From positions 1 through 64,000 of IMG/VR virus record IMGVR_UViG_3300002933_000006: a stretch of 64,000 bases of DNA. One strand, written 5' to 3'. The notes under the pieces are model-generated. The model saw only the letters and a list, made by a program, of their open reading frames with translations, searched no databases and was not told where the DNA came from. How positions within the stretch are numbered: position 1 is the first letter of the stretch; each line of letters begins with the position of its first letter. This DNA comes from a virus. This document shows positions 1-64,000 of this stretch, one piece after another. The translations under genes and the position numbers were made by a program.

Positions 1-528
1 ATTACCCCCGAAACTTCCTGATTGCGGTTGGCCAAATGCTGGAGCCCCGCCTGTTTGTGAACCGAACCCGCCATTACTTGCTCCCCCAAAGCCACCTTGT
101 GCTCCATTAAACCCACCAGATGATTGGTTACCGTAACCTCCACCCATGCCATTATTCATACCATTCATGCCGTTGTTCATACCATTCATACTACCTGGTG
201 GAACATATTGTGTACCCATTGGTTGATTATTGTTTGCTACACCTTCTAGTTTTTCTTTAGTACGACCGTAAGCTGCAATCCCAAGAACCGCTCCCATAGC
301 AATATGAAATAATCCAGCACCCTGTAGTGTCAATGGTTGCCATTGTAGATTCACTTGCCCTTTATCAACTGCTTGATGAATACTCCATAGTATCGGGAAT
401 ATAATAAAGTCGCAAATACAGACAGCCATATACATCCAACCCATCATTGGACGCCATTTGTTGTTCATCCAATCTTCTTTTTCTTTCTCGCTATCGGATG
501 AGTGATTATATTCGTTTAATTGAGACAC
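1..528 (-). CDS. Holin of the 3-TM phage type (3' end cut by window)
   Basis: Probably the membrane protein that times lysis by permeabilising the inner membrane. A GTG start follows an AAGGAG site. An acidic/basic N-terminus (about 25 aa) is followed by a hydrophobic segment (MGWMYMAVCICDFIIFPILW), a polar stretch, and a second segment (GLFHIAMGAVLGIAAYGRTKEK) typical of T4-like three-TM holins. The visible C-terminus is a long low-complexity Gly/Asn/Met tail with repeated GMNNGMNGMNN-type units. The gene runs off the left edge in frame. Endolysin and spanin genes lie 1.5-3.4 kb upstream in the same direction, which supports the lysis assignment. Family recognition is from the two hydrophobic motifs only. 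Confidence 0.7.
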   Translation of the reverse strand, partial: MSQLNEYNHSSDSEKEKEDWMNNKWRPMMGWMYMAVCICDFIIFPILWSIHQAVDKGQVNLQWQPLTLQGAGLFHIAMGAVLGIAAYGRTKEKLEGVANNNQPMGTQYVPPGSMNGMNNGMNGMNNGMGGGYGNQSSGGFNGAQGGFGGASNGGFGSQTGGAPAFGQPQSGSFGGN

Positions 529-546
529 CGTTAGCTCCTTATAATT

Positions 547-554
547 GATTTATA
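547..554 (-). promoter_or_regulatory. Late-type promoter box (variant TATAAATC)
   Basis: TATAAATC on the minus strand, 19 nt upstream of the holin GTG start, with the AAGGAG site in between. One mismatch to the T4 late consensus TATAAATA. Same placement as the other late boxes in the window. Confidence 0.45.
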
Positions 555-569
555 ATATGTTAAGAAAAA

Positions 570-767
570 TTAAGCGTAGGAATCCGAAGAATCTTCATTG
601 TGATGAATATCGTGTATTAATTGATTCTTGTGACCAAAAACTTTAATACTATCTGCATCTTTAAGACAGTGAGCAAATGCTAATGCTTCTGCTAAAATCT
701 CAAAAAATGCATCTTTAACTTCTAAACGACCTTGTTTCCATCGGTGTGTTCTTACTCTATGTGCCAT
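570..767 (-). CDS. Small basic phage protein, 65 aa, unknown function
   Basis: Real-looking small gene with AAGGAG 6 nt before its ATG and the upstream glycosyltransferase stop only 4 nt away, so it is co-transcribed with it. The N-terminus is basic (MAHRVRTHRWKQGRLEV) and the C-terminus acidic and serine-rich. No motif that I recognise. Confidence 0.6.
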   Translation of the reverse strand: MAHRVRTHRWKQGRLEVKDAFFEILAEALAFAHCLKDADSIKVFGHKNQLIHDIHHNEDSSDSYA

Positions 768-770
768 GTA

Positions 771-1844
771 CTACTCCTTAAAATACTTAGACCAGATCTT
801 CTCTGTCTTATTCGTGTATTTAGTTAAATTTCGCTGGTTTAAGTACACGTTAGTTTTAGGAAACTCTATTGCACGGCTCATAGCATGGAATATTTCGTCG
901 CTTTCGGTGGCACGAGCATTAAATAATCTGCTTGACCAAGGAATTTCACTAGATCCTACAATAGGAACACCTTGGCTAATTAAGTCTGCTGATACAATGT
1001 TAAATGTTTCGCTAAAGTTAACCTGTAACCCTACATCCATTTCTCCGCAAGTTACTAAAAAGTCATCGCGCGGTGCCCAATCATGCCCAATTAATTGATA
1101 TCCATAGTCGGATAATTGTTCAAACATACCACGTAGGTTGTTTAATACAGGACTACCTTGCATTTCCAATCGTCCAATATTAACGTGAAATCGTAGTTGT
1201 TTACCATGATGATTACAATACTTAATTGCTGCTAGTGCTTGTACCATATGGTTTTTTAATAAACGAATAGCACCAAAACAAGCAACATCTACCCAGTATT
1301 TTTCACCACGATATTTGTTAGTTGGTTTGTAAACTTTCTTCGTATACTTCTGTGGATAATAGTTAGGCAAATAAACAATACGACTTTCTGTTTCTTCGGT
1401 TGTATGGTCTGTTGTAGTTGCTAGGTAAATGCGAATTTCCTCCAGCATACGCGGAGCATTAACACCGATAATAATTTCAGGATACTTAATGTATTCTCCA
1501 ACCCAGTCCATGGCAATACCTTCACCGGCCATAAATGGCATTTCGCTGTGTAAACGTATGATCCAATTGACAGTTGGGTGTAAGGGAATAAGAACCGCAA
1601 ACTTAGTAGGAACTACCCACAACGCTTCAATAATAACGTGTGTAGGTTTATGTAAGGTTACCAAACGATCAATGTCGTTATTGTCTATAGCAACTTCAAG
1701 AACTGCTTCAATCCCGAGATTGTTAAGCATGTTCTGCATGAATGTAGCAGAATTAAATAGGCCAGTACTCAAGCCTTTTGGGCTGTGTTGAATTGGATTG
1801 TAATCCTCGCGGCGTTTGAGGATGAATAGAACTTTAGTTGTCAT
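771..1844 (-). CDS. GT4-like glycosyltransferase
   Basis: Likely transfers a sugar from a nucleotide donor, either to the phage's own DNA/virion or to host surface glycans. The C-terminal half carries the Rossmann-like GT-B donor domain: a YWVDVACFGAIRLLKNH stretch, and then MDVGLQVNFSETFNIVSADL, the E-x-F-N-x-V form of the GT4 EX7E region, followed by QGVPIVGSSEIPW. About 357 aa from the chosen ATG (MTTKVLFILKRRED); a longer form starting at 1889 with a non-ATG codon is less likely. Acceptor unknown. A second glycosyltransferase-like gene lies at 3930. Confidence 0.7.
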   Translation of the reverse strand: MTTKVLFILKRREDYNPIQHSPKGLSTGLFNSATFMQNMLNNLGIEAVLEVAIDNNDIDRLVTLHKPTHVIIEALWVVPTKFAVLIPLHPTVNWIIRLHSEMPFMAGEGIAMDWVGEYIKYPEIIIGVNAPRMLEEIRIYLATTTDHTTEETESRIVYLPNYYPQKYTKKVYKPTNKYRGEKYWVDVACFGAIRLLKNHMVQALAAIKYCNHHGKQLRFHVNIGRLEMQGSPVLNNLRGMFEQLSDYGYQLIGHDWAPRDDFLVTCGEMDVGLQVNFSETFNIVSADLISQGVPIVGSSEIPWSSRLFNARATESDEIFHAMSRAIEFPKTNVYLNQRNLTKYTNKTEKIWSKYFKE

Positions 1845-1869
1845 TGATTTTTCACTTAATATTTGGTAA

Positions 1870-2130
1870 CTACATCGAAAGTGCTGCAATTAAAATTAGA
1901 CCATTGATACAAGCATTAAGAGTTTCTTTATACTGCATATTACTCATATCTTGTGTAATAGCCAATTGGCTTTGCGTGTCACGAAGTATTTCTTGTGTAT
2001 CACTTGGACTCATTTGTCCACTGGTTGCTTGTTGCACAATTTGTTGAATGTATTGTGCAGCCTGCGTGAATGTTGGATCACCACTGTTGGCAATCTGTGA
2101 TAATTGTTGATTGATATCGTCTAATGTCAT
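1870..2130 (-). CDS. Small phage protein with C-terminal hydrophobic segment, 86 aa
   Basis: Gln/Ser-rich, mostly helical N-terminal 65 aa (MTLDDINQQLSQIANSG) followed by a hydrophobic C-terminal stretch (ACINGLILIAALSM) that could anchor it in the membrane. Its ATG overlaps the stop of the upstream lipoprotein gene, placing it in the lysis-cassette transcript. Function not recognised. Confidence 0.55.
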   Translation of the reverse strand: MTLDDINQQLSQIANSGDPTFTQAAQYIQQIVQQATSGQMSPSDTQEILRDTQSQLAITQDMSNMQYKETLNACINGLILIAALSM

Positions 2131-2531
2131 TTTGGTCTATTTCCTAGTACGTGTTGCATGGTTTCTGAGCTGTGCTCTATAATTTGAAACTTTAACTTGC
2201 AATACAACGGTGTTACTGGAACTGCACTTGCATATCTTAATTGTAACCCTTGCCCAATATCATTCAGTGATTTAGCGGCATTATATGTATCTGTGTTATT
2301 TGAAAGTTTTTCGCTATAATTCATAAACAATGTAATCTTGTTAGCAATAAATGTAGCATTAGTTTTACTAACTACTGCATCGTCACATTGTAGTGCATAC
2401 CGAGCAGAATCTGTGCGAATCTCAGTAATCATAAGATACTCTGCATTGTCAAACTTGCCCATTAAAAAAGCATCATATGCAGTACACCCATTTAATATTA
2501 GAACAATTAAAGCAAATATTAATTGACGCAT
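2127..2531 (-). CDS. Predicted lipoprotein, lysis-cassette neighbour
   Basis: 134 aa with a lipoprotein signal peptide: hydrophobic stretch from residue 4 to 14 and lipobox LNGC (Cys16). The mature protein has two further cysteines (QCDDA, LYCKL) that could form a disulfide in the periplasm. It sits directly after the o-spanin-like gene. It could be a second outer-membrane component of lysis or a superinfection-exclusion lipoprotein; the sequence does not decide. Confidence 0.55.
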   Translation of the reverse strand: MRQLIFALIVLILNGCTAYDAFLMGKFDNAEYLMITEIRTDSARYALQCDDAVVSKTNATFIANKITLFMNYSEKLSNNTDTYNAAKSLNDIGQGLQLRYASAVPVTPLYCKLKFQIIEHSSETMQHVLGNRPK

Positions 2532-2533
2532 AT

Positions 2534-2803
2534 CTATTTTACACTATCGTGTATTTGTTTTTGTGACTTGTCCCAATTTTGCCATCCTTCATACTTCTCT
2601 TTAAGTACATAGTACTTGGCAAAATTATCGTTTGCATTTTCAATTAAGTCCGTTAACGAAATAGACTTATCAGTTGGTAGTGGTATTAAATCATCTGCTG
2701 GCGTATCTAAATCTTGCGGATGACTAGGCCACGGCATAAGCGCAGGAGGATTGTGAGCACATCCGGCTAACATCAATAAAATAATTAGTATTAATTTTTT
2801 CAT
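2534..2803 (-). CDS. Outer-membrane spanin-like lipoprotein (o-spanin)
   Basis: 89 aa with a clear lipobox LAGC (Cys15) after a Lys-Lys hydrophobic signal, then a Pro-rich linker and a charged helical C-terminus (LTDLIENANDNFAKYYVLKE). Length and architecture match Rz1/o-spanins that pair with an inner-membrane partner to fuse the two membranes in the last step of lysis. The adjacent overlapping gene at 2800-3282 supplies a candidate partner. The call rests on context plus lipobox, not on sequence identity. Confidence 0.6.
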   Translation of the reverse strand: MKKLILIILLMLAGCAHNPPALMPWPSHPQDLDTPADDLIPLPTDKSISLTDLIENANDNFAKYYVLKEKYEGWQNWDKSQKQIHDSVK

Positions 2804-3282
2804 TTTGCTGGACTCACTGTAACATTAGTAAATGTTGCTGTATTCTTAACTGCACGATTATAATCAGCAACGGCTGATGCATTAATTTTATTGCAGTCTG
2901 CATTGATTACTGTTCTGTGACTTTCGATTGTTTGATGTACACCGTAAGCACGTCCGTTAATCAGGTGTTCATTGCTAGCCAACGCTGCTTGTAGTTGTAT
3001 ATTGGCGCTATTACTTGCTTGTACTGCTAACTCTACTTTGTGTTGTTCATCTTTAAGTGCTTCTGCGTAGATCGCACTAACACCTGCGCCGCCGTACATA
3101 AAGATAGCAACAACAAATACAATAGAACTAATTGGTTTAATGAACATTGCATATGGTTTAACTTGTGGTAATGCACTTAACGCACGAAAGAAGAAATGTA
3201 CTACAAATGCGCCGCCAGCAAGTGCAGGCCAAATCCATTCTGGCAAATTACCGCAGGCATATTTTATGATTAAGTTAAACAT
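2800..3282 (-). CDS. Inner-membrane spanin-like protein (i-spanin candidate)
   Basis: 160 aa with two hydrophobic segments (around residues 17-33 and 48-70) followed by a long polar, Ala/Gln/Asn-rich predicted helix (AEALKDEQHKVELAVQASNS) that would extend into the periplasm. The start overlaps the endolysin stop and the end overlaps the o-spanin start. Classical i-spanins have one N-terminal TM; two segments is a deviation seen in some T4-like lysis cassettes. Confidence 0.5.
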   Translation of the reverse strand: MFNLIIKYACGNLPEWIWPALAGGAFVVHFFFRALSALPQVKPYAMFIKPISSIVFVVAIFMYGGAGVSAIYAEALKDEQHKVELAVQASNSANIQLQAALASNEHLINGRAYGVHQTIESHRTVINADCNKINASAVADYNRAVKNTATFTNVTVSPAK

Positions 3283-3920
3283 TATGATTGTAGGATTTGA
3301 ACAGCACGTTCGTATGCAACACGACGTTCTTGCAGTCCTAGTGTCCCCCCGTTAACTATACGTGACTCTTGATCAATTGCATTTCGGTCAGCAAATTGAT
3401 TTAAATTATTAGCTTCCCAGAACCAGCAAGCCGATTGTACGCAACCCTCAAACGTTTGTAAGAAGTCTGTTACTTGTTCTACCGGTGTATTGATACTTTG
3501 TGCAAATGCTGTATAGTTAGAGCGTCCAGTTAACTGAATTAATCCACGTCCGCAAAAGCGCCATCCATCGCCGCTTGCTTCGTCGCCATTGCCCATACGA
3601 TTAGCATAGATGCGATTAGCAATTACTTCTTGTTTGTTAGGTTGATTACAGTATTGTGCTGCCTCAGACAATCCACCAGGGAAATGATTACCAAAAATCC
3701 TCATTAAAGTTTCCGGACGATAATTTAAGTTTTCTTGGATTGCAGTATATCCAGCCGATTCTACAAAAGTTTCGCCAAGAAAACCTGCCACACGTGGTAT
3801 AGTAGTAATATCGTAGTCTGGCAAAACTTTAGAAAGAGCTTCGAACCAGTGTTCTACATGCTGGTTTTGTGGTAAAAACCGTTGCAATTGATCTTGTGTA
3901 AAATTAAATTGAAATGTCAT
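3282..3920 (-). CDS. Endolysin, glycoside hydrolase family 19 (chitinase/lysozyme-like)
   Basis: Cleaves peptidoglycan glycan strands at the end of infection. 212 aa, the usual size of single-domain phage GH19 lysins. Visible family landmarks: ETFVESAGYTAIQENLNYR with the catalytic Glu region, FPGGLSEAAQYCNQP, GWRFCGRGLIQLTGRSNY (the highly conserved G-R-G-x-I-Q-L-T-G motif) and the C-terminal RRVAYERAVQIL. No signal peptide, so it should depend on the holin for access. Preceded by AAGGAG and a late promoter box 24 nt upstream; followed by overlapping spanin genes. Confidence 0.9.
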   Translation of the reverse strand: MTFQFNFTQDQLQRFLPQNQHVEHWFEALSKVLPDYDITTIPRVAGFLGETFVESAGYTAIQENLNYRPETLMRIFGNHFPGGLSEAAQYCNQPNKQEVIANRIYANRMGNGDEASGDGWRFCGRGLIQLTGRSNYTAFAQSINTPVEQVTDFLQTFEGCVQSACWFWEANNLNQFADRNAIDQESRIVNGGTLGLQERRVAYERAVQILQS

Positions 3921-3929
3921 AACTGCTCC

Positions 3930-4799
3930 TTACTCGATGTAAGTATTTATCAGATTTACAGTATTTGAAATATCGTGTATTACTTTACGATCTTTTAGAA
4001 ATAAAACCCACGTTAATATTTGTTCCTGTGTTAGTTTTGTGTATGTTTTACGATGTATGCTTGCAGTAAGCATACACGGATCTGCTTGCAATGATTTAAT
4101 TGAATGATCAAAGTCATCTACTTGCCACTCGGCTAGATTTAAACAATTATATGTTTGGGTGTTGCTATATAGTGTATTGTATGTTTTATGGTGGGCAAGC
4201 ACATATCCCGAATAGAAATAAAATTCTGTTGTTAAATTCGGAAATCGTAGTGCAGTTTGGAAAAAATCAGGAAAGTCGTTAACAGAATTAATCATATCTA
4301 TTACTGTTAATGTATGGAAAATAAATGGAACACCACCGGGGCCTAAGGTATGATCAAATTTGATATTGTAGTACTGTTCAACGAATTGTTTACTATCAAC
4401 AAACTGTGGGAAAATCCCAATAATTCCGGTACATGCTCGTTGCTGATTATCAAATAACGCATTAGCATTGAGATCGCGTATGAACCATGTTTTAGAATCT
4501 AGTACCATACTCCATGTACTATCTGCTTCACTGGCAGCAAGCAACTTTAATAGTTGCTGGCTTTCCCATCCATTAACTCGATCGGTGTACCGGAATTGAC
4601 TACGGGGTTTTATTTTAATTTTTTGACTAAACTGTCCCCACCAAGAAGGATCAATTAATTCTGCAACGTCGTTGGTATCGTTAACAATAATGCTAATAGA
4701 ATTTATATCTTGTAGATTAACATACTGATTAATAGATTTTGCTTGTATTTGCAAGAGAGACAATTCTTCTCGAAATACAACAACGATTAAATCAATCAT
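3930..4799 (-). CDS. Glycosyltransferase-like protein (DUF6492-like)
   Basis: 289 aa with an N-terminal beta strand typical of GT-A folds (MIDLIVVVFREEL), an internal LDSKTWFIRDL (D-x-K/T type metal or nucleotide-sugar site region) and a C-terminal aromatic-rich half. This pattern resembles family DUF6492 glycosyltransferase-like proteins. Acceptor and donor are unknown. It does not overlap its neighbours; the endolysin promoter is embedded in its last codons. Confidence 0.45.
   Translation of the reverse strand: MIDLIVVVFREELSLLQIQAKSINQYVNLQDINSISIIVNDTNDVAELIDPSWWGQFSQKIKIKPRSQFRYTDRVNGWESQQLLKLLAASEADSTWSMVLDSKTWFIRDLNANALFDNQQRACTGIIGIFPQFVDSKQFVEQYYNIKFDHTLGPGGVPFIFHTLTVIDMINSVNDFPDFFQTALRFPNLTTEFYFYSGYVLAHHKTYNTLYSNTQTYNCLNLAEWQVDDFDHSIKSLQADPCMLTASIHRKTYTKLTQEQILTWVLFLKDRKVIHDISNTVNLINTYIE
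3944..3951 (-). promoter_or_regulatory. Late-type promoter box GATAAATA (endolysin/lysis cassette)
   Basis: Minus-strand TGATAAATACTTACA lies 24 nt upstream of the endolysin ATG, inside the last codons of the upstream gene. Matches the T4 late -10 consensus TATAAATA except the first base. Confidence 0.6.
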
Positions 4800-4805
4800 T
4801 AGTAA

Positions 4806-5354
4806 TTAGCGAATAATACCAGCTAAGTTTCTTAGAGATTCTGTATAATCGTTCTTAGGTGCTTTGGTATCTACTTTAACACCTGCGATAGCTTTTAGCT
4901 TGTCAATTTCTTCATGTCCGTATGCTTTTTCATACGCTTCTGGACTCAGTGGAATTAAATCGTGTAATGCATCAAGACTTAAAGTTGTTTCTTTGTGTGC
5001 TTTATAGTAGCGTACACGCCAGTCATCACACTCTTGATCTGTTAGCCCCATTAAGTCGGACAATAAACTCATAATATCGTCTGGGGCTTGTTTTGTACGG
5101 TCTAGTTCAACAAATACTATATAACTACCATCATCCATTTCGCCAGAGCTAACATCGGCGTCGAGTACCCAGGTATAACCTTTTTCGATGAAGGCCACTA
5201 AGTCTGCAGCCGGTTGTTTATCATCAACTTTAAAACTCAGCACAACAACATCTTGGTCATCGCCGAGTTTACTTTTAAATTCGTCAATATGTAATTCTGG
5301 GTGAATTAACCGTGCTAAATCTCCCTTTTCGAGGCCTTCAAATAAATTACGCAT
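4806..5354 (-). CDS. Conserved T4-like phage protein of virion type, 182 aa
   Basis: Start placed at MRNLFEGL (5354), whose ATG overlaps the upstream stop codon; the upstream-extended frame lacks an ATG. Acidic, with DEFKSKLGDDQDVVVLSFKV and YTWVLDADVSSGEMDDGSY, a pattern I recognise from uncharacterised proteins of T4-like cyanophages and relatives. Coupled to the next gene upstream and preceded by a late promoter box, so probably expressed late. No enzymatic motif. Confidence 0.6.
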   Translation of the reverse strand: MRNLFEGLEKGDLARLIHPELHIDEFKSKLGDDQDVVVLSFKVDDKQPAADLVAFIEKGYTWVLDADVSSGEMDDGSYIVFVELDRTKQAPDDIMSLLSDLMGLTDQECDDWRVRYYKAHKETTLSLDALHDLIPLSPEAYEKAYGHEEIDKLKAIAGVKVDTKAPKNDYTESLRNLAGIIR

Positions 5355-5853
5355 TTGGTGTTCCTTCTTCGGGTGCTTGTCCCGGTGCTTCTGCTTCAAT
5401 TGAATGATCAACAGCTTCGTTGTCTGCACCGGTTTCGTATGCATTGTCGATATCTTCTAAATCAACAGTACCGGATTCTAATTCCAATGCACCTTGCTCA
5501 ATATCATTCATTAGCTTTTTAGGCATAACAATAGTAACTAACCACACAGGACTTTGTACCATCTTAGGAACTTTAGTACCTGGCTTATAATCGGTGGGGC
5601 TTTTTACTTTTTTAGTGTGTTCGAAGAAATCTTGTTTAAATGTAACATCACAATCATATTCCGATAACCGTGCTGCACCCTTGGGATTAGGCATCTTTTT
5701 GTACGGCCACATAAACGTACATTTTACAAAGTACTTTTCGTATACAGGACCTTCTACAAGTTCGCCTTGTTTCCAGTTGTCAAACGCATACAAGTCAAGC
5801 TCATCTAATACTCGTTCAAAATCCAGCAATGTACTAACTGCTGAATCTGTCAT
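5347..5853 (-). CDS. Conserved phage protein, virion-type, 168 aa
   Basis: Two starts are possible, 5901 and 5853. The late promoter box at 5910-5917 would place transcription start at about 5904, too close for a leader with the first ATG, so MTDSAVSTLLDFERV at 5853 (AAAGAGAT upstream) is preferred. The protein has an N-terminal acidic helix, an aromatic central region (KCTFMWPYKKMPNPKG) and a disordered acidic C-terminus (AEAPGQAPEEGTPNA). Translationally coupled to 4806-5354. Function not recognised. Confidence 0.6.
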   Translation of the reverse strand: MTDSAVSTLLDFERVLDELDLYAFDNWKQGELVEGPVYEKYFVKCTFMWPYKKMPNPKGAARLSEYDCDVTFKQDFFEHTKKVKSPTDYKPGTKVPKMVQSPVWLVTIVMPKKLMNDIEQGALELESGTVDLEDIDNAYETGADNEAVDHSIEAEAPGQAPEEGTPNA

Positions 5854-5909
5854 GAATATCTCTTTTGTGTTGTTTAGTAGGTCTCTAATATTTGCCGGCA
5901 TAGTATACT

Positions 5910-5917
5910 TATTTATC
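5910..5917 (-). promoter_or_regulatory. Late-type promoter box GATAAATA
   Basis: AGATAAATAAGTATA on the minus strand, 57 nt upstream of the preferred ATG at 5853. It serves the two virion-type genes below it and decides the start choice there. Confidence 0.55.
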
Positions 5918-5924
5918 TGTGTAA

Positions 5925-6581
5925 CTATGTTCTTTCCGACATTTTAGTGTGCGATCCACGGAGTATTTCTTTATCAAGCCAATGATCATCTATATATTTT
6001 ACGTATTTGTGGTTAGCATCTTCTGCAATAAACCGCATAATATCGGGGTTATCATACGCAATAGGAAACGCCAGGATCTTACTTAACCACTTCAAATAAT
6101 GTGTTGTATGCAAGAAGAACGCTTCATGATCAATGAAGTGTATAGGGAAATTACTAGGCAATAACGTATTATAATAGTAATCCTGTGCTATAGGAGTAGT
6201 ATGTTCTTTACGAACACGTAACTGCTGTTCTTTGTTAATGTTTTGATCACGTACTACAATAGCAATTTCTACTTCCACACCTACACTTTTAGCAAACTCA
6301 GCAACTTCGAGTATCTTGGGTATATGTCTAACACCATCGTAAAAGAATGGACAACTAACATTAGCAAAGAAGTAATTCTTAGAATCAGTGTGGTGGAATA
6401 TATCAGCAGTTAAGCGTTCAGGATAGACCCAGTACTCTGCAAAAGGTTCCTGATCACTAGGTACCCAATACTTAGTTAATAGTTCTTTCCATCCCTCTAC
6501 CTCGGGATGCAAACTTAGTAAGCGACTAAACACATGATTGCCCGAGCCCTGTGGTCCAGTAACAATTAACAGTTTTTTCAT
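5925..6581 (-). CDS. Sulfotransferase-like P-loop protein
   Basis: 218 aa. The N-terminus KKLLIVTGPQGSGNHVFSRL is a P-loop of the sulfotransferase / phage nucleotide-binding type, followed by WKELLTKYW and, near residue 110, VEIAIVVRDQNINKEQQLR, which resembles the PAPS-binding second half (R-x(8)-S region) of small sulfotransferases. Related proteins are common accessory genes in T4-like aquatic phages. Its start overlaps the stop of the hydroxylase-like gene upstream. Substrate unknown. Confidence 0.55.
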   Translation of the reverse strand: MKKLLIVTGPQGSGNHVFSRLLSLHPEVEGWKELLTKYWVPSDQEPFAEYWVYPERLTADIFHHTDSKNYFFANVSCPFFYDGVRHIPKILEVAEFAKSVGVEVEIAIVVRDQNINKEQQLRVRKEHTTPIAQDYYYNTLLPSNFPIHFIDHEAFFLHTTHYLKWLSKILAFPIAYDNPDIMRFIAEDANHKYVKYIDDHWLDKEILRGSHTKMSERT

Positions 6582-7243
6582 GGTTGATTTGTTTTAGCTA
6601 ATTCTTCTAAGTATGCTTCTGTCTTATCTGTAATGATACCTGTAAGTTGTAGTGTAACTCTAGGATGGAATCCGGCGTTAGCAGTACTATGCGGAACATT
6701 CTGCCAATCAAATGTAGTTACATCTCCGGCTTTCCAGTTGCGGTGATTGTAGTTACCGTAACTCCAGAATTGTCCTGGTTGCCAATCAGTTAATGCAATA
6801 AAGTAACGTCCAACTTTCTCTGGTTGCTCCGGAAACCATTTATATAACTTGTCGATATGTAAGTGCCATACTTGTCCTGGCATTTGTACGTGGATACGTT
6901 CCATGCAATCTTGTAGACCAAATGCATCACTTATTGCTTGGAACTGCGGACTTAGTGTCCAATCCAAATTTGTAATAATAACTTTAGGATCAATTCCTGC
7001 ACGTTCTAAATCATATTCTTCTTCTACTAACTCGGGTTTAGGCACATTAACACCTTCACCTTTAAAGCCACGTGTTTCCCAATTGGCAGGTTTACTACGT
7101 GCAACAATACCTGCTACATCATCTGCCCACTGACTAGCACTTAACCGGCCGAGTTGAACAACAGTATCCCACCGTGAATCTATAATGTCATTATCAAAAT
7201 GATACTGGCTTTTTTCTTTTAATTTATCGTAACTGCTTTTCAT
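6578..7243 (-). CDS. 2-oxoglutarate/Fe(II) oxygenase-like (aspartyl/asparaginyl hydroxylase type)
   Basis: 221 aa. The core shows an H-x-D motif (VWHLHIDKLYKW), then RYFIALTDWQPGQFWSYGN, and the distal His with a 2OG-binding Arg downstream (NVPHSTANAGFHPRVTLQLT). This is the double-stranded beta-helix facial triad pattern His-x-Asp...His plus Arg. It likely hydroxylates a protein or small molecule using 2OG and oxygen. Flanked by two sulfotransferase-like P-loop genes with 4-nt overlaps, so the three form one translationally coupled unit. Confidence 0.7.
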   Translation of the reverse strand: MKSSYDKLKEKSQYHFDNDIIDSRWDTVVQLGRLSASQWADDVAGIVARSKPANWETRGFKGEGVNVPKPELVEEEYDLERAGIDPKVIITNLDWTLSPQFQAISDAFGLQDCMERIHVQMPGQVWHLHIDKLYKWFPEQPEKVGRYFIALTDWQPGQFWSYGNYNHRNWKAGDVTTFDWQNVPHSTANAGFHPRVTLQLTGIITDKTEAYLEELAKTNQP

Positions 7244-7857
7244 ATTACTTTTACTCCTAAGTCTGATCGGTTATAGTCTTGAAAATATTCATCTGTTGGG
7301 TTAACAATGCCTAAAATATATGCAAGTGTGTGATTATTTGTTGGCATACGACCATCATACTTGTCCCATGCCAATTTTATATCGGCATTTTGTTCTTTAA
7401 TAATTGTTGCCATTGTTTTTAAATCTTTGTAGTACTTAGCATAGCTAGGATACGTGATATTAAAATGCCCGCATTTAACCCACCAGCCTAGACAACTATC
7501 ATCACTACGGTACGCTAATATAATAGGAGCATCGGGCCAGGTGTGTCTTAGAAAGTCAACATTGTGAGCAAATATATGGCTCTTGATAATACGCACACCC
7601 GAACCCGAAAACGGCTCATCGAACCGACGCTCTAGTTCTACTTTGCTTAACGTAGATAGATCTGCCGGTAAATCAAATTCCATACCGGGATCAAAGTAAG
7701 CACCTAAGTGCATAAGTTCCAATTGTCCTGGAGCATCGTGCCAATATGTGCGAGCTTCACTATAGTCTGTACGATCCACACTTGGACTATAATAAATGTT
7801 TTTAATCAGGCTCGACCATTTACTGCCCGGAGCACCTGCACAAAATATATATTTCAT
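7240..7857 (-). CDS. Sulfotransferase-like P-loop protein
   Basis: 205 aa. N-terminal MKYIFCAGAPGSKWSSLIKN is the PSB-loop type of P-loop with Lys replaced by a Ser/Lys/Trp arrangement as in carbohydrate sulfotransferases; GVRIIKSHIFAHNVDFLRHT and PIILAYRSDDSCLGWW correspond to the 3'-PB region. Phage members of this group are frequent in T4-like cyanophages. Coupled to its neighbours on both sides. It could modify surface sugars, but no substrate is visible. Confidence 0.6.
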   Translation of the reverse strand: MKYIFCAGAPGSKWSSLIKNIYYSPSVDRTDYSEARTYWHDAPGQLELMHLGAYFDPGMEFDLPADLSTLSKVELERRFDEPFSGSGVRIIKSHIFAHNVDFLRHTWPDAPIILAYRSDDSCLGWWVKCGHFNITYPSYAKYYKDLKTMATIIKEQNADIKLAWDKYDGRMPTNNHTLAYILGIVNPTDEYFQDYNRSDLGVKVI

Positions 7858-8828
7858 TCTTTGCTTAGGTCAATTGTTTTAAGTACAGGTAAGAATGTAG
7901 ATCGAAGCGTTTCTATTTGTTTATGTAATCCAGCTGTGGTAAGTTCTTCTTCTTCGTAAAATACTACATTTTGTCTACGCCAAGTTTTATAATCTTCACT
8001 ACGTATTGCTTTAGCAAATTCTCGTTGATACCATGCAACTATATCTGGCGGAGTGCCTTTGGGTAATTCGATACTCCATGCAGCATATACATTAATACCA
8101 GGAGCAACTGTGTTTAACAACGGAACATTGGGATATTGTGGCATAGTACGAGTACCAGTGAATCCAATGATTTTAACTTTACCTGCTTCTACTAAAGGTC
8201 GGGCAACAGCAATAGGCATAATACCAAACTCTGTTCCTTCCTTGCCATCAAACGATGCTACACTTGTTACAGCTGGTAACGGACCGTTAAATCTAATAGG
8301 TTTAACCATGTCGGTATTACCGTGATTCCTTATCATTAAATATTCAAATGCAGTACGATGCGCTCCTCCACCGACTGCAACATTAACAGGACGAGTAGTA
8401 GTAGCAATTAATCGAGCAAAATCAACAGGGGTATCGACATGACTTTGTGGGCTTGCTACTAAAGCTAATGGACTTTTGCCCATAGTCAACACATCAATGA
8501 AATCATCATACTTAAACTTCTTAGTCTTTGCTTCCCAAATGTCGTTAGTAACGTATGTACTCATATGACTAGGCAAGTTAATTGTATATCCATCAGCCGG
8601 CTGTGTTAAAAAATGATTTTGGGCTATTACCGAATCGGCCCCGGGTCTATTTTCTACTACATAAACAAACTTAGGATTAGTCTTTTGTACAATACTAGCT
8701 AACTCTCTAAATGCAATTTCGTTTCCTGCCCCGGGAGTGTTACCCACAATAACTGTAACTGTCTTTGTTGGTTCCCATGCAAATGCTAATACTGGCACTA
8801 ATAATAATACAGCTAATAATTTTTTCAT
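7854..8828 (-). CDS. Tripartite tricarboxylate transporter substrate-binding (Bug/TctC) protein
   Basis: Periplasmic solute-binding protein, 324 aa, full length for the family. Sec signal peptide (MKKLLAVLLLVPVLAFA), then PTKTVTVIVGNTPGAGNEIA and ENRPGADSVIAQ, the two glycine-rich ligand-contact motifs of Bug proteins (usually PGG.D and N.PGA.G), and the C-terminal PKGTPPDIVAWYQREF. In bacteria these capture carboxylates for TctAB. No membrane subunits are present here, so the phage protein would either feed a host TctAB pair or bind a ligand for another purpose. The family is very expanded in Burkholderiales, which hints at host range. Confidence 0.85.
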   Translation of the reverse strand: MKKLLAVLLLVPVLAFAWEPTKTVTVIVGNTPGAGNEIAFRELASIVQKTNPKFVYVVENRPGADSVIAQNHFLTQPADGYTINLPSHMSTYVTNDIWEAKTKKFKYDDFIDVLTMGKSPLALVASPQSHVDTPVDFARLIATTTRPVNVAVGGGAHRTAFEYLMIRNHGNTDMVKPIRFNGPLPAVTSVASFDGKEGTEFGIMPIAVARPLVEAGKVKIIGFTGTRTMPQYPNVPLLNTVAPGINVYAAWSIELPKGTPPDIVAWYQREFAKAIRSEDYKTWRRQNVVFYEEEELTTAGLHKQIETLRSTFLPVLKTIDLSKE

Positions 8829-9382
8829 TTTGTTTCCTTGAATAATAAATTTTGAATTTCATCCGGTAACCAAGGCGTTGACATGCGCTCTGGGTGCCAC
8901 GTTATACCTGCTAAATTTCCTTCAATCCAAGCTTCGCAATTGCCTGCTGGATCTACGCACAATACTGTGGCTTTATCATGTACTTGTTTAATTGCTAATG
9001 TGTGATAACTGTTAACTTCAACAACATCACCAAAGTACATAATTTCATGTTTGACATTGTAGTGATTGTCTACTTCAACTATAATACCACCTAAAACACT
9101 TTGTAATAAGAATGACCCATGGCAAACACCTATAATAGGTTTGCGTTGTTTCATCATTAATGTTGCTAATTTTAATTCTACATTACGGCGTAATAAACTA
9201 TCGTCGCCCCCTGTTATAATTAATGCATCTAATTGTACTGCTAAAAGTTCAAAGTCCTGTGCTAAATCATTTGGTACTGGCACAAGCGTATGATCTTTTA
9301 AATATGAATACCATCCGTGCTGGGTGGCATCATACGCTTGTCCATTATGAACCAGGATTCGTTGTGTGATTCCTATCTTCAA
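8825..9382 (-). CDS. Class I glutamine amidotransferase / peptidase C26-like hydrolase
   Basis: 185 aa. The nucleophile elbow is GVCHGSFLLQSVLGG (Cys about residue 95) and the His-x-Glu part of the triad is GITWHPERM; ALIITGGDD is the oxyanion-strand region. It should hydrolyse glutamine or a gamma-glutamyl amide. The size fits a stand-alone GATase1/C26 protein such as gamma-glutamyl hydrolases of small-molecule pathways. The window also encodes an amidoligase-like protein at 59663, a fold known to partner with such enzymes, although the two genes are 50 kb apart. Overlaps the Bug gene by 4 nt. Confidence 0.75.
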   Translation of the reverse strand: MKIGITQRILVHNGQAYDATQHGWYSYLKDHTLVPVPNDLAQDFELLAVQLDALIITGGDDSLLRRNVELKLATLMMKQRKPIIGVCHGSFLLQSVLGGIIVEVDNHYNVKHEIMYFGDVVEVNSYHTLAIKQVHDKATVLCVDPAGNCEAWIEGNLAGITWHPERMSTPWLPDEIQNLLFKETK

Positions 9383-9383
9383 A

Positions 9384-10079
9384 TTACCAACCGTACGCTT
9401 CTGATACTAACTCTTTTGCTTCTGCGGTTGCTACACTATTTGCACAAGAGATATCGAACAAATCTTTACGCATAGCAGATGCTAACGCAGTTGCACGTGC
9501 TTGTGTGCTAGAGTCAACACATAGTTGTTCTAATTTAAGAGCACCGATACTAGCGTGAAATCCTTCGTCGCGAGCAATCTTAGCATAACGTGAACTGATA
9601 AATTCATCTTCGATGCACTCGGCCATTGTGTTCCAGTTTACTTCTGCACGACCTTCGGCAATAAACTGATAAACTGCTAATGCTAGTTCGTCTGTTTCTG
9701 CTTCGTACTTGGCCAATAATGCAGCGCCTTTAGCTGTCGGTTTAGCTTGTTCTGCGGCAATAGCGGCTTCAACATCTAGTTCACTGCCAGTAATATGTTC
9801 AACAACTTCTTTAACCATACGGAAATGAATAGCTTCATCCATTGCTTGTTTAGCTAAAAGTTGTAGTTCTTCTGGACTAGCACTTGCTGGCATACCAGCA
9901 ATACGAGCACTAATTTCACTCATATTCATACGTTCGTTGACCATACGGCCAATGAAGTGTTCTACTAGTGCGTCTTGGTTAGGATTGCTGGCAAAATATG
10001 CCTTAACATTTAATGCACCTGCTGTAAATAATGCTTGATTATCCTGCGCCAATTGGGCTACAAATTGTTTGCTATTCAT
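9384..10079 (-). CDS. Ferritin-like diiron protein
   Basis: 231 aa, mostly helical and Ala-rich. Two E-x-x-H motifs stand on predicted helices: QAMDEAIHFRMVKEVV (about residue 90) and IARDEGFHASIGALKL (about residue 185), plus further Glu in NTMAECIEDEFISSRY, giving the carboxylate/His set of a four-helix diiron bundle. This fits ferritin-like oxygenases or ferritin-like iron/oxygen handling proteins; a specific reaction cannot be assigned. AAGGAG precedes the ATG. It shares one transcript direction with the glutamine amidotransferase and Bug genes. Confidence 0.6.
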   Translation of the reverse strand: MNSKQFVAQLAQDNQALFTAGALNVKAYFASNPNQDALVEHFIGRMVNERMNMSEISARIAGMPASASPEELQLLAKQAMDEAIHFRMVKEVVEHITGSELDVEAAIAAEQAKPTAKGAALLAKYEAETDELALAVYQFIAEGRAEVNWNTMAECIEDEFISSRYAKIARDEGFHASIGALKLEQLCVDSSTQARATALASAMRKDLFDISCANSVATAEAKELVSEAYGW

Positions 10080-10146
10080 GTAAACTCCTTAAATATATTT
10101 AATGAAAATACAAGAGTCCGTAAAATTTTTTACCATCTTGTAAAAT

Positions 10147-10154
10147 TATTTATC
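10147..10154 (-). promoter_or_regulatory. Possible late-type promoter box GATAAATA
   Basis: TTTGATAAATAATTTTA on the minus strand, 67 nt upstream of the ferritin-like gene, in the divergent gap to the plus-strand methyltransferase. Longer spacing than the other late boxes, so less certain. Confidence 0.35.
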
Positions 10155-10172
10155 AAATAAGAGAAAAATCAA

Positions 10173-10901
10173 ATGAATAACAAAATTTTTAACCTAATTA
10201 CTAAAAATTTAGAAGAAACCTTTAATTTACCTAAGTATAAAAGTATTGTAATTGGCAAAGATACTATTGTAGACGAATTGCCATGGACTCCGGCACGGTA
10301 TCGGAAATTTAAGGATCATGTAGAAACAGAACTAATGTTAGATGACTGTAATTTCAATGGTCCATTACTTAAAATTGTAGATACTATCAGTGAACGTTAT
10401 ATTCTACGCTTCTTTGGGGAAATTTGGAAGCCACGCACCGATGACTATTCTCACACAGGATGGAGTTTAGTTGAGGAAATTAATGCACTTAAACCACGTG
10501 CAGTATTAGATGTAGGTTGCGGATATCATCCTTTTAAAGGACGAATTGATAACTTAGTGGGTATTGACCCATATAACGATGCTGCTGATTATCAAGTTGA
10601 TATTTTAGAGTACAAGGTTAAACACAAGTATGATGTTATTATTGCACTAGGATCAATTAACTTTAACAGCCAAGACGAAATTGAAGCTAGGTTTGGGCAT
10701 TGTGTAAATTTGCTTGAAACTAGTGGTAAGTTCTACTTACGTGCTAATCCCGGCATTGCACATAAAGCAGGACCATATGTGGAAATCTTCCCGTGGTCGT
10801 TTGAGATTGTTAATGACTTTGCTGAAAAGTTTAATTTGAAGCTATTAGAGTTTAAGAAAGATGCTAACAACAGATTGTATTTCGTTTACGAAAAGTTGTA
10901 G
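10173..10901 (+). CDS. SAM-dependent class I methyltransferase
   Basis: 242 aa, one of the few plus-strand genes. Motif I is PRAVLDVGCGYHPFKGR (residues about 108-124), the acidic ribose-binding residue follows in LVGIDPYND, and YDVIIALGSINF is motif IV-like. After that comes SGKFYLRANPGIAHKAGPY. The first 100 aa are a separate helical domain with no recognised match. The substrate could be a small molecule, protein or nucleic acid. No strong Shine-Dalgarno site is visible. Confidence 0.75.
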   Translation: MNNKIFNLITKNLEETFNLPKYKSIVIGKDTIVDELPWTPARYRKFKDHVETELMLDDCNFNGPLLKIVDTISERYILRFFGEIWKPRTDDYSHTGWSLVEEINALKPRAVLDVGCGYHPFKGRIDNLVGIDPYNDAADYQVDILEYKVKHKYDVIIALGSINFNSQDEIEARFGHCVNLLETSGKFYLRANPGIAHKAGPYVEIFPWSFEIVNDFAEKFNLKLLEFKKDANNRLYFVYEKL

Positions 10902-11023
10902 CACGGTCTATTACTTATGCCTTAAAATAAATGATAAACACGCCGTTTATATTTTGACAAAACCCTCCTAAATATTCTTGTAGTTCGAGCAATAATACAA
11001 CAACGTTTATTTAGGAGGCATAA

Positions 11024-11797
11024 TTGGCCAAACGTCAAAACCGAAGAGCTGAGGCTCTTGTAACAAATGGTAGTAACCACCACACAAGTAGTAACTTCAA
11101 AGGCAACAACACAGTAGTACTGGACTCGTATCGCAAACCGCAACAACAACGTCCAATTACACTACTTCCAAAAAGTCTGACACAAGAAACATACATAGAC
11201 CTTTTAACAGATCCAACTAAACTAATAGTTTTTGCTACTGGCCCAGCGGGCACAGGCAAAACAATGCTGGCTGTATTAGCCGCACTTAAAGCTCTTAGAT
11301 CTGGCGAATGTGACCGTATTGTAGTTACTCGGCCTGCTGTAGGTGTAGATGATGAACAACACGGATTTTTACCAGGAGACTTAAATGAAAAGATGGCTCC
11401 GTGGACAAGACCAATTTTTGACATTATCGGTGAATATTATCGCCAATCCGAAATCGCTAAGATGCTAGATGAACAAACTATAGAGATCTCTCCCCTAGCA
11501 TATATGAGAGGTAGAACATTTAAGAACTCGTGGATTATTGCAGACGAAATGCAAAATGCGACACCAAGTCAGATGAAAATGTTACTCACACGATTAGGTG
11601 AAGATAGTAAGATGATTGTAACCGGTGATACACGCCAAGCAGACCGTAGCGAAAACGATAACGGATTGTTGGATTTTCAGCACCTAGTAGAAGATTACAA
11701 AAAGTGCAAATACGTTACTGGAGTAGAATTCCAGCACCGTGATATTCAACGACATCCTGCGGTGCTGGAAATCTTAAAAATCTACAAGGAGGTTTAA
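11024..11797 (+). CDS. phoH: PhoH-like ATPase
   Basis: 257 aa, the usual PhoH length in T4-like phages. Walker A FATGPAGTGKTMLAVLAAL (about residues 70-88), Walker B SWIIADEMQNATPSQMKM, and the sensor-like RLGEDSKMIVTGDTRQAD. RNA-helicase-related P-loop ATPase; in phages its role is still unsettled (phosphate stress and RNA metabolism have been proposed). Translation most likely starts at TTG, 4 nt after AGGAGG-CATAA. The end overlaps convergently with the HAD gene by 4 nt. Confidence 0.92.
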   Translation: MAKRQNRRAEALVTNGSNHHTSSNFKGNNTVVLDSYRKPQQQRPITLLPKSLTQETYIDLLTDPTKLIVFATGPAGTGKTMLAVLAALKALRSGECDRIVVTRPAVGVDDEQHGFLPGDLNEKMAPWTRPIFDIIGEYYRQSEIAKMLDEQTIEISPLAYMRGRTFKNSWIIADEMQNATPSQMKMLLTRLGEDSKMIVTGDTRQADRSENDNGLLDFQHLVEDYKKCKYVTGVEFQHRDIQRHPAVLEILKIYKEV

Positions 11798-12378
11798 ACG
11801 GTAATTATCTCGTAAATTTCTTTCCAGTTTTTAACTGTACGTACATGGTCATGGTAGTGGTGCATATTATGACCATGTTCCATGAGTAAACTATTAAGTC
11901 CCAAGTCAGCGCCTAGTTCAGCGTTCTCAACTTTATCTTCGATCCAGTAGCAACCGGTATCTCTGTATGGATACAATGCCGCATCCTTAGGAGCCGCAGT
12001 ATCTAAACATACAATCTTTTGGAATGCAGTTTCGCCAAATAACTTACGTAGGTTCATTTCACGCAACTTAACAGTATTGGGATCTACACTTACCGAAGTG
12101 ATGCAATGGAATACGTATCCATGTTCCTTGTGCAACTTTTCAATATAGTGCATAGCATCACGCAAGGGCGGAAGGAATCCAATTGCGGCACTTTCGTTAA
12201 ACATCTTAATCAGACGCATAGTTTGTTCTATGCTAATTCCATAACGCTTGGCAATGCTGTAATCAAATTCGCCGCCGGGGATCTTTTCAAATCCGTGTTG
12301 TTCAATCCATATTTCAAACGCATACTCCCAGTTTAAGAGTACACCGTCTGCATCTACTAATATAACACTTTCTTTCAT
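11794..12378 (-). CDS. HAD-like 5'-nucleotidase / phosphatase
   Basis: About 194 aa. Motif I VILVDADGVLLNWEYAF (D-x-D-G-x-x), motif II in FHCITSVSVDP, and the Asp-rich motif IV near YWIEDKVENAELG. This is the deoxyribonucleotidase-like HAD architecture that phages use for nucleotide turnover. ATG at 12378 overlaps the stop of the preceding small gene. Last gene of array A before the convergent phoH. Confidence 0.65.
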   Translation of the reverse strand: MKESVILVDADGVLLNWEYAFEIWIEQHGFEKIPGGEFDYSIAKRYGISIEQTMRLIKMFNESAAIGFLPPLRDAMHYIEKLHKEHGYVFHCITSVSVDPNTVKLREMNLRKLFGETAFQKIVCLDTAAPKDAALYPYRDTGCYWIEDKVENAELGADLGLNSLLMEHGHNMHHYHDHVRTVKNWKEIYEIITV

Positions 12379-12566
12379 TTTCCTAACCACCAGCTTTCTG
12401 TTTTCTTATGTAAACGGTCGTAACGCTCATCAAACGACGCATCACAATACCCTTTAAACCAATAATCCAACGATACATTATCAACATCGGTAGCAGTATG
12501 CCACGAATGGCTAACTCCCATCCCTTCTTTCCAAGCACTATATCCGATATAATAATTCTCGTTCAC
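12375..12566 (-). CDS. Small phage protein, 63 aa
   Basis: Aromatic-rich protein (NENYYIGYSAWKEGMG, YWFKGYCDASF, ESWWLGK). Overlaps the next gene by 4 nt at both ends, as expected for a translated member of the array-A operon. No family recognised; it does not end in the LRWA motif. Confidence 0.5.
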   Translation of the reverse strand: MNENYYIGYSAWKEGMGVSHSWHTATDVDNVSLDYWFKGYCDASFDERYDRLHKKTESWWLGK

Positions 12567-12835
12567 GCTTTTAACAATTCTATAAGTTTTTCAGGTTTAA
12601 CAATATCGTGTACTTGTTTAATATTAAGCACACGCACTTCTAATTCTACAATTTCAAATTCGTGCATAGTTTTTAACATATAATCGTCATGCATACAACG
12701 AGTTAAAAAACTACGCAACTTACCAATGGTGTCAAAGGTTTTACCTTTTTCACTCCACTGGCGATACATAGTACCTTTACTGTACTCGGGAGGATTAGAT
12801 CCTCGACGACGAACTTTGTAGTGTATCTCTCTCAT
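12563..12835 (-). CDS. Small basic phage protein, 90 aa
   Basis: Begins REIHYKVRRRGSNPPEYSKG, basic and probably RNA- or DNA-contacting, with a Leu/Glu-rich second half (EIVELEVRVLNIKQV). Overlaps its neighbours by 4 nt. Function unknown. Confidence 0.5.
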   Translation of the reverse strand: MREIHYKVRRRGSNPPEYSKGTMYRQWSEKGKTFDTIGKLRSFLTRCMHDDYMLKTMHEFEIVELEVRVLNIKQVHDIVKPEKLIELLKA

Positions 12836-13098
12836 TGTACAGGATCTCCACCAACGGTAAAGTTTATAAGTTTAAATTTATCAAAGCAAGTTGGGCATAC
12901 GCAATTATGGCCCGGTCCACCACTTGAACTAATAGTCTTGCCACAATCACTACAAGACATAATAGCTGCTGTAGCGACCATACCCGGGCGAGGAACAATA
13001 GGATCCCAATTAGTCTTGCTTGTACGTCTATATCCAATAATTTCTTTTTTCATCTTTAACTCCATTTCAATGTGATTGTGATGATACTCGCCGGTCAT
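12832..13098 (-). CDS. Small zinc-ribbon-like protein
   Basis: About 88 aa from the ATG at 13098, which overlaps the upstream TAA (TAATG). Two Cys pairs, SCSDCGKT and CVCPTCFDKF, about 16 residues apart make a zinc-ribbon knuckle pair. Unknown role. Confidence 0.55.
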   Translation of the reverse strand: MTGEYHHNHIEMELKMKKEIIGYRRTSKTNWDPIVPRPGMVATAAIMSCSDCGKTISSSGGPGHNCVCPTCFDKFKLINFTVGGDPVQ

Positions 13099-13418
13099 TA
13101 CCACCACTTCCCGACTTCATCTGGATTGTTATAGTTCACCCAACGATTCTTATCACCGTTCCAATGTCGATTATCACGCAACTGTATATCTATACCATAT
13201 CCAAATAAACTAAATGAGAATCTGGGACCGGCGTGATCTTCACCAGACCATGTTAAATCGATAGTAAGTTGAACAAGCCAATAAGCGTGTCGCTCTATCC
13301 TAAACTCAAATGTCTTATTCTTTGTAACACCGTGCTCAAGCTCAATATAAACTTTTTGCCAGTCGTTCATCTTAGACTTCCAGAACGGGTTTTTAATATC
13401 AAAACTTAAACTAATCAT
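13098..13418 (-). CDS. Conserved small phage protein, beta-rich, 106 aa
   Basis: Alternating hydrophobic strands and many Trp/Tyr (HAYWLVQLTIDLTWSGEDHA, FSFSLFGYGIDIQLRDNRHW). I recognise this pattern (LFGYGxxxxLxDxRHW) from uncharacterised small proteins in diverse phages, but no function is known to me. TAATG overlap with the following gene. Confidence 0.6.
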   Translation of the reverse strand: MISLSFDIKNPFWKSKMNDWQKVYIELEHGVTKNKTFEFRIERHAYWLVQLTIDLTWSGEDHAGPRFSFSLFGYGIDIQLRDNRHWNGDKNRWVNYNNPDEVGKWW

Positions 13419-13419
13419 T

Positions 13420-13635
13420 TTAACTCCACTTTAATAAAAACAAACACAGATCTTCCTCTTGAACAAATTCCACTCCACTATAACCAATGCCAATATCTTG
13501 CTGCCATCGTTGTCCATCTCCTCTCGGGCCAAAAGTTTGATCGCACCACTCATACAATTCATAAAAGTTAATAATCGGTCCGAGAAATTCTGCTATATAC
13601 TTGCTAGATTGTAATTGATAGCTACGTATATTCAT
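13420..13635 (-). CDS. LRWA-family small protein (array A), 71 aa
   Basis: Member of a repeated family defined here. The shared pattern is a helix with h-x-x-W-C-x3-F-G, a Gly/Arg/Trp loop, a beta strand (hxFxF), then a terminal helix D/E-A-x-x-F-x-L-[RK]-[WY]-[AS] ending the protein. Here the elements are YEWCDQTFGPRGDGQRW and EEDLCLFLLKWS. About 36 copies lie in two arrays (13.4-15.6 and 34.8-45.1 kb). Function unknown; the conserved aromatic C-terminus suggests one shared fold. Confidence 0.6.
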   Translation of the reverse strand: MNIRSYQLQSSKYIAEFLGPIINFYELYEWCDQTFGPRGDGQRWQQDIGIGYSGVEFVQEEDLCLFLLKWS

Positions 13636-13645
13636 TATGCTATTC

Positions 13646-13933
13646 CTAATATGTCTTTGTTAAACTATCCCACACTTCGCCGTGCCAGGGTTTAAATGTT
13701 ATATTCCATTGCCAGGGACTGTCTAAGGTATTGCCCTTTGGCTTTCCAATAAGCTCAGTCCACTCACCTTGCGTATCTTCATATACTACACGATACCGCA
13801 GACCTTGATTTATGTAAGCATACACATACTCAGCATCGTTAGTGACGCTCAAACAACCAGGGCGATTAAGATCTCGTATAAGCACAATGCCATCTTTTTT
13901 ATTAACTATTTCCCACTCAGCGTGACAACCCAT
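13646..13933 (-). CDS. Small array-A protein without LRWA end, 95 aa
   Basis: Starts at the ATG overlapping the upstream TAA (GGTCATAATG). Beta-rich (EWEIVNKKDGIVLIRDLNR, YVYAYINQGLRYRVVYED) with a Trp-rich tail. It lacks the FxLRWA terminus of its neighbours. No recognised family. Confidence 0.5.
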   Translation of the reverse strand: MGCHAEWEIVNKKDGIVLIRDLNRPGCLSVTNDAEYVYAYINQGLRYRVVYEDTQGEWTELIGKPKGNTLDSPWQWNITFKPWHGEVWDSLTKTY

Positions 13934-14112
13934 TATGACCACCTTAATAGATACATTGTTGCTAACTTGTCAGGCAATTCGATATACCATTGAGTTCGGA
14001 CAAGCATACCATTTTCTTCATGTTGACAGTCAACATCCCATCTTGGATAATGTTTGTCTAACCATTTCTCTCGTTCTCCCATCACTGGTACTGTAGTGCG
14101 TATTTTTACCAT
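13933..14112 (-). CDS. LRWA-family small protein (array A), 59 aa
   Basis: Core elements EKWLDKHYPRWD and DKLATMYLLRWS. A longer frame reaching 14193 lacks a good start; the ATG at 14112 sits in a TAATG overlap with the preceding gene, downstream of AGGTGG encoded by that gene's LRW codons. Confidence 0.6.
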   Translation of the reverse strand: MVKIRTTVPVMGEREKWLDKHYPRWDVDCQHEENGMLVRTQWYIELPDKLATMYLLRWS

Positions 14113-14327
14113 TATGCCCACCTCAACATAAACAACATTAAATCGTTTTCCTGAGCAAATTCTATCTCTCCGTAGGCAATACCATTTTTCCAACGTGCCT
14201 TAGGAACTGTACCAGCATAGCCGAACGCATCACGGCACCATTTCCACATTTCCTCACCGCTTGACGGAGGCTTAAACGCCGCTATATACGATGTCGATCC
14301 ACATGGTTGATATCCGTATATTTGCAT
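14112..14327 (-). CDS. LRWA-family small protein (array A), 71 aa
   Basis: KWCRDAFGYAGT and ENDLMLFMLRWA. Starts at ATG 14327 in the TAATG overlap. The last codons (TTGAGGTGGGCA) place AGGTGG 5 nt before the next ATG. Confidence 0.6.
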   Translation of the reverse strand: MQIYGYQPCGSTSYIAAFKPPSSGEEMWKWCRDAFGYAGTVPKARWKNGIAYGEIEFAQENDLMLFMLRWA

Positions 14328-14584
14328 TATGCCCAACTCAATAAAAACAAAGTTGCTAATCTTTCGTCATCAAACTCTACCCACCATGTTGTACTTGTAC
14401 CAGATGCCTGCCAACGATTCGCAAGATCGGTTGTTTTAGTCACAATTTTCCAGCCTTGTCCATCTGATGGGTATTTTTCATACTCATACAGCGGCAAGCC
14501 TATATTCTTATACAACCAAGAACGAATTTCGTTTATCATATTCTCCTCGCCTAAGACATGCGGAGTGATATTAATCATAGTCAT
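14327..14584 (-). CDS. LRWA-family small protein (array A), 85 aa
   Basis: RSWLYKNIGLPLYEYEKYPS and DDERLATLFLLSWA: Arg of the terminal motif is replaced by Ser, so no AGGTGG is formed for the next gene, yet the protein motif is otherwise kept. Start at 14584 in a TAATG overlap. Confidence 0.6.
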   Translation of the reverse strand: MTMINITPHVLGEENMINEIRSWLYKNIGLPLYEYEKYPSDGQGWKIVTKTTDLANRWQASGTSTTWWVEFDDERLATLFLLSWA

Positions 14585-14850
14585 TATGCCCACTTCAACG
14601 CAAATAGCGTAGCCGTTTCGTCATTTTCAAAGTAATAAACCCGAGTAAGTTGCATCTCGTTAGAATTGTGATTGTGAAGCAGGCCTGCATCAACGACGGT
14701 ATTTTCGAAGTATCTACCCGGACGATCTTGAGCCAACCAAGTTGTATACTCAATAGGATCCCATTGTTTAATGCGCTTATATGTAACATGCACTTGGGCC
14801 CAGCCACGCTCTTCTAATGTCTTAACTTGATAGCCATTCCAAAATCTCAT
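14584..14850 (-). CDS. LRWA-family small protein (array A), 88 aa
   Basis: TTWLAQDRPGRYFE and FENDETATLFALKWA. The ATG at 14850 (MRFWNGYQVKT) is chosen over the longer frame to 14925 because it overlaps the upstream stop and follows AAGGTGG. Confidence 0.6.
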   Translation of the reverse strand: MRFWNGYQVKTLEERGWAQVHVTYKRIKQWDPIEYTTWLAQDRPGRYFENTVVDAGLLHNHNSNEMQLTRVYYFENDETATLFALKWA

Positions 14851-15047
14851 TATGCCCACCTTAATAAGAACAAGACTAAATCTTTTTTCTTTGTAAAATA
14901 AAATGCCAATCCATGTTGTCTCCAAGCATAGTCTTTAAATCTTTCTTCACACCACCCTCGTTGTTTGTAAGTATCTTCCCTGTTTACCTTAGCACTATAT
15001 CGATATACAATTTGTTTTGTGCCATAATCAACATTTAATATGTCCAT
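14850..15047 (-). CDS. LRWA-family small protein (array A), 65 aa
   Basis: RGWCEERFKDYAWRQ and FTKKKDLVLFLLRWA. Follows the preceding gene by 3 nt. The N-terminal strand is VDYGTKQIVYRYS. Confidence 0.6.
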   Translation of the reverse strand: MDILNVDYGTKQIVYRYSAKVNREDTYKQRGWCEERFKDYAWRQHGLAFYFTKKKDLVLFLLRWA

Positions 15048-15050
15048 GAA

Positions 15051-15239
15051 CTAACTCCACTTTAACGCAAATATTGTAGCATCTTCTTCACATTCAAAAT
15101 ATATACCAGTTCCGCCACGTGCGTAATGGCCGTTACCTTCATAATCAACTAACCAGTGCAGTACCTGTTCATTCTTTAGTCGATTGTATGCGACGTAGGT
15201 ATAATTAACGTTTTGATCAACTATTATATTATTTTTCAT
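15051..15239 (-). CDS. LRWA-family small protein (array A), 62 aa
   Basis: LHWLVDYEGNGHYARGG and FECEEDATIFALKWS. The ATG at 15239 overlaps the upstream stop as GCATGA. The terminal codons AAGTGGAGT supply GGAG before the next start. Confidence 0.6.
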   Translation of the reverse strand: MKNNIIVDQNVNYTYVAYNRLKNEQVLHWLVDYEGNGHYARGGTGIYFECEEDATIFALKWS

Positions 15240-15421
15240 GCCCACCTTAGCAAAAACATAGTATAATCTTCTTCGCGGTCGAAGTATATAGTTTCAAATA
15301 CACAACTCCAACGACCGCCAAAATAATCATACCCAAAATGTTTCTTACACCAGGTAGTAATTTCACTCATTTCAGCAATACCATTGTATTGCCATTTTAA
15401 AATTTTAGTGCTTGCTAACAC
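15236..15421 (-). CDS. LRWA-family small protein (array A), 61 aa
   Basis: TTWCKKHFGYDYFGGRW and FDREEDYTMFLLRWA. Uses a GTG start in a TAGTG overlap with the upstream stop, downstream of AGGTGG. Confidence 0.6.
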   Translation of the reverse strand: MLASTKILKWQYNGIAEMSEITTWCKKHFGYDYFGGRWSCVFETIYFDREEDYTMFLLRWA

Positions 15422-15603
15422 TATGCCCACCTTAGCAAAAACATTGTGTAATCCCGTTTAAATCGAAAGCGACACTTAAACATATAAAATTTCCAAGTGA
15501 TGCTTGGCTCACCTACATTCTCCAGACACCAATCGATTATTTCAAGATGTTTTCGGTAATAGTCTGGTACGTCGTTGTAGTTAATTTTATATCTAAATGC
15601 CAT
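15421..15603 (-). CDS. LRWA-family small protein (array A, first copy), 60 aa
   Basis: IDWCLENVGEPSITW and FKRDYTMFLLRWA. Its ATG overlaps the stop of the 223-aa gene that heads the array-A operon. The last 10 residues match the copy at 15236 almost exactly, suggesting recent duplication or conversion. Confidence 0.6.
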   Translation of the reverse strand: MAFRYKINYNDVPDYYRKHLEIIDWCLENVGEPSITWKFYMFKCRFRFKRDYTMFLLRWA

Positions 15604-16274
15604 TATAACACCTTTACATAATTTAAGGTAGTAACTTTTGCTTTACTGTGATACCCATCTTCGGCATGTGACTTAACACGTCCAGAAATCTTGCCTGCTT
15701 CACATACTCGATCTAAATCTTTAGCCCAATAAAACACTAAATTGTCGTGTTCGGTTACACCGTATACTGCCCAGCAATTGGTATTCTGGATATAACGCTT
15801 TTCAATAAGTGTAAACCCAATGGTAATTTTTTCACCAATGCGCCCAGTATAACGACTTAGCCGTTCGTATCTGGCACCAAGTTCACGCACGTGATCTCGT
15901 TGTTGATATTGATCAACTAAATGTGGTGCCCATGCAACAATACCAAGGTCACTGATTAGTATTTCTTGATTGGCTAAGACTTGATTGAGTTGCCCCAGGA
16001 AGCGATCTGGTTGCCCCTTAAGGCTTTGCATAATCACATTTTGCTCAATGTATTGAATAATGCCATTGGCTTGCTCGCGATGGAAATCATTTACAATGAA
16101 CTTACCATCAAAGGTCCTACTAAATTGTACAGATTCTGATATAAGGTGTCGATTGGAATGATGTACAACACCGTCTATTGTAACAGTATTTCTAATCACA
16201 GATTTACTATTGTGCTCGTAAGCGGCAATCGCGGTAGCAACTACTTCTAGGGTGGGCAATGCTTTAGTCTTCAT
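15603..16274 (-). CDS. Conserved phage protein heading array A, 223 aa
   Basis: First gene after the sigma70-like promoter at 16305-16333. Two parts: an N-terminal alpha/beta region, and a C-terminal beta-rich region with NLVFYWAKDLDRVCEAGKI followed by RVKSHAEDGYHSKAKVTTLN. The latter resembles a short domain repeated in many phage proteins (G-x-V-K-x-H-x...-KVTxLNYVK). No catalytic motif seen. It probably leads a long polycistronic message reaching about 11.8 kb. Confidence 0.6.
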   Translation of the reverse strand: MKTKALPTLEVVATAIAAYEHNSKSVIRNTVTIDGVVHHSNRHLISESVQFSRTFDGKFIVNDFHREQANGIIQYIEQNVIMQSLKGQPDRFLGQLNQVLANQEILISDLGIVAWAPHLVDQYQQRDHVRELGARYERLSRYTGRIGEKITIGFTLIEKRYIQNTNCWAVYGVTEHDNLVFYWAKDLDRVCEAGKISGRVKSHAEDGYHSKAKVTTLNYVKVL

Positions 16275-16304
16275 TTAGTTGTCCATTATTCCAGTTCATA
16301 CTAT

Positions 16305-16333
16305 ATTATAGCATTATGGGAATTAATGGTCAA
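16305..16333 (-). promoter_or_regulatory. Early-type sigma70-like promoter, AATTCCCA-spacer class (array A)
   Basis: TTGACC, 17 bp, TATAAT, on the minus strand, with AATTCCCATAAT inside the spacer. It reads into the 223-aa gene and array A. The -35 region overlaps the 3' end of the coiled-coil gene upstream. Confidence 0.8.
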
Positions 16334-16579
16334 CTACTTAGATTTGAACTTAGTATGTACGTACTGATGTAGGGTACTTAAATAGGTGTTTTGATTAAGA
16401 AATTTAGCTTCTAAGGCGTCTAACCGGCGCTTTAATTGCTGGTTTTCTTGTTGTAATTGCTCAAGGGTTACCTTAGTGTCCTTGAGTACTTTTTCGTGAC
16501 TAAGTAGGTTAGGACGTGGTGGAGCATTTGGATCCACTGCCCTTTTCTTCTTAGGTTTATACATATCAAACATACTCAT
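16334..16579 (-). CDS. Small coiled-coil protein, 81 aa
   Basis: Basic Pro-rich N-terminus (YKPKKKRAVDPNAPPRPN) followed by a heptad-rich helix (LEQLQQENQQLKRRLDALEA) of about 45 residues, which is a probable dimeric coiled coil. Ends at the array-A promoter. Similar short KPKKKR...coiled-coil proteins occur in T4-like phages. Function unknown. Confidence 0.6.
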   Translation of the reverse strand: MSMFDMYKPKKKRAVDPNAPPRPNLLSHEKVLKDTKVTLEQLQQENQQLKRRLDALEAKFLNQNTYLSTLHQYVHTKFKSK

Positions 16580-16580
16580 A

Positions 16581-17750
16581 TTAGATATTTATCCGTAGTT
16601 GTTTTTCATCTATAGCTCTTTGTAATTCTTTGTTTAAATGTGTATGATAATTATTGTTCATTAATCGTTGTTGATTATGTTCGACAATAGGTAAACACTT
16701 AATATAAATCTGTTTTATCACTTCAATTGGTTGGTTAATAAAATCCATAAATGATTTCGTTACCGCTAGTAACCTATCGTGGTTATTTTCTATAATATCA
16801 TACGATTCGTCTATATATGGACTAAATGTTTTATAACCTTGATCTCTAAGATACTGCAAAGTATAAGGTGGAGCCATCATTATAAACATTTGCCAATGTG
16901 CAATTGAATTAAATACCTTCTCTGAAATGAAAGTAATCCCAGGTTCGGTTGTATAAAAAGTATCTGTTACCATATTAACATAACTATCTAATAATGAGTC
17001 TCTTGGTATGAATACCCACTCTACACTATCATCTAATTCGGGTAAGGGTAATAAATGATCTATGGAATTAGCTGTACTTGTAATAAATTCTATTTCACTG
17101 GATGTAAACTTGTAACCTAAGTTTCCTGAATTTTTTTGTTTATAACTAACATATCCTTGATCTAATAGATTATTGTTTATAATATGACTAAGTAAAAATT
17201 TCCTATTAGGATAATCTTTTGTACCCATTGAGGTAAATTTTTTAGATCTAGTGACACGATTTAGATTATTGGGTAATAGTTCAGTAAACTGCGGTTGATT
17301 CCAATGTCTAAAAGAATCAAATTCAAAATACATAATAGGAGAAATAGTAAATTTAGCTCGATCATTTATTGAATCATGTTGTGTTGGTAATGCACCAGTA
17401 AAATATATAAGAGGATTATTAATTGTTAAACTGAATTCATTAAGTTTATCGATTACAAGATTGTGTAAATTAATATGAGACCCTATTGCCCATAGTACAA
17501 TAATTTGATCAGGGGATTTTATTGCACTTTTTATGCGATATATAGTTTCGTCAATTTGATCCAGTTGGGTATTATAAAGATTTACAGTAATACCGAGTAT
17601 GTCAAACTTATCATCGATGCCAAGTTTTGGTTTTACTGCCTGCGAATGGGCATAAAGTAATTGTATATTTTCATCAGTTATTTCTATTATTTTTTTATTT
17701 AAATAGAAATAAAATATACTGTCGGGTATATTAATATTTGGTGGCAACAT
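16581..17750 (-). CDS. Uncharacterised 389-aa protein next to a radical SAM gene
   Basis: Ile/Asn-rich alpha/beta protein with an early strand-loop-helix region (IIVLWAIGSHINLHNLVID) and a C-terminal segment FISEKVFNSIAHWQMFIMMA that resembles the acceptor/donor region of phage glycan-related proteins (E-K-x-F-x-x-I...Q-x-F). It ends 1 nt from the next gene's region and starts directly at the radical SAM stop. No confident family; glycosyltransferase-like is a guess from the EKVF segment. Confidence 0.5.
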   Translation of the reverse strand: MLPPNINIPDSIFYFYLNKKIIEITDENIQLLYAHSQAVKPKLGIDDKFDILGITVNLYNTQLDQIDETIYRIKSAIKSPDQIIVLWAIGSHINLHNLVIDKLNEFSLTINNPLIYFTGALPTQHDSINDRAKFTISPIMYFEFDSFRHWNQPQFTELLPNNLNRVTRSKKFTSMGTKDYPNRKFLLSHIINNNLLDQGYVSYKQKNSGNLGYKFTSSEIEFITSTANSIDHLLPLPELDDSVEWVFIPRDSLLDSYVNMVTDTFYTTEPGITFISEKVFNSIAHWQMFIMMAPPYTLQYLRDQGYKTFSPYIDESYDIIENNHDRLLAVTKSFMDFINQPIEVIKQIYIKCLPIVEHNQQRLMNNNYHTHLNKELQRAIDEKQLRINI

Positions 17751-18950
17751 TTACAATTTCCAATATGGCGCAAATTCTGGAACTACATCTAATACATATT
17801 CATTGCGTACTTGATCCAGTTTTTGTGTAGTTGCTATTACTGCTTCCCACGACATTGACGGTGATTGATACATGTAAGTAATTACTGCATCAATTTTGTC
17901 TTTAAGTATTTCGTATTTACTACTAGACAATAAACGATCTCGGGCTAGATCTTTTAACTCAGCAGGTAAGTTAGTAATATTTTGATCAAATGGGCCATGT
18001 GATACAGTTAAATCAGTTCCTTCAAAAACTGTACTATTATCAAATGCAAAATCAAATACTTCCGCTAAATGCAGGATGTTATATACGGTGATCACTATGT
18101 TAAATTTTAATTTGGTATTAGGATATGCTAGTACTGTTTTAATATTTTTTTGTGTGTTTGCCCAATCGGCACCAGATCTAATATACTCCAGCAATGGCCC
18201 AACAGCGTCAAGACTTACAATAAACAATATATTAGTAAATCGTTGTAAATATTCTTCTAAGCGATGTTTACCAAAACTTAACTTACTTAAATTTGTTGTG
18301 TAAGTAATACGAATATCGTGTAAGCCAAGTTGATCTAAATGATCTAACATTGCCCAATGCTCTGCTTGAAATAATGCTTCTCCGCCGGCAAAGTACACTT
18401 CCTTTAATTCACTCAGGTCTCCGTACTTGGAAATAATGCTTGCCCAATCGGTTGTATCATGTGCTTGTATTACAAAGTCTTTACGGCCGGTACCACGATA
18501 TGATTCTTCTGCCCAGGTATGACTATAAGCAGGACCACACATGCGACATTTATAGTTACAGATGTTGCTAAATCTACTGTCCCAATATTGCATTTTAAAA
18601 TCATGCAACGTGCCATCACTATCAGTGTTGCTTAATAATGAATCAACATCTATATTAAAATTCTTAATATCTAAATTCTTATTTGTACGGAAACTATTGA
18701 GACCAACACTTTCTTCTCGATAGCATTGACTACACGCAGAGTTCTTATTACCGGCTAGCATATCTGTTCTAACTTCGCGCATTGATTTAGAATTCATTAC
18801 AGATTCTGCTGAGTCAAAATCTCTTAAATTACCAAATTGCTTATTAATAGTATTAGCAGAACAACAGGGCTGAATATTACCACTGGGCTCATGAAAGAAA
18901 TGAATCCATGGTAATATACAAAAGGTATTACTCGGTAGGGGTTTCTTCAT
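17751..18950 (-). CDS. Radical SAM protein with Cys-rich N-terminal and twitch/SPASM-like features
   Basis: 399 aa. The radical SAM cluster motif is CNYKCRMC (C-x3-C-x2-C, about residue 131), followed by VYFAGGEALFQAEHW (the GGE motif) and VSLDAVGPLLEYIRSG. The N-terminus has FCILPWIHFFHEPSGNIQPCC and later CSQCYREE, additional Cys pairs of the kind that bind an auxiliary Fe-S cluster. This architecture occurs in phage and bacterial proteins that modify peptides or sugars; the substrate here is unknown. Adjacent genes at 16581 and 18928 may be partners. Confidence 0.85.
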   Translation of the reverse strand: MKKPLPSNTFCILPWIHFFHEPSGNIQPCCSANTINKQFGNLRDFDSAESVMNSKSMREVRTDMLAGNKNSACSQCYREESVGLNSFRTNKNLDIKNFNIDVDSLLSNTDSDGTLHDFKMQYWDSRFSNICNYKCRMCGPAYSHTWAEESYRGTGRKDFVIQAHDTTDWASIISKYGDLSELKEVYFAGGEALFQAEHWAMLDHLDQLGLHDIRITYTTNLSKLSFGKHRLEEYLQRFTNILFIVSLDAVGPLLEYIRSGADWANTQKNIKTVLAYPNTKLKFNIVITVYNILHLAEVFDFAFDNSTVFEGTDLTVSHGPFDQNITNLPAELKDLARDRLLSSSKYEILKDKIDAVITYMYQSPSMSWEAVIATTQKLDQVRNEYVLDVVPEFAPYWKL

Positions 18951-19308
18951 CTTCTACTTTAGCTTCTACAGGTTCTTCGTCTTTAGGAATAAACTGCTCT
19001 AAATATTCCATATCCAACTGTGCCATTGTTTGAATAACGTACTGTGGATAACCTTCTAGGAAATATTTAAACATTTCATCAAATGTCTTAGTAGTACCAA
19101 ATTTGTTGTATACAATAGTTTTAGTTTGCAAGTTTAAGATAACGCCAGCATACTGACGATCCTTGTTGGTTAGGCCTTTAGTAAACTCAATGCGTTCGTC
19201 ATATTGGTAGTTATCTGGATTCTTGTTCCATCCAGCAATTTGTGTTTGTACTCCGGCACGTGGCTTTTGTACGTAGAATGCAAGTAAGTGAATGTCTTTG
19301 ATTTTCAT
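18928..19308 (-). CDS. Conserved T4-like phage protein, 126 aa
   Basis: Contains YAGVILNLQTKTIVYNKFG and a hydrophobic C-terminal helix, then a strongly acidic tail (KDEEPVEAKVEDEETPTE). Starts 3 nt after the clamp-loader stop. The tail overlaps the radical SAM start by 23 nt. In position it lies where T4-like phages keep small replication/transcription accessory genes (gp62, regA); no sequence evidence links it to those. Confidence 0.55.
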   Translation of the reverse strand: MKIKDIHLLAFYVQKPRAGVQTQIAGWNKNPDNYQYDERIEFTKGLTNKDRQYAGVILNLQTKTIVYNKFGTTKTFDEMFKYFLEGYPQYVIQTMAQLDMEYLEQFIPKDEEPVEAKVEDEETPTE

Positions 19309-19310
19309 TA

Positions 19311-20231
19311 TTATCCTATTTGTGTAAGTTCAACCAATGTGGCTGAAAGATTTATCTCTTGATCTGCTACTAGTGGTACGTTTACAAGTCCTTTGCGAAT
19401 TGCTAAGATAGCAGCATCTTGTCCTTCTTGGGTTTTTGACCATAAGTCTAAGTTGTCGTACATCCAACGGAACATATCGTCCATATCTTCTACTGTGGCT
19501 TGACTACAAATAACTTTACGTGCTTCTGTAATTTTACCTGCTTTAAATAGAGCTACTGCATCTAGTTTCCAATCCTTAACACCGCGGTCGTTTTCCCCCG
19601 GAGTGTTTAGTGTACCCGAACTCGAATTTGGTTGCAACAAGTTTAAACATTTACGTAAGTCGGGGTAAGTAGCTTTTACATAAGAATCTAAGGTGTCTAA
19701 GTCAAATTCTACATTTTCTGTTACCAGAATAGTTGCTGCACGTGCAGTAAATTCAGTTACATCACTTTTATCAATGTGGAAACCTTGGCAACGACTATGT
19801 AGTGCTGGGATAATCTTATGTGGCAAGTTACATGTTAGAATGAAACGTGCCGACTCTTGATATGTTTCCATTAATCCACGCATGATAGCTTGTGCATTGT
19901 GTGTTAAGTAATCTGCTTCGTCTAACAACACAACTTTAAACTTACCAAATGGCATTGTACTAACAAAACCCTCAACACGAGTTTTAATAAACTCTACACC
20001 ATTATCACGTGACGCATTGATATGTAGTGTATCATAATCTTCTATACCTAGTTCATTAATAAGAACTTTAGCAAGTGTAGTTTTACCTGTACCCGGCGAT
20101 CCGCTTAATAAGATATGCGGAATAACTCCGTCCTTGATCCATGTATCAACTTGATCTCTTTGATTTTGATCAGTGAATACATATTCACCTACTACTTTAG
20201 GTCTATATTTCTCTGTCCAGAGTTGTTTCAT
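19311..20231 (-). CDS. 44: Sliding-clamp loader AAA+ ATPase (T4 gp44-like)
   Basis: 306 aa, RFC-small-subunit-like. N-terminal LWTEKYRPKVVGEYVF (RFC box II), Walker A LSGSPGTGKTTLAKVL (about residues 41-56), Walker B FKVVLLDEADYLTHNAQAIM, sensor ARFILTCN, and the SRC motif HSRCQGF that contacts ATP at the next subunit. It opens the sliding clamp on DNA to make the polymerase processive. The partner gp62-like subunit is not obvious; the 63-aa gene upstream is too short. Confidence 0.95.
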   Translation of the reverse strand: MKQLWTEKYRPKVVGEYVFTDQNQRDQVDTWIKDGVIPHILLSGSPGTGKTTLAKVLINELGIEDYDTLHINASRDNGVEFIKTRVEGFVSTMPFGKFKVVLLDEADYLTHNAQAIMRGLMETYQESARFILTCNLPHKIIPALHSRCQGFHIDKSDVTEFTARAATILVTENVEFDLDTLDSYVKATYPDLRKCLNLLQPNSSSGTLNTPGENDRGVKDWKLDAVALFKAGKITEARKVICSQATVEDMDDMFRWMYDNLDLWSKTQEGQDAAILAIRKGLVNVPLVADQEINLSATLVELTQIG

Positions 20232-20419
20232 TCTTTTACCTGTTTAATAATTTCTTGTGTTATTGTATTAGCTTTGTCGTCATCAATCGAGTATACATGC
20301 AACCGATCTGCAATTTGTCTAATCTCGTTACTCATTGATTCTGTGCCCATTTCTTGTTCAATTAATTGTGCAAGGTCGTTTAATTGTATTACTGCGTCGA
20401 CAAGTTTAAGGTTTCTCAT
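20228..20419 (-). CDS. Small helical phage protein, 63 aa
   Basis: Predicted all-helical, acidic (VDAVIQLNDLAQLIEQEMG). 4-nt overlap with the clamp-loader start, so translationally coupled to it. Too short for the usual gp62 clamp-loader subunit. Unknown role. Confidence 0.5.
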   Translation of the reverse strand: MRNLKLVDAVIQLNDLAQLIEQEMGTESMSNEIRQIADRLHVYSIDDDKANTITQEIIKQVKE

Positions 20420-20616
20420 TTTGTGCCTCGGAAGAATTTAATAATATTGTTAAAACGTGTTTTAACTTCTTTAAGTGAAATCATTGATGGATGATGCGGG
20501 CACCGACCTTGCATAAACTCACATGTAGGAGTATAAGTGTGTTTGCATAAACTACAACGTGGTGGTTTACTACTTACTCGTTTTTGAGTATCTGTACTAT
20601 TCTTTCCTGTTCCCAT
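20416..20616 (-). CDS. Small Cys/His protein, 66 aa
   Basis: A possible zinc site: RCSLCKHTYTPTCEF...RCPHHPSM gives C-x2-C-x6-C...C-x-H-H. Basic N- and C-termini (KNSTDTQKRVSSKPP; KTRFNNIIKFFRGTK). It overlaps the upstream small gene by 43 nt in another frame, so the exact start is uncertain. Confidence 0.45.
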   Translation of the reverse strand: MGTGKNSTDTQKRVSSKPPRCSLCKHTYTPTCEFMQGRCPHHPSMISLKEVKTRFNNIIKFFRGTK

Positions 20617-20798
20617 TTTTCTTCCCCAGTAAATGTTGGCAACTTCTTATATTCGTCTTCTAGCCAACATTTTAACATATAAAGCTCTTGTTTGCAATAG
20701 GAACTGGTAAAACCATCATTGTATGGGCTGGATATTTCGCCCAAAATACCACCCAGGGCTATTCGAGCCTGATTGAAATTTGGTTTGCGAAATCCCAT
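20574..20798 (-). CDS. Small phage protein, 74 aa
   Basis: Begins 2 nt after the GroES-like stop. Sequence features: NQARIALGGILGEISSPY and a charged C-terminal helix (KWEQERIVQILKNE). Unknown function. Confidence 0.45.
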   Translation of the reverse strand: MGFRKPNFNQARIALGGILGEISSPYNDGFTSSYCKQELYMLKCWLEDEYKKLPTFTGEEKWEQERIVQILKNE

Positions 20799-20799
20799 G

Positions 20800-21171
20800 T
20801 TACCAGCGTGTAGCGTGGTCTTTTAGGATAGCACTACTCAATGTATCGTCCGACGGCTCTTCGTCCGAAATGAGCAATACATCGGCTGGGTCAATACGCC
20901 GAATCGTGACTTCACCGGTTGAATCTTCGATCTTAACTCCACGTGTCCAACGACCGTGAGTTACTAATACCCATTTACCAACAGCAATATCTTGCTGTTC
21001 TGGACCCACGGCATATACTTGAGCCCAGCGTGGGCGCACACCTGCTGTACGCATGTCATCATCTAGCAAGTGAATACCGGCACTAGTAGTTCTAGCACCA
21101 AAATTCATATCAGCTACTAGAACGTGATCATTTAATGCTCTGATTGAATTAACTTGATGTGGTGTGTACAT
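20800..21171 (-). CDS. GroES-like co-chaperonin (T4 gp31-type)
   Basis: 123 aa. The order of elements follows GroES: IRALNDHVLVADM, then TSAGIHLLDDD (the equivalent of SAGGIVIP, start of the mobile loop), RWAQVYAVGPEQQDIAVGKW (equivalent of RGEVVAVGPG...VGD.V), and TIRRIDPADVLLISDEEP (equivalent of the EDDILGI end). In T4, gp31 replaces GroES so that GroEL can fold the major capsid protein; the same job is likely here. Adjacent to clamp-loader genes. Confidence 0.8.
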   Translation of the reverse strand: MYTPHQVNSIRALNDHVLVADMNFGARTTSAGIHLLDDDMRTAGVRPRWAQVYAVGPEQQDIAVGKWVLVTHGRWTRGVKIEDSTGEVTIRRIDPADVLLISDEEPSDDTLSSAILKDHATRW

Positions 21172-21172
21172 A

Positions 21173-21622
21173 TTAGATTCTTGATGGACCGTTTGATTTT
21201 GCTTTTTCTTGTGGTGTTTTTAATGATTCTTGTGTTACTGTAGTTTGTTTAGCAACAGAGTCTGCTAAACTACCACGGGCAGATGGAGTAACAGGTGCAT
21301 CTATATTAGCAGTTGGCGTAACTGGCACAATTGAATTATTAATTAAGTCATTCAATTGGCGAGCATTACTTGCTTCTAATAATCCTTGTTGTTGACTATA
21401 CGTTTCTGGATCATTTGGGCTATATCCGCCGTTACTAGATGGTATAGAGTACATCTGGTCCATAAGTTGATTGCGACCAGCAACTACTTGTCCTCCGGCA
21501 CCCAATAAATCTCCACGAGCATTTACTTTCATATTACCAACTGCCACAGCAGATTCGTTAGCCAATTTAACTTTATCAATATCAATTATTTTGCCTTTTG
21601 CTGTTTTATATATATTTGCCAT
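21173..21622 (-). CDS. Conserved phage protein of virion type, 149 aa
   Basis: Low-complexity, Asn/Gln/Ser/Pro-rich (SIPSSNGGYSPNDPETYSQQ), mostly disordered. The N-terminus ANIYKTAKGKIIDIDKVKLANESAVAVGN is reminiscent of T4-like structural or assembly proteins. It has a perfect late promoter box 19 nt upstream and AAGGAG in between, so it is a late gene. Function unknown. Confidence 0.55.
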   Translation of the reverse strand: MANIYKTAKGKIIDIDKVKLANESAVAVGNMKVNARGDLLGAGGQVVAGRNQLMDQMYSIPSSNGGYSPNDPETYSQQQGLLEASNARQLNDLINNSIVPVTPTANIDAPVTPSARGSLADSVAKQTTVTQESLKTPQEKAKSNGPSRI

Positions 21623-21640
21623 TTAATTCTCCTTGTATGC

Positions 21641-21648
21641 TATTTATA
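21641..21648 (-). promoter_or_regulatory. Late promoter box TATAAATA
   Basis: Exact T4 late consensus TATAAATA on the minus strand, 19 nt before the ATG at 21622, with AAGGAG in the leader. The best single late box in the window. Confidence 0.7.
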
Positions 21649-21659
21649 AACTGGGTAGT

Positions 21660-22181
21660 TTACTTTAAAAATTCTTCAATCGGAAGATCGTAATATAGCG
21701 AGTTAACTTTATGTATTCCTAATAGGTATAATACATAACTTGCTACACTTGAACCACGACCCAATCCCCATACTACATTATTCTTACGCATCGTATCTAC
21801 GAAATATTTGAGATAGCGTAACAGGTTAAACAAGTCACGTTCCTGAAATAATAGTAATTCTTCACCGACTCGTTGTAATTCTGGTTCTGTAGTGCATAGA
21901 TCTAGTATATGCTGTGCTATGTCTAAAGTCTTATATTCATCGGGCATGTACCAATCCAATTGATTTAAGTAATCAAATTGTTCAACTGTAATGTCACTAC
22001 CGATATTGCCTAAGTATGGTTTTAAATGTTTAAACCCTGCATAAGTTTTATCTACGGCTGTATTAAACGTATTAGGATCTTCTACGTAAAATAAGTCTAG
22101 CATTAAATTGGGGTTTTGATAAAGCATATCACAAAGTTCATTCTCTGTTGTATAGCCTTGCCCAAACTTGTCAAAGTTCAT
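21660..22181 (-). CDS. DNA polymerase III alpha-like fragment, 173 aa
   Basis: The C-terminal 40 residues read NNVVWGLGRGSSVASYVLYLLGI and then YYDLPIEEFLK. This matches the start of the DnaE/PolC polymerase core, where G-R-G-S-x-x-S-L-V-A-Y-x-L-x-I-T-x...D-P-L-x-x-x-L-x-F-E-R-F-L sits at the palm entrance. The rest (tandem-helix region with LDWYMPDEYKTLDIAQH) resembles the helical part before that motif. No catalytic Asp triad is present, so it is not an active polymerase. It could be a decoy, a structural relic or a nucleotide-binding accessory. Confidence 0.55.
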   Translation of the reverse strand: MNFDKFGQGYTTENELCDMLYQNPNLMLDLFYVEDPNTFNTAVDKTYAGFKHLKPYLGNIGSDITVEQFDYLNQLDWYMPDEYKTLDIAQHILDLCTTEPELQRVGEELLLFQERDLFNLLRYLKYFVDTMRKNNVVWGLGRGSSVASYVLYLLGIHKVNSLYYDLPIEEFLK

Positions 22182-22417
22182 TGTATATCGATAATATTTT
22201 TAAATTGTTTAGAGTGCTTTTCCATTTCTTCCAATTGCTTGCGATTACGATTATTCATTTCTTCTTGATAATCTTGCATAAGCAACTGCAATTGACCAAC
22301 CATATCACTTTGTCCAATTCTATAAGCATACATAAGACGCTTTTGTAAATCGGCCATTTTATTTGTAACTTCGTCAATTGACAATTTAGATAAGTCTGGT
22401 GTTAAAGGGTGACCCAT
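22178..22417 (-). CDS. Small coiled-coil protein, 79 aa
   Basis: Strongly helical with heptad-like spacing (NKMADLQKRLMYAYRIGQSD, YQEEMNNRNRKQLEEMEKHS). Conserved-looking in T4-like phages (YAYRxGxxDMxxQLxxLxxxY). Overlaps both neighbours by a few nt. Role unknown. Confidence 0.55.
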   Translation of the reverse strand: MGHPLTPDLSKLSIDEVTNKMADLQKRLMYAYRIGQSDMVGQLQLLMQDYQEEMNNRNRKQLEEMEKHSKQFKNIIDIQ

Positions 22418-22605
22418 GACGGAATGTCTCCTAATTTTGGTTCTACATATTCTTGTTTTAATTCTTCGCCGTTAAGCAAAGCTGTCAGGTCTATCATTGA
22501 TTGATTTCCAACAATGGATACCCATTCCCCGGCCTCGGTTTTGTGGTAGGTTAATTGTGCCATTTTGTTATTAGGCAGTACAACAGATATTTTTCTTTGT
22601 TCCAA
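22402..22605 (-). CDS. Small phage protein, 67 aa
   Basis: TTG start preceded by AAGGAG 8 nt upstream and a sigma70-like promoter. Beta-rich (KISVVLPNNKMAQLTYHK) with acidic end. First gene of the short operon leading to the PolIII-alpha-like gene. Confidence 0.55.
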   Translation of the reverse strand: MEQRKISVVLPNNKMAQLTYHKTEAGEWVSIVGNQSMIDLTALLNGEELKQEYVEPKLGDIPSWVTL

Positions 22606-22624
22606 AATAAAACTCCTTGTTATA

Positions 22625-22653
22625 ATTATATAGCAATTATTTCAAGGAGTCAA
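22625..22653 (-). promoter_or_regulatory. Sigma70-like promoter without the AATTCCCA element
   Basis: TTGACT, 17 bp, TATAAT on the minus strand, then AAGGAG and the TTG start of the 67-aa gene. The spacer lacks the AATTCCCA element of the other early promoters. Confidence 0.7.
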
Positions 22654-22666
22654 TTGATTTTTAGTA

Positions 22667-23917
22667 TTAGAATGTTGTTAGAGCGACTTTCTTCCAGTTT
22701 CCCGGTGCAATACAGATATACAGATTACTACCATCAAAACTTAGTTGCCCTGCTACACCTCCTGCTGTAGTAGACGAAGTAGGTACAAATGTATTTCCGG
22801 TAATTACATTTCCATAAAACTTAACACTTTGATCATTTTCAATACCAACAGCTTGGCGTTGGCGCAAGAATCCTAAGCTACCTGTTCCGCTTGGTGCAGT
22901 AAACAATCCAATATTACCGCCCAAGCCAGTTGCCATATTAGATCCGGTGGCAAAGAAATTAATACCACTTAAACTTTGTATGGTATTACCTGAACCCGTG
23001 CCGGTCATTGACAATGTATTAACGTACCCAATAAAGTCTCCACTTCTAACTGGAGCAATATTGCCAGCATCGAGATTACCACGGAAACCTGATATAGTAT
23101 AACCGGCAGTAGGACTAAGATCGCCTTGAGTGTAAAATACATTACCTGTATAGTTTGCATTAGTACTAACGCTATTGTAACTACCACGAGCACTAACTCT
23201 ATCTTCGCCTTGCTCTAATGCAAGTGCTATAGGTAATGCTGTTGCTCCATATCCAAGTAATAAAGTAGAATTAACCATTGAGTTAAAATATAACAGTGGA
23301 TCGCGCAATGTAGCACGATTACGAGTTACGTCAAAAATTAAATAATCGGCACCGCCATCAACTGAGCTAATGTCGAATATATAAGATCCGGGAGTATCGA
23401 ATGTGATAGTGTTTGTTCCATCATTATTTAATACTTGACCTGCAATATCACTAATACCAATATTAACACTAGCAGGGGTTGTTACAGTATGAGTGGTACT
23501 TGTAACAACGATCCACACTCTCATTAATCCATACCCCAATGCACCTGCACCTACAGAACTTGGCCAATTAGTAAATGATAATGTTATTGGAGCTGCTGTA
23601 GTAAGCTTCTGAAAATTAGCTTGGTTGAAGTCTAAAATGATTGTCCCGCTTGTTGCACCTAAATCTAATAGACTTTGTGTCCATGCTGTTAATTGTGGGC
23701 GACGTATCTGTGTTCCAGCCATGTCGTTACTAATAGTTTGACCATTAAGCGCACTAGTTACTAAAACCTTAGATTGTAAATCTGAAATTTCACTTTCAGC
23801 AAATATTAGATTGTTTCTAATATTTGTAAAATTATCACGAAATCCTTGACTAGAATTATCCTGGTTTGCAATTGGGAATGTACCGTCGACGTTGTATGGA
23901 TTAATGTTTGATGCCAT
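22667..23917 (-). CDS. Tail fibre / virion appendage protein
   Basis: 416 aa, beta-rich and Gly/Ser/Asn/Thr-rich. The N-terminus (NINPYNVDGTFPIANQDNSS, GFRDNFTNIRNN) is shared with the next gene and is the probable virion attachment module: pattern F-P-I-A-x-Q-D-N-x-x-x-G-F-R-x-N. The middle has an adhesin-like stretch and the end (GQLSFDGSNLYICIAPGNWKK) is a short C-terminal module common in phage fibres. No chaperone domain seen. Confidence 0.7.
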   Translation of the reverse strand: MASNINPYNVDGTFPIANQDNSSQGFRDNFTNIRNNLIFAESEISDLQSKVLVTSALNGQTISNDMAGTQIRRPQLTAWTQSLLDLGATSGTIILDFNQANFQKLTTAAPITLSFTNWPSSVGAGALGYGLMRVWIVVTSTTHTVTTPASVNIGISDIAGQVLNNDGTNTITFDTPGSYIFDISSVDGGADYLIFDVTRNRATLRDPLLYFNSMVNSTLLLGYGATALPIALALEQGEDRVSARGSYNSVSTNANYTGNVFYTQGDLSPTAGYTISGFRGNLDAGNIAPVRSGDFIGYVNTLSMTGTGSGNTIQSLSGINFFATGSNMATGLGGNIGLFTAPSGTGSLGFLRQRQAVGIENDQSVKFYGNVITGNTFVPTSSTTAGGVAGQLSFDGSNLYICIAPGNWKKVALTTF

Positions 23918-23934
23918 TTATTCTGTCCTGTTTC

Positions 23935-24825
23935 TTAACTTAAAGTTACGTTGGCCCATTTGGTGCCGTTATATACTTGAATATTACCTGTAGTATAGTT
24001 ATATACTGTCATGCCAGGTTTAACTGGTGCGATAGTGTTTATCTGTGTTGTGGTTAAATTTGCAAATTGTATAGCATTGGACAATGTAACAAATCCAGTA
24101 TTTGTGATAGTCATGGCATCAGTGGCGCCGGATCCTACAACAAAGTGAATATTACCTGAACTATATGTACCTAATGCTAAGTCAGTAGTTGCACTTGCTA
24201 GATATACCATTCCTGATGTACTAAATGCGCCGGATCCAGTAAAAGTACTTGAGTTCATACCAAACTCACCGTAGTTAGTTGTAGCTGTACCTAGATTGTT
24301 GCTTACATTAAAGTTTGTACTAGCATTGGTTGCGGCATTTTGATTTTGCAAAATCAATTGATTATACCCGGCAGTACTACTTGCAATGGTCCCAATAATA
24401 CCAGTATCGGTATACCCAATTGGTGTGCCAATACTCAAGTTACCGGCTAAGTTGATGTTACCACTAACGCCAACCCCACCAGTGACAATTAATGCACCAG
24501 TATAAGCATTGCCGGACATCGCCCCACTTTTAATATAAACTTCGGTTGATAATGGGAATACAACATCGCCTATACCATCTGGATTAATGGTAATATTACT
24601 ACCACTACCGGCCGGGCTAATAATAGTATTTGTTATTACATTACCTTGAACTGTTATATTTCCTGCGTAATTATTAGTGGCCTGCAATGTAGAAATTTCG
24701 CTAGCTGCGATAGTAAAGTTATTTCGTATATGTTGATAATTGGTTCTAAAACCCTGTGTATCGTTATCCTGTCCAGCAATTGGAAAGGTTATATCTATGT
24801 TTGATGGGTTAATTAGTGACGTCAT
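23935..24825 (-). CDS. Tail fibre / virion appendage protein
   Basis: 296 aa. Same N-terminal attachment pattern as the preceding fibre (INPSNIDITFPIAGQDND, GFRTNYQHIRNN) followed by repeated Gly/Asn/Thr beta-helix-like segments (GGVGVSGNINLAGNLSIGT) and a C-terminal TGNIQVYNGTKWANVTLS module. Probably an alternative or accessory fibre using the same dock. Confidence 0.7.
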   Translation of the reverse strand: MTSLINPSNIDITFPIAGQDNDTQGFRTNYQHIRNNFTIAASEISTLQATNNYAGNITVQGNVITNTIISPAGSGSNITINPDGIGDVVFPLSTEVYIKSGAMSGNAYTGALIVTGGVGVSGNINLAGNLSIGTPIGYTDTGIIGTIASSTAGYNQLILQNQNAATNASTNFNVSNNLGTATTNYGEFGMNSSTFTGSGAFSTSGMVYLASATTDLALGTYSSGNIHFVVGSGATDAMTITNTGFVTLSNAIQFANLTTTQINTIAPVKPGMTVYNYTTGNIQVYNGTKWANVTLS

Positions 24826-24851
24826 TTTAAATTAAATACTCCGTGATATAC

Positions 24852-24859
24852 TATTTAGT
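24852..24859 (-). promoter_or_regulatory. Late-type promoter box (ACTAAATA)
   Basis: ACTAAATAGTATA on the minus strand, 27 nt before the fibre ATG at 24825. Two differences from TATAAATA, but the spacing matches the better boxes and an identical variant lies before the nuclease gene at 63336. Confidence 0.4.
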
Positions 24860-27800
24860 TAGGTAAAGGTACTATATTGAGGAAACTTCAAGTACTGTCC
24901 TTGATCGTCTGGGGCATAGTACTGATCTCTGAAATTAAAGAATCTAGTGGTATCTCCGTTAAATGAGGTTCTAGTAGTAACCGCGACCGATTGTACTTTG
25001 TATATCGAATACGATGGTACATTTTGCCCAGGATTCAAAATTTGATTATAAAATAAAATAGATCCACCGTATGTACTACCAAATAAAATACGCAGGCGTT
25101 GGCTTGGGAGAATTTCTAATATTGGTAGTAAAACTACAAAATCATTGATAATTTTAATTTGCCAAATACCACCACGTTGATTTATACTTGATCTAATCTC
25201 AATATTGGGACTAGCAATCGGTGCACTAGGCGGGGTATTAAATATTAGACTATTACCAACTACTGAATATTGATTACCGGTTTGAACTTGACCATTGACT
25301 ACTACGGTTATTGAAACCACACTAGTTTCGGCCTGGCTCATAGTAAATGTACTCTGCACATTATTTCCAGTAAATTGGTCTTGAGTAGAACTGCCATTGT
25401 GATAGACTACAATATTTTTTGTATTTGGTGGAACTGTAGGAATAGGCGGTGGTGTAACAAATGTAATACTATTAGTTCCTATAGTATAGCTACTTGCAGA
25501 TTGCAACAATCCATTGATATATACATTTACACTTTTGCTATTTGGCGTAATATTAAACTGTGTAGTTAATCCATCCCCGGTATACAGAATACCAGTTTGC
25601 GAGCTTTCTGTATAGCCAGGCACAATATTATAAGTATCATATCCTTCGGCATCGTATCCTTCGATTGGTACAGTTAAAATACTATCGCCAATCCATGCAT
25701 CTGTATAGTCAACCCAACCATCGTATGCTCCGGCATTTTCAAAATTTTCTTGTTTGGCAAATATTATAGTATCGCCATCTTGAAAGTTAGTGACTCCATC
25801 TAATCCGCCATTGGCATTGATATAGCTAACAAGTCTTCCGTTAATTTGATTAAACGGAACAGTCACAGCATAACTAACAGAAGCAACTAATGTTCCAATA
25901 TTTTGATTTGGTAATACATCAAATGTAGTTTCTCTACCTAAATCAAATCGTTTGGTTGTTGTATTAAAGTTTGTTGTATAGAAATCATCAACAATATATC
26001 TATCAACTGTGAAATTAATACGGTTAAAATTGATTCCCGAATTACGCAATCTATATGCAATTAATTTAGCAGCGCCAGGAATAGTATATGCTAAAACTAC
26101 AGCTTTAGTAAATCCCAATGGTGGTGCAAATTTGTTTATATTAGTTGTGTCTGGCTGATTACTAGTCATCCAATTTGGTAAACTACTTTGATCGTAATAT
26201 CCAACATTGCTAATTAATTGTTTAACCATATTATCTGAACTGTTTGGATATATAATTTTATAATTGTTTCCATTGGCATCTATATAAGGGTTTGTTATTG
26301 TATTCGTTAAATCCAGCGGTGACACTGGTCCAATACCACTTGAGTTTTCCTCAGGGTCAATGACATTAACATAAACTACTTCATACTTAACATTGTAATT
26401 ACTATCCAATGCAACGGCTGTACTTATATCACCAAAGGTATATGTTTTAGTATAATGATTTTTAATAATAGCATTAGCATACGTAGACATGTCGTCTGGA
26501 TTTAATCCAGGTAAAAATAACATTTCGATATCGTCACTAACACCAAACCAAGCATCATCGGGGCGATAAATTAATTCAGGTACAAAAATTTCAGTGTTGT
26601 TCATTACACTATTAAAGATCTGTCTTTGATCAGTTGCAGGCATTGCTTTTAAATAGAGATTATTGTATGGCGCAATATCGATGATATTAAGAGTTAGAGT
26701 AAATTCTCGAGTTGACGTAGCACTTGGTGGAGTTAATATACTACCATCACTACCATATACAGTATCTGCTGTAGCAACTTCTACAGTAAATTTATAAACT
26801 CGGTCCAATGTAAATGTATCTCCGTCGATTGTAGTAGCATAATCATCTAAGCTAAAAGCTTCAAATGTTACTCGCCCGGACAGCAAACCTAAATATCTAT
26901 TGTTTTGTTTAGATGTTATTAATTCAATCCCTTGAGGCAACCTAATAGGAATTCCAGCAGCATCAAGCAAAGTATACACAAGTGGTTTACCTTCGATGCT
27001 AACGGCTTCGATGAATAACTCACTAACAGACCCATTGTCTATAGTTCCTAAATTTTCAGGAGTAACCCAATTGATATTATTGTTTACATCGCCGAGTACC
27101 GGCAAACTGAAATAATATGGAACACTGGAATATTTAATACCATTTCTAGTTTTACTTACAACAATACCAAATCTGTAATTTGAAAATGATGAGCTCTGTG
27201 TATTTAATAATCCGTATACCCACCCAGTTTGAGAATCTAGTAGTACCCCAGGTAAATTAGTTTTCGATGTTCCGCTAGGATCAAAGCTATCAAACCCGAT
27301 ACCGGTACGCGGAGTACCAAGTGTACCTTCCGATTCGGGTGTACCGCCTGGGCCAGTACCATTATTATCAAAACCTTCATCGGCACCAGTTACGTAAGCA
27401 TCAAAGGTACCTACTGTATTTGATAAACTATATGTTAGTGTGTCGCCTTGGAAATCAAGCCCGGTAAATTTAAATGCGTAGTAGCTTCCACCTCTACCAA
27501 CAGGTAATGTAGTAACAGTATTCAATAATACAGGAATGTAATTATTAGTTGCATCAACTAGTAAGAATGTATTATCTGCACTAAATTGTGTATTGTCAGC
27601 TGTAAAGCCTGTTCTACTAACAACATTAATTATATAGTTTTGTAAATCGTAGTTAGCACCATCAAATGCACGAATTGTAAAACTATAACTTAACGTTTGG
27701 CTCAATTGATTAAAATCATATGGCCCAAAGTCGTATTCTTGTTTAACTGTTAATCCGCCTTCACCAACATATTGAGATATAGTACCGGTACCCGGATTGG

Positions 27801-29004
27801 GTAAATCTTGACCATTATGAATAGCAGTAAATATTGTACCGACCGTATTTGTTGTTGCTCCATATAAAGTAAAATCGGTTGTGCCTAAACTTTGTATTTG
27901 GTATTGTTGTCCAAATACAAGATATGGGGCAGAAATAACCATATTGTATATACTTGCAGTACCAGTACCAGTACCAATAGCAGTAGCCGTAAATACTGTA
28001 CCAACAATGTTATCTGTCGCTCCAACTGTTTTAAAATTTGTTGTTCCTATGCTACTAATTTGATAGACTACATTCGCTACTAGTGAACTAGCAGGAACAA
28101 TATTATCACCAGTGCCGGCATCATACCCGGATGGCCCAAATTGGCTTTCTATTACAGCTGGTAGTATGTATCCACTTAACAAACCTGTTGAGTCTAATGT
28201 AATACCTGGTGGCAACATACCAATGTTAGACCAAGTTATGATAGTATTAGGATTTGGTTCTACTACAGTTAATTGCTGACTGTAGTAGCTACCATCAAAG
28301 AATGATCCTAAATTTTTAACATTTGCACTAAATGGTTCAATGACTGGACCAAACACGTTAGTTATGCTTAAACTAAATGCTCTATCTCTAATATGTCCTT
28401 GACTACTTGTTGCTCTTATTGTAAATCTAAAATCTTGTGCAGTATTTGTTGTAATTGCAGTTGTTAAAGTTGGAACTCCTTGTAGATACCCAATTGAAGT
28501 TGGGACACCATTTACGGTACCAGTGGCAACTACTTGCATCCCGGGAGGTAACTCGCCAGAAATAAATTTAAATGTAGTAGTAACATTAGCCTGTGTTTCA
28601 GCAACCTCCAATGGTAACTGATAAAATTCACCATTCGGTACAGTACCCAACGATCCACTAGGTGTTACCCATGAAAAATCTGCATTTACAACGTTTGTAA
28701 TTATTAAACTAAAACTTCTATCAACTGGGGTTAAATTATTACTAGTAGAAAGTCTAATTATAAAATTATAAGTTAGTGTAGTAAAGTTATTATTACTAGG
28801 AGTGCTATACCCAGGTGTACCAGAAATAACACCTGTTGCAGAATCGAGAGTTAACCCAGGAGGTAGCTCACCGCCGATGAGTGTATAAGTTAGAATGCCA
28901 CCATTATTAGTAGTATCTACTGCTAGTAATGTAACCGATTCTAATAGACCAATTGGTAAATTACCAATTGTGCCCGACGGAGTAACCCAACTTAGTTGTG
29001 CCAT
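24859..29004 (-). CDS. Giant Ig-repeat adhesin / receptor-binding virion protein
   Basis: 1381 aa. The N-terminal half has at least three putative-Ig (He_PIG) repeats, each with G-x-L-P-P-G-[LM]-x-L/V-D-x-x-G-x-x-S-G, e.g. GGELPPGLTLDSATGVISGT. Around residues 305-390 two copies of a Y-x-I-x-S-[IL]-G-T-T-[ND]-F repeat occur (SIGTTNFKTVGATDN, SLGTTDFTLYGATTN). Near the C-terminus come two copies of an F-N/T-I...V-Y-I-N-G-L-L-Q repeat (SVNVYINGLLQS, ITVVVNGQVQTG). Such repeat-built surface proteins bind host glycans or other receptors. In one run with two small fibres and the 744-aa fibre. Confidence 0.8.
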   Translation of the reverse strand: MAQLSWVTPSGTIGNLPIGLLESVTLLAVDTTNNGGILTYTLIGGELPPGLTLDSATGVISGTPGYSTPSNNNFTTLTYNFIIRLSTSNNLTPVDRSFSLIITNVVNADFSWVTPSGSLGTVPNGEFYQLPLEVAETQANVTTTFKFISGELPPGMQVVATGTVNGVPTSIGYLQGVPTLTTAITTNTAQDFRFTIRATSSQGHIRDRAFSLSITNVFGPVIEPFSANVKNLGSFFDGSYYSQQLTVVEPNPNTIITWSNIGMLPPGITLDSTGLLSGYILPAVIESQFGPSGYDAGTGDNIVPASSLVANVVYQISSIGTTNFKTVGATDNIVGTVFTATAIGTGTGTASIYNMVISAPYLVFGQQYQIQSLGTTDFTLYGATTNTVGTIFTAIHNGQDLPNPGTGTISQYVGEGGLTVKQEYDFGPYDFNQLSQTLSYSFTIRAFDGANYDLQNYIINVVSRTGFTADNTQFSADNTFLLVDATNNYIPVLLNTVTTLPVGRGGSYYAFKFTGLDFQGDTLTYSLSNTVGTFDAYVTGADEGFDNNGTGPGGTPESEGTLGTPRTGIGFDSFDPSGTSKTNLPGVLLDSQTGWVYGLLNTQSSSFSNYRFGIVVSKTRNGIKYSSVPYYFSLPVLGDVNNNINWVTPENLGTIDNGSVSELFIEAVSIEGKPLVYTLLDAAGIPIRLPQGIELITSKQNNRYLGLLSGRVTFEAFSLDDYATTIDGDTFTLDRVYKFTVEVATADTVYGSDGSILTPPSATSTREFTLTLNIIDIAPYNNLYLKAMPATDQRQIFNSVMNNTEIFVPELIYRPDDAWFGVSDDIEMLFLPGLNPDDMSTYANAIIKNHYTKTYTFGDISTAVALDSNYNVKYEVVYVNVIDPEENSSGIGPVSPLDLTNTITNPYIDANGNNYKIIYPNSSDNMVKQLISNVGYYDQSSLPNWMTSNQPDTTNINKFAPPLGFTKAVVLAYTIPGAAKLIAYRLRNSGINFNRINFTVDRYIVDDFYTTNFNTTTKRFDLGRETTFDVLPNQNIGTLVASVSYAVTVPFNQINGRLVSYINANGGLDGVTNFQDGDTIIFAKQENFENAGAYDGWVDYTDAWIGDSILTVPIEGYDAEGYDTYNIVPGYTESSQTGILYTGDGLTTQFNITPNSKSVNVYINGLLQSASSYTIGTNSITFVTPPPIPTVPPNTKNIVVYHNGSSTQDQFTGNNVQSTFTMSQAETSVVSITVVVNGQVQTGNQYSVVGNSLIFNTPPSAPIASPNIEIRSSINQRGGIWQIKIINDFVVLLPILEILPSQRLRILFGSTYGGSILFYNQILNPGQNVPSYSIYKVQSVAVTTRTSFNGDTTRFFNFRDQYYAPDDQGQYLKFPQYSTFT

Positions 29005-29005
29005 A

Positions 29006-31240
29006 TTAAATAATCACCGCTGTAATAACTTTTTCGCCATCTTCTGTGTTTGTTTCGATTGCTTTAGCAAATACAGCCTGACCGTATGAGGTATCTGTGC
29101 CAACACTTACTGCAAATCCGGCATTGCCTGCAGTAACTAAGCTGTCGCCTTTAGTAACTGGACCATATACTTTAACCGGAATACGTCCTCTTAATGCAAC
29201 CGGCAATCCACTTGCTTCGCTATTCATTAAGTATGCAGGGTTAGTAGAAACGGCACCTGCAACACGAGCATCTGCAAATATTGTAGTAGTTGTGATTTCT
29301 TGACTTCCACCAAATATAACAACAGTACCCGGCTCATAGACCGAATCAGTTGCATATATTTCTGCTAAGTCGGCGTATAATGCTGTAGTTGCTGTGGCAA
29401 AGACTGTATTAAATGCTGCACCAATGGCACCGATGTTGCCGGTACCGCTTGTACCACTGTGAGTAATACTTGGAACAGTAATGCCTGTAGTAGTTAGTGA
29501 ATTAAGACCAAAGTATGCTACTGTGTTAACGTTAGCACTTGTATAGAGACTTGTAATTTGTGTTTGCTGAGCGCCAGCATTGGCAAACAATGTAGTAATA
29601 TTATTTGTTGCTGTGCCTAAATTTGCATTAGTAGCAATTTGATACGCACCAATGTTTGCATTTGTACTGGCAATAGCCAATTGATGTCCGCCAATGTTTG
29701 CATTAACAGAAATTTCATATGCGCCAACGTTAGCGTCTAGTGTATTTACGTGGGTATATACTGTACCGAGATTGGCACTAATTGTTTGTACTGCGGTATT
29801 GGACCAAGTTTCGTACGCACCAATGTTAGCATCTAATGTGTTTACGTGATTAAAAATTACACCAACGTTAGCACTATCTGCAATTTGATACGCACCGATA
29901 TTAGCAGATAATGTTTGTACCTGTCCAACAGTTGGAATACCGGTTAAGAAACTACCATCCCCTAAGTAATAACCAGAGCTTATGTTTCCGCTTACAATAA
30001 CATTTCCTGCATAGGTATTAGCTGTAGATGTTAAAGTTGTAGCAGATATACTAAACAATCCGCTCATGGCTACACCAGTTGCTGTAATACTACTAGTAAC
30101 TGTTAAATTTTGTATTCCGATACTAGTAGCACTGATGCCCGATGCATTCAATGTTGATCCATTTGTTAAACTCAAACCAGTCAATGTGCCAACGCTAGTA
30201 ATATTTGGTTGAGCAGCAGTTTGCACGGCTCCATATAACGATCCAACAAAACCACCTTGTGATGTTACATTACCAAAAACACCAATACCACCGTATGGTA
30301 CAACAATAGCACCAGTAAGATAGGAGATACTTGCTGCCGCCGACGGATACACAATATTACCAGTAATGAGAGCACTAGTACCATTATAAATTGCACCAAT
30401 ACCGCCACTACTTGTAGTGATAACTTGACTGCCGCCAATATACATATTTGTAGTAGCGTTAACATTACCACCAACTGCCAAGTTGGCCGCAATGCCGGCA
30501 CCGCCTGCAACAATTAATGCACCTGTGGTTGTGCTTGTTGATTGAGTAGTGTTACTGAATAAGCCACTACCAAACTGTAAGTTACCGTATACCCCACCAA
30601 CAACAATATTATTACCCGATGTAGTATCTCTATCAGTAATCTTATAAATGAAGTTATTAGTTGTATATTGATGTCCAAAGAAAGCATAGGTATTAGCACC
30701 ATTATAATCGGATGTAATATTTCCTAGAATACCTGTATCTTGTAAGTCACCGACAAATGCGTTAGCATGGATCTTTAAAATACCTGCGTCAGTGGATTGT
30801 GAAATTTGATTAGTAGACACAGTTTGCAGAACATATAAGTTAGCAAAATGTCGGGTAGGACTACCAAGGTTATATACGCCATCAACAGTTGGAATAATAT
30901 TTCCACTAACATAAGTATTACCGGCAAGATATGTTACGCCCGAACTATATAATCCTGCATTGGCAATAATATTAGCAGAGTAACTATTACCAGTAAAACT
31001 AGAAGTTGTACCAGTGGCATTGGCAATAAATGAATTGGTAATGTTACTGAATGTAGCTTGAAAATTAAACTCAACGTTAGCATTGGTCCAATCTTGATTA
31101 AATTGTGATAGTTGTGCAGAAATATTACCAAAGTTACTATCAACTTTATTAAACGCATCGCGAATATTATCGCCAGTGCCATCATTGGGGCGAGTACCCT
31201 CATTGATGTTTATAATTTGTCCATTATTCCAGAATGCCAT
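29006..31240 (-). CDS. Long tail fibre with C-terminal autoprotease-like domain
   Basis: 744 aa. N-terminal attachment region (NINEGTRPNDGTGDNIRDAF). The middle is beta-rich with GGAGIAANLAVGGNVNATTN-like segments, and then a helical repeat block (about residues 440-560) built on N-A/V-G-A-Y-[QE]-x...N-T-L-D-A-N units, probably a trimeric coiled coil. The C-terminus (YADLAEIYATDSVYEPGTVV ... RVAGAVSTNPAYLMN ... RIPVKVYGPVTKGDSLV) resembles the peptidase G2 / intramolecular-chaperone autoprotease domain found at the end of phage fibres and needle proteins. Confidence 0.75.
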   Translation of the reverse strand: MAFWNNGQIININEGTRPNDGTGDNIRDAFNKVDSNFGNISAQLSQFNQDWTNANVEFNFQATFSNITNSFIANATGTTSSFTGNSYSANIIANAGLYSSGVTYLAGNTYVSGNIIPTVDGVYNLGSPTRHFANLYVLQTVSTNQISQSTDAGILKIHANAFVGDLQDTGILGNITSDYNGANTYAFFGHQYTTNNFIYKITDRDTTSGNNIVVGGVYGNLQFGSGLFSNTTQSTSTTTGALIVAGGAGIAANLAVGGNVNATTNMYIGGSQVITTSSGGIGAIYNGTSALITGNIVYPSAAASISYLTGAIVVPYGGIGVFGNVTSQGGFVGSLYGAVQTAAQPNITSVGTLTGLSLTNGSTLNASGISATSIGIQNLTVTSSITATGVAMSGLFSISATTLTSTANTYAGNVIVSGNISSGYYLGDGSFLTGIPTVGQVQTLSANIGAYQIADSANVGVIFNHVNTLDANIGAYETWSNTAVQTISANLGTVYTHVNTLDANVGAYEISVNANIGGHQLAIASTNANIGAYQIATNANLGTATNNITTLFANAGAQQTQITSLYTSANVNTVAYFGLNSLTTTGITVPSITHSGTSGTGNIGAIGAAFNTVFATATTALYADLAEIYATDSVYEPGTVVIFGGSQEITTTTIFADARVAGAVSTNPAYLMNSEASGLPVALRGRIPVKVYGPVTKGDSLVTAGNAGFAVSVGTDTSYGQAVFAKAIETNTEDGEKVITAVII

Positions 31241-31261
31241 AGCTTTGATCCTTATATACGT

Positions 31262-31269
31262 TATTTATC
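31262..31269 (-). promoter_or_regulatory. Late-type promoter box GATAAATA (fibre operon)
   Basis: GCGATAAATAACGTATA on the minus strand, 21 nt upstream of the 744-aa fibre ATG, with AAGGA in the leader. Confidence 0.6.
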
Positions 31270-31315
31270 GCATATAAGACAAAGCTGGTTTTTGGTTTGG
31301 ATTTAAGTGGGTAGT

Positions 31316-31639
31316 TTATACAGAGAAACTGCTACCGCACCCGCATGTAGATACAGCCTGCGGATTATTAATTACAAAGCTAGATCCCATTAATTCGTTT
31401 TTATAATCAATAGTGGCGCCAGCTAGATACTGCCCACTCATAGAATCGACTAGAAGTTTAACTCCATCAACGTCGAAGCTAAAATCATCTTCGTTTTGTT
31501 CTTCGTCGAGTGTAAAACCGTAACTAAAGCCGCTACACCCCCCGCCCTGTACAAATACTCGTAGATTTATTGCAGGGTTATTTTCTTCTGCAAGAATATC
31601 TTTAATTTTTAATTTCGCTGATTCTGTAATTGTTATCAT
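31316..31639 (-). CDS. A-type Fe-S cluster carrier (IscA/ErpA/HesB-like)
   Basis: 107 aa, full length for the family. All three conserved cysteines are present: [11 protein letters not shown] (Cys in the first motif) and the C-terminal CGCGSSF. Carries or transfers [4Fe-4S]/[2Fe-2S] clusters to apoproteins in the cytoplasm. A potential client encoded by the same phage is the radical SAM protein at 17751. Its ATG overlaps the stop of the superoxide dismutase gene, so the two are made together. Confidence 0.93.
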
Positions 31640-32202
31640 AATAGGTTACATTGGACTGTATACCAGTCAATAATTTTCCAGAAGTTATCAATGTACTCAG
31701 CTTTCTTTTCAGCATAATCTAGATTGTAAGCGTGTTCCCACATATCCAAAATGAGTACTATATCTGTACGAACTTCGTGGTTTTTGATTGTTTTGATTTT
31801 GCCAGACTTAGTTAAGTAAACCCAACCAGACCCTTGCAACTTCATTGCTTCTTCTTTAAATTGCTTTTTAAAGTCAATAAATGATTTAAAATTTTTATTA
31901 ATAAGATCGTTTACTTTGCCCACAGGACGATTGCCCTTTTCTGGAACGCTAGGAGTACCCGGTTTACCAAATTGTCCAAAATAAACAGTATGCAACCATG
32001 CTCCGGCACGATTAAACTCGTGGTCACCTTCGCCTTTGTTAAAACGGTCAACATAACCCTTGAACAGTTTACCATAGTGATATTCTATAGTTTTCTTGCT
32101 CATTACTGGTGCCAATGCTGATTCAGAGTACCGTAACGGAATCTGAAAGAAAGTTTCCTTGCTTTTTGCTTCTAATAGGTTTAATGTATCGCGAATGTCC
32201 AT
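31636..32202 (-). CDS. Fe/Mn superoxide dismutase
   Basis: About 188 aa. All four metal ligands can be placed: His in [18 protein letters not shown], His in [16 protein letters not shown], and Asp and His in [29 protein letters not shown] is the usual G-S-G-W-x-x-L strand. Converts superoxide to peroxide and oxygen. The ATG at 32202 is preferred; an upstream TTG at 32226 would overlap IF-1. It has no signal peptide, so it acts in the cytoplasm. Typical bacterial enzymes have HHxxH where this one has HYGKL. Coupled to the Fe-S carrier gene. Confidence 0.9.
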
Positions 32203-32206
32203 ACTA

Positions 32207-32425
32207 CTATTTATTGCGATAAACAACTCTTCCGCGGCTTAGATCGTATGTTGACATTTCAACATCTACTCGATCACCTAGTAATATGCGTATATTATTC
32301 TGTCTTAATCTCCCGCCAATTGTGGCAGTAATTTTGTGTCCATTTTCTAGTATTACACGAAACATAGCGTTTGGTAGGCATTCCTCAACAACGCCCGACA
32401 TTTCAATCATATCATCTTTAGCCAT
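32207..32425 (-). CDS. infA: Translation initiation factor IF-1
   Basis: 72 aa, the exact length of bacterial IF-1, and collinear with it over the whole length: [66 protein letters not shown]-fold protein that occupies the ribosomal A site during initiation. The ATG follows directly (no gap) the stop of a 10-codon reading frame. It precedes the SOD and Fe-S carrier genes in the same operon. Divergence from bacterial IF-1 (for instance EECLPNA for LETLPNT) shows it is a phage copy, not a contaminating host locus. Confidence 0.94.
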
Positions 32426-32458
32426 TTAAATCCAGATTACATCTTTAAAAATTTTCAT
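32426..32458 (-). CDS. Possible 10-aa leader peptide upstream of IF-1
   Basis: ATG 6 nt after AAGGAG begins a frame MKIFKDVIWI whose TAA abuts the IF-1 ATG (TAAATG). IF-1 itself has no separate strong Shine-Dalgarno site, so ribosomes may load at the leader and reinitiate. Short length makes chance possible. Confidence 0.4.
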   Translation of the reverse strand: MKIFKDVIWI

Positions 32459-32470
32459 ATACTTCTCCTT

Positions 32471-32869
32471 TTAACGTCGCATAGTACTTATCTCTACAGC
32501 CTCTTCATCGCTGAAAATAGGCACAGCATTACTTTTGTGCATAGTGCCAATACCTTTAACTTTAGTACCTGTGTACTCTTGATTGGCAGGAGTAGTGCAA
32601 GCTACCCATCCTGTGTCTTGACTGACAATCTTAGGAGTTTCTCGACCTGGTGGAGTTTTAGGTGCGCCCATTGACCAGTCACCTTTGCGCTTAGGTGCAG
32701 GTTTAGTATTACTAAATCTAGGTTTCATTCGATCAAATTCTTTGAGTTTGAGTTCCCAATCAAGTTTGCGCTGTTCGGCTTTATGTTTAGCTTCAGCCGA
32801 TTCCCATTTTTTTGGACCACGTTTTTTGCCAGTGGTACTAAGCCACGGTCCTTCGATATGCATTGTCAT
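32471..32869 (-). CDS. Conserved phage protein, 132 aa
   Basis: Basic, Lys/Pro-rich and probably disordered (WLSTTGKKRGPKKWESAEAK, KRKGDWSMGAPKTPPGRETP). HIEGPWLSTTGKKRG is a start I recognise from uncharacterised T4-like phage proteins. Ends 12 nt upstream of the IF-1 leader. Function unknown. Confidence 0.55.
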   Translation of the reverse strand: MTMHIEGPWLSTTGKKRGPKKWESAEAKHKAEQRKLDWELKLKEFDRMKPRFSNTKPAPKRKGDWSMGAPKTPPGRETPKIVSQDTGWVACTTPANQEYTGTKVKGIGTMHKSNAVPIFSDEEAVEISTMRR

Positions 32870-32884
32870 AATAAGTATTATACT

Positions 32885-33250
32885 TTATTGGGGTTTATTG
32901 GGCAAGCGAGCGATTTGCGGTTCCCAATTATGTTTAGCACATAATATATGATTGGTAGATTCGAAATAAAAGATATGTTGCGGGAATCGTGTTTTAAGAA
33001 TACTGATAATTTCTTGATCGGACTGCCCTTGTGCAAGGAACTTATGATTATCTTGATCGTACCAGTAATATATATCTCCCCGCTTTTCAATTTCAACTCT
33101 GTGTACTATTTCGTCTAAGTGTTTAAGTAACCGTCGCTCTAGTTCATCTGCGGTTGACGACAACCTGTTGGTTAATCCAAAAGTAACTTGCACAATGGCA
33201 TAAGTGCAAGCAATCCAAAGCAATAGTATTGTTGTGTCTTCAAATAACAT
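32885..33250 (-). CDS. Membrane-anchored small protein, 121 aa
   Basis: One N-terminal hydrophobic segment (TTILLLWIACTYAIVQVTFG) followed by a cytoplasmic alpha/beta domain with YYWYDQDNHKFLAQGQSDQE and ILKTRFPQHIFYFE. Translationally adjacent to 33252. Role unknown. Confidence 0.55.
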   Translation of the reverse strand: MLFEDTTILLLWIACTYAIVQVTFGLTNRLSSTADELERRLLKHLDEIVHRVEIEKRGDIYYWYDQDNHKFLAQGQSDQEIISILKTRFPQHIFYFESTNHILCAKHNWEPQIARLPNKPQ

Positions 33251-33251
33251 A

Positions 33252-33908
33252 TTAATCCCAAAGTGTTCTAAAATATTTTCCGAATAATCTAAGTCCGTTT
33301 TCGATGCGTTTGTGATGCGCTTCTAAACCTGCTCGATCAACTTTTAACTTGTGTATACTTTTATTAAAGTCTTTTTCTTTATTACTTTCGCTGTGATCAT
33401 AAAATTGCCTTTCGCCGTTGTCATCGTCTGCTAACTGCTCAAAAGTCCAAATAAGTTCGGTCATTACCCAGCTATAGCGAGCTTCTGCATAGTTGTCCCA
33501 ATCGTACTTATTCTTGATACCTTTACGAGCGCCAGGTGCAGTACTACGCAGTTCTTTTGGTACATCCTTATTGTCAACCCATCCATAACCATGCTTTTGC
33601 GTATTAAGTTTTAACAACATAGGATGAATAATAAGTGCAAGGGTACCATCCATGCCCCAGACATCGTAATTGTCGATCTTAATATACTGAGTACGCTTAC
33701 GCTTACTTTGCACCCATTCACAAAAATTAGCTAACCAACTAGAGTCACCATTCTTATCTTCGGCTAACCATGTGCCAAAATCATGCACCCAGTCAGGCTT
33801 ACTCTTGATCCCATATTCGTCTGGTACTTTCTTAACCCAGAAGCATAGTATCTCGGCTATTTGATATGGACCGATCCAATTTACATACTTGCCGAGATAC
33901 ACTTTCAT
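33252..33908 (-). CDS. Conserved phage protein, 218 aa
   Basis: Trp/Tyr-rich: KVYLGKYVNWIGPYQIAEIL, then KIDNYDVWGMDGTLALIIHP, RSTAPGARKGIKNKYDWDNY and SWVMTELIWTFEQLADD. A protein with this exact order of motifs is widespread in tailed phages with large genomes and I know of no assigned function. One nt from its downstream neighbour. Confidence 0.65.
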   Translation of the reverse strand: MKVYLGKYVNWIGPYQIAEILCFWVKKVPDEYGIKSKPDWVHDFGTWLAEDKNGDSSWLANFCEWVQSKRKRTQYIKIDNYDVWGMDGTLALIIHPMLLKLNTQKHGYGWVDNKDVPKELRSTAPGARKGIKNKYDWDNYAEARYSWVMTELIWTFEQLADDDNGERQFYDHSESNKEKDFNKSIHKLKVDRAGLEAHHKRIENGLRLFGKYFRTLWD

Positions 33909-33909
33909 T

Positions 33910-34125
33910 TTATTTGTTGTTTAGCTTGTCGAGACGTTCATTGATTTCTGCTTGAATCTTAACATATTTGTAAGAGCTGAAGAAAAATACTGCTACCCCA
34001 AGTCCAATTATCACATTACCTATTCCAATTAATGTAGTAAGGACTGCAAATGCAAGTCCTGCACACACTGAAATACCAATTGTTTTTAGCAATTCTAAAA
34101 TTGCTTGTTTTGTATATTTTGTCAT
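33910..34125 (-). CDS. Small membrane protein, 71 aa
   Basis: Two hydrophobic segments (ILELLKTIGISVCAGLAFAV, IIGLGVAVFFFSSYKYV) and a charged C-terminal helix with coiled-coil character (IQAEINERLDKLNNK). First gene downstream of the promoter at 34175-34203. Confidence 0.6.
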   Translation of the reverse strand: MTKYTKQAILELLKTIGISVCAGLAFAVLTTLIGIGNVIIGLGVAVFFFSSYKYVKIQAEINERLDKLNNK

Positions 34126-34174
34126 ACTATTTTTCCTTATTCCGGAGTTATCATTGAGTTACTACTACAACTAC

Positions 34175-34203
34175 ATTATACATTATTGGGAATTAAAGGT
34201 CTA
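34175..34203 (-). promoter_or_regulatory. Early-type promoter, AATTCCCA-spacer class
   Basis: TAGACC, 17 bp, TATAAT on the minus strand with TTTAATTCCCAATAAT in the spacer. The -35 box lies inside the last codons of the 81-aa gene upstream. Confidence 0.7.
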
Positions 34204-34438
34204 GCCACCTATATATAAGCGTCATTGCTTCGTCATTATTGATTGCATAGTATAAGGCTATGCTGTCCCGCATACCTAAATCGCCATCTGCGTTCATAAT
34301 CTTATCTACTTCGGCGAAGTAGTTTAAGAACGCTTGTCCTAGTCTGTAGTCCGGAGTACTAAGTAATTGCCAAACATAGTGCTCCTGGAATTCAGCCCAT
34401 TTTGCTTTGGATATTTTATATTGATTTGGATTAGTCAT
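34193..34438 (-). CDS. Small phage protein, 81 aa
   Basis: Helical, Trp/Tyr-rich: YKISKAKWAEFQEHYVWQLL and ALYYAINNDEAMTLIYRWLD. The ending (AMTLIYRWL) resembles the terminal helix of the LRWA family, which makes it a possible distant member. Its 3' end carries the downstream promoter's -35 box. Confidence 0.5.
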   Translation of the reverse strand: MTNPNQYKISKAKWAEFQEHYVWQLLSTPDYRLGQAFLNYFAEVDKIMNADGDLGMRDSIALYYAINNDEAMTLIYRWLDL

Positions 34439-34476
34439 AATTTAATAAATACTTGTTTACTGGATTGGGATGTTAA

Positions 34477-34758
34477 ATGAATAATATATTTTTTAGTGGG
34501 TTAAGTGGTTTAAATATTGTAATTGGGTGTGCAATGTTTTTATTACTATTCACTGATATTACTAAAAATTGGAGTACCCTGGCTCGAATCGGGTTTTATA
34601 CCATGTCTCTTGGTTTACTAGGACAGGCCATTTATGTTATTGCTGGCACGTCTCTAGAAGCACCAATCTGGGAACAACTATGGATATTTAAAGATTTAGG
34701 AGTAGCCATTTTTACTTTTGATTTAATTATACAGTTTATATCAAGGCATACCAAATAG
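34477..34758 (+). CDS. Small membrane protein, 93 aa (plus strand)
   Basis: Three hydrophobic segments (LSGLNIVIGCAMFLLLFTDI, IGFYTMSLGLLGQAIYVIAG, LGVAIFTFDLIIQFIS). An AATAAATA box lies 26 nt upstream (34444-34451) and could be a late promoter. It converges on array B. Unknown function; holin-like topology is possible but a holin is already present. Confidence 0.6.
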   Translation: MNNIFFSGLSGLNIVIGCAMFLLLFTDITKNWSTLARIGFYTMSLGLLGQAIYVIAGTSLEAPIWEQLWIFKDLGVAIFTFDLIIQFISRHTK

Positions 34759-34762
34759 GTAT

Positions 34763-34960
34763 TTATGCCCATTTCAACTGAAATATCATTGCATCCGATT
34801 CTTCTTTAAAAGCAAAATCTATTAGCCGGGTGTTATTGGGGTGCATATCTGAACCAATATAACTTGCACACCGGTCCATTGCCCATTCTTGCATTTCAGA
34901 AAACCGAAGATCAAACTTCGCTGGGATTATTGTTTCTCTGTTGACAGTGACTATATGCAT
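34763..34960 (-). CDS. LRWA-family small protein (array B, last copy), 65 aa
   Basis: QEWAMDRCASYIGSDMH and FKEESDAMIFQLKWA. The ATG at 34960 is in a TAATG overlap. Ends array B, 4 nt from the convergent plus-strand gene. Confidence 0.6.
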   Translation of the reverse strand: MHIVTVNRETIIPAKFDLRFSEMQEWAMDRCASYIGSDMHPNNTRLIDFAFKEESDAMIFQLKWA

Positions 34961-35172
34961 TATGAATACTTTAAACAAAATAAACTTACTGCTGGATTTT
35001 CGGGATCATAAAAACGCATTTCAATATAACCTTTAGATACAAAGTTGCAATCGTAATCTCGATTTACCTCTAACCCGTGTTCTTTAAGTTCTTCTTTGAT
35101 GCGTAGAGTTTTAACTGCCCAAAGTTCTTGGCCTCTTTCATTTCTATCGTGTGGTATTCTAATTATCTTCAT
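34960..35172 (-). CDS. LRWA-family small protein (array B), 70 aa
   Basis: Ends FYDPENPAVSLFCLKYS. The WC helix is replaced by a Lys/Glu helix (LRIKEELKEHGLEV). ATG at 35172 overlaps the upstream stop (ATGA). Confidence 0.55.
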   Translation of the reverse strand: MKIIRIPHDRNERGQELWAVKTLRIKEELKEHGLEVNRDYDCNFVSKGYIEMRFYDPENPAVSLFCLKYS

Positions 35173-35417
35173 AACCATTTCAATCTGAATAATGTTGCAT
35201 CTGCTTCATCTTTATAGTATAGCGTCTTATTATGATAAAAGCAATCGGGTAAAGTTTCACCGACCCACGCTTTTAGTTCTATATCTCCGTATACCCAGTT
35301 GCCCGGCCCATAAAGTTTCTTATAGTCAGCATATTTCAATTCTATTAGAAATGCCGCATCAAGGGAATCAGCCATTTGTTGCGCTAGATCATTGGCGATT
35401 GCTTCTTCTAAATTCAT
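35169..35417 (-). CDS. LRWA-family small protein (array B), 82 aa
   Basis: KAWVGETLPDCFYHN and YYKDEADATLFRLKWL. Lys codon AAA and Leu end mean no AGGTGG for the next gene; coupling is through an ATGA overlap instead. Confidence 0.6.
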   Translation of the reverse strand: MNLEEAIANDLAQQMADSLDAAFLIELKYADYKKLYGPGNWVYGDIELKAWVGETLPDCFYHNKTLYYKDEADATLFRLKWL

Positions 35418-35626
35418 AGGTACTTTAATGTAAACGATGTTGCATCTGCAGGATTGTAAAATTCAAATTCTATGCTGGGTAATCGTATTTCGTGAGTTTC
35501 CCAACTGTACCCTCCCTGTAAGAATCTATAACTAAAATCTGCGTGTTGACGCAAAGTTAATCTAAGTTCCATGACTATCTCAAGTGCCCGGTCTGCGTCG
35601 ACATTTTGTAAAATAACAGTAGTCAT
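35414..35626 (-). CDS. LRWA-family small protein (array B), 70 aa
   Basis: Ends FEFYNPADATSFTLKYL, with the beta strand and terminal helix kept and Trp replaced by Tyr. ATG at 35626 in an ATGA overlap. Confidence 0.6.
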   Translation of the reverse strand: MTTVILQNVDADRALEIVMELRLTLRQHADFSYRFLQGGYSWETHEIRLPSIEFEFYNPADATSFTLKYL

Positions 35627-35859
35627 AACCATTTCAACTTAAAGTGTGTAGCATCTGCTGAATTTTCAAATCTGAAACAAAATCCTTCTGTGCTGTTAAA
35701 TCCCCGTAAATGGTATTGGCCGCCTTCTGCTGTTTCAACCCAGTCCAGTATTTCCCTAATAGGATATTTAGGACCGCCGAATACATCTCGCCATAGTATT
35801 ATGACTTCTTCCCACTCAGTGTGCGGACCTTTAATATACTCAAACGGTATTTGTATCAT
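35623..35859 (-). CDS. LRWA-family small protein (array B), 78 aa
   Basis: LDWVETAEGGQYHLRG and FRFENSADATHFKLKWL. An N-terminal addition carries EEVIILWRDVFGGP, which itself looks like a W-x3-FG helix. Confidence 0.6.
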   Translation of the reverse strand: MIQIPFEYIKGPHTEWEEVIILWRDVFGGPKYPIREILDWVETAEGGQYHLRGFNSTEGFCFRFENSADATHFKLKWL

Positions 35860-36083
35860 CTATTTAAAACCCACCACATGTAATCTGCGTCGGTTTTGAA
35901 TTGAATATTGACGCTTACGGTGTATGTATCGTAATTAAATATAGGTTCTAACGTGTACGCATCGTCCATATACTGTTGCAAGTATTCTACCATACGAGCT
36001 TTAGTAATATCGTTAAATAGTTCGCCCATAAAATCAACCATAAGATTATTGGCAACGTATTCTAAACTAGGTATTGTTTTCAT
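35856..36083 (-). CDS. Divergent LRWA-family protein (array B), 75 aa
   Basis: Terminal region IQFKTDADYMWWVLNR keeps strand, acidic turn and aromatic helix, but the LRW end is lost. Overlaps both neighbours by 4 nt. Confidence 0.5.
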   Translation of the reverse strand: MKTIPSLEYVANNLMVDFMGELFNDITKARMVEYLQQYMDDAYTLEPIFNYDTYTVSVNIQFKTDADYMWWVLNR

Positions 36084-36337
36084 TTAAATTTTAAGGTAAA
36101 TGCTGTTGCATCTTGTGCATCGATAAACCAAAATACCACTACATAATCGTGTACATAACTTGTGTCAGAAGTATCTAACATTTCTGACCATATTAAACTT
36201 AAATCATTTTCGTGGCACCACTTTTTCATTTTCCACGTTACAGTCGTTGGGTCCGCTATTAATACTTGATGGCATTGTTTAAGTACATCATTGGGTGGCT
36301 TAAACATATCTAAATAGTTTTCGGGATTAACGTGCAT
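36080..36337 (-). CDS. LRWA-family small protein (array B), 85 aa
   Basis: KKWCHENDLSLIWSEM and FWFIDAQDATAFTLKFK. Trp of the end motif replaced by Phe. Confidence 0.6.
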   Translation of the reverse strand: MHVNPENYLDMFKPPNDVLKQCHQVLIADPTTVTWKMKKWCHENDLSLIWSEMLDTSDTSYVHDYVVVFWFIDAQDATAFTLKFK

Positions 36338-36636
36338 TATGAGTACTTCAACTTATAAAATGTGTATTTTGCTTCATCTACGATTTCAAATGTTTGCCCG
36401 ATCATATTATCCAGGCGGTCGATTCGAAATCCGTATGTTTCTTCTAACCAAGTAGCAAATCCTTCTAATTCAAACTTTAGCCCTTCTGCTATACGTAGGT
36501 TATCATATTCTGCTTTGGCTATCTGTAATGAACGCCAATGATCGTATTTGTCTAGTCCATCTGGCGTTGGTACTCCGCCCAATAGAGTATCTAACTTGGC
36601 TTCAAAGTCCGAGTATAAGTGATTGTTATTTGCCAT
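36337..36636 (-). CDS. LRWA-family small protein with N-terminal extension (array B), 99 aa
   Basis: ATWLEETYGFRIDRLDN and FEIVDEAKYTFYKLKYS. The first 50 residues are an extra acidic/helical region (SDFEAKLDTLLGGVPTPDGL). Confidence 0.6.
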   Translation of the reverse strand: MANNNHLYSDFEAKLDTLLGGVPTPDGLDKYDHWRSLQIAKAEYDNLRIAEGLKFELEGFATWLEETYGFRIDRLDNMIGQTFEIVDEAKYTFYKLKYS

Positions 36637-36832
36637 CTACATTGTCCAATACTGTTTTTGCATACCATCCCATACGTCCCTCTGGATCCATACGTTGTAT
36701 ATCTTCTAATCCTACCCGCATTAATTCGTTTTGTTCTTCTAATAGATAAACACGATTACGTAGGTTGCCGGCAGTCATCCACGACATAAGCATAGATACA
36801 AACTTACCCGCTATAGCACCCCAATCAATCAA
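36626..36832 (-). CDS. Small helical protein inside array B, 68 aa
   Basis: TTG start overlapping the upstream TGA. Amphipathic N-terminus (WGAIAGKFVSMLMSWMTAG) and coiled-coil segment (RVYLLEEQNELMRVGLEDI). Not an LRWA member. Similar short helix proteins precede tail genes in other phages, but nothing firm. Confidence 0.45.
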   Translation of the reverse strand: MIDWGAIAGKFVSMLMSWMTAGNLRNRVYLLEEQNELMRVGLEDIQRMDPEGRMGWYAKTVLDNVDGK

Positions 36833-37116
36833 TATTCATTCCTTAATATATCAAATGCATCGCCGTATTCATATTTGTCGTATTTCATTACCGGAAACTT
36901 ACTGTCTGATTGAAATCGACGATAAACGGTCTTACCCCATTGCCACTTTCCGTGTATATCCCGGACAGGACGCCATGCAAACCACCTTTCCCACTTTGGC
37001 ATTGCAGTTTTAACATCAAATTCGGGAACTATTCTCCAGTTGACGCTATCGTACATTTCCCAGTTATTAGTAGTTGTCTTAAAACGTAACTGTCCTGTAA
37101 CTGGTTGTTGAATCAT
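36829..37116 (-). CDS. FAW-FDIL-family small protein (array B), 95 aa
   Basis: Founding member of a second repeated family defined here: W-x3-F-A-W-x-P-[VI]...G-x-W-x-W-x-[KR]-x-[VI]-Y-x-R...Y-x3-F-D-I-L. Here: KWERWFAWRPVRDIHGKWQW, KTVYRRF, EYGDAFDILRNEY. The N-terminal 30 aa (TGQLRFKTTTNNWEMYDSVN) are an added strand pair. Five copies lie at 36.8-39.2 kb. Function unknown. Confidence 0.6.
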   Translation of the reverse strand: MIQQPVTGQLRFKTTTNNWEMYDSVNWRIVPEFDVKTAMPKWERWFAWRPVRDIHGKWQWGKTVYRRFQSDSKFPVMKYDKYEYGDAFDILRNEY

Positions 37117-37126
37117 CTATCGTCCT

Positions 37127-37444
37127 TTATCCGTGTGGTCTCGGTGCAGGCGGTGGCGGCTTGGGTGGCCGTTGCCCGGTTGCTTGTTTTGGTGTGTCGA
37201 TATCTTTAAGCAAATCAAAGTCTGTAGCATAATCACAGCCGGCATAGCGTTGAAATACTGTTGAATTGCGACGGTATATGCTTTTAAGCCATACGCAATC
37301 GCCGCTGATAGTCGTAACAGGATGCCACGCATACCACCGACGCCATTCCCCGGGTGCTCCGCCCATATTGCGTACCATTTCATTTATCTCTGTGGATAAT
37401 TTATGTATTTGGTCTACCAATTGTTTTATTTGTTGGTTATTCAT
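37127..37444 (-). CDS. FAW-FDIL-family small protein (array B), 105 aa
   Basis: RRWYAWHPVTTISGDCVWLK, SIYRR, ATDFDLLKDID. Carries a helical N-terminal addition (NNQQIKQLVDQIHKLSTEIN) and a Pro-rich tail (RPPKPPPPAPRPHG). Confidence 0.6.
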   Translation of the reverse strand: MNNQQIKQLVDQIHKLSTEINEMVRNMGGAPGEWRRWYAWHPVTTISGDCVWLKSIYRRNSTVFQRYAGCDYATDFDLLKDIDTPKQATGQRPPKPPPPAPRPHG

Positions 37445-37623
37445 CTATCGTCCTTTAATCTATCAAAGTCGTCGCTGTATCGACGACGCACGCCGCCTGG
37501 GCCAAATCGTTCTGTATACCAAATCCATTCACGCCAATACCAGCGACCATTTACCCTGCGTGGAATAATGCTACAGAAATGTTTTTTCCATTGAGGCTCT
37601 GGCTCTTTGTACGTTACACCCAT
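37441..37623 (-). CDS. FAW-FDIL-family small protein (array B), 60 aa
   Basis: KKHFCSIIPRRVNGRWYWRE, and RYSDDFDRLKDDR. The ATG at 37623 (MGVTYKEPEPQW) follows GGTGG and is preferred to an upstream TTG frame at 37671 that overlaps the preceding gene. Confidence 0.55.
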   Translation of the reverse strand: MGVTYKEPEPQWKKHFCSIIPRRVNGRWYWREWIWYTERFGPGGVRRRYSDDFDRLKDDR

Positions 37624-37645
37624 AGGACCACCATTCCATTCATCT

Positions 37646-37840
37646 TTAGGCTTCCTCCTGTAAGATGCCAAATACTGTATCTGTATAGTAGATAACCAAC
37701 TCTGTGTCTTTGCGATATATCATTTTAAGCCAATGCCATTTATTGTTAATCTTAATAGGTTTCCATGCAAATACTCTTTTCCACTTAGGTGCTTCTTCTC
37801 TTGTCACTGTTATGCTACCGTCTGGATAGTAAATAACATC
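37646..37840 (-). CDS. FAW-FDIL-family small protein, start unresolved, about 58-64 aa
   Basis: An open frame with KWKRVFAWKPIKINNKWHWL, KMIYRKD and TDTVFGILQEEA, clearly the second repeated family. No ATG/GTG/TTG exists near its 5' end before a GTG at 37807; an ATT at 37834 follows AAGG. Either it uses an unusual start, or it is a decayed or frameshifted copy. Confidence 0.5.
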   Translation of the reverse strand, partial: DVIYYPDGSITVTREEAPKWKRVFAWKPIKINNKWHWLKMIYRKDTELVIYYTDTVFGILQEEA

Positions 37841-37841
37841 C

Positions 37842-38273
37842 TTAGGCCCACCTCAACGTAAACATAATGTAATCCCGTTCATCACGGAAAGTTATACTGC
37901 ATAATCCTGTATACCAACGTGACCAAGCATCTGGATTCTTTGGTTTCCGACCAAACTGTTCCTCTGCCCAGTTTAACGCATCTTTCCAATCCTGTGGCTC
38001 GATATCAACCCTGTACCATTTAGCACGGCTAAAGTTCATTGGTTTCTTGGTAAACACTCTTGTATCCTTTTGATAGAATTGTAATGGGATATACGGTGCA
38101 TAGAACGCACCCATAGACATAGACATTGGCTGTACGCCCACGATATCATTAGCCAGTAAATCAGGAACTGTCTGCCTAATTATAGAAAGTACGGCCTTTT
38201 GTGTATTGGCGGTATTCGGTTGCCCTATAAATTGAGCAAGTGCATCATTCAATTGTTTCTGGATTGTATTCAT
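37842..38273 (-). CDS. LRWA-family protein with long N-terminal extension (array B), 143 aa
   Basis: C-terminal module LNWAEEQFGRKPKNPDAW and FRDERDYIMFTLRWA. The first 85 residues are unrelated to other copies (helical start QKQLNDALAQFIGQPN, then a Met/Pro/Tyr-rich strand MSMSMGAFYAPYIPLQFY). ATG at 38273 is in a TAATG overlap. Confidence 0.6.
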   Translation of the reverse strand: MNTIQKQLNDALAQFIGQPNTANTQKAVLSIIRQTVPDLLANDIVGVQPMSMSMGAFYAPYIPLQFYQKDTRVFTKKPMNFSRAKWYRVDIEPQDWKDALNWAEEQFGRKPKNPDAWSRWYTGLCSITFRDERDYIMFTLRWA

Positions 38274-38488
38274 TATGACCATTTCAACATAAAGACTGAT
38301 GCATCTTTTGCATCCTTAAAATAAAATGTGCTATCCTCGTTTATCCAACCAAATCGCCAGCGATACTTACGTCCACCTGGACCGAATGATTCTTCGCACC
38401 AAGATATAATCTCAGTTTCTTGTTTTCCTGTAGTAAAGGGCACGGTAATCTTTGTTTTATATTTGCTTTTGCGTTCTGCTACTATCAT
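38273..38488 (-). CDS. LRWA-family small protein (array B), 71 aa
   Basis: ISWCEESFGPGGRKYRW and FYFKDAKDASVFMLKWS, an excellent example of the full consensus. ATG at 38488 overlaps the upstream TGA. Confidence 0.65.
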   Translation of the reverse strand: MIVAERKSKYKTKITVPFTTGKQETEIISWCEESFGPGGRKYRWRFGWINEDSTFYFKDAKDASVFMLKWS

Positions 38489-38673
38489 GCCCATCTCAAT
38501 GCAAATAGTGTAATATCTATTTCTTTATAAATCATAATAACATAACTCCCCCATTGATCGTCGGGATCTTCTATATATTTCCATCTGTCCATATTATGGC
38601 CAAACTGCTCTACGCACCACTGCAACATTTTCGCAGTTCTTTCGCTTACCATCGATACCCGGTGATATATCAC
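38485..38673 (-). CDS. LRWA-family small protein (array B), 62 aa
   Basis: LQWCVEQFGHNMDRWKY and IYKEIDITLFALRWA. GTG start overlapping the upstream stop (CGTGA). Closest in its first half to the copy at 42159 (RWCAEQFGHMRLDRWY). Confidence 0.6.
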   Translation of the reverse strand: MIYHRVSMVSERTAKMLQWCVEQFGHNMDRWKYIEDPDDQWGSYVIMIYKEIDITLFALRWA

Positions 38674-38951
38674 GAATATTTCAACCTAAACACAGTTTCC
38701 TCAGCAGGAGTATCAAACTTCAGTACCCACTTACTCGATCTATACATACTATCACCTACACGGAACTCTCTAACAACAATGCGATAGTTACCGGGCCAGC
38801 GTAGTTTCATTCTGTCGGTAATCATATCTAATGTAGTATTAGGGTCGCGATCACTCATTTCCCAATCTGTTAACCATTCCCATGGTGTTTTCACTTGATA
38901 TTTCTCCTCGATGTTAAACCAAGTTTTTGCTATTCCATAACTAATTGTCAT
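38670..38951 (-). CDS. LRWA-family small protein (array B), 93 aa
   Basis: Ends KFDTPAEETVFRLKYS. N-terminal half WLTDWEMSDRDPNTTLDMIT differs from the WC-FG helix. Coupled by 4-nt overlaps. Confidence 0.55.
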   Translation of the reverse strand: MTISYGIAKTWFNIEEKYQVKTPWEWLTDWEMSDRDPNTTLDMITDRMKLRWPGNYRIVVREFRVGDSMYRSSKWVLKFDTPAEETVFRLKYS

Positions 38952-39151
38952 TCTGCCGCCGCCAATATATCAAACATTGTAGCATACTCTGTAAAAGGTT
39001 CTTCGTGCATACCAGTATAACGCCAGACAATACGTTTATAACACTTGCGAAACCAAATCCATTGGCCTGTAATCGTACGGTGCGGAAAGACAGCGAAACT
39101 GGGCCACCAGTCTATCTGTACAGTAACTAATTCATTTATATATTTCATCAT
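38948..39151 (-). CDS. FAW-FDIL-family small protein (array B), 67 aa
   Basis: WWPSFAVFPHRTITGQWIWF, KCYKRIVWRY, YATMFDILAAAE. The end blends both families: ATMF as in LRWA copies and FDIL as in the second family. ATG at 39151 overlaps the upstream TGA. Confidence 0.55.
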   Translation of the reverse strand: MMKYINELVTVQIDWWPSFAVFPHRTITGQWIWFRKCYKRIVWRYTGMHEEPFTEYATMFDILAAAE

Positions 39152-39450
39152 GCCCACCTTAACGCAAACATCATTGATTGTTCTTCATCTGTTATATCAA
39201 CTACATAACCTGTGCGATATCCACACCAACCACCTATGACTCGATCATCATAATCTTCATAGTATGCTCTGATTTCCCATCCCGCCCCAATATATAATGC
39301 AACTTCCTCGCCATTGTCTGTTAGTGGTGTATCGCCCCGGCAATAATATTCGCCAACATTCTCTTCTAACCACAATTTGATATCCTGTAATCTATGTTCA
39401 TGTTCGCGGATATCCTGTATTTCACGGCGAGAGATTTCAAATATACCCAT
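39148..39450 (-). CDS. LRWA-family small protein (array B), 100 aa
   Basis: KLWLEENVGEYYCRGDT and ITDEEQSMMFALRWA. Contains a longer beta region between (EVALYIGAGWEIRAYYED). Confidence 0.6.
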   Translation of the reverse strand: MGIFEISRREIQDIREHEHRLQDIKLWLEENVGEYYCRGDTPLTDNGEEVALYIGAGWEIRAYYEDYDDRVIGGWCGYRTGYVVDITDEEQSMMFALRWA

Positions 39451-39660
39451 TTATAACCATCTTAATTTAAACATTGTAGCATACTTTTCCTCAGAGAAGT
39501 AGAATGTATAACACCTAAATGGTGCATCTACGGTCCATGGATTATGCCGATTTACATTATCTTTCCAAATAGCTTGGTTGCCAATATAGGTATTACACCA
39601 TTTAACAATTTCCATATACTTTTGGACATCAATATCTAATTCAACTTGGTCTGCTATCAT
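39451..39660 (-). CDS. LRWA-family small protein (array B), 69 aa
   Basis: VKWCNTYIGNQAIWKDN and FYFSEEKYATMFKLRWL. ATG at 39660 in a GCATGA overlap with the preceding LRWA codons. Confidence 0.6.
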   Translation of the reverse strand: MIADQVELDIDVQKYMEIVKWCNTYIGNQAIWKDNVNRHNPWTVDAPFRCYTFYFSEEKYATMFKLRWL

Positions 39661-39899
39661 GCCCACCTCAACATAAAAGTCATCCGTTGTTTTTCGTCCA
39701 TTATTGTAAAACTAGCAAACTGGCCTTTTTCGTCAGTCCACTGATTTCTAAATCTAAAATCAATACCGTTATTGTTAAGCCATTGCCACACCAAGCTAGT
39801 ATATTCACCGTAAGGACAAGGTATCTTAACAGTTGCGTTCATATCTGCTACCAGTTCCGGGCTCGGTTTGTATGGATTCTGTTCGTTGTATACAATCAT
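39657..39899 (-). CDS. LRWA-family small protein (array B), 80 aa
   Basis: WQWLNNNGIDFRFRNQW and IMDEKQRMTFMLRWA. Start at 39899 in a GGATGA overlap. Confidence 0.6.
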   Translation of the reverse strand: MIVYNEQNPYKPSPELVADMNATVKIPCPYGEYTSLVWQWLNNNGIDFRFRNQWTDEKGQFASFTIMDEKQRMTFMLRWA

Positions 39900-40201
39900 C
39901 CCCACCTCAACAAAAACATAGTACGATCCGCATCGTGGTCAAAGTGTAAAACCATCCCTGTTTGCCTAATGCCAGACCCGTACTCGTCTATCCACTTCTC
40001 AATGTCTTTTTGATTGTTAACCCAATGTACGTAATCTTCGATGATTAGCATAAGTGCACCTGTCACAGGTGACATAGCAGGAATAAACTTGCCGCCGGCT
40101 TGCATTTGTATTACCCCGTTGAGAAACTGTAGCTTTTCTCCATTTTCTTCTATAGTAACTAAATCTAAGCCGGGCATTATATTTTTAAGAGTTCTTTTCA
40201 T
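39896..40201 (-). CDS. LRWA-family protein with N-terminal extension (array B), 101 aa
   Basis: EKWIDEYGSGIRQTGM and FDHDADRTMFLLRWG. The first 45 residues add a beta-rich segment (NGVIQMQAGGKFIPAMSPVT). The alternative ATG at 40177 would remove the 17-nt overlap with the upstream gene. Confidence 0.55.
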   Translation of the reverse strand: MKRTLKNIMPGLDLVTIEENGEKLQFLNGVIQMQAGGKFIPAMSPVTGALMLIIEDYVHWVNNQKDIEKWIDEYGSGIRQTGMVLHFDHDADRTMFLLRWG

Positions 40202-40538
40202 ATGTCAGTGTAATGCGATTAAGTGCTTGTCTGGGGTAGATATGTTTGCTTTGTACATAGATCTGCCCATCAGGAAAGTCATAAGTTAGCATCCAATTAA
40301 AATAACGCTTATCGTATATTTGACCTTCTTTGTACATTACCGTTTCCACTAAGTTAGGTAATGTACGCTCTGCAGGATATACGCCACCTGGATTCTTAAT
40401 ACGATCAATTAAGATTTCGTCTTGTAATTCTCTGTAAGTCAGCGGTTCTACTTCAATATCAGTCCATAGAGGATTTTTACGTTCTTTATTTAGGAACGCA
40501 ATCATGTCCTTGTCCCGCATAATAAGTTTTACTTTCAT
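40185..40538 (-). CDS. Small array-B protein without LRWA end, 117 aa
   Basis: Start at the ATG overlapping the upstream TGA. Sequence includes NPLWTDIEVEPLTYRELQDE and YFNWMLTYDFPDGQIYVQSK and ends TLTYEKNS. Probably beta-rich. No family recognised. Confidence 0.5.
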   Translation of the reverse strand: MKVKLIMRDKDMIAFLNKERKNPLWTDIEVEPLTYRELQDEILIDRIKNPGGVYPAERTLPNLVETVMYKEGQIYDKRYFNWMLTYDFPDGQIYVQSKHIYPRQALNRITLTYEKNS

Positions 40539-40714
40539 CACGACCACCTTAACATAAAAAAATTAACATCTTCCATTCGTTCAAAATATATAATAGGCAA
40601 ATCTCCGCGGCAGTCAACGAGATCGCCAAAGTTTTCTTTTGCCCATTCTTGCATCTCTATACGCTTACGATATGATGCAGAACCTATAGTTACTTCAATA
40701 TGTTGTTTTTCCAT
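40538..40714 (-). CDS. LRWA-family small protein (array B), 58 aa
   Basis: QEWAKENFGDLVDCRGD and IYFERMEDVNFFMLRWS: close to the minimal family unit. ATG at 40714 in a TAATG overlap after AAGGTGG. Confidence 0.6.
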   Translation of the reverse strand: MEKQHIEVTIGSASYRKRIEMQEWAKENFGDLVDCRGDLPIIYFERMEDVNFFMLRWS

Positions 40715-40929
40715 TATGCCCACCTTAACGCAAATAACACCGCATCTTTGTCATCTTCGAACTCTACAAAACATTCTTTTGTCCAGCTAGGTGATTCATA
40801 AAACCGTGCTTGACATTTTGCGTTACACCAGTACCGTAGATCAAAGTTCTTTAAAAGATCTCTACTGTAATAAACACGATGTAGCACTGGCAGATGTATA
40901 CCTGGCATTGTTTCTTTATAGGTAATCAT
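40714..40929 (-). CDS. LRWA-family small protein (array B), 71 aa
   Basis: RYWCNAKCQARFYESPSW and VEFEDDKDAVLFALRWA. Two Cys in the first helix. Confidence 0.6.
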   Translation of the reverse strand: MITYKETMPGIHLPVLHRVYYSRDLLKNFDLRYWCNAKCQARFYESPSWTKECFVEFEDDKDAVLFALRWA

Positions 40930-41168
40930 GACATCCTTAAGGCAAATAATGTTACATCCTGCGCCGAAGCAAATCCCAACTTTATAACACCGTTGGCATT
41001 GGCACTATAAAGAATATTGTGCTTTTCTTCAAACCACCGAACCATTGACTCGTTTGAATAATCCCTTTGATTATTTGGCAATGATACTTGGTGGGCCCGC
41101 CACTCATCAAGTACGTTACTGTAGGGCTTTAATAATCGCTCAAAGCGAACGTAATACCTATCTCTCAT
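40926..41168 (-). CDS. LRWA-family small protein (array B), 80 aa
   Basis: VRWFEEKHNILYSANAN and FASAQDVTLFALRMS: Trp replaced by Met in the terminal motif. ATG at 41168 in a TGATG overlap. Confidence 0.6.
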   Translation of the reverse strand: MRDRYYVRFERLLKPYSNVLDEWRAHQVSLPNNQRDYSNESMVRWFEEKHNILYSANANGVIKLGFASAQDVTLFALRMS

Positions 41169-41437
41169 CACAGCGACTCTATATCCCTACAAATAAGTTT
41201 AAGCCATACAAGTTCTTGTTCATTGACTTTGCCCCAACTTGTGTTATTACTAGGTGCTTTAACAAGTGTAACACCATTGGCATTTTCTAGCCACACACGA
41301 TTGCTGTTCTTTAGTGCTTCGTCGTGCAAGTACCTCCATCCTACTGTACCGGGTTTAACATCAGTAATACTAAGGTACTTGTGCGTATTGCCAAATATAG
41401 TAATGTTGTCTTGAATTTCGTAATAGTAGTTAATCAT
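41168..41437 (-). CDS. Small array-B protein, 89 aa
   Basis: Ends VNEQELVWLKLICRDIESL, possibly a degenerate LRWA end (ELVWLKLIC). The segment NRVWLENANGVTLVKAPSNN is similar to the NANGVIKLGFAS stretch of the downstream copy, suggesting local duplication. Overlaps by 4 nt at both ends. Confidence 0.5.
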   Translation of the reverse strand: MINYYYEIQDNITIFGNTHKYLSITDVKPGTVGWRYLHDEALKNSNRVWLENANGVTLVKAPSNNTSWGKVNEQELVWLKLICRDIESL

Positions 41438-41661
41438 AGTCTTGACTCCAGTCCCGGGACCTTCATTACCTCTATAATATTACAATGTATGCATCGCTTA
41501 TTAAGAACATAGTGCTGTATAGACGTATAATTCTTGTCTTTGATCCACTGTCCCTTGTTCCAGTGTGTCCAACGATGTATACCAAAACGACACCAAAAAC
41601 TATTCACAAGTGGAGACTCATCCTTTAATGCTCTAACTGTATTTTCGTGTTCGATATTCAT
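41434..41661 (-). CDS. Small zinc-ribbon-like protein, paralog 1 of 2, 75 aa
   Basis: HENTVRALKDESPLVNSFWC, CRFGIHRWTHW and NKRCIHCNIIE. The Cys-x-x-G-x-H-R-W core plus C-x-x-C resembles small phage proteins of the DUF1660 kind. Its neighbour at 41658 is a clear duplicate. Confidence 0.6.
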   Translation of the reverse strand: MNIEHENTVRALKDESPLVNSFWCRFGIHRWTHWNKGQWIKDKNYTSIQHYVLNKRCIHCNIIEVMKVPGLESRL

Positions 41662-41846
41662 TTTGTCTGATTAAATTGATGTTTATTACAGCAAAGGCAT
41701 TTTCTGTATTGTGTCCATTTTTCATTTAACATAGGTTCTTTCCAAAAACTCCACCTGTGTAATCCCAAACGGCATTGCCAACGGTATACAGGAAATGGTT
41801 CATGCCCTTTAAGGACTCTCATTGTATTCTCTTTATCAACATTCAT
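41658..41846 (-). CDS. Small zinc-ribbon-like protein, paralog 2 of 2, 62 aa
   Basis: KENTMRVLKGHEPFPVYRWQ, CRLGLHRWSFW and YRKCLCCNKHQ. Same layout as 41434. ATG at 41846 overlaps the end of the upstream gene by 11 nt and is preferred over the longer frame to 41918. Confidence 0.55.
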   Translation of the reverse strand: MNVDKENTMRVLKGHEPFPVYRWQCRLGLHRWSFWKEPMLNEKWTQYRKCLCCNKHQFNQTK

Positions 41847-42162
41847 CTGTGCGATTCCACTCTTCTTCGTAAAAATCAACTTGCTGTTGTATGTCTCGAT
41901 CATCATAATGCTCAACACGCATTAATGTCAGTTCGCCTTCGTACTTTAATTTTAGCATACTTTCTTGCTTATCATCAACGGTATCTACCCAATATTCTGC
42001 TCGGCCTGCTATCGAAATTGGCTGTCCGTTACGGTGATTAACAAGATTATGAAAATCATGTGATTCGACTTTAGATTCAAGTTTATTGCAACACCCGGTT
42101 ATCCAATTATAGTCAGCTTCATCTAACTGTGGCCGGTCAATACGCCAACGCTTTAATATCAT
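41836..42162 (-). CDS. LRWA-related protein with C-terminal extension (array B), 108 aa
   Basis: The family end appears internally as TVDDKQESMLKLKYEGE and is followed by 25 extra residues (MRVEHYDDRDIQQQVDFYEE). The ATG at 42162 overlaps the upstream stop; a longer frame to 42246 lacks support. Confidence 0.5.
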   Translation of the reverse strand: MILKRWRIDRPQLDEADYNWITGCCNKLESKVESHDFHNLVNHRNGQPISIAGRAEYWVDTVDDKQESMLKLKYEGELTLMRVEHYDDRDIQQQVDFYEEEWNRTDEC

Positions 42163-42344
42163 AGCCAATACAATGCAAACAAGCTCGCATCCTCTTCTCG
42201 TACAAATTGTATAAACTGTGTACCAAAAGCAAATCGTTGATACCAACGGTCTAGTCGCATATGGCCAAACTGTTCAGCACACCATCGAGCAATTTCTATA
42301 TGCTTGTGATAATACTCGTCGCGATCTAATGTAAATTCAATCAT
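42159..42344 (-). CDS. LRWA-family small protein (array B), 61 aa
   Basis: ARWCAEQFGHMRLDRWYQ and FVREEDASLFALYWL. ATG at 42344 in an ATGA overlap. Confidence 0.6.
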   Translation of the reverse strand: MIEFTLDRDEYYHKHIEIARWCAEQFGHMRLDRWYQRFAFGTQFIQFVREEDASLFALYWL

Positions 42345-42562
42345 AGCCATTGTAATCTAAACATAGTTTCTGCGGCATCATCAAAGAAGTCTAAATGCAC
42401 TTCTTCAATATAAGTGTGCTTTACATAACGAGCTTCAGCAAAACGTGGACAAAATCCCAATTCGCGACGCATCTTTTCTCGAATCATAGCCGTAGCTTTG
42501 CCGTGTTTTTCCTCTATGTTATTACGAACAATAGACCATTCGTGCTTTGATAATGTAATCAT
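42341..42562 (-). CDS. LRWA-family small protein (array B), 73 aa
   Basis: Helix REKMRRELGFCPRFAEAR and end DFFDDAAETMFRLQWL. Overlaps the next gene by 4 nt. Confidence 0.55.
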   Translation of the reverse strand: MITLSKHEWSIVRNNIEEKHGKATAMIREKMRRELGFCPRFAEARYVKHTYIEEVHLDFFDDAAETMFRLQWL

Positions 42563-42735
42563 ACAAACCTCAGCATAAATGCTGTTAAATCTTGCTCAGT
42601 CTTATAAACTATACCAGTAACATATATTTCATACTGCCCATTATCATCACACCAATCTTTGATTTCAAAAAGCTCATCCCAATTCTTCCATTCAATGGCA
42701 ATATGGTTGTAGCGTTGATCGACTGTTAGTTTCAT
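42559..42735 (-). CDS. LRWA-family small protein (array B), 58 aa
   Basis: Short gene with IKDWCDDNGQYEIYVTG and YKTEQDLTAFMLRFV. Begins MKLTVDQRYNHIAIEW at 42735; its TGA overlaps the next ATG. Clear family member of minimal length. Confidence 0.6.
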   Translation of the reverse strand: MKLTVDQRYNHIAIEWKNWDELFEIKDWCDDNGQYEIYVTGIVYKTEQDLTAFMLRFV

Positions 42736-42983
42736 TCTCGAATACCTAAGTATTTTAAGTTATAGTACGTAAGTGCTTCGCCCGTTAATGGTGCGTATAT
42801 ACGAATCATAAATCCATAATCGTGTGAGTCGCAGAAGAATACTAAATCATCACACTTTGTTTTAAGCCACTGAGCTTCTTCGGTTTGTTCCCACTGATAT
42901 ATAGGATCAGCGGCATACAAATAAGGATCTTCACAATCGCCCATGCGTATTTCTTTAACTAAGGTTCCTCTACCATTCTTCAT
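42732..42983 (-). CDS. LRWA-related protein (array B), 83 aa
   Basis: Ends APLTGEALTYYNLKYLGIRE, i.e. FxLKY followed by five extra residues. The first half (KTKCDDLVFFCDSHDYG) is Cys-rich. Overlaps 42970 by 14 nt. Confidence 0.5.
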   Translation of the reverse strand: MKNGRGTLVKEIRMGDCEDPYLYAADPIYQWEQTEEAQWLKTKCDDLVFFCDSHDYGFMIRIYAPLTGEALTYYNLKYLGIRE

Positions 42984-43470
42984 AGTTATAGTTTTTCTTT
43001 AATGCGTAAAATGTAAATTGTTGTTCCATCAGGTCAATAAACTGGTTGGCTTGATCCAATGACTCTAATATAATACCTGTTGCTACACGATTAGGAGTGC
43101 CACGTTCAAATAACCCTCTTATAAAATAGTCTCGGTTGTTGTCATTTACCATCCACATAGCTTCACAACTAATCCACTGCACTTCCCATTTGACATACTG
43201 CTCTAATGAAAACGTTTGTTCAGGAACGGGATCCGCAGGGTTAGGCGGCATAGTCTTATAACTCCACAGCATACCGGGATTCTTAGCACGATAGTATTCT
43301 ACATTGTAGCCAATGCCTAACTCACCTGGCTTTATGTTATCAAATATAATCTCGCACAATCTAAACTTGGTTATATCCGCTTCAATAGGTCCCAACTCAC
43401 ACCAATCAACGTACCACTTATCGGGGGCGCCTGGGCAACGATCAATCTTAAACTGGCTTTTAAAGTTCAC
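42970..43470 (-). CDS. Array-B protein, 166 aa, with distant LRWA-like end
   Basis: GTG start overlapping the upstream stop. Contains PDKWYVDWCELGPIEADITK and ends ANQFIDLMEQQFTFYALKKN, where FTFYALKK recalls the family helix. Possibly a larger fused or ancestral form; otherwise unknown. Confidence 0.5.
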   Translation of the reverse strand: MNFKSQFKIDRCPGAPDKWYVDWCELGPIEADITKFRLCEIIFDNIKPGELGIGYNVEYYRAKNPGMLWSYKTMPPNPADPVPEQTFSLEQYVKWEVQWISCEAMWMVNDNNRDYFIRGLFERGTPNRVATGIILESLDQANQFIDLMEQQFTFYALKKNYNYEEW

Positions 43471-44155
43471 GGTGTAAGTTAGTGTAAGCTACCCAAAACT
43501 TATAAACAAGTTCCGAGTTATAATCATCAAAACCTAAGTAATCATACAATTCCTGCATCATTTGATTAAACGGGTGCCATTCCATAAATGTATTATCAAC
43601 ATCAATCATAAATGAATCAAGTTGATAAAACTCTTGATCTTTGTAATAATATTCTCTAGCAGAGATATAACCATTGTCGGTTAGAGTATGTTTGCTACTT
43701 TTTAATGTTGCTGCTAATGCACGAAAATTATCAAAGTTTTTAAATTCTATAATCTTTGCCTGCGGATAGATTAGCATTTGCTTCATTAGTGTACGATAAT
43801 CGTGTGTTATTGTACAGGAAAGTTTTCCTTGGGTTAGAATATCATTTAATACTACATTACAACTAATTCGTTCTCTTATAGTTTTAATATTGTTTTCTTT
43901 ATAAAAATCTTCGTGAATTCCGTATAGCTTATCGCAACCAAATTCGTAGTCGAACCAGTTTCTCATATTATCAATTGGTGGCAAAGATTTCATTACACTT
44001 TTAAGTTTAAACTCATAGTATGTAGGATCGAATTTTTTAAATTTTAAATCTAGTCTGGCCAAAGGTTCGCTTTGTACAACACAATGTCTACTGAGTGCTA
44101 GGCAGTTAGCAATAAACTTTCCGCCGGTATATGTTGGGTATACTAATATTATCAT
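43460..44155 (-). CDS. P-loop / sulfotransferase-like protein inside array B, 231 aa
   Basis: N-terminus MIILVYPTYTGGKFIANCLA is the start of a family of phage proteins with a glycine-loop (TGGKFIAN) where sulfotransferase-like P-loops sit. Later AKIIEFKNFDNFRALAATLK and a C-terminal YDYLGFDDYNSELVYKFWVA, a pattern also seen in small sulfotransferases (D-x-L-G-F/L). Activity not established. The only gene of array B with an enzyme-like look. Confidence 0.45.
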   Translation of the reverse strand: MIILVYPTYTGGKFIANCLALSRHCVVQSEPLARLDLKFKKFDPTYYEFKLKSVMKSLPPIDNMRNWFDYEFGCDKLYGIHEDFYKENNIKTIRERISCNVVLNDILTQGKLSCTITHDYRTLMKQMLIYPQAKIIEFKNFDNFRALAATLKSSKHTLTDNGYISAREYYYKDQEFYQLDSFMIDVDNTFMEWHPFNQMMQELYDYLGFDDYNSELVYKFWVAYTNLHREL

Positions 44156-44413
44156 TTAAAGTCCATTAATTAATCCGCCGACAAATTCTGCTGTGTATTC
44201 TTCTTTATAACGACGCACACCGCCAGTCTTTAATTGAAACATAAGTGCATCTTGTTCGTTGTTAAATGTAAAGTCCATCCAATCGTGTGTAGGATTAAAA
44301 CTTACATTTTCGCCGGGTAACCCATAGGTCTCTACAGTCCAGGCAAGTAGTTTAGTCCATTCTCGGGCAGTATCATCGTTGTAGTTCCACGGTACTCTAA
44401 TCGTTACGCTCAT
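44156..44413 (-). CDS. LRWA-related protein with C-terminal extension (array B), 85 aa
   Basis: LAWTVETYGLPGENVSF and FNNEQDALMFQLKTGG, then about 20 extra residues (YKEEYTAEFVGGLINGL). The family core is intact before the extension. Confidence 0.55.
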   Translation of the reverse strand: MSVTIRVPWNYNDDTAREWTKLLAWTVETYGLPGENVSFNPTHDWMDFTFNNEQDALMFQLKTGGVRRYKEEYTAEFVGGLINGL

Positions 44414-44615
44414 TCTTTGCTTTCAACATGCGCCAAGCTCTTGGTTCTAAACGCCGACAATCCCAATATAACTTCTTCTTAACACGACTGTATCTAAAGT
44501 AAACATACCAACGATCTAAACTTAATACAAATCCTACGCTACGATCACCTGGGCGCCAAACGCTTAATCCAGGTTTAACCGGGTCGCCTTCTTTGCGCCA
44601 CTGTATTATGCCCAT
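44397..44615 (-). CDS. Small basic protein (array B), 72 aa
   Basis: Strongly basic, Trp/Arg-rich: RWYVYFRYSRVKKKLYWDCR. Not an LRWA member. The ATG lies inside the LKWA codons of the upstream gene. Possibly nucleic-acid binding. Confidence 0.45.
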   Translation of the reverse strand: MGIIQWRKEGDPVKPGLSVWRPGDRSVGFVLSLDRWYVYFRYSRVKKKLYWDCRRLEPRAWRMLKAKNERND

Positions 44616-44854
44616 TTTAATGTTGCCGCTAAAAACATTTGTTCTGCATCTTTGCGATTACGATACTTCCATCTACTTCCCCACGTACCAGATTTATTGC
44701 GTAGAGGGTCAAAGAAGTCGCGAATTTCGCGTTCAACCTCGTGTTCTAATGTCCAAGCTTCGCAACGAACTTCGTACCACTTCTTATCTTTTTTCTTGCG
44801 TTGCACAAGAGCAAAGCATCCAACTTCGCTTAATGTTTTATTCTGATTACTCAA
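44606..44854 (-). CDS. LRWA-family small protein (array B), 82 aa
   Basis: End RNRKDAEQMFLAATLKWA. TTG start at 44854 overlapping the upstream TGA and 5 nt after AGGTGG is preferred over a GTG at 44863. Confidence 0.55.
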   Translation of the reverse strand: MSNQNKTLSEVGCFALVQRKKKDKKWYEVRCEAWTLEHEVEREIRDFFDPLRNKSGTWGSRWKYRNRKDAEQMFLAATLKWA

Positions 44855-45051
44855 TGTGCCCACCTTAGTCTAAATAATGTTTCACTCGCTGAATCGGGTA
44901 AATAGAACCTCCAATGATAACTGGGAAAGTCTGTCATAAAGTTCCATTTACCCGATTCAAAATGTCGATTACACCATCGTATAATTCTCTCGATTTGTGT
45001 TGGGGTTAGTTTAGTTGTATTAAGTACTACACAGTTGGGTTTAGAAGTCAT
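44851..45051 (-). CDS. LRWA-family small protein (array B, first copy), 66 aa
   Basis: IRWCNRHFESGKWNFM and LPDSASETLFRLRWAH. First gene after the promoter at 45057-45085; starts 6 nt downstream of the -10 box, so the transcript has almost no leader with this ATG, unless a later in-frame start is used. Confidence 0.6.
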   Translation of the reverse strand: MTSKPNCVVLNTTKLTPTQIERIIRWCNRHFESGKWNFMTDFPSYHWRFYLPDSASETLFRLRWAH

Positions 45052-45056
45052 ATGTT

Positions 45057-45085
45057 ATTATAACATATTGGGAATTAATTGTCAG
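45057..45085 (-). promoter_or_regulatory. Early-type promoter, AATTCCCA-spacer class (array B)
   Basis: CTGACA, 17 bp, TATAAT on the minus strand with TTAATTCCCAATAT in the spacer. It is the only promoter of this class seen between 45.1 and 34.8 kb, so it is the likely driver of the 10-kb array B. Confidence 0.75.
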
Positions 45086-45489
45086 GGTTTTTTGAGCGTG
45101 TCCCACACGGCTTTTTGATCCAAAAACTTCTTTTCGAGTTCTCTGTAACGGTCAGCACACTCTTTGAGTTCGTCAAACTCTTTTTCGAGTGCGGGATTGG
45201 GTTGCATGATAGCCATACGTTCGTGCATGGTTATCAAGGTCTTGTGTAAACTTAGGCCATCAATTTCGATATCCGAATCCGTAATTTGGACTTTTGGTTG
45301 CTTATTGTAATATGGTGCATATGGTGCTGCGGCTGTTGACCAAATTGGATTTACACCGGTTGCAGTGGTATAAGTCAATCCGGCGCCGCCGGTGAGTGTT
45401 ACGTTACTGTAATTTCCAGGATGTGAGTGTCCGCCGACACCTGCTCCAGTCACTGGTATTGTTGTTGAATAATTTGGTTGATTTGCCAT
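45082..45489 (-). CDS. Conserved phage protein with Gly-rich head and coiled-coil tail, 135 aa
   Basis: N-terminal Gly/Ser/Thr-rich region (VTGAGVGGHSHPGNYSNVTL), a middle VQITDSDIEIDGLSLHKTL, and a helical C-terminus (ALEKEFDELKECADRYRELE). This layout is common in T4-like phages. Function unknown, possibly virion-associated. Start overlaps the phosphoesterase stop. Confidence 0.55.
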   Translation of the reverse strand: MANQPNYSTTIPVTGAGVGGHSHPGNYSNVTLTGGAGLTYTTATGVNPIWSTAAAPYAPYYNKQPKVQITDSDIEIDGLSLHKTLITMHERMAIMQPNPALEKEFDELKECADRYRELEKKFLDQKAVWDTLKKP

Positions 45490-46355
45490 TATAGTTCAAT
45501 CTCAAATTCATTGGCTTTAAACATCTCTGCACGATCTTCATAGTTTTTGTAACCACGTGGGTTGCATACAATACGGGTGCTACCAATCATATAATCAAAT
45601 ACATCATGAGTGTGCCCATGTGTCCAAAGTTTGATCTGTGGATTTTCCAAAATAAATTCACTTAGGTCACTACTGTAAGCACCATTCATTAAGGTATCAC
45701 TGACATATTGTGGTTTAGTACTTGCTTTGCTCGGAGCGTGATGAGTTACCACAACAAACTTTTGTGCAAATTGATCTTTAACTGTTTCTGCAATAAATTG
45801 TCGACTTGCATAATGATCACTTACAGTACGTTCCGGATCTAAACGATGATAAACATTCTTAGCTTCATTGAATTGTGTAATCTGTTTGTAATCATTCATA
45901 GCCGACTTCATATGGAACATGGTTAGTGGATCTGCTTTGTTCATATCGGTCCACAGGGTTGCGCCAACAAAGATAACATCATCAATTTGATGTGTTTGGT
46001 TTTCAAGCAAGGTTACGTTGCTGGGTAGATTAGTGGCAATGTGTGCATACGTCTTTTGGTAGTTGTAACCATAGTGTTCGTGATTACCCATTACCATAAC
46101 TACTTCGCGGTATTTACTACATTCTTCATTGAAGAAACGTGCATAACGATCAATGCGACGCTCAGGGCGTCCGCCCTCTACTAATATAGTTTTCATTAGG
46201 TCTGGGTGAGCAGACACAAATGCAGGAGTCTTGTATAAGTCTTGTTTAAGGTGTTTGGCTTCGCAAATATCGCCCGACAGGATTAGGATATCGCCGCCAG
46301 GTAAGGTAAGGTCTGCGAAATCAAGATGTACGTCCGAAATAACATTGATTTTCAT
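45489..46355 (-). CDS. Calcineurin-like metallophosphoesterase
   Basis: 288 aa. All metal-binding motifs are present in order: NVISDVHLDF (D-x-H), GDILILSGDI (G-D), VMGNHEHYGY (G-N-H-E), VVTHHAPS (H-H), and WTHGHTHD (G-H-x-H). Hydrolyses phosphomonoesters or -diesters, perhaps a nucleotide second messenger or nucleic acid end; no specificity can be read. A TATAAT lies 6 nt upstream of the ATG without a clear -35. Confidence 0.9.
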   Translation of the reverse strand: MKINVISDVHLDFADLTLPGGDILILSGDICEAKHLKQDLYKTPAFVSAHPDLMKTILVEGGRPERRIDRYARFFNEECSKYREVVMVMGNHEHYGYNYQKTYAHIATNLPSNVTLLENQTHQIDDVIFVGATLWTDMNKADPLTMFHMKSAMNDYKQITQFNEAKNVYHRLDPERTVSDHYASRQFIAETVKDQFAQKFVVVTHHAPSKASTKPQYVSDTLMNGAYSSDLSEFILENPQIKLWTHGHTHDVFDYMIGSTRIVCNPRGYKNYEDRAEMFKANEFEIEL

Positions 46356-46379
46356 ACTGCTATTATACTACAGAAATAC

Positions 46380-46748
46380 TTATTCGTCTACGAATCTTCT
46401 GGTTAATAATAGCCAACCAATTTGATCAAAATCATTTTGGATTTCTTCAGTAACATAGCTTTCTTCTACAAATCCAGTGAAATCTGTACCAACAAAGCCT
46501 GTACCACTACAGTACCAATCAATATAGCTGTCATCTTCACGTATTTCTGCAATCATTTCTGCAGCATAGTTCCAGGTGCAATCCCAATTGATATTACTTA
46601 GAATACCCCAAACATCTTTGGGAGTATATTGATTATTGCATAGTGCGGCATACAAATTTTGAGCATAGATCTCTTGGCGTCGTACTTTGGATATAATCCA
46701 TTGTGTACTACGGATATCACGCTCAAGATTGAAAACTTTGCGGCCCAT
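46380..46748 (-). CDS. Conserved phage protein, paralog of 48421, 122 aa
   Basis: Shares a long pattern with the gene at 48421: RDIRSTQWIISKVRRQEIYA, then YAALCNNQYTPKDVWGILS, then YIDWYCSG and VTEEIQNDFDQIGWLLL. The repeated Y-A-A-L-C-N and D-W-Y-C-S-G segments are known to me from uncharacterised proteins of many large phages. No enzymatic motif. Confidence 0.6.
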   Translation of the reverse strand: MGRKVFNLERDIRSTQWIISKVRRQEIYAQNLYAALCNNQYTPKDVWGILSNINWDCTWNYAAEMIAEIREDDSYIDWYCSGTGFVGTDFTGFVEESYVTEEIQNDFDQIGWLLLTRRFVDE

Positions 46749-46766
46749 ATAGTATATATGATGGAC

Positions 46767-46792
46767 GTAAAAAAACCCACCGAAGTGGGTTT
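46767..46792 (-). terminator. Rho-independent terminator
   Basis: Minus strand: 8-bp stem AAACCCAC / GTGGGTTT with the stable TTCG loop followed by T6-7. Ends the winged-helix gene transcript at 46820. Confidence 0.85.
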
Positions 46793-46819
46793 AGTATGAA
46801 AACAACATTAACTACTTAA

Positions 46820-47113
46820 TTAAGCAACTAAACCTTGTGCAATAGCACGGTAAGCGATCTGAACCATTTTGCGTGATGCTTCGCCATAACGATACTCAGT
46901 TACTTTAACGCCATTTCCAGCGGTACGTTGGTTGCCGTAGATAGCAAAACCAGCGTGGCGAATTTCGCTGATAGTAGCAGTGGGGTTCTTAATACCAAAA
47001 CGGCTAGTAATCTGTGCTGGTGTTAATACTTCGCGTTCTTTAACTAAAGCATTAAACAATTTACCTTGTTTAGTTTTTGGGTCAAACTTCTTGAATTTTA
47101 CTGTAATAGACAT
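46820..47113 (-). CDS. Winged-helix / HTH DNA-binding-like protein, 97 aa
   Basis: GKLFNALVKEREVLTPAQIT, SRFGIKNPTATISEIRHAGF and AIYGNQRTAGNGVKVTEYRY match a helix-turn-helix with a wing, a type frequent in T4-like aquatic phages. Probably a transcriptional regulator. AAGGAG sits 6 nt before the ATG. A perfect 16-bp palindrome lies in its leader and a strong terminator follows it, so it is a single-gene transcription unit. Confidence 0.65.
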   Translation of the reverse strand: MSITVKFKKFDPKTKQGKLFNALVKEREVLTPAQITSRFGIKNPTATISEIRHAGFAIYGNQRTAGNGVKVTEYRYGEASRKMVQIAYRAIAQGLVA

Positions 47114-47137
47114 GATGTCTCCTTTTTAAATTTAAAA

Positions 47138-47153
47138 GCTGTTAATTAACAGC
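47138..47153. promoter_or_regulatory. Perfect 16-bp palindrome in leader of winged-helix gene
   Basis: GCTGTTAATTAACAGC, 25 nt upstream of the ATG at 47113. It could be an operator for the winged-helix protein itself, or a short RNA hairpin. Confidence 0.45.
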
Positions 47154-47226
47154 ATGATGCTAGTGTAACATTTTTATATCTTTAATTGCAACGACTAATT
47201 TTACCAAACTTAAAATAAATATTAGT

Positions 47227-47397
47227 ATGACTACCCCTACACCCGAAACTGGACGAGCACGACATAATCCAGATCCTTATAATACTAAAGTGCCTGCTGT
47301 AGCAACTCCTGCACATACGCCATTAAATACTCCTATAGGTGTATTCCCACAATTTGAGCCCAAGGATGAATCATGGCCTTGGGTGTATGGCAACTAA
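47227..47397 (+). CDS. Small Pro/Thr-rich protein, 56 aa (plus strand)
   Basis: Starts MTTPTPETGRARHNPDPYNT, ends FEPKDESWPWVYGN. Proline-rich, likely disordered. An AATAAATA box stands only 5 nt before the ATG, so if it is a late promoter the message is leaderless or starts at a later codon. Converges on the methyltransferase-like gene with a 4-nt overlap. Confidence 0.45.
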   Translation: MTTPTPETGRARHNPDPYNTKVPAVATPAHTPLNTPIGVFPQFEPKDESWPWVYGN

Positions 47398-48011
47398 TTC
47401 TGTTGAGTGGTAATACCACGCCCTAATATAGTTCCATATACAGGTTGTTCTTCGGTGTATAGTACGTCGAATCCATTTGCTAACAACAATGGAATCACAC
47501 TTCCCGATTTACCTGAGTAGTGTCCCCACCACTTATTAAACCAAGTATCATCACATACCACTAAGCAATGTTCGGCCATGTGCGGCAAGGCCGAAATCAT
47601 CTGTGATAAATGGGCACTTTGACTATTTACGTTATTCATAACCATACCAAGTTCGGTATATCGTTCTTGTTGCTCGCGAATAACATCCTCGGGCTTATCT
47701 GGATGCCAATCCCAATCAAAGTTATCTAAGTATAAAAAACTAATTGGTTGCATACCATATATACGGTTACGTAAGTATTCCTCGCCCTTGGCTGTAACTA
47801 TTTCGACATTAATTAAATCCATATTTCGAACAAACTCACAGTTCACTGGATCTACGTCTATAGTAGTTAATTTAGTACCCAGGTCTCTTGCCCACTTAGC
47901 CAGTGTTGGTGTACTACTATCATCGCCTTGACGACTAGTACCTATTTCAACAAACTCTCCTGCATCAAGTTGACTTAGGTACTGTTCAGCCACTCTAAAT
48001 ACTTGTCCCAT
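47394..48011 (-). CDS. SAM-methyltransferase-like Rossmann protein, 205 aa
   Basis: Motif I-like GEFVEIGTSRQGDDSST and acidic strand LTTIDVDPVNCEFV, then ISFLYLDNFDWDWHPD and CLVVCDDTWFNKWWG. The order fits a class I methyltransferase-like fold of the type that modifies sugars or small molecules; the loop after motif I is longer than usual. Catalysis not certain. Confidence 0.6.
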   Translation of the reverse strand: MGQVFRVAEQYLSQLDAGEFVEIGTSRQGDDSSTPTLAKWARDLGTKLTTIDVDPVNCEFVRNMDLINVEIVTAKGEEYLRNRIYGMQPISFLYLDNFDWDWHPDKPEDVIREQQERYTELGMVMNNVNSQSAHLSQMISALPHMAEHCLVVCDDTWFNKWWGHYSGKSGSVIPLLLANGFDVLYTEEQPVYGTILGRGITTQQN

Positions 48012-48172
48012 TACTCTTTATCGCGTTTGCGGTTTAATGCTTGACGTGCTAGTGCTTCTTCAACACGTGCATAACCCTTAATGAAATCACGACGTTGATT
48101 CTTGTTGGTGAAAGTTGCAGCAACACGCTTTACGGATTTTGATACTTTTACTGCTCGTGAATCATATGACAT
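48011..48172 (-). CDS. Small basic phage protein, 53 aa
   Basis: Starts MSYDSRAVKVSKSVKRVAAT (ATG 48172, after AAAGGA). Lys/Arg-rich helices (KNQRRDFIKGYARVEEALAR). Probably nucleic-acid binding; unknown. Confidence 0.5.
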   Translation of the reverse strand: MSYDSRAVKVSKSVKRVAATFTNKNQRRDFIKGYARVEEALARQALNRKRDKE

Positions 48173-48173
48173 T

Positions 48174-48410
48174 TTATTTTCCTTTAAGTTCATTTAATAC
48201 AAGTTGTTTACTGCGTTCAATATCTTCTTTGTCTATGGCTAACATTAGCCTAGGACCTAGCAAGTTAATAGCCGTTAGTATAGCACGGTTACCTTCTTCG
48301 GTCAAGTGGCAGTATTCTGGCCCTACTGTTGACTTATGAAAGTACTGCCGATCCTTTAATAGTTCCTTAATAGTACCTACAAGCATCTTTTCAAGATCAC
48401 GGGTTATCAT
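48174..48410 (-). CDS. Small phage protein, 78 aa
   Basis: ATG at 48410 follows GGAG by 7 nt (a longer frame to 48482 overlaps the neighbour). Helical: VGTIKELLKDRQYFHKSTVG, NRAILTAINLLGPRLMLAI. Unknown function. Confidence 0.5.
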   Translation of the reverse strand: MITRDLEKMLVGTIKELLKDRQYFHKSTVGPEYCHLTEEGNRAILTAINLLGPRLMLAIDKEDIERSKQLVLNELKGK

Positions 48411-48420
48411 TTGACGTCTC

Positions 48421-48846
48421 CTAATCTTCAGGCCAAGGACTTGGTGTCCAACCCAGAGCCGCAAAATCTTCACAAATTTCATCTGTTACTGTTCCCTCTG
48501 GTACATGTTTACGTTCAATAAAAATTCTATCTTTCATCTCGATATGTTCTATAAAATCATATCCCCCAACAATACCCGAACAATACCAATCCATGTAATC
48601 TTCTACTGTACCATCTACCCCATTGCGGAAGTCTGCTACAATACCGCCAGCACTACGCCATGAGCAAGACCAGTACTCGTCTGTAAGGATAGGAATAACT
48701 TCAGCAGGTTGCCAGCGCATATTGCACAGAGCGGCATAGACGTGTTGGGCATAGTCTTTGCGGGTTCTTACTTTTTCTATAAACCACGCACAAGCACCGA
48801 GTTCGGCTTCTAAATCACGATCCAAGAACACGTACCTCTTGAACAT
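48421..48846 (-). CDS. Conserved phage protein, paralog of 46380, about 141 aa
   Basis: Shares YAQHVYAALCNMRWQPAEV, SWRSAGGIVADFRNG, YMDWYCSG and VTDEICEDFAALGWTP with the gene at 46380. ATG at 48846 is preferred over a GTG at 48864. The pair suggests duplication within the region. Function unknown. Confidence 0.6.
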   Translation of the reverse strand: MFKRYVFLDRDLEAELGACAWFIEKVRTRKDYAQHVYAALCNMRWQPAEVIPILTDEYWSCSWRSAGGIVADFRNGVDGTVEDYMDWYCSGIVGGYDFIEHIEMKDRIFIERKHVPEGTVTDEICEDFAALGWTPSPWPED

Positions 48847-49120
48847 TTGCAGTTTTAAAGGCACGCCATTCTGACTTATCTAAACACCATACTGTAATAG
48901 TTTCTGGCTTGTATAGTTTTGTTTCGTGTAAGGTTGTTGCTTCACGTTGTGGCATAGCTTCCTTACGTAATGTACAAGGCATAGTACGTACTGTACCATC
49001 CTTCTTAGTAAAGGTCACTTCACAATCGTGCTCGTAGAGCAAGTGCGTAATTTCACGTTCACGGTCTTGGATGTCCAAGTCGTTTAATTCTTTTGCTTCG
49101 TATTTGATATCAAAACTCAT
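48815..49120 (-). CDS. DUF2693-like small protein, 101 aa
   Basis: The middle reads EVTFTKKDGTVRTMPCTLRK, the hallmark of the small SH3-barrel DUF2693 family found in T4-like phages. Flanking helices are charged. Unknown role. Overlaps 49117 by 4 nt. Confidence 0.6.
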   Translation of the reverse strand: MSFDIKYEAKELNDLDIQDREREITHLLYEHDCEVTFTKKDGTVRTMPCTLRKEAMPQREATTLHETKLYKPETITVWCLDKSEWRAFKTANVQEVRVLGS

Positions 49121-49455
49121 GTGTAATCCTTTTTTAAGTCTATTAGTAGTGCCTTCTGTTCCGCTTCAAATGCTCTGTATAGTGTAGCAAAGTAAGCAAA
49201 TACAATCAATGATTCCATAATACCAAAATTAATATATCCAACTTCTAATGCAGTTCCGCTACCGTCTGGGCCAAGCCATAATCTCACAATACCAGCAAGG
49301 CCACTAGATATAGCAAGACTAATCACAGTCCAAACACAAATTAGTTCTCCGCCAAACTGATCCACAAAATCATCCCAGAAACCACAAGGGCCAGCAACAA
49401 GATTATGAAAGAATTTACGGATTAACCATAAGATAAATTGGTGTGCTTTAATCAT
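49117..49455 (-). CDS. Membrane protein, paralog 1 of 2, 112 aa
   Basis: FILWLIRKFFHNLVAGPCGF, then TM segments LICVWTVISLAISSGLAGIV and SLIVFAYFATLYRAFEAEQK. Same layout as 49457 (KWIARKMFGRLISAPSRIHQ). Basic amphipathic N-terminus, two TMs, ending in a Glu/Lys helix. Possibly inner-membrane; function unknown. Confidence 0.6.
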   Translation of the reverse strand: MIKAHQFILWLIRKFFHNLVAGPCGFWDDFVDQFGGELICVWTVISLAISSGLAGIVRLWLGPDGSGTALEVGYINFGIMESLIVFAYFATLYRAFEAEQKALLIDLKKDYT

Positions 49456-49456
49456 A

Positions 49457-49798
49457 TTAGAACTCGTACTCCTCTTTAAGTGCTTTAACTAGTGCTTCTC
49501 GCTCTCGTTTAAATGCCCAGTACATTGCCCGTATCATAGCAGATAAAACAAAGGCACCTGCGAATGTCCACCAAGCAATAATAGTATATACCGCTCCTTG
49601 TTCGTTGCCGATTGCTTTTACTACCATACCTAAAAGGATGCCAGACATCATAACCATACCAAATATAAATATGCCAAATGGTATGCCGGCGTCCCTAAAC
49701 TCCCGAGCGAACCCTTGATGAATACGGCTAGGTGCGGATATCAATCTACCAAACATTTTACGAGCAATCCATTTAACGAACTGTACCGCTTCAGTCAT
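49457..49798 (-). CDS. Membrane protein, paralog 2 of 2, 113 aa
   Basis: TM segments GIFIFGMVMMSGILLGMVVK and AWWTFAGAFVLSAMIRAMYW, then FKREREALVKALKEEYEF matching FEAEQKALLIDLKKDYT of the neighbour. A tandem duplication with diverged membrane parts. Confidence 0.6.
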   Translation of the reverse strand: MTEAVQFVKWIARKMFGRLISAPSRIHQGFAREFRDAGIPFGIFIFGMVMMSGILLGMVVKAIGNEQGAVYTIIAWWTFAGAFVLSAMIRAMYWAFKREREALVKALKEEYEF

Positions 49799-49995
49799 TC
49801 TTCAACTCCGAAATGTTCACTATATAAGTTGTGCAAGGCCAGCCAAGTACTGTGACCCAAGAACCCCGAGTTGATTTTTTCACATTCCTTAATAATCAAG
49901 TTGGCGAACTTTTCAACAAATACTGGATCATAATAATGAATTGAATCTCCGTTATTTTGAGCCTTGACAGCAAGTTCTTTAATCTTCTCGTTCAT
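49795..49995 (-). CDS. MNERIK-family small protein, 66 aa
   Basis: Belongs to a set sharing the start M-N-E-[KR]-I-K-x-L-A and often the body K-F-A-x-L-I-[IV]-x-E/N-C...x-H-F-G-V-E. Here NEKIKELAVKAQNNGD, EKFANLIIKECEKINS, EHFGVEE. Such proteins are common in large phages and have no known function. Seven genes in this region use the same start. Confidence 0.6.
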   Translation of the reverse strand: MNEKIKELAVKAQNNGDSIHYYDPVFVEKFANLIIKECEKINSGFLGHSTWLALHNLYSEHFGVEE

Positions 49996-50222
49996 TTCTT
50001 CTTTCCAATTCCGTAGCGTTTAATTACTGCTTTAATAAAGTCTTCAGTTCCTTCTACTCGGTTTCCATTATCAATGGCGGCGTAACAACCCAGCACATCA
50101 TTAATAATCAACTCAGCAAACTTTGCTACGTTGGGATTACCGTCATCTATATCAACGCCATAGCCAAAATAGTCTAATTTGATATTGGCCTGTAACGCAA
50201 GGTCTTTAATCCGCTCGTTCAT
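49992..50222 (-). CDS. MNERIK-family small protein, 76 aa
   Basis: NERIKDLALQANIKLDYFGY, and AKFAELIINDVLGCYAAIDN. ATG at 50222 overlaps the upstream TGA. The C-terminus (IKAVIKRYGIGKKK) replaces HFGVE. Confidence 0.55.
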   Translation of the reverse strand: MNERIKDLALQANIKLDYFGYGVDIDDGNPNVAKFAELIINDVLGCYAAIDNGNRVEGTEDFIKAVIKRYGIGKKK

Positions 50223-50346
50223 AATGACCAAGCTCCTTTTACAGCTAAACCAAATAGGAATAATCCTGCGGTATTAAGAACGGCAAACACAATAACACCC
50301 GCCCACCATAAGATTGTTTTTAGTAGTTCTTTAATCCGCTCGTTCA
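50219..50346 (-). CDS. Small membrane protein with MNERIK start, 42 aa
   Basis: NERIKELLKTILWW followed by AGVIVFAVLNTAGLFLFGLA, one TM. It has the same initiation segment as its neighbours but an unrelated body. TGA overlaps the next ATG. Confidence 0.5.
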
Positions 50347-50513
50347 TATTCACCACACCAATCATCAATATTTGTTAGAGGAAAACTAATATCACGCGAA
50401 GCTCCAGATGGAGGAAATCTTCTACATCGGCCCGAGCCATAGATAATATTCTCAGGATTCAGTTTCTTCCAATATTTACAATTAAAACAAGTGTCTTTAA
50501 TTCGTTCGTTCAT
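50331..50513 (-). CDS. Small Cys-rich protein with MNERIK start, 60 aa
   Basis: NERIKDTCFNCKYWKKLN, GRCRRFPP and WCGEYERAD give C-x2-C...C...C, a small zinc- or redox-site protein. It also carries the MNERIK initiation segment. ATG at 50513 overlaps the upstream TAA; the longer frame to 50687 is not needed. Confidence 0.55.
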   Translation of the reverse strand: MNERIKDTCFNCKYWKKLNPENIIYGSGRCRRFPPSGASRDISFPLTNIDDWCGEYERAD

Positions 50514-50620
50514 TACCGACTCGCTATCAAAATTATTAATCCTAAAACACATCCTGTTATTGGGTATCCTAACGAGATTCCTGTTATAGTAAATACCCAG
50601 GCCAACACTATGGGCATCAT
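50513..50620 (-). CDS. Small membrane protein, 35 aa
   Basis: Almost entirely hydrophobic (VLAWVFTITGISLGYPITG, LGLIILIASR). Stop overlaps the next ATG (TAATG). Too small to classify. Confidence 0.4.
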   Translation of the reverse strand: MMPIVLAWVFTITGISLGYPITGCVLGLIILIASR

Positions 50621-50895
50621 TCAACTCCAAAATGTTGTTTAATCTGATCCGCAGAAAAGTATGCGCCTTGGCCAAATTCTGGAGCAATATCGTTATTACA
50701 GTCCCCTACTTCGATGCATACTTTAGTACATTCTCGAATAATCAACTCAGCAAACTTTTCATTAAACTGTTCCATCCAATCTACGTGCCCATCTTCCCAA
50801 ATCTTGCCCGGTGTTTTAGAACGAACAGGCGGAGTATATACTTCATTTACGTATTCGCCGGCTTGTTGAGCAAGTGGTTTAATCTTTTCGTTCAT
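50617..50895 (-). CDS. MNERIK-family small protein, 92 aa
   Basis: NEKIKPLAQQAGEYVNEVYT, NEKFAELIIRECTKVCIEVG, IKQHFGVE: full form of the family with a Pro/Trp-rich insert. ATG 50895 overlaps the upstream stop. Confidence 0.6.
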   Translation of the reverse strand: MNEKIKPLAQQAGEYVNEVYTPPVRSKTPGKIWEDGHVDWMEQFNEKFAELIIRECTKVCIEVGDCNNDIAPEFGQGAYFSADQIKQHFGVE

Positions 50896-51155
50896 TATAT
50901 CTTTTCTCTCCAAGTGGCTAGTTTTACCAATTCTTCATATGTAGTGTTTTCTTTCTTTATGGTCATATCCAATAAACTTTCAAACAGAACCATAACAAAC
51001 TGTGAAGCTAACCCACCATTAACACAATTATCTAAAACTTCCAATATTTGCAATGCAGTTGGTTCATCATTCCATTTTTCAATAAGTGGAAACACACATG
51101 GATCCAACTGACCTTCGGGTGCTTCTAGTAAAGTTTCTTTAATCTGTTTGTTCAT
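50895..51155 (-). CDS. Small phage protein, 86 aa
   Basis: NKQIKETLLEAPEGQLDP and LQILEVLDNCVNGGLASQFV. The start (MNKQIKE) is a variant of the MNERIK segment; the body is a helical domain seen in several T4-like phages (LDNCVNGGLASxFV). Coupled to the ligase. Confidence 0.55.
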   Translation of the reverse strand: MNKQIKETLLEAPEGQLDPCVFPLIEKWNDEPTALQILEVLDNCVNGGLASQFVMVLFESLLDMTIKKENTTYEELVKLATWREKI

Positions 51156-52462
51156 AATTTCTCTCCTGGTTCAAATCCGCGGAATCCTTTAAAACGTGGG
51201 AATCGTAAACTGTAAGTGCCGTCTTGGTTTTGTGTTACAGCATCAGCACGGACTTCAACCAACTGCCCAATAACACTAGCACTATCACGCCAAATGTCGT
51301 TTCGCATATCATCAGTGAGCCCACTACCAACATTGACGGTAATAGACTTCCCGTCGTCTTGTCCTTCACAAACAAGGGCTCCAAGACGTCCAACATTCTT
51401 TCCTGTACCTTCTTCAACATTCTTAACCTCCAAAGTTACTTCAATATACGGCTTTTGTTTTAACCAAGCTACACTACGTTTACATTCATACCCAGCTTCG
51501 GGATCTTTAATCATAATGCCTTCGTATCCACCAGCAATAGCACTAGCATTGATAGCACTAAATTCCTGAGCACCTTCTGGGGTATCTAAGTCCACAAGCG
51601 CATTTTCTAACACAGTAATATTAGGCATATGGTCACGAATAGGGCTGTACCAAATCTTTAGTGCATTACTACGTTCACGCTGGGTAACCTTACTAGCACC
51701 AGTTTTAAACTCAGCTAATGTAAGAATATCAAACAAGTTTAACACAGCGTCATTGGCCAGCACATCACTCTTACGATGTACTTGTGTCATTAAGTCTTGG
51801 AAACTACTAGACATAATCTCACCATCAAACACAACGGGTTCTGGTAAGAATACTGCGTGTTTTGCAAACTGCTCTTTAACGTGTGGAAAGTTTACCAGTT
51901 CTTTACCGTTACGGCTGTACATATCGACATGCCCGCTAGGATACACAATAGTAATAACGCGAACTCCATCCAATTTGACTTCAATGAATTTCTTCCCTGA
52001 AACTTTGGATTCGTGGTTAGCTCCATCATGAGCCAACTGACAGCTAAACACAGGTATAATATAATCAGCATTTACTTTTCCAGCAATCTTATTAATAGTT
52101 GTTTCACTAGTACCACAGCGCAAATCTTTAATAAGAATACGACGATACCACAAGTTCCACTCTGCTTCTCGTGCATTCATACGCATATGATTGATTGCGG
52201 TAAGTGCGGCATTGCCAGATAATTCACGTGCGGCTAGCTTATTAGCAGTTTGATAAAAGATATCAGAATTTAAGCCTTTACCATCTCCAGTCTTTTCTGC
52301 AACTTGGCGGACGCCAAAGGTAACCATGCTGTCGAGAGCAAGTCTGGTACCATCAAAAAATGCAGTATTGCCCGCTTCAGCTTCACGCTTAATGACGGCT
52401 TCTTTGGCCAACCGACTATTATCTGCTTCTAGCTCTGCAATTACTTCCCATGGTTTCAACAT
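51152..52462 (-). CDS. ATP-dependent DNA ligase
   Basis: 436 aa, near T4 gp30 in size. Nucleotidyltransferase motifs in order: motif I EVKLDGVRV (adenylated Lys about residue 163), motif III VVFDGEIMSS, motif IV GGYEGIMIKDP, motif V AWLKQKPYIEVTLEV, and a C-terminal OB domain with GVGSG-type NVGSGLTDDMRN and VEVRADAVTQ. The first 150 aa are the helical DNA-binding domain (ALTAINHMRMNAREAEW). It seals nicks during replication and recombination. Downstream of the promoter at 52708-52736. Confidence 0.95.
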   Translation of the reverse strand: MLKPWEVIAELEADNSRLAKEAVIKREAEAGNTAFFDGTRLALDSMVTFGVRQVAEKTGDGKGLNSDIFYQTANKLAARELSGNAALTAINHMRMNAREAEWNLWYRRILIKDLRCGTSETTINKIAGKVNADYIIPVFSCQLAHDGANHESKVSGKKFIEVKLDGVRVITIVYPSGHVDMYSRNGKELVNFPHVKEQFAKHAVFLPEPVVFDGEIMSSSFQDLMTQVHRKSDVLANDAVLNLFDILTLAEFKTGASKVTQRERSNALKIWYSPIRDHMPNITVLENALVDLDTPEGAQEFSAINASAIAGGYEGIMIKDPEAGYECKRSVAWLKQKPYIEVTLEVKNVEEGTGKNVGRLGALVCEGQDDGKSITVNVGSGLTDDMRNDIWRDSASVIGQLVEVRADAVTQNQDGTYSLRFPRFKGFRGFEPGEKL

Positions 52463-52677
52463 TAAGCTACCTCTTTCTCACGGAATGATAAAATTATATC
52501 ACGTACACGCTCACGGTCTACGCTGTCACCTTCAAATTCTGTTTGACCAAAATCTTCTTCCATACAAACTTTGTATAACTGGGTTGCAAGGATAATCTGC
52601 TTTGAAGTAAAACCATAATCATAAATGCCATTAGGACCATAAAAATCTAACATATATTTGGTAAAATTTAAGTTCAT
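52462..52677 (-). CDS. Small phage protein, 71 aa, first gene of ligase operon
   Basis: NLNFTKYMLDFYGPNGIYDYGFT and the acidic RERVRDIILSFREKEVA end. AAGGAGC 7 nt before the ATG, which is 31 nt from the promoter -10. Common in T4-like phages (FYGPNGIYDxG). Function unknown. Confidence 0.6.
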   Translation of the reverse strand: MNLNFTKYMLDFYGPNGIYDYGFTSKQIILATQLYKVCMEEDFGQTEFEGDSVDRERVRDIILSFREKEVA

Positions 52678-52707
52678 TTAATGCTCCTTGTTATTCACTA
52701 TACAACT

Positions 52708-52736
52708 ATTATAGCATTTTGGGAATTAACGGACAA
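52708..52736 (-). promoter_or_regulatory. Early-type promoter cassette, AATTCCCA-spacer class (ligase operon)
   Basis: TTGTCC, 17 bp, TATAAT, then AGTTGTATAGTGA and an AAGGAGC ribosome site. The downstream part is also conserved among copies. Confidence 0.8.
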
Positions 52737-52741
52737 CCACT

Positions 52742-53017
52742 TCAGAAGTGGAAGTCCCTTACCCAATCAAACCGTGTAGTAGCGGGAACCCAACGTCTTT
52801 GCTGTCTTTTGTGCTCAGGCAGATGTAGATCGAACTCAACAAGAACCCAGTCCCGTTGTTGCGAAAAAGCAACAGTTTCTTGGGTGCGTACAACCCGAAC
52901 AAAACGATCGTTAAAACGAGCAACAGTTATTGTCATACACCCTCCTATATAAGTTAAGTAAGGGTAAAGTCCACCACGCTTTACTGTAACGGTGCTTCCG
53001 ATCAACGTCAGTAGCAT
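52742..53017 (-). CDS. Small beta-rich phage protein, 91 aa
   Basis: Start at ATG 53017. Strands TVARFNDRFVRVVRTQE and DWVLVEFDLHLPEHKRQQRR, ends FDWVRDFHF. It sits alone between two early promoter cassettes. AGGAG is 15 nt upstream, farther than usual. No family recognised. Confidence 0.5.
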   Translation of the reverse strand: MLLTLIGSTVTVKRGGLYPYLTYIGGCMTITVARFNDRFVRVVRTQETVAFSQQRDWVLVEFDLHLPEHKRQQRRWVPATTRFDWVRDFHF

Positions 53018-53055
53018 TTCTGCTACTAGTATCTCCTGCTCCTCACTATACAACT

Positions 53056-53084
53056 ATTATAGCATTTTGGGAATTATTGGTCTA
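53056..53084 (-). promoter_or_regulatory. Early-type promoter cassette, AATTCCCA-spacer class
   Basis: TAGACC, 17 bp, TATAAT, with AATAATTCCCAAAAT spacer and the same AGTTGTATAGTGA after it as the copy at 52708. Overlaps the stop of the P-loop fragment gene. Confidence 0.75.
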
Positions 53085-53334
53085 CCGTTTTCTTATGGGG
53101 TTTTAGCCCAGTATCTGTTACACCTTGCTTATACCATGCAGTAACAGGATCATCAACTGGAGTCATGTCATGGACATGATTAGCCCAAGCCGACATTATA
53201 CTTTTACCAACACCGGAACTGGCATACATAACCGAAAGTTCACCACGCTTTAAACCAGTAGAAAAATGTTTTTGCCAAGGTTGTACGTCAGCCATTGAAT
53301 ACTCAGTTAAAGTTTCAAGTTCTTTATTGTTCAT
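53074..53334 (-). CDS. Small P-loop protein, truncated ATPase-like, 86 aa
   Basis: LKRGELSVMYASSGVGKSIM contains a Walker A (A-S-S-G-V-G-K-S) preceded by the R-G-E-L strand of RecA/DnaB-type ATPases. There is no room for Walker B, so it cannot be a complete ATPase. C-terminal tail WYKQGVTDTGLKPH is shared with the neighbour at 53324. Probably a fragment or a stand-alone nucleotide binder. Confidence 0.5.
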   Translation of the reverse strand: MNNKELETLTEYSMADVQPWQKHFSTGLKRGELSVMYASSGVGKSIMSAWANHVHDMTPVDDPVTAWYKQGVTDTGLKPHKKTVDQ

Positions 53335-53959
53335 TTTTTACTCTGTGTGGTTCTAATCCTGTGTCTTTTACACCTTCCTTATACCACTGAGTAACGTCAT
53401 CTTCATTTTCAGCTTCGTACTCAGCCATTGACTCACTAATACCAAACTGTTCGTCTAGCTCTTGCGGCAACTCGTTTTTTACGTCTTGACTATCCATACC
53501 AGATAAATCGTAGTCAGTTACACCATGTTCATCGTAAATACCAGCAAATGCCGAACCCGGTTCATACCAAGATGCATAAATGCGGAAGCCTTGATTAACT
53601 AAAGATTCGTATGCTTGGACTGGTGGAGACCATGCACTATCAAAATAAGCAACGAGCTCGTTATCGTCCCAAGTGTTAATGCCTTGACTATTACCTACGT
53701 CCCACTTAGTTCCCCATTCGTTAATACACCAATCGTACCAGGACTCATATCCATACTTGGCTTTATTAGCGGCACGAATAGCATCATATTTTTCAGCATG
53801 AGGACCACCACGTGAACTTGCACCATCTGTACATAATTCGTTAGGTACAGGAATAAACTCTTGCAAGAAGTTACCGGCGGCAAAAGCATCTTTTGCCCTT
53901 TTGATCATGTTGGGATCATCGTGCCCCAAGGTAATCATATTTGAACACCAATTAGGCAT
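53324..53959 (-). CDS. Api92/YubB-like phage protein, 211 aa
   Basis: Start MPNWCSNMITLGHDDP at 53959. The P-N-W-C-x-N start, FIPVPNEL and WYDWCINEWGTKWDV are signatures of the ferredoxin-like Api92/YubB family, widely spread in phages and plasmids, function unknown. The C-terminal tail WYKEGVKDTGLEPH repeats in 53074. AGGAGA precedes the ATG. Confidence 0.75.
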   Translation of the reverse strand: MPNWCSNMITLGHDDPNMIKRAKDAFAAGNFLQEFIPVPNELCTDGASSRGGPHAEKYDAIRAANKAKYGYESWYDWCINEWGTKWDVGNSQGINTWDDNELVAYFDSAWSPPVQAYESLVNQGFRIYASWYEPGSAFAGIYDEHGVTDYDLSGMDSQDVKNELPQELDEQFGISESMAEYEAENEDDVTQWYKEGVKDTGLEPHRVKNEQ

Positions 53960-54323
53960 GGTTATTCTCCTGTAATTGATTCCACATATACTTCTGTTCG
54001 CATTGTTTGTAGTAAGCATCGCGAGCTTCTTTGTTCTCGCACCAGTCAGCTACAGCTTTATAACTACCTTGAGCTTCTCTAGGAGCACATTCGCGAATCC
54101 ACATAGCCAAACCCCAGAACGATTGCTTATTGGCCATATCGGCATTGTATAAAGCACGTTCAAAGTCATAGGCAAACATAGCTTCTAAGTGCCCGCCTGG
54201 TGGTAACCCGTCGAACAAAAAACGATTTAATGCTTCTGTAGTTTGCTCAGAGAATCGCATACCCATATACCTAAGGTTTTCGTGTACGTCTCTTTCAAGA
54301 TCAAGTTGAATACGATCGCTCAT
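53952..54323 (-). CDS. Conserved phage protein, 123 aa
   Basis: RYMGMRFSEQTTEALNRFLFD, PPGGHLEAMFAYDFERALYN and a Cys/Trp-rich C-terminus (IRECAPREAQGSYKAVADWC). I recognise LPPGGHLEAMFAxDxxRAL from uncharacterised proteins in large phages. Ends overlapping the Api92-like start. Confidence 0.6.
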   Translation of the reverse strand: MSDRIQLDLERDVHENLRYMGMRFSEQTTEALNRFLFDGLPPGGHLEAMFAYDFERALYNADMANKQSFWGLAMWIRECAPREAQGSYKAVADWCENKEARDAYYKQCEQKYMWNQLQENNHA

Positions 54324-54529
54324 TTTTTATTTCCATATTTTAATTCAATAAATGACACTAAGGTATCATCCACATTAAGACCTAATCCTGCAACCCTTAA
54401 CCCAAGATTATCTAAATGATTAGGGAAGTCAATTGGATCGCCACCTTCTGCTAAAAACTCTGCCCGAGAGTCCTGGATATATCTATACACTATATCTCTT
54501 TCTCTAAGATCTCGAAAATTATAAATCAT
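54320..54529 (-). CDS. Small phage protein, 69 aa
   Basis: YNFRDLRERDIVYRYIQDSR and LDNLGLRVAGLGLNVDDTL. Acidic C-terminus. Coupled on both sides. Unknown. Confidence 0.5.
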   Translation of the reverse strand: MIYNFRDLRERDIVYRYIQDSRAEFLAEGGDPIDFPNHLDNLGLRVAGLGLNVDDTLVSFIELKYGNKK

Positions 54530-54729
54530 ACCAATCCTTCTACCATAGAAATAAGGATCATCTTAATATCCTCAATGGTTTCAGCATCGTGGATACGTTT
54601 GTGGATCCACTCCTTACGCTCGTCTTGTGCATACTGTTCTGCTTGTGCGTCTGTTCCGTGGACGGGGCAGTCTGGATCTACTGTAATCCAAGGCCCACCC
54701 ATTTCATAACAGCGATGTCCGCAACTCAT
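54526..54729 (-). CDS. Small Cys-rich phage protein, 67 aa
   Basis: MSCGHRCYEMGGPWITVDPD and CPVHGTDAQAEQYAQ: C-x2-H-x-C...C-x2-H suggests a zinc knuckle. The C-terminal half is helical. Unknown function. Confidence 0.5.
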   Translation of the reverse strand: MSCGHRCYEMGGPWITVDPDCPVHGTDAQAEQYAQDERKEWIHKRIHDAETIEDIKMILISMVEGLV

Positions 54730-54941
54730 TGTTCAACTCCGAAATGTTGTTTAATCGAATCAACTGCTTCAAAAGTTCCCATATTATAAGTGTTGTAACC
54801 TTCTCGTGGCTCTTTCCTATTAGACTCAACGGCTCTTATACATTCTTGAACAATCAACTGGGCCAGTACTTGAGCACGACCGGCAATTTCAGGTGCGGCA
54901 TATCCTGCCTCTAGCATTAGTTCTTTTAATCGTTCATTCAT
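54726..54941 (-). CDS. MNERIK-family small protein, 71 aa
   Basis: NERLKELMLEAGYAAPEI, LAQLIVQECIRAVESN, IKQHFGVEQ. Another full copy, 3.8 kb away from the main cluster at 49.8-51.2 kb. Confidence 0.6.
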   Translation of the reverse strand: MNERLKELMLEAGYAAPEIAGRAQVLAQLIVQECIRAVESNRKEPREGYNTYNMGTFEAVDSIKQHFGVEQ

Positions 54942-55387
54942 CTTGTTTCCTCTTGTTCGGCAATTTCCTTAGCAACTTCTTCGTGCAAGGGCTTAAACTT
55001 GCCACGATAGGCCTTAACATACCAAACACCGTGATCATACAAATAAAAGTATTCGCAATCATTATAAAAATTAACCCAGGTATCTTCACCGTCAAAGCTC
55101 TTAAACTCAACACCTTCTTCACCACGATCGCGACCATAGAAGCGACATTGTTGAGCATAGCCATCGGCATCATCATATACCATACGATCATTGAAGCTGA
55201 TCTGCTCACCAATCTCCTTGCCCAACACACTCATATCGCCCATGGAAATCAACTTGCTTACTTTAACAGAATCTGAATAGTTCTCTAATAGAACCCGACC
55301 ATTATATGCCAAGTATCCGTCACTGTGACAGTAGATGGATTTAATACGATCGCCATGTTTGATTGCAATGCTTGAACGTGTACTCAT
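54938..55387 (-). CDS. Conserved phage protein, 149 aa
   Basis: Begins MSTRSSIAIKHGDRIKSIYC HSDG-type: the start M-S-T-R-S-x-I-A-I...I-Y-C-H-x-D-G-Y-x-x-Y-N-G is a familiar signature of a family common in phages and mobile elements, function unknown. Acidic C-terminus with AYRGKFKPLHEEVAKEIA. Confidence 0.7.
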   Translation of the reverse strand: MSTRSSIAIKHGDRIKSIYCHSDGYLAYNGRVLLENYSDSVKVSKLISMGDMSVLGKEIGEQISFNDRMVYDDADGYAQQCRFYGRDRGEEGVEFKSFDGEDTWVNFYNDCEYFYLYDHGVWYVKAYRGKFKPLHEEVAKEIAEQEETR

Positions 55388-55740
55388 TATACCTTCTCCT
55401 CTATTGATTTAATATGACGGCATTCGCCTCTAAATTTAAAACCGCTACAAGTACAAGTATACACATTTTCTATTTTTTGGACAACATAAGAGTTGCCTTT
55501 ACTACCATCTACTTTCCAAGTTTCGCCCGGTGCTTCGTCTAGGTTAATCTCACCTAGCTCTTTAACTTCTACAAAAGTTCTACGACGTGCATCAAAGTTT
55601 AACGGTTTTTTAAATGTAAATGTATCACCCGATCTTGATTTAATGTAACCATACATCTTGCTCTTATCAGTGGAAAGCAAGTATGTATGATTAGGAGTTG
55701 GCGTAGACCAATCATTGGTAGTTTCTTTGAAAAATTTCAT
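55387..55740 (-). CDS. SWIM zinc-finger protein, 117 aa
   Basis: The C-terminus YTCTCSGFKFRGECRHI is the SWIM signature C-x-C-x(n)-C-x-H, a zinc-binding motif used in DNA or protein contacts. The first 80 residues are beta-rich (TFTKKPLNFDARRRTFVEV-like). Overlaps the next gene by 1 nt. Confidence 0.75.
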   Translation of the reverse strand: MKFFKETTNDWSTPTPNHTYLLSTDKSKMYGYIKSRSGDTFTFKKPLNFDARRRTFVEVKELGEINLDEAPGETWKVDGSKGNSYVVQKIENVYTCTCSGFKFRGECRHIKSIEEKV

Positions 55741-55741
55741 A

Positions 55742-55972
55742 TTAGAAACTTGGATCCATGTATTCGTGTTTACCCGGCATCAAGTAGCAATATTTACAAC
55801 CAGTTTGGGTGTAATACTCTCGACCGTCTTTAGCAACTTTGCGAGTATATTGACGACCAGAATCTGTAAAAATAAAACGCTTAGTCATACGCACAATTTT
55901 ACCATCGTAATAACGATCTCCGCCAATACCATGGCTAACATCATCACCAATATTGTAAGTTACTGTAGTCAT
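55742..55972 (-). CDS. Small phage protein, 76 aa
   Basis: ATG 55972, AAAGGAGC 7 nt upstream, first gene after the promoter at 56003. TVTYNIGDDVSHGIGGDRYY, RKVAKDGREYYTQTGCKYCY. Small SH3-like beta barrel likely (G-D-x-V-S...DG-K-I-V-R). Unknown. Confidence 0.55.
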   Translation of the reverse strand: MTTVTYNIGDDVSHGIGGDRYYDGKIVRMTKRFIFTDSGRQYTRKVAKDGREYYTQTGCKYCYLMPGKHEYMDPSF

Positions 55973-56002
55973 TTTCTGCTCCTTTATTTTCACTATACAT
56001 AT

Positions 56003-56031
56003 ATTATACAATATTGGGAATTAATGGTAAA
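56003..56031 (-). promoter_or_regulatory. Early-type promoter cassette, AATTCCCA-spacer class
   Basis: TTTACC, 17 bp, TATAAT, then ATATGTATAGTGAAAAT and AAAGGAGC. Directly preceded (on the minus strand) by two hairpins at 56045-56099. Confidence 0.75.
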
Positions 56032-56044
56032 CCGAAATTTTAGC

Positions 56045-56078
56045 CAGCAAAAAACCCCCAATTAAGGGGGTTTTAAGT
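56045..56078. terminator. Bidirectional rho-independent terminator
   Basis: 9-bp stem AAAACCCCC / GGGGGTTTT with loop AATTAA; T6 follows on the minus strand and T4 on the plus strand. It separates the GIY-YIG/tmRNA region from the promoter at 56003. Confidence 0.8.
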
Positions 56079-56097
56079 GTTGTTTTTATGCAACACA
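56078..56097. repeat. GTGTTG...CAACAC hairpin next to early promoter
   Basis: Stem GTGTTG / CAACAC (6 bp). A near-identical hairpin (GTGTTGC / GCAACAC) lies at 59559-59578 next to the promoter at 59522, so it may belong to a mobile promoter/stem-loop cassette. Confidence 0.5.
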
Positions 56098-56116
56098 ATG
56101 TATTAATAAATATAAT

Positions 56117-56611
56117 ATGTTTTCAATATATAAGATTACTAATACAGTTAACAATAAGATCTATATAGGATTTTCGTCCAGGAACCCAATGGATAGATGG
56201 TACAATCATCAACGATGTGCCATAAACAGTAAAAAAAATACGCATTTATATAATGCTATGAGAAAATACGGTCTTAATAATTTTCAATTTGATATTATAT
56301 ATCAGTCCAATGATTGTACCCATACTCACAAAATAATGGAAAATTACTTTATTGTAGAATATCGTACTTATGTTGGCTTTCCGGACTGCAACGGTTATAA
56401 TATGACCCTCGGCGGCGAAGGCGCAGTAGGAAGAGTAGATACTCCCGAAACTACAACAAAACGATCTACTGCAAAAATAGGTAAAAAAAGAGCGTCGATG
56501 ACATTAGAGCAAAAAGCTAAGATATCTGCATCAAAAAAGAATAAACCCTGGTCTCCAGCAAGATTAGCAATAGGATACAAAAAGAAACCCACAGAAGTGG
56601 GTTCCTGTTAG
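56117..56611 (+). CDS. GIY-YIG homing endonuclease (Seg-like, with NUMOD3 repeats)
   Basis: 164 aa. N-terminal catalytic domain: FSIYKITNTVNNKIYIGFSS (S-I-Y...Y-I-G), then RWYNHQRCAINSKKNTHLYN and the family Glu near KIMENYFIVEYR. The C-terminal ETTTKRSTAKIGKKRASMTL / QKAKISASKKNKPW are NUMOD3-type DNA-binding repeats. Free-standing homing gene on the opposite strand to its surroundings. Its last codons coincide with the tmRNA terminator hairpin. Confidence 0.88.
   Translation: MFSIYKITNTVNNKIYIGFSSRNPMDRWYNHQRCAINSKKNTHLYNAMRKYGLNNFQFDIIYQSNDCTHTHKIMENYFIVEYRTYVGFPDCNGYNMTLGGEGAVGRVDTPETTTKRSTAKIGKKRASMTLEQKAKISASKKNKPWSPARLAIGYKKKPTEVGSC
56576..56603 (-). terminator. Terminator of the tmRNA gene
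   Basis: Minus strand: AACCCAC / GTGGGTT, 7-bp stem, loop TTCT, then TTTCTTTTT. Embedded in the last codons of the convergent GIY-YIG gene. Confidence 0.85.
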
Positions 56612-56890
56612 TTTCTGTTACGAGGTATAACTACCCTAAGCAGTTTTTAGGCTGCTAATGCGAATGTATTATCATTTGCGGTTACTTCTTATTTGCTGAT
56701 TACGTCAGTCAACTCTCGTGTTGCCTCTTTCGTTATCTCACCATGTCGAAACCGGTCGGACCCAACGAAATATACTCTGTTACATGTCACCGCTTCGCGC
56801 TTGCGGTCGAATATACTTCGGTGGATCCGGGGAGAATCGAACTCCCGTCCACAGCGCCTTCACTACGAAGGAATTACAACAATTCTTTAC
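56604..56890 (-). ncRNA. ssrA: Circularly permuted (two-piece) tmRNA
   Basis: Rescues stalled ribosomes. The order on the minus strand is reversed relative to a normal ssrA gene. First comes the acceptor piece, ending in a T-arm (GGGAG TTCGATT CTCCC) and CGGATCC-ACC at 56820-56829. Then follows a 56-nt intervening segment, then the mature 5' end GGGTCCGACCGGTTTCGACA from 56763. The 7-nt ends GGGTCCG and CGGATCC pair fully (one G-U) to form the tRNA-like acceptor stem. The tag frame at 56650-56679 reads ANDNTFALAA and stops with TAA (56647). The final A of CCA is not encoded. Limits: acceptor-piece 5' end and coding-piece 3' end are estimates. Permuted genes are known in alphaproteobacteria, some cyanobacteria and some betaproteobacteria. 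Confidence 0.93.
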
Positions 56891-56897
56891 TTACCGC

Positions 56898-57146
56898 TTA
56901 TACTGTTAAAACTAAAGCAATAACCGGAGGGGGAGAAAATGTATTAATAAATGCTATCCATTCATTCGCGGCCTCTTCGGTGGTCCAAATACGACTCGAT
57001 GTTTTAGTATTTGGGTCATCTGTGCTGTTAATAAAAGTTCCATCTGTTGCTCCGGCACTAACCAATTCTGCAATTTTAGCGTCACGGATCGGTCTTTCTT
57101 CGGCAGTAAGAGATCTTGCAAACTTTACCTGAGTTGTGATTGTCAT
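56898..57146 (-). CDS. Small phage protein, 82 aa
   Basis: TITTQVKFARSLTAEERPIR, DPNTKTSSRIWTTEEAANEW and a hydrophobic end PPPVIALVLTV. Reads straight toward the tmRNA gene; its stop is within 10 nt of the acceptor piece, so the two may be co-transcribed. Unknown function. Confidence 0.55.
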   Translation of the reverse strand: MTITTQVKFARSLTAEERPIRDAKIAELVSAGATDGTFINSTDDPNTKTSSRIWTTEEAANEWIAFINTFSPPPVIALVLTV

Positions 57147-57160
57147 TTTAAATAATCCTA

Positions 57161-57244
57161 TTAGTAATTATCTAGCCAGTCTTTAAGTTCTATCATTACG
57201 TATAATAAAACTGCTACTACAATCAGACTGGCCAGATATGTCAT
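57161..57244 (-). CDS. 27-aa membrane microprotein
   Basis: TYLASLIVVAVLLYVMIELK then DWLDNY: a single TM with a charged end. ATG at 57244; 14 nt between its stop and the next ATG. Supported by context only. Confidence 0.35.
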   Translation of the reverse strand: MTYLASLIVVAVLLYVMIELKDWLDNY

Positions 57245-57258
57245 ACAACTATTTAGCG

Positions 57259-57627
57259 TTAAACACAGCTCGGTCCGTACTTATTTTCACCTGGTGTGCT
57301 GGGGATAAACATGATAGCCAGGCTAACGACCCATCCAACATATGGTACTAGAGTTAGTAAAATCCATACACCACTTTGGTCAAAGTCACGAATACGTTGA
57401 CTACCTGCGGCCCAACTGGTTACACCAACTGCAATGAATCCTGCGAATACTGCAAAAAATAACAAATATGCCAACGGTGCAACTGTGTCTGCGAGTGCTC
57501 CTGCAACACAACCAACAATAGCCAACCCAATTAATGCACCAATTTGAGCCAACAGTAATACATTATAACTTTGGCGATTACGACGTCCACTGAACTTAAA
57601 TAAATCTTGAAATACTGGCTTACTCAT
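57259..57627 (-). CDS. DUF805 membrane protein, 122 aa
   Basis: FKFSGRRNRQSYNVLLLAQI, then TM segments, SQRIRDFDQSGVWILLTLVP (the conserved R-x-x-D-x-x-x-S-G-W/V) and STPGENKYGP, all in the order of bacterial DUF805 proteins. Four TMs predicted. A host-type inner-membrane protein, function unknown. AAAGGGG is 7 nt before its ATG; the structured RNA element lies directly upstream. Confidence 0.8.
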   Translation of the reverse strand: MSKPVFQDLFKFSGRRNRQSYNVLLLAQIGALIGLAIVGCVAGALADTVAPLAYLLFFAVFAGFIAVGVTSWAAGSQRIRDFDQSGVWILLTLVPYVGWVVSLAIMFIPSTPGENKYGPSCV

Positions 57628-57648
57628 ATAATACCCCTTTAATTAAAC

Positions 57649-57961
57649 TGTTATATTGAAACATACTACAGGAAGAACCACATCGCTCAACACCACTTGT
57701 TGCTTTGCTTTCTCATTACTGCCTACTGTTATATTCCGCCGCCTCAGATTTATATTGTTGCTACCTCGGACGCGATGGTGTCTTGTCCTACTTTGCAACT
57801 ACCCCTGGTTTCATGGATTGTATACTCCCTTCATGCTTCTAGCAAGGCTAGCTCGCTAGCGAATCGGGCATTATTACAGTATACAATCCCTAACGGTATA
57901 GGTAACCTAATATGTTTCAATATAACAACGGGACTTATACGTTTCGCAACGAGTGCCCGTT
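57649..57961. ncRNA. Structured RNA candidate of unknown class, about 310 nt without ORFs
   Basis: A gene-free stretch of 340 nt with strong complementarity: a 17-bp closing helix between 57649-57665 (starts TGTTATATTG) and 57911-57927; a perfect 12-bp helix GGATTGTATACT at 57815-57826 with 57878-57889; a nested 5-bp hairpin GCTAG-CTCG-CTAGC at 57847-57860; and a compound hairpin at 57927-57961 (AACGGG / CCCGTT enclosing CGTT-TCGC-AACG). Strand is undetermined. On minus it would be the leader of the DUF805 gene; on plus an independent RNA. I could not match it to RNase P, 6S, SRP, a group I intron or a known riboswitch. Confidence 0.65.
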
Positions 57962-57968
57962 ATTAAAA

Positions 57969-58298
57969 TTACTCTGCTACTGCGTCAAGCAATGCACGTG
58001 CTTTGATATCTTCCAATGATGGCTTAGTCTTAACTTTAGCACCTTTAGTAGATACTACGCCATTGTACTTGGCATCAGCCGCGTCGATTGCTGCTTTATA
58101 GTCAGCATTTGCATACAACTCTGATGTCTTAAGGAAAGTAACCAATGCCGGCTTGGTCATTGCTGTTGGCAACTCTAACAAATTAATGTCTGAGTCTGTT
58201 TTAGCCAAGATCTTAACACGTGTCATGTCACCAGCGAAACGTACTTTGTACTGGCCTTTAGTTTTAGAAACACCACCAACTTTGAACAATTTAGTCAT
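57969..58298 (-). CDS. Conserved phage protein, 109 aa
   Basis: ATG 58298 follows GGAG by 8 nt (an upstream in-frame ATG overlaps the ribosome site). KLFKVGGVSKTKGQYKVRFA, and an Ala/Lys-rich helical C-terminus. Its leader contains a hairpin (TATGCT...AGCATA). Single promoter at 58370. Similar to small abundant early proteins in T4-like phages; unknown role. Confidence 0.55.
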   Translation of the reverse strand: MTKLFKVGGVSKTKGQYKVRFAGDMTRVKILAKTDSDINLLELPTAMTKPALVTFLKTSELYANADYKAAIDAADAKYNGVVSTKGAKVKTKPSLEDIKARALLDAVAE

Positions 58299-58369
58299 TT
58301 TGTAAAACTCCATTTTTAAGTTAAATTAAATTTACTGCTTTATGCTAGACACACTCCAGCATATTTCAT

Positions 58370-58398
58370 ATTATAGATTATTTCGAATTAAAATGCAA
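58370..58398 (-). promoter_or_regulatory. Early-type promoter, variant AATTCGAA spacer
   Basis: TTGCAT, 17 bp, TATAAT with TTTAATTCGAAATAAT in the spacer, i.e. the class element with CCC changed to CGA. Confidence 0.65.
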
Positions 58399-58426
58399 CC
58401 ATAATATGAAATTCCTTTTACCAAAA

Positions 58427-58555
58427 TTATTTGGCTAATTCTGTACTTTGGGACTTAACGGTTTCAACACCCTTGTCCAACATTTTGGCAATACCACCGA
58501 AGCCAACTGTTGCCAGGATTAAACCAAATACAGTCCCAATAATAAACATTTTCAT
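58427..58555 (-). CDS. Small membrane protein, 42 aa
   Basis: KMFIIGTVFGLILATVGFGG (signal anchor or TM) then KMLDKGVETVKSQSTELAK, a polar helix. Directly after the 60-aa TM gene. Unknown. Confidence 0.45.
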   Translation of the reverse strand: MKMFIIGTVFGLILATVGFGGIAKMLDKGVETVKSQSTELAK

Positions 58556-58557
58556 GA

Positions 58558-58740
58558 TTAGTCTTTCTTGCTAATATTTGTTTTAAACAAGGCCGTAATA
58601 ACTCCCGCGGCCAACCAAGTATCAAATCCTAACTGAATATTGAGTGCCGGGAATAATGTATTCAATGCCCAAATAGTTGCAATAGGACCAATAACGATCA
58701 TTACCAACGTAAACACTAATACCAATAATGCTTTATCCAT
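58558..58740 (-). CDS. Small membrane protein, 60 aa
   Basis: Two TM segments (ALLVLVFTLVMIVIGPIATI, LAAGVITALFK region) and a short Lys-rich end. Forms a run of tiny genes with 58427 and 58743. Confidence 0.5.
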   Translation of the reverse strand: MDKALLVLVFTLVMIVIGPIATIWALNTLFPALNIQLGFDTWLAAGVITALFKTNISKKD

Positions 58741-58742
58741 TT

Positions 58743-59024
58743 TTATGCTACCTCCAACATGTTTGCAGGGACCTTGTATACTGTACCAGTTGTGGTACGC
58801 ACCAAGACGTTTTTAACACTAACCTTTTCTACTACACCGTTATAAGTAATGCCACGACGTGAATCTGTAAACTTAACTGACGTACCCTTTACTAGTGCAC
58901 CTTTATTCTTGTGGCCTAACTGACTACGAGCAAATTTTATTGCTTGACTAATATCGTCTAGTTCTGCATTGGTAAAAGTACCAGAAATAATACTACTACG
59001 AATATCGTGTAAACTTGCAATCAT
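58743..59024 (-). CDS. Conserved phage protein, KOW/SH3-like, 93 aa
   Basis: Helical N-terminus (FTNAELDDISQAIKFARSQL) and a beta barrel GTSVKFTDSRRGITYNGVVE-KVSVKNVLVRT. The pattern matches a family of small T4-like phage proteins with an N-terminal helix pair and an SH3-like barrel. Likely RNA or protein binding. Confidence 0.6.
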   Translation of the reverse strand: MIASLHDIRSSIISGTFTNAELDDISQAIKFARSQLGHKNKGALVKGTSVKFTDSRRGITYNGVVEKVSVKNVLVRTTTGTVYKVPANMLEVA

Positions 59025-59164
59025 GATCTTCCTTCCAATTTAACCAATTCAAATTCCATTGCACGAAACTTTGGATCTAGTCCGCCACGTGGTCCACGAA
59101 CACGAGCTAATTCTTGTTTAAGCTCACGGATTCTTGCTAATTCTTCAGGGGTAAATTTTGGCAT
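59021..59164 (-). CDS. Small helical phage protein, 47 aa
   Basis: PKFTPEELARIRELKQELAR then GPRGGLDPKFRAMEFELVKL. The ATG at 59164 overlaps the upstream stop; a longer frame to 59281 is antiregister with the true upstream gene. Confidence 0.5.
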   Translation of the reverse strand: MPKFTPEELARIRELKQELARVRGPRGGLDPKFRAMEFELVKLEGRS

Positions 59165-59165
59165 A

Positions 59166-59321
59166 TTAAACTCCACAGGCTTTAAGGAAACGGGCTTGGT
59201 CAAATCTTGGGTTAACCGAAGCACAAATTTTAGCAGTTTCGATCGCGTTTTGCAAACGAATTTCCATATTAGGAATTTCACTAATTTTTTTAGCTAAAAT
59301 TACGAAGTGTTTTCTAGTCAT
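59166..59321 (-). CDS. Small phage protein, 51 aa, first gene after promoter 59352
   Basis: TRKHFVILAKKISEIPNME, then FDQARFLKACGV. AAGGAGC 6 nt upstream. Conserved-looking start (R-x-x-F...A-x-x-I) as in small T4-like phage proteins with a Cys end. Confidence 0.55.
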   Translation of the reverse strand: MTRKHFVILAKKISEIPNMEIRLQNAIETAKICASVNPRFDQARFLKACGV

Positions 59322-59341
59322 TTTCTGCTCCTTATTAGTTA

Positions 59342-59491
59342 CTATACAACTATTATACTATTTTGGGAATTAATGGACAACCGTTTTGCTAAGTCTTTGT
59401 ACACACGGTAGTCTTCAAAATCGCTTACTGCACGGGCGGCTTCTGCTTTTATGAGTAAAATTGCATACTGTTTTCTGGCTTCTACACTCAT
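59342..59491 (-). CDS. Small phage protein, 49 aa, overlapping the next promoter
   Basis: SVEARKQYAILLIKAEAARA. Its last 15 codons (LSINSQNSIIVV) are the promoter at 59352-59380, so the promoter cassette was inserted into the gene end or the frame reads through it. AAGGAGC 6 nt upstream of the ATG. First gene after promoter 59522. Confidence 0.5.
   Translation of the reverse strand: MSVEARKQYAILLIKAEAARAVSDFEDYRVYKDLAKRLSINSQNSIIVV
59352..59380 (-). promoter_or_regulatory. Early-type promoter cassette, AATTCCCA-spacer class
   Basis: TTGTCC, 17 bp, TATAAT, then AGTTGTATAGT and AAGGAGC, nearly identical to the copy at 52708. Confidence 0.8.
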
Positions 59492-59521
59492 TTACCGCTC
59501 CTTATTAATCACTATACATAC

Positions 59522-59550
59522 ATTATACAATATTGGGAATTTTGGGTCAA
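59522..59550 (-). promoter_or_regulatory. Early-type promoter cassette, AATTCCCA-spacer class
   Basis: TTGACC, 17 bp, TATAAT, then GTATGTATAGTGATTAAT and AAGGAGC. Immediately downstream of the hairpin at 59558-59586. Confidence 0.8.
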
Positions 59551-59557
59551 CCCGAAA

Positions 59558-59586
59558 AGTGTTGCTTTTTTGCAACACTATTTTTG
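59558..59586. terminator. Hairpin terminator, stronger on plus strand
   Basis: AGTGTTGC / GCAACACT stem with T6 loop, followed by ATTTTT on the plus strand and TTTT on the minus strand. No plus-strand gene precedes it, so it may act as the stem-loop half of a promoter cassette or as a barrier to antisense transcription. Confidence 0.6.
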
Positions 59587-59631
59587 GTAAATAACTATAA
59601 GAGATGTGTATAAAAACAATAAAGAATTCAA

Positions 59632-59657
59632 TAAAAAACCCGCTTAGTGCGGGTTTT
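59632..59657 (-). terminator. Rho-independent terminator of the amidoligase-like gene
   Basis: Minus strand stem AACCCGC / GCGGGTT with a 5-nt loop and T6, starting 6 nt after the TAA at 59663. Confidence 0.85.
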
Positions 59658-59662
59658 GTGTT

Positions 59663-62446
59663 TTATGCTTGCATCTTTGGACGGCAACTAAACTTACCAG
59701 GATCTTCTGCGCCAATACCACGTAAATAACTTTGTGCTGTAGCCCAGGCGCTGTGGTGGTCATGGTCGGCAAATTCGTGTACTACATGTCCGTTGTCACG
59801 TTCGTATACTTCCCACATAGGTACGCCGTTTGGTGCTGTGGCCTGCACAGGATCGCCTGCACGATATTGCACAAACGCATCATCACGACCAGTTAGTTGA
59901 TTAACATATAATCGAGCAGCACGGGCAACAAACGGGCTACTGGCACCAGTTGGTAAATAACCGTATACTCTTTCGCCAGCTTTAACTTCATAGTAATCGC
60001 CAGTAGCAGGACGTTGACTTAACATGCCTTCTGGAGGTGTATTAGTGTCTTGGTCTTGTTGCGGAGTACGATCGGCTACACGTTCTGCACTTGCATCTGT
60101 TGGAACTGTACGCATACTAACATCATAACGTTCTTGATATCTACGCTTAGTTTCTTCTGCTTGTGCTAGTGTAAGATCGGGGTGTGATGCAATAACTTGT
60201 CCTGTGGTATTGTTTATGTATTGCCAGGTACGTGGAATATCGTTTGCATCTTGCGGTGTGTCTTTTTCGTTGTGTAGTTCTAAATTAGCCACACTACCAA
60301 CATCGTGTTGTTGTGCTACTTTAACTAATAGTTTCTGTGCTTCTTCACGACTAACATTGAATATTTGATCAATGACCCGACCAGTTGGGCGATAAACAAC
60401 ATTCCAATTTGGTTTAGGTGCTTTAATACGCTTGGCTAACTTTTCACGTTGGCTTAACTCTGGTTCTGGTGCTTCCGGATCTGCCGGACGTAAATTAAAC
60501 GGAATGTTTTGATCAGCATACTTGTCATATACTGCGTCAGCGGCTTCTCCCTTAGTAGCAAAGCCGTGTAGAGTTTCTAATGTTTCGCCAGTTTCGTGGT
60601 TATACACTTCCCAATCACCCGACTCAGACTTCAATGGTCGTAGTGTATATTGTTTCTGGAAGCCTTCCATACTACCGCCAGGACTTAATCGTTTCTTAGC
60701 TTTTTCCCAAGCATCAGATTTTGTATATCCATGGAACTCTTCTCCGGCAACAGGTTTGCCATACGAATCCCATAGTTTCCAATCGCCCTTTGGTTCGTTG
60801 CTTAGTGCTTTATCGGCCCAGGACTTTTTAAGTTCTTCACTGCTGATAGCGCCTGTAGCAAAACGAGCAAATAGATCTAATGCGGGATCTCCTTCTACTG
60901 GACTAATAAGTTTATACAACTTCTTATAATATTCTTTACGTTCTAAGTCCGGACGACTAGCTACATACATAGCCTGTGAATAACGCATTAATGTATTTTG
61001 TAGTTTAGCAATATCTTCAAAATAGTTTGTGCCGCCAGCACTACGGAACTCAATGTACTTGGCACCACGGTTCTGTGTAGGATCGCGACTTGTTTGTCCA
61101 CCTTGTGGATTAATACTTGTATATTTGCCAAATCCTTGATTATTAATTTCTAATGCTTTTTGTGCTAGTTCTAATAGATTGTGTTTCATTAAATCCAATG
61201 CACCGGCTACAGCTTCTTTGTTGCCTTTAACACGAGTCTTAATCTTTTTCATTGCAGCTTCGCAGAAGTGATTACCACTACGGCTAAACTCTTTAAGTAC
61301 ATGTTCGTCGCCTAAGAATAATGCTAACTTAACATAGTCAACATCGCCGCCTTTGCCCGGTAAACTAACGCCCATATGGAAACCAGTTGAACTGTTAGCA
61401 TAAGCACCATTATCTGCGGCCCATTTAAAAAAGTCTTTCATCATAGTAAGACATTGTTGTAACGGCATAGGAGGACTAACGATCTCCACTGGCATGTCAT
61501 CCGAGTCATTGGCATCTAAACTTGAGTCTGGTTCAAAGATCCAAGTAACTGCATCACGCTTAGCCGAATGGTATCCTGAACTTACTTTAGTTCTAATACC
61601 TAAGCGTTCTGCTAAGTCGTCAGCTAATCTTTCAGCATTATGTTCACTAAAGCCGCCTTCACTACTACTACCAGTGCCAGCCATGACAGGCCACATTAAA
61701 TCAAATTTGTCTTGAACATCACTCATGTAACGTAAGCCAACGTCTGCAAAGAATCCAGAATCATCATCTATACTGTAACTGTCGCGGAATTCGTCTAATG
61801 CGTTTTGCCAATTGTCGTCGTGATCATTTATACTTTGCTCAACTTGTTCGGTAATTTCTGCTTCAGCTAAAGATTCGGCTTCTTTGTATGCTTCGTATGC
61901 TGGATGCGTAGCAATGAAATCTTGTTCTTCACTATGAGATTTAAAACGTGGTGCGTCATTGGCAGCCGCGAATGCAGCTAATACTTCTTTATCGCTATAG
62001 GTGTCTTGTAAATATTCTCTAATGAATTCTTCTTCGTCAAAGTCATCTTCAATTTTTTCACGAACGAGGTCTTGTTCTTCGTTTTCAAAGTCCTGCATCA
62101 TTTCATTGTCAAACCACTCATAGTACATTTCGTCTAATTTTTCTTGTAGGTCACGTGAGGCACGATTGCCTAATCCATAACCATACTCATCGTTTTCAAA
62201 GAAGTCGATAACCTGCTGAATACTATAAGCACGTTCATCGGCTTCCATATCGGGTTCAAAGTCTTGATCGTAATCATCAGATTCGCCCATGCCGGTAAAC
62301 ACTAGTTCGGCTTCAAAGCCGGCCATAATGCCTTCTGCTTCTGGGCTACTAGCAAACTGTTGTAGTGTGCTGGGATTCATACGAAGCTCGTCTAATTGAG
62401 CTTCTTTTAATGTTCGTGTGCGTAGTTTGAATTGGTTATATCTCAT
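59663..62446 (-). CDS. Amidoligase-like giant protein with six C-terminal repeats
   Basis: 927 aa. The N-terminal part (about residues 1-510) looks like an Amidoligase_2 (COOH-NH2 ligase) domain: GFEAELVF near residue 45, PVEIVSPPMPLQQCLTMM near 319, STGFHMGVSLPGKGGD near 355 and AKYIEFRSAGGTNYFE near 464, the E-x-E...E-[IV]-x-S-P-P...T-G-x-H-x-x-V...E-F-R series. A 160-aa acidic insertion follows residue 50. The C-terminal part has six W/Y-x-[VLY]-[YWK] repeats near residues 553, 611, 680, 739, 819 and 877 (e.g. DWEVYNHETGE, NWNVVYRPTGR, MWEVYERDNGH). Such enzymes form amide bonds on peptides or proteins. The N-terminal RTRTLKEAQLDELRMNPS looks like a T4-like virion or core signal, so it may be packaged. 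Confidence 0.65.
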   Translation of the reverse strand: MRYNQFKLRTRTLKEAQLDELRMNPSTLQQFASSPEAEGIMAGFEAELVFTGMGESDDYDQDFEPDMEADERAYSIQQVIDFFENDEYGYGLGNRASRDLQEKLDEMYYEWFDNEMMQDFENEEQDLVREKIEDDFDEEEFIREYLQDTYSDKEVLAAFAAANDAPRFKSHSEEQDFIATHPAYEAYKEAESLAEAEITEQVEQSINDHDDNWQNALDEFRDSYSIDDDSGFFADVGLRYMSDVQDKFDLMWPVMAGTGSSSEGGFSEHNAERLADDLAERLGIRTKVSSGYHSAKRDAVTWIFEPDSSLDANDSDDMPVEIVSPPMPLQQCLTMMKDFFKWAADNGAYANSSTGFHMGVSLPGKGGDVDYVKLALFLGDEHVLKEFSRSGNHFCEAAMKKIKTRVKGNKEAVAGALDLMKHNLLELAQKALEINNQGFGKYTSINPQGGQTSRDPTQNRGAKYIEFRSAGGTNYFEDIAKLQNTLMRYSQAMYVASRPDLERKEYYKKLYKLISPVEGDPALDLFARFATGAISSEELKKSWADKALSNEPKGDWKLWDSYGKPVAGEEFHGYTKSDAWEKAKKRLSPGGSMEGFQKQYTLRPLKSESGDWEVYNHETGETLETLHGFATKGEAADAVYDKYADQNIPFNLRPADPEAPEPELSQREKLAKRIKAPKPNWNVVYRPTGRVIDQIFNVSREEAQKLLVKVAQQHDVGSVANLELHNEKDTPQDANDIPRTWQYINNTTGQVIASHPDLTLAQAEETKRRYQERYDVSMRTVPTDASAERVADRTPQQDQDTNTPPEGMLSQRPATGDYYEVKAGERVYGYLPTGASSPFVARAARLYVNQLTGRDDAFVQYRAGDPVQATAPNGVPMWEVYERDNGHVVHEFADHDHHSAWATAQSYLRGIGAEDPGKFSCRPKMQA

Positions 62447-62462
62447 AATCAGTCATAAAAAT

Positions 62463-62482
62463 AGGGTAAGTTGTCTTACCCT
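62463..62482. promoter_or_regulatory. Leader hairpin between late box and amidoligase gene
   Basis: Perfect 8-bp stem AGGGTAAG / CTTACCCT with a 4-nt loop, then TATTTTT on the minus strand. It begins 5-6 nt after the late box at 62485-62492, so late transcripts would start with this hairpin at their 5' end. It can also serve as terminator for the nuclease gene. Confidence 0.6.
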
Positions 62483-62484
62483 AG

Positions 62485-62492
62485 TATTTATC
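62485..62492 (-). promoter_or_regulatory. Late-type promoter box GATAAATA (amidoligase gene)
   Basis: CTGATAAATACTAGGG on the minus strand, 38 nt upstream of the amidoligase ATG. Confidence 0.6.
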
Positions 62493-62511
62493 AGTTTAAC
62501 TTTGTGTTGTC

Positions 62512-63336
62512 TTAATCTGTATCTGCGTTAGCACCACATTTTTGACGTTTGGCGTTTGTCAATGCACCAAAATTAACTGGCCATTCTTTACCTGGTTGTA
62601 ATTCAACACCGCCCGGGGGTAATGGGAAATTTACACCGGCGTCTGCCATGATAGTAGCAACAGGAACACGGAATTTGGTTAAGTCATTGCCCAAGTTAGG
62701 GTATGGTGCTGTGTGCGGGAATCCCCATCCAGCGTACTGTTTAGTTTGGTTATCAATAACAATTTTGTAGAAGCCATGTGGAACAATTACGCCCTTGCCA
62801 ATAACTTTATCGCCTGGGCCGTATAAGCCACCAGCGATAACTGTAAATGAATTATTACCCTGTACTGCCCAACCACGTACACTAGTTTCTAATAGTTTCC
62901 AAATACCACGGTTTAAACTGCCAGCTTGTGGACTCATATTAGTCATTAAGAATGATTCAAATTCAACTTGTGTGTCCCATGACAAGTCACCGTCTGGGGC
63001 CATATGTCCTTTGTCGTATCCTGTACCAGCATAGTCGCCGGGAACAGCACCGTTTTGAACAAATTGGTTTGGAGCAAACGCATTAGTACGTGCTACGCAA
63101 CCTAGTGCGTTCTGTGGTAGTAGTTCGTACATTACATAGTTAGGTAACTTGGCAACCGCATCGTACCCTACCAAGTATGCTTGCTGGCAAATTGGTTGTA
63201 ATTGACGTTGAGTTTGCGGGAAACCATATGGTGCGTGTACCGCACATTGAGCTGGCGGGAAAGGTTGACGCTGTGTCCATGCAAACGCCGTAGTTGTAGC
63301 GAGGGCAAGAGTTAATACTGTTAATAGTTTTTTCAT
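62512..63336 (-). CDS. Secreted DNA/RNA non-specific endonuclease (beta-beta-alpha-metal type)
   Basis: 274 aa with a Sec signal peptide (KKLLTVLTLALATTTAFA). The catalytic motif GYDKGHMAPDGDLSW corresponds to D-R-G-H of the NUC/EndA family, with the metal-binding Asn in FESFLMTNMSPQAGSLNRG. C-terminal PLPPGGVELQPGKEWPVNFG. Exported to the periplasm or virion surface; could degrade host or competing phage DNA, or extracellular DNA. Cys pairs (QPICQQ, GCVAR, QKCGAN) fit a periplasmic protein. Preceded by ACTAAATA late box. Confidence 0.9.
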   Translation of the reverse strand: MKKLLTVLTLALATTTAFAWTQRQPFPPAQCAVHAPYGFPQTQRQLQPICQQAYLVGYDAVAKLPNYVMYELLPQNALGCVARTNAFAPNQFVQNGAVPGDYAGTGYDKGHMAPDGDLSWDTQVEFESFLMTNMSPQAGSLNRGIWKLLETSVRGWAVQGNNSFTVIAGGLYGPGDKVIGKGVIVPHGFYKIVIDNQTKQYAGWGFPHTAPYPNLGNDLTKFRVPVATIMADAGVNFPLPPGGVELQPGKEWPVNFGALTNAKRQKCGANADTD

Positions 63337-63358
63337 AATTAGAAATCTTCCTTGTGTA

Positions 63359-64000
63359 TTATTTAGTGTATGGTACTAAAGCAGGAATAGTGTCTAACCC
63401 ACGTGCTCGAGCCGCTGTTAGACGATGATTACCATCTAGAATCCACCCCTCTGCGTCTGCTACAATAGGCTTCCGCTTAATGTCGGACATCTGAATGCCC
63501 TTAACATGGTCCCAATTGATGTCAATAACACGACGATATGGGTCATCTTGGTGTGCAAACTCGGGACTTTTTAACTCACTGATTGGTATATTTTTCAATA
63601 CCCATGCTTTATGTGCTAAGATGGGTTTAGGCATGTGATATTCTTTGTGAATACCGTTAACGTACTTTAATACCTGTCGTGATGTGAATAATTTACCTTC
63701 ATGTGGATTAGTAACGTCAAGCACATCATCTTCAAATACTGTCATTTCAAATTGCTTGGGTTTAATTTTGCCACGTAACGCTAAACTAAGTTTATGTAGG
63801 GCTTCTTTACAATTTTCGGGTTTATACAGAATACCAATGCCGCCATTTGCTTCCCAAAGTTTGATGTTTGTTTCCCAGTCGTCAATTAAGATGTTAGGAG
63901 TATCATCGGCCTGTTGTGCAAACTTGTATTTTTCATGATCAAATATAACTGCTTGTGGTTGGTAATTTTTTAAATGACGTTCTAACCATGCGGTTTTTTC
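63359..64000 (-). CDS. HAD-like and ParB-like domain fusion (5' end cut by window)
   Basis: An open frame continues without stop to the right edge. The N-terminal visible part (YKFAQQADDTPNILIDDWET, NIKLWEANGGIGILYKPEN) is the C-terminal half of a HAD phosphatase, with I-L-I-D-D-W as motif IV. The C-terminal part (RVIDINWDHVKGIQMSDIKR, KPIVADAEGWILDGNHRLTA, ARARGLDTIPALVPYTK) is a ParB/sulfiredoxin-fold domain with the G-N-H-R motif. An ATG at 63745 would give the ParB part alone, but the continuous frame and HAD sequence argue for a fusion of at least 213 aa. Confidence 0.75.
   Translation of the reverse strand, partial: EKTAWLERHLKNYQPQAVIFDHEKYKFAQQADDTPNILIDDWETNIKLWEANGGIGILYKPENCKEALHKLSLALRGKIKPKQFEMTVFEDDVLDVTNPHEGKLFTSRQVLKYVNGIHKEYHMPKPILAHKAWVLKNIPISELKSPEFAHQDDPYRRVIDINWDHVKGIQMSDIKRKPIVADAEGWILDGNHRLTAARARGLDTIPALVPYTK
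63360..63367 (-). promoter_or_regulatory. Late-type promoter box (ACTAAATA)
   Basis: ACTAAATAATACA on the minus strand, 23 nt upstream of the nuclease ATG, overlapping the stop codon of the HAD-ParB gene. Same variant as at 24852. Confidence 0.4.

Follow-up and report, generated by a model that had tools for sequence, protein, structure and literature searches.

The two gene arrays of the analysed window (64,000 nt of an IMG/VR phage contig of 69.2 kb) encode, as judged from sequence comparison, one undescribed protein family, FxLRW, and look like stacks of exchangeable, translationally coupled cassettes. As a tentative reading, such cassettes of one variable small domain may supply an early repertoire of host- or defence-binding proteins. 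In some jumbo phages, small sister genes of great diversity stand in long rows and can apparently be swapped one at a time.

Array Composition and Flanking Genes

In total, 31 minus-strand ORFs with a terminal FxLRWA-type motif or a close variant were identified, nine in array 1 (13420-15603) and 22 in array 2 (34763-45051) (Table 1). Four additional variant ORFs (35856, 42732, 44156, and 44606) bring the total to 35, in line with the initial annotation, which had counted about 36 paralogs with this ending in two arrays. Mononucleotide-shuffled windows contained zero to two motif ORFs each (10 shuffles). Two plus-strand ORFs (17505 and 43313) fitting a loose form of the pattern were discarded as chance matches. 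As the true start is usually an ATG overlapping the preceding stop codon (TAATG or ATGA), several listed starts (MGIM..., MVIM...) appear too early. The arrays are not pure, being interspersed with a second small family (W family, five copies) and other genes.

The 223-aa gene upstream of array 1, which lies outside the FxLRW family, ends with AAGGTG followed by TAATG; a resembling tail (NYVK...) was present in eight related loci viewed. The promoter-like motif ahead of array 2 has 14 matches in the window (up to two mismatches), a number reached in none of 100 shuffles; of the 95 array sources, just one other has it on the array strand. Long genes that look structural by eye are located at 22.7-31.2 kb, a few kb from array 2.

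Table 1. Features of the two FxLRW arrays and their flanks (E, E-value of the family HMM).
Feature	Position	Strand	Evidence or remark
223-aa gene upstream of array 1	15603..16274	-	last codons AAGGTGTTATAATG form SD and start of first array gene
Array 1 member 1 (...FLLRWA)	15421..15603	-	motif; E 5e-15
Array 1 member 2 (...FLLRWA); listed start probably too early	15236..15430	-	E 2e-16
Array 1 member 3 (...FALKWS)	15051..15245	-	E 9e-12
Array 1 member 4 (...FLLRWA)	14850..15047	-	E 6e-12
Array 1 member 5 (...FALKWA); listed start probably too early	14584..14925	-	E 5e-9
Array 1 member 6 (...FLLSWA)	14327..14593	-	E 8e-8
Array 1 member 7 (...FMLRWA)	14112..14336	-	E 7e-13
Array 1 member 8 (...YLLRWS); listed start probably too early	13933..14193	-	E 8e-4
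Array 1 member 9 (...FLLKWS)	13420..13635	-	E 6e-11
Promoter-like TTCCCAATATGTTATAAT	45057..45074	-	5 bases ahead of first array 2 ATG; almost no leader would remain
Array 2 first member (...FRLRWAH)	44851..45051	-	E 4e-11; relative in L108, 77% identical
Array 2 variant (...AATLKWA)	44606..44863	-	motif variant only; weak match to tail-trimmed HMM, E 0.12
Array 2 member, C-terminal extension beyond FQLK	44156..44413	-	E 1e-9
Array 2 variant (...YYNLKYLGIRE), C-terminal extension	42732..42983	-	by eye, without HMM support; relative in L108, 73% identical
Array 2 member (...FMLRFV)	42559..42735	-	E 4e-8
Array 2 member, divergent (...FRLQWL)	42341..42562	-	motif; E 0.34
Array 2 member (...FALYWL)	42159..42350	-	E 1e-10
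Array 2 member (...FALRMS)	40926..41171	-	E 8e-4; tail-trimmed HMM 0.32
Array 2 member (...FALRWA)	40714..40929	-	E 1e-10
Array 2 member (...FMLRWS)	40538..40723	-	E 2e-13
Array 2 member, GM subfamily (...FLLRWG)	39896..40201	-	E 9e-12; AlphaFold model of 39899-40105
Array 2 member (...FMLRWA)	39657..39905	-	E 2e-8
Array 2 member (...FKLRWL)	39451..39666	-	E 3e-13
Array 2 member (...FALRWA)	39148..39450	-	E 1e-9
Array 2 member, divergent (...FRLKYS)	38670..38951	-	motif; E 0.07
Array 2 member (...FALRWA)	38485..38673	-	E 3e-12
Array 2 member, reference structure (...FMLKWS)	38273..38494	-	E 3e-17; AlphaFold model of 38276-38485
Array 2 member, long N-terminal part (...FTLRWA)	37842..38282	-	E 1e-13
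W family, four tandem genes	36829..37807	-	fifth copy at 38948-39157
Array 2 member (...YKLKYS)	36337..36636	-	E 0.005
Array 2 member (...FTLKFK)	36080..36337	-	E 5e-7
Array 2 variant (...WWVLNR)	35856..36083	-	E 0.11
Array 2 member (...FKLKWL)	35623..35859	-	E 4e-11
Array 2 member (...FTLKYL)	35414..35632	-	E 0.013
Array 2 member (...FRLKWL)	35169..35417	-	E 3e-9
Array 2 member, divergent (...FCLKYS)	34960..35178	-	motif; tail-trimmed HMM E 0.32
Array 2 last member (...FQLKWA)	34763..34978	-	E 2e-9

Family Membership and Predicted Fold

A profile HMM built from 148 sequences of other contigs after removal of the FxLRWA tail recovered 22 of the 31 window members (E<=1e-3), a number rising to 26 at E<=0.01; therefore, the similarity is homology over the domain, beyond the common ends. 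At both thresholds a single one of the 272 other ORFs was matched, and it is a true member (44156). None of the shuffled controls (five copies per ORF) passed 0.01, one passed 0.1, and 19 passed 1. Membership of the five ORFs missing the 0.01 threshold (34960, 35414, 38670, 40926, and 42341) would rest mainly on motif and position. No consistent match was found in Pfam, PHROGs, NCBIfam, or PADLOC, no library family matching more than one of 100 members; the best library E-value (0.0015, PADLOC) looks like chance. The 837 unique members form 533 clusters at 45% identity.

AlphaFold models were obtained for the reference member (pLDDT 87.5, pTM 0.74) and for the divergent GM-subfamily member (pLDDT 85.8). 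Compared by the order of elements only, both have a predicted alpha-beta-beta-alpha core with N-terminal strand(s), the comparison covering these two members; of the 17 sequences used for the second model, 7 had also been in the first alignment. The initial annotation had proposed a shared scaffold, which it did not recognise from any described system, to be checked by profile search and structure prediction; both checks, and the library searches, agree with it. The domain is modelled as a small beta-alpha-beta-beta-alpha unit in which hydrophobic positions are fixed and the rest is highly variable: entropy averages 1.89 bits over 18 hydrophobic columns, which are conserved, and 3.57 bits over 43 polar columns, the polar and loop positions being very diverse (about 4.0-4.2 bits, the maximum possible being 4.3). 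W29 is conserved in 742 of 778 and F56 in 700 of 837 sequences, both far upstream of the SD sequence. A structure search against predicted viral proteins returned at the top mostly uncharacterised proteins of uncultured phages, three of them at E<=0.001, and an Atu_ph07 protein at rank 26. Against RRM, KH, and ferredoxin-like folds VIA Z-scores reached at most 6.4 and 6.3, and the best Foldseek E-value was 0.45 (first model).

Relatives were found in other large phage contigs, with zero to 81 FxLRW copies per record (up to 81 in 94 kb). Among isolates, a profile search detected 37 members in Sinorhizobium phage Phosso, four each in Pseudomonas phages PA5oct and Paride (in these three annotated as hypothetical proteins), and five in Agrobacterium phage Atu_ph07, whose matches are weak (best E 1.5e-4).

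Gene Junctions

The fixed C-terminus appears to be two-layered, F-x-L-x-W being a protein feature and the AGG arginine codon probably serving as the SD sequence of the next, usually overlapping gene. In the arrays, most FxLRWA-coding ends overlap the SD sequence and start codon of the following gene. Among 725 unique gene ends outside the retrieval pattern, 488 overlap the next ATG and 588 carry the motif. The motif arginine is encoded by AGG in 347 of 461 cases, as against 264 of 3,011 arginine codons elsewhere in the same genes, and more often with an overlapping ATG (290/356) than without one (57/105; Fisher p 7e-8). Among overlapping junctions, those following a family gene had a strong SD sequence in 60% of 483 cases, those following other ORFs in 19% of 438; by pattern search, the SD core is absent from about 35% of overlapping family junctions. 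The conservation of the very last residues, pointed out in the initial annotation, is in part a signal at DNA level, namely the ribosome-binding site for the following gene, which that annotation missed. As the Phosso members viewed mostly keep F-x-L-x-W and mostly lack AGG, the AGG junction is not general to the family; it is mostly absent also from the parts of PA5oct viewed.

Selection and Possible Cassette Exchange

The strong diversification claimed initially holds for the polar and loop positions, but not as positive selection: median dN/dS over 40 pairs is 0.185, with none of the pairs above 1, although pairwise averages could hide a few positively selected sites. Such purifying selection indicates that the proteins matter. 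Other genes of the same loci have a lower dN/dS (0.083).

Array content differs greatly between related phages. L010, L012, L013, and L014 lack array 1 at the corresponding site, the genes on either side being joined by ATGA, and L006 and L009 have a single family gene there. The window and L108 have related cassettes in common, nearly in order. Within an array, members are closer to each other than in size-matched random arrays. Of 199 right ends of homology blocks between arrays, 43% are no more than 5 nt away from a family stop codon (random 3%), compared with 4.8% of 2,347 right ends in control regions (random 1.6%). Left ends are less well defined: 7% lie within 5 nt (random 3%) and 35% within 25 nt (random 13%). 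In 106 junction-ended homologies the next genes had no detectable similarity in 63 cases (blastp E>0.01, which may miss very diverged orthologues), were similar in 39, and no ORF followed in four. Homology ending at a stop codon can also result from a conserved tail preceding a fast-diverging N-terminus, which 39 of the 106 cases fit.

Possible Function

The function is most likely that of a host- or defence-binding repertoire comparable to polyimmunity loci, and an anti-defence or host-takeover role is plausible; no toxin or host target gene was identified for family members. As each cassette would carry its own downstream ribosome-binding site, recombination at the short conserved junction could add, remove, or replace a cassette and leave the row expressed. 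All the small binding proteins of a row would be made together, early in infection, and each would neutralise or divert a host protein of its own, be it a defence, a toxin, or a takeover target. A more specific version, possible but rather doubtful, assumes recombinase-independent jumbo-phage cassettes: as the end motif would double as ribosome-binding site and short exchange homology, the operon would be rebuilt in working order at every exchange, and phages could draw on a large shared pool of surface-diverse mini-proteins tracking varied host defences.

It is extremely unlikely that the shared ending is purely a translation signal, unrelated small genes looking alike through the ribosome-binding site of the next gene. 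The AGG and SD enrichment would fit, as would the similar ending of the 223-aa gene before array 1, but the idea is largely refuted by the recovery of members, and of no shuffled sequences, with the tail-less HMM at E<=0.01, by conservation of W29 and F56, by the core common to both models, and by the Phosso members retaining FxLxW mostly without AGG. Virion or assembly accessory proteins, e.g., decoration proteins, are very unlikely products: array 2 does lie near the structural-looking genes, but the four PA5oct homologues (EST35_0247, 0274, 0275, and 0282) are not among the genes marked ESI-MS/MS in the record, and copy number and diversity vary widely.

Alternatively, the domain could bind nucleic acids, as an RRM, KH, or ferredoxin-like module, and have expanded into a set of RNA or DNA regulators, which we consider unlikely. 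It weakly resembles RRM, KH, EF-G domain III, and designed ferredoxin-like proteins, and the zinc-ribbons of Bacillus phage G are, in the part of the source used (PMC7824862), a precedent for large-scale expansion of a regulator-like domain in a jumbo phage; however, all Z-scores are below 7, such folds are common, and the profile, taken without coordinates, has no strongly conserved basic column except the terminal arginine. Quite unlikely, too, is tolerated ballast, i.e., easily duplicated, harmless small ORFs of little function each. The dN/dS above that of neighbours, the range in copy number, the absence of array 1 from close relatives, and the closeness of members within arrays are compatible with ballast, whereas the dN/dS values of the 40 pairs, which are all well below 1, the preserved reading frames, core residues, and coupling signals, and the nearly collinear cassettes of the window and L108 argue against it.

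Comparison with Known Systems

A large, widespread family of giant-phage proteins that lacked annotation is named by the analysis, which also accounts for the nearly invariant end of these proteins and suggests a simple means by which an operon can exchange genes and go on functioning. Should the proteins prove to bind host defences, the arrays would directly supply a list of new anti-defence candidates. As far as the sections consulted describe them, homogeneous polyimmunity loci are sets of bacterial immunity genes tied to polymorphic toxins, several beside recombinases (Zhang et al., 2012; PMC3482391). Like them, the FxLRW arrays consist of tightly packed, tandem, same-strand, diverged paralogues of one fold, with content variable between close relatives; unlike them, they belong to phages, have no known toxin partner, and encode a ribosome-binding site in the end of the gene. 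Start-associated sequences of Cluster K mycobacteriophages, in the part of the account considered (Pope et al., 2011; PMC3203893), are likewise repeated short elements with an SD core just upstream of many non-structural gene starts, but they precede genes of different families, whereas the FxLRW element forms the 3' end of the coding sequence within a single family and results from the protein motif. The 13-bp GGGATAGGAGCCC-type element itself was rejected as a candidate, FxLRW junctions being by reading of TTTNNNTTRAGGTGG type, inside the upstream coding sequence. In Bacillus phage G, also a jumbo phage, one small domain has undergone a comparably large lineage-specific expansion, to roughly 35 zinc-ribbon copies (Iyer et al., 2021); the domain is a different one, the passages used note no coupling junction for it, and the FxLRW profile has no matches in phage G. 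By profile search, proteins of Phosso, PA5oct, Paride, and, weakly, Atu_ph07 belong to the same family, and as these cultured phages carry members, the cassette and defence-binding ideas are testable.

Array Members and Their Homology

The window contains 31 minus-strand ORFs ending in the F-x-L-R-W-A-type motif, of which array 1 holds nine and array 2 the other 22; four variants bring the count to 35, close to the approximately 36 paralogs proposed in the initial annotation. Shuffled windows yielded only 0-2 motif ORFs each, which rules out pure chance as the source of the motif. The family HMM, with window sequences among its seeds, matched 27 window ORFs at E<1e-3. A held-out HMM, for which 148 sequences from outside the window were used after removal of the FxLRWA tail, recovered 22 of the 31 ORFs at E<=1e-3 and 26 at E<=0.01, as the initial annotation had anticipated for homologous copies; on this recovery, the reading of the motif as a pure translation signal was rejected. 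Among the 272 other window ORFs the tail-trimmed HMM had a single match, gene 44156 (named, as all members, by its left coordinate), itself an extended family member, and in shuffled copies there were no matches below 0.01 and one below 0.1. Members 34960, 35414, 38670, 40926, and 42341, and likewise variants 35856, 42732, and 44606, were above E 0.01 in this test, and the membership of these eight rests on the motif, on position, or on a relative in L108, a related locus in another record.

Fixed C-Terminus

Many junctions in the window have end codons such as TTA AGG TGG GCA TAATG or an ATGA overlap with the next start, AGGTGG lying inside the L-R-W codons a few bases upstream of the next ATG. 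AGGTGG at this position pairs well with the anti-Shine-Dalgarno end of 16S rRNA. Codons were analyzed in 725 unique ends outside the retrieval pattern, after exclusion of the 112 ends that match it; the next ATG overlaps in 488 of the 725, and the motif is present in 588. The motif arginine is encoded by AGG in 347 of 461 cases, compared to 264 of 3,011 arginine codons elsewhere in those genes; with an overlapping next ATG the proportion is 290/356, and without it 57/105 (p 7e-8). Overlapping starts have a strong SD core upstream in 60% of 483 cases when they follow a family gene and in 19% of 438 when they follow another ORF (part of these other ORFs may be spurious); by the pattern used, 35% of overlapping family junctions have no SD core. 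In the viewed parts of phage Phosso the tails include FKLTWS, FKLRWS, and FKLAWS, with codons mostly other than AGG. Hence FxLxW is a feature at the protein level, and arginine encoded by AGG is the translation-signal layer of the array-bearing phages.

Putative Cassette Boundaries and Synteny

Homology blocks were mapped among 95 array sources, the window plus 94 loci, each with at least three members. Right block ends fall no more than 5 nt from a family stop codon in 43% of 199 cases versus 3% at random, left block ends in 7% of 204, the latter peaking in the 30 nt before the stop, that is, in the conserved tail of the preceding gene. The same measure applied near the clamp loader as a control gave 4.8% of 2,347 versus 1.6% at random. 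Among 106 junction-ended homologies, the next genes are similar in 39 cases, missing in four, and without detectable similarity in 63, many of these dissimilar genes still being family members. Judged by sequence similarity, up to approximately 60% of junction-ended homologies therefore look like true neighbour changes; the remainder may reflect plain divergence, and the 63 could include very diverged orthologues.

Synteny agrees with neighbour changes at the putative cassettes. Array 1 is flanked by a 223-aa gene upstream and a 198-aa NT5C-like gene downstream (Pfam E 2e-4, below the Pfam cut-off), with nine family genes between them in the window. In four related loci of other records (L010, L012, L013, L014) the two flanking genes abut by an ATGA overlap with nothing between; in L006 and L009 they are separated by three genes, one of which is a family member, and in L011 and L015 by approximately 230 and 450 bases, respectively. 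Array 2 and L108 have ten common genes (34-77% identity), nine in the same order, the exception being the 34% match, possibly a paralogue.

Selection and Origin of Members

The dN/dS ratio was estimated for forty independent pairs with 74-97% nucleotide identity, the last codons being left out. The family median was 0.185, compared to 0.083 in 23 pairs of non-family genes (>=100 aa), with median dS of 0.52 in family pairs versus 1.16 in the other genes. Pairwise dN/dS gave no sign of positive selection in the family, as none of the 40 pairs exceeded 1. The strong diversification on a fixed scaffold described in the initial annotation is borne out by many loop and strand columns at 4.0-4.2 bits in the family profile, and is not supported, given the median ratio, in the sense of positive selection.

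Grouping of the 837 unique members at 45% identity gives 533 clusters, of which 415 have one member only; Chao1 gives approximately 1,880 clusters, an indicative value only, as sampling was non-random. That the arrays arose by recent tandem duplication alone was rejected on the raw count of nearest relatives: for the 751 members in arrays of at least five, the nearest relative is on another contig in 700 cases and in the own array in 41, with nine having none and one tie, which favours an old shared pool, though the count is biased by search-space size. In size-matched draws the own array was nearest in 6,778, another array in 3,074, and 5,168 were ties; local duplication thus does contribute to the arrays.

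Predicted Fold and Conserved Columns

The AlphaFold model of 38276-38485, based on 100 family sequences (pLDDT 87.5, pTM 0.74), predicts the order strand, helix, two strands, helix. For 39899-40105, from a second subfamily (17 own sequences in the alignment, seven of them also in that of the first model; pLDDT 85.8, pTM 0.66), the same order with one extra N-terminal strand is predicted, so that the two subfamily models point to a common fold, as initially suggested. Near-fixed columns among unique members are W29 (742/778), F56 (700/837), F65 (789/832), and L67 (807/828); column 43 is W in 502/648, and column 54 holds a hydrophobic residue in 99%. The mean is 1.89 bits in 18 mainly hydrophobic columns versus 3.57 in 43 polar ones.

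Among solved structures there was no clear match: the lowest Foldseek E, obtained with the first model, was 0.45, and VIA Z did not exceed 6.4 and 6.3 for the first and second model, respectively. The best match of the family profile to PDB sequences (E 0.37) was at chance level. Among predicted viral structures, the top matches were uncharacterised proteins of uncultured phages, three with E<=0.001, and an Atu_ph07 protein was at rank 26. In Pfam, PHROGs, PADLOC, and NCBIfam, any one family matched at most one of 100 members, in line with the initial impression of a family not known from any described system; no description was found among the literature listings searched or by term look-up in PMC6102473 and PMC11242549.

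Distribution of the Family

A junction pattern of 23 bases, together with two variants, retrieved at least 132 viral loci, which are partly redundant (some lie on one contig or on near-identical contigs), enriched for canonical arrays by this choice, and, except for named phages, metagenomic and hostless. Among the matches listed, 131/132 loci have at least one HMM match, 94 at least three, and 80 at least five. In bacterial and archaeal genomes, one junction pattern gave 24 loci, none with a family member. Thirty complete records were also searched: that of the window, 10 pattern-matched ones, Phosso, and 18 clamp-loader relatives >120 kb taken among the matches listed. At E<=0.001, 29/30 records had matches, including 17 of the 18 clamp-loader relatives (the 18 have 0-11 copies each); the other clamp-loader relative >120 kb among the matches listed is the contig of L013 (the same as for L108), which is one of the 10 pattern-matched records and has six copies. 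The densest of the records searched, the 94,375-base contig IMGVR_UViG_3300044613_002694 (loci L094 and L201), has 81 members at E<=0.001.

Four of 16 named phages have members at E<=0.01: Phosso (37), Atu_ph07 (five, weak, best E 1.5e-4), PA5oct (four), and Paride (four). At this threshold none were found in SCTP-2, phiKZ, G, T4, P-SSM2, XacN1, phiM9, CcrColossus, BcepSauron, RaK2, 121Q, and Lak-B1. Single-member sequence searches of phage records returned mostly the own phage group and chance-level matches, so that a profile search was needed; a weak match (E 1) in such a search led to Phosso. The Phosso record also has, at 928-1003 of locus L125, an annotated tRNA-Pyl(cta) that may be a suppressor tRNA.

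Source Phage and Neighbouring Genes

The IMG/VR record is 69,201 bases long, of which the window comprises bases 1-64000. Its clamp loader shares 58.9% identity with PA5oct-type Pseudomonas jumbo phages, 48.1% with Phosso, 44.2% with Atu_ph07, and 41.3% with SCTP-2, and is closely related to genes of many contigs, the longest of which, among the matches listed, is 357 kb. As the window encodes a betaproteobacterial-type tmRNA, the host is likely a betaproteobacterium. Other features are collected in the table.

Coordinates of features in the window
Feature	Position	Strand	Remarks
Array 1	13420-15603	-	
Array 2	34763-45051	-	
Promoter-like TTCCCAAT-N5-ATAAT	16305, 34175, 45057, 52708, 53056, 56003, 59352, 59522	-	
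W family, 5 copies	36829-37807 and 38948-39157	-	W-rich, FAWxP...W.W..YRR...FDxL
tmRNA	56583-56923	-	RF01850, 169 bits; tag ANDNTFALAA (ARAGORN)
GIY-YIG homing endonuclease-like ORF (by eye)	56117-56611	+	antiparallel, overlaps tmRNA edge
TctC tripartite tricarboxylate receptor gene	7854-8828	-	on phage; Pfam E 1e-16
Iron/manganese superoxide dismutase gene (Pfam)	31316-32226	-	adjoins IscA/HesB-like ORF (by eye)
Radical SAM/SPASM protein (Pfam)	17751-18950	-	near phage clamp loader
Two tandem ORFs, small zinc ribbon-like Cys/His pattern (by eye)	41434-41918	-	ORF 41437-41661 without Pfam or PHROG match at E<=0.01

One promoter-like motif lies 5 bases upstream of the first array 2 ATG and would leave almost no leader. 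With up to two mismatches, 14 matches occur in the window (11 on the minus and three on the plus strand), and a related pattern occurs eight times on the minus strand and never on the plus strand. The motif is probably the phage's own promoter class; a promoter common to other array heads was rejected, the pattern being present on the array strand of only one other of the 95 array sources. The W family, a second small gene family inside the same arrays, had 26 matches over the loci searched and PHROG matches of unknown function; hhalign gives no support for its homology to the FxLRW family.

Proposed Working and Known Parallels

At the level of sequence comparison, the analysis establishes homology of the family members, the presence of coupling signals, and homologies that are bounded by junctions and have differing neighbours. 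Cassettes would be exchanged by recombination at the short junction, the array genes could be expressed jointly as one early operon, and their products may constitute a binding repertoire against varied host proteins. Functionally, the arrays are best compared to the homogeneous polyimmunity locus (PMC3482391). Two further precedents are SAS of Cluster K phages for a repeated SD element before many genes (PMC3203893) and phage G for an expansion to approximately 35 copies in a jumbo phage (PMC7824862). None of the three is the FxLRW family.

Follow-up and report, generated by a model that had tools for sequence, protein, structure and literature searches.

RNA C, a conserved structured RNA of uncultured phages that is absent from Rfam and often lies in front of tRNA genes

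Among structured phage RNAs, ROOL is ~580 nt long. GOLLD RNAs, many of which exceed 800 nt, and ROOL are often encoded beside tRNA islands (PMC12286853). Smaller stable phage RNAs occupy the same kind of niche: rnaC and rnaD of phage T4 (139 and 119 nt, respectively) lie inside its tRNA cluster. In bacteria, the precursors of 16S and 23S rRNA form long leader-trailer helices, which are cut by RNase III, and bear a boxB-boxA leader (PMC10250234). The RNA described here, named RNA C, is likewise a structured phage RNA; it shares its niche with the T4 RNAs, and its loci resemble rRNA operons in layout. RNA C is ~185–285 nt in size, GOLLD being three to four times larger and 16S and 23S rRNA many times longer. 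It was found only in viral contigs; for GOLLD and ROOL, prophages are known as carriers too. One copy lies in the window, the 64,000-nucleotide stretch analysed here, which is part of a 69,201-base virus record of IMG/VR. The RNA in the window is a member of a conserved family that is absent from Rfam and is carried by more than 120 uncultured phage contigs in IMG/VR, with ~125 copies besides that of the window.

The window copy lies between a gene for a 114-residue protein and a DUF805 gene, on the minus strand like both of them (Table 1); this orientation was assigned from the homologues and from the promoters and tRNAs that accompany them. A first-pass annotation, made from the sequence alone, had described the region as an ORF-free stretch held by a 17-bp closing helix, a perfect 12-bp internal helix and a compound 3′ hairpin, and had considered such helices very unlikely to arise by chance. 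The observation was confirmed. The folding energy of positions 57640–57970 was far below that of dinucleotide shuffles on both strands (z = −4.5 for the minus strand and −3.9 for the plus strand), and none of 100 shuffles reached it. The closing helix is present and is longer than had been given (19 consecutive pairs, one of them G-U), while the 12-bp helix was seen exactly as described, pairing 57878–57889 with 57815–57826. The compound hairpin also exists (57928–57960), not as a part of the RNA but as a separate element that lies 5′ of RNA C on the coding strand. Strictly, the stretch is not ORF-free, being traversed by ORFs of 51, 67 and 89 codons, yet these found no support as genes, and the homologues vary as a paired RNA does. 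The nearby tmRNA gene, which had been placed at 0.8 kb, was measured to lie 0.75 kb downstream. When the window copy was folded in isolation, its MFE structure preferred another pairing over P2, the family fold lying 6 kcal/mol higher; this copy is a divergent member of the family, with a weak P5/P6 domain.

Table 1. Coordinates of the RNA C copy, its parts and the neighbouring features in the window
Feature	Position	Strand	Basis
RNA C copy, subfamily II, ~277 nt with both strands of the closing helix	57650–57926	−	R1 match and fold z
P1, 5′ strand of closing helix, 19 consecutive pairs including one G-U	57908–57926	−	Sequence
P1, 3′ strand of closing helix	57650–57668	−	Sequence; long variable closing helices in most homologues
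P2, long-range helix, 5′ side, GGTTACCTATACCGTTAGGG	57888–57907	−	Compensatory changes in A4
P2, 3′ side, GGCGGCGGAATATAACAGTAGG	57722–57743	−	R1 match, A3/A4 covariation
P3 arm, inner hairpins with GCTAGC-rich stem and 12-bp helix	57815–57889	−	P3 pairs covary (A3, A4)
P4 arm, extended subfamily II form: P4a, P4b (GTTGC/GCAAC), P4c (GGAC/GTCC)	57746–57805	−	Covariation of arm alignment
Junction J2/5, CAGTAATGA; AGTAATGA invariant	57713–57721	−	Invariant columns of A1 seed
P5/P6 domain, weak pairing in window copy, holds TGGTGT	57678–57711	−	Sequence and homologues
114-residue gene, upstream of RNA C	57969–58313	−	No Pfam match; locus anchor in 58 viral contigs
DUF805 gene, downstream of RNA C	57259–57627	−	Pfam PF05656, E = 2.1e-21
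tmRNA gene, tag ANDNTFALAA, 0.75 kb downstream of RNA C	56556–56911	−	Rfam, ARAGORN
Conserved hairpin right after the stop codon of the 114-residue gene (ACGGGCACTCG...CCCGT)	57928–57960	−	88–92% identical in L003, L005, L015

The search for homologues was anchored on the 114-residue gene upstream of the RNA, in 58 viral loci (names such as L003, L011 or L017 denote the viral loci compared with the window). The structured stretches behind this gene differed from phage to phage; short conserved blocks were common to the window RNA, L011/L012/L013 and L017, and 18 fixed bases from these blocks were used as a search motif. The motif was found in 79 viral stretches of IMG/VR and only once in the genomes of 84,980 bacterial and archaeal species (257 Gb), which is chance level. 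That single match, in a Planctobacterium, was discarded as fortuitous, as it was not confirmed by R1, a covariance model constructed from 11 sequences with the window copy left out of the seed. R1 rendered 76 matches in the 18-base-motif set; a second set, selected with two different motifs, gave 51. Among the anchor loci it recognised L017 (a seed member), L011 (64 bits) and the window (positions 57664–57912, 39.4 bits, E = 4.6e-8, covering the full length of the model, 1–196), where the match comes together with P1, P2, P3, P4 and the AGTAATGA junction. At L127:92–515, two copies of RNA C stand in tandem. A further motif, GGCGRCGGA followed after a gap by AGTAATGA, proved too loose, with at least 119 stretches and no R1 match in the 100 loci searched. 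A blastn comparison with 50,697 named phages, in which the queries were the window region and six sequences of RNA C, B or A taken from relatives (B and A are described below), gave no real homologue, and Rfam yielded only chance matches to the window region at E ≤ 10 (mir-960 and a plastid intron fragment); the first-pass annotation had been unable to place the RNA in a known class. The proposal that this might be a new phage ncRNA was upheld by the family covariance model, by covariation in two separately selected alignments, by the absence of Rfam matches and by the restriction to viruses. No description of RNA C was found in the open-licence literature of PubMed Central; an earlier one in subscription papers or preprints is possible.

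Covariation was analysed in A3, an alignment of 46 distinct sequences, and in a second, separately selected alignment, A4, both of which were fitted to R1 and are therefore biased towards the structure of this model. In A3, 93.1% of the cells were paired, as against 69.9% when partners were shuffled and 38–46% when they were slid; double changes were seen in 39 of the 52 pairs (score 0.445 versus 0.148). The values for A4 were 93.0% paired, 44 of 52 pairs with double changes and a score of 0.539 versus 0.171, the controls for both alignments amounting to ∼70% (shuffled) and 33–46% (slid). Pairs of P1 covaried in both alignments. Those of P2 were constant in the first alignment, held so by the first motif, and were variable with compensation in A4 (for example UA to AU, AU to GC, or GC to CG to AU). 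The P4 arm was aligned with MAFFT with no structure given, its helices being read from the same sequences; 95.7% of the positions were paired, 8 of 13 pairs had changed on both sides, and none of 500 shuffles was as good. The P4 arm of the window copy is compensated as well, with A-U for G-C, G-C for C-G, C-G for U-A and G-C for U-A. The homologues were checked for helices broken without compensation, and the opposite was seen. The structure of RNA C is real.

The fold consists of a three-way junction of P1, P2 and P5, in which P1 closes the RNA and the P3 and P4 arms lie inside P2. The closing helix is long in most copies (mostly 18–31 bp) and its sequence differs between subfamilies. P2 begins after a short linker from P1 and pairs CCTANN with NNTAGG, and then CCGTT with GGCGG, while the conserved junction AGTAATGA connects to P5/P6. 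Most subfamily I copies have a GNRA tetraloop at the tip of P4. In subfamily II, that of the window, the arm is longer and its loop carries ACACCA (57776–57781 in the window copy); the P6 loop of this subfamily, TGGTG(T), is complementary to it. Judging from this complementarity, TGGTGT in P5/P6 and ACACCA in the P4 loop form a candidate loop-loop contact, which is beyond the reach of covariation because its bases are invariant. Loci L085 and L108 lack both the long P4 arm and P6, which fits such a contact. A pseudoknot between GCCGC of the P3 loop and GCGGC was also considered and was discarded, since on inspection by eye it failed in other sequences.

A tRNA gene was present at most 400 nt downstream of RNA C in 48 of 84 copies, a setting similar to the phage tRNA islands of GOLLD; the window itself has only the tmRNA nearby. 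A tRNA or tmRNA lay within 1 kb in 52 of these copies and, taking all such genes within that distance, 228 were on the same strand as RNA C and none on the opposite one. A tmRNA was found within 2.5 kb in seven copies, that of the window included. Among 74 distinct upstream regions, 26 contained a boxA (no more than one mismatch), its distance being almost constant, and 25 a sigma70 promoter, whereas simple base shuffling of these regions gave expectations of 0.1 and 2.6, respectively. In 17 of 20 boxA-bearing copies a promoter preceded boxA (1.0 expected from the same kind of shuffles), mostly 25–27 nt ahead, and a small boxB-like hairpin, often with a GNRA loop, lay between the two; some boxA copies had a second promoter ∼100 nt further upstream. 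Members in tRNA arrays often have RNA C as the first element after promoter, boxB and boxA, and end 10–30 nt before the tRNA, while some other copies have their own promoter at the start and that of the next gene at the end. At its 3′ end, RNA C of L065, L090, L102, L106 and L125 overlaps a sigma70 promoter that serves the next gene and, in the last four of these loci, this end (TTGACAAT...) doubles as the −35 box. The promoters and boxA leaders, together with ends that fall in the promoter of the next gene, argue for an RNA produced in its own right rather than as the leader of a following gene. Immediately upstream of the window copy there is no promoter or boxA, nor does a tRNA adjoin it, and Rfam and ARAGORN detected no RNA gene in the window besides the tmRNA.

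Many RNA C loci (about one-third of those searched) contain two further RNAs, B and A, in the order C-tRNA-B-A or C-B-A. RNA B is ∼200–330 nt long and has a highly conserved core, GGGTGGTAGTCTT...AATTACCGCCGGGGGATGCAGAGCA (for example at L114:5714–5911, L017:2708–2921 and L011:6730–6945). RNA A, of ∼145 nt, is closed by a long helix of variable sequence and includes a hairpin with a GACG loop (for example at L003:3556–3700, L071:7522–7665 and L017:2937–3082). The structures of both are RNAalifold predictions. Model R3 detected RNA B in 27 of 90 sources and model R2 detected RNA A in 23 of 90, some of these sources being seed members in each case. Neither RNA matched an Rfam family, and neither was found in the window.

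RNA C loci share with rRNA operons a promoter, a boxB-like hairpin, boxA, a structured RNA enclosed by a long helix whose sequence is free, a tRNA behind it and additional RNAs after that; the order in E. coli rrnB is 16S-tRNA(Glu)-23S-5S and that of the phage loci C-tRNA-B-A. The likeness is limited to the layout because sequence similarity did not exceed chance. Local alignments of RNA C with E. coli 16S, 23S and 5S rRNA (rrnB) scored no higher than shuffled sequences, Rfam gave no rRNA match in the window, L114 or L014, and the conserved loops could be paired with E. coli rRNA over no more than 6–8 nt. The best local match, to 16 nt of 16S rRNA (AAGCGGTGGAGCATGT), was not above shuffles, and its bases co-change with P2 in other subfamilies; similarly, the complementarity of GGTTACCT to 8 nt near the 3′ end of 16S rRNA was given no weight because GGTTACCT is part of P2. 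As for other known RNAs, the GOLLD model did not match the window stretch at E ≤ 10, or L114 and L014 at E ≤ 5; the ROOL model of Rfam did not match the window stretch at E ≤ 10 and, at the same threshold, the lack of Rfam matches led to a group I intron or RNase P being discarded. Kinship with T4 rnaC and rnaD was rejected, R1 having no match on L258 and the conserved motifs being absent. RNA C has no recognised tag-coding part or tRNA-like domain, which sets it apart from its neighbour in the window, the tmRNA.

The hairpin that follows the 114-residue gene is kept in L003, L005 and L015, all of which lack RNA C; it persists in relatives that have a different RNA at that place. Its inner sequence is conserved in relatives (GGGCAyCGCTG...AAGCGTATwAGTCCC), exceeds what a terminator needs and is not followed by a T-run. 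In L015 and L016, a deletion fuses this hairpin to the second half of DUF805, so that RNA C and the start of DUF805 are gone; RNA C is therefore dispensable in these close relatives. Elements of other kinds were observed in this region. A structured element termed type D, closed by a long inverted repeat, occupies the slot before DUF805 at L061:5836–5983 and L062:3825–3972, and a weak relative lies beside RNA C in L271. A type E element of ∼57 nt, closed by TAGCACA/TGTGCTA, stands after the 114-residue gene and before RNA B at L006:6376–6426 and L020:6382–6438, and phages without DUF805 have other RNAs behind the same 114-residue gene. On the plus strand of the window, a GIY-YIG endonuclease gene (56117–56611) overlaps the end of the tmRNA gene; the T4 tRNA cluster contains the homing endonuclease gene segB.

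The explanation we favour, with a probability of about 0.6, is that RNA C is a stable, processed phage RNA that acts in trans. Its place before tRNA genes and its rRNA-type start signals suggest a phage-made, processed RNA acting in infection, and a leader like that of rrn operons, with tRNA or tmRNA genes nearby, would place its action in translation. RNA C would be transcribed in the same direction as the genes beside it, and the transcript would fold. From the layout, we infer that the long closing helix would be cleaved by RNase III or a nuclease of similar kind, as happens to pre-rRNA; the released RNA, presumably stable, may then act in trans during infection, most likely on translation or on the phage tRNA/tmRNA pool. 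In the clade of the window, RNA C would probably be released from the transcript of the 114-residue gene. Arguments against the favoured explanation are the divergence of the window copy, whose weak P5/P6 and own MFE structure depart from the family fold, the absence from the window of a boxA leader, an adjacent tRNA and RNAs A and B, and the loss of RNA C from L015 and L016. A bolder proposal, which we regard as tentative and rather unlikely, is that these loci are a small counterpart of the rRNA operon in large uncultured phages, comprising tandem sigma70 promoters, boxB-boxA, RNA C, a tRNA, RNA B and RNA A, in which the long closing helices would serve as processing sites and the three RNAs would be matured together into one phage ribonucleoprotein or RNA complex acting on the host translation machinery.

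The strongest rival, since many copies begin tRNA operons, is a role in cis: RNA C would be a module of tRNA/ncRNA transcription units, for folding or processing or as a spacer for boxA-dependent antitermination, that would aid transcription and cutting of the tRNAs downstream and would have no function once released. The copies in arrays, which often open the operon after promoter, boxB and boxA and close before the tRNA, are what such a module would look like; this role is nevertheless unlikely, since many copies have no tRNA behind them, several lie between their own promoter and the next one, and the internal sequence and fold are conserved far beyond the needs of a spacer. The niche in phage tRNA islands, as for GOLLD and ROOL (PMC12286853), along with the ornate fold, the GNRA-capped arm and the candidate loop-loop contact, would also suit a structural RNA of phage particles, or a scaffold or RNA-only assembly, as proposed for those two RNAs, but GOLLD is three to four times the size of RNA C, and we consider this quite improbable. 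Control of the DUF805 gene had been raised in the first-pass annotation, and the window RNA does stand directly before the DUF805 start codon. That L061 and L062 have another structured element in this slot cuts both ways: it would suit a leader, yet it also means that the place before a related DUF805 can be filled by something other than RNA C. A riboswitch-like or regulatory leader goes with a constant class of downstream gene, whereas the gene behind RNA C varies with the locus, being most often a tRNA and otherwise one of varied, unrelated genes, several of them with their own promoter. Since, in addition, next-gene promoters overlap the 3′ end of the RNA in the five loci named above and phages without DUF805 have other RNAs after the 114-residue gene, a leader role for the protein gene that follows, which in the window is DUF805, is very unlikely. 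Chance folding of an AT-rich intergenic region has nothing in its favour beyond what a single sequence can offer, is refuted by the covariation across ∼125 homologues, and its probability is practically nil. As a whole, the earlier interpretation is partly supported.

A conserved structured RNA found in more than 120 phage contigs, and with no entry in Rfam, points to an unfamiliar function of RNA in these viruses. Its occurrence within tRNA operons, the rRNA-type leaders and the presence of two more unlisted RNAs make its processing and binding partners directly testable, and the seed alignment and model can now be used to search transcriptomes and phage genomes.
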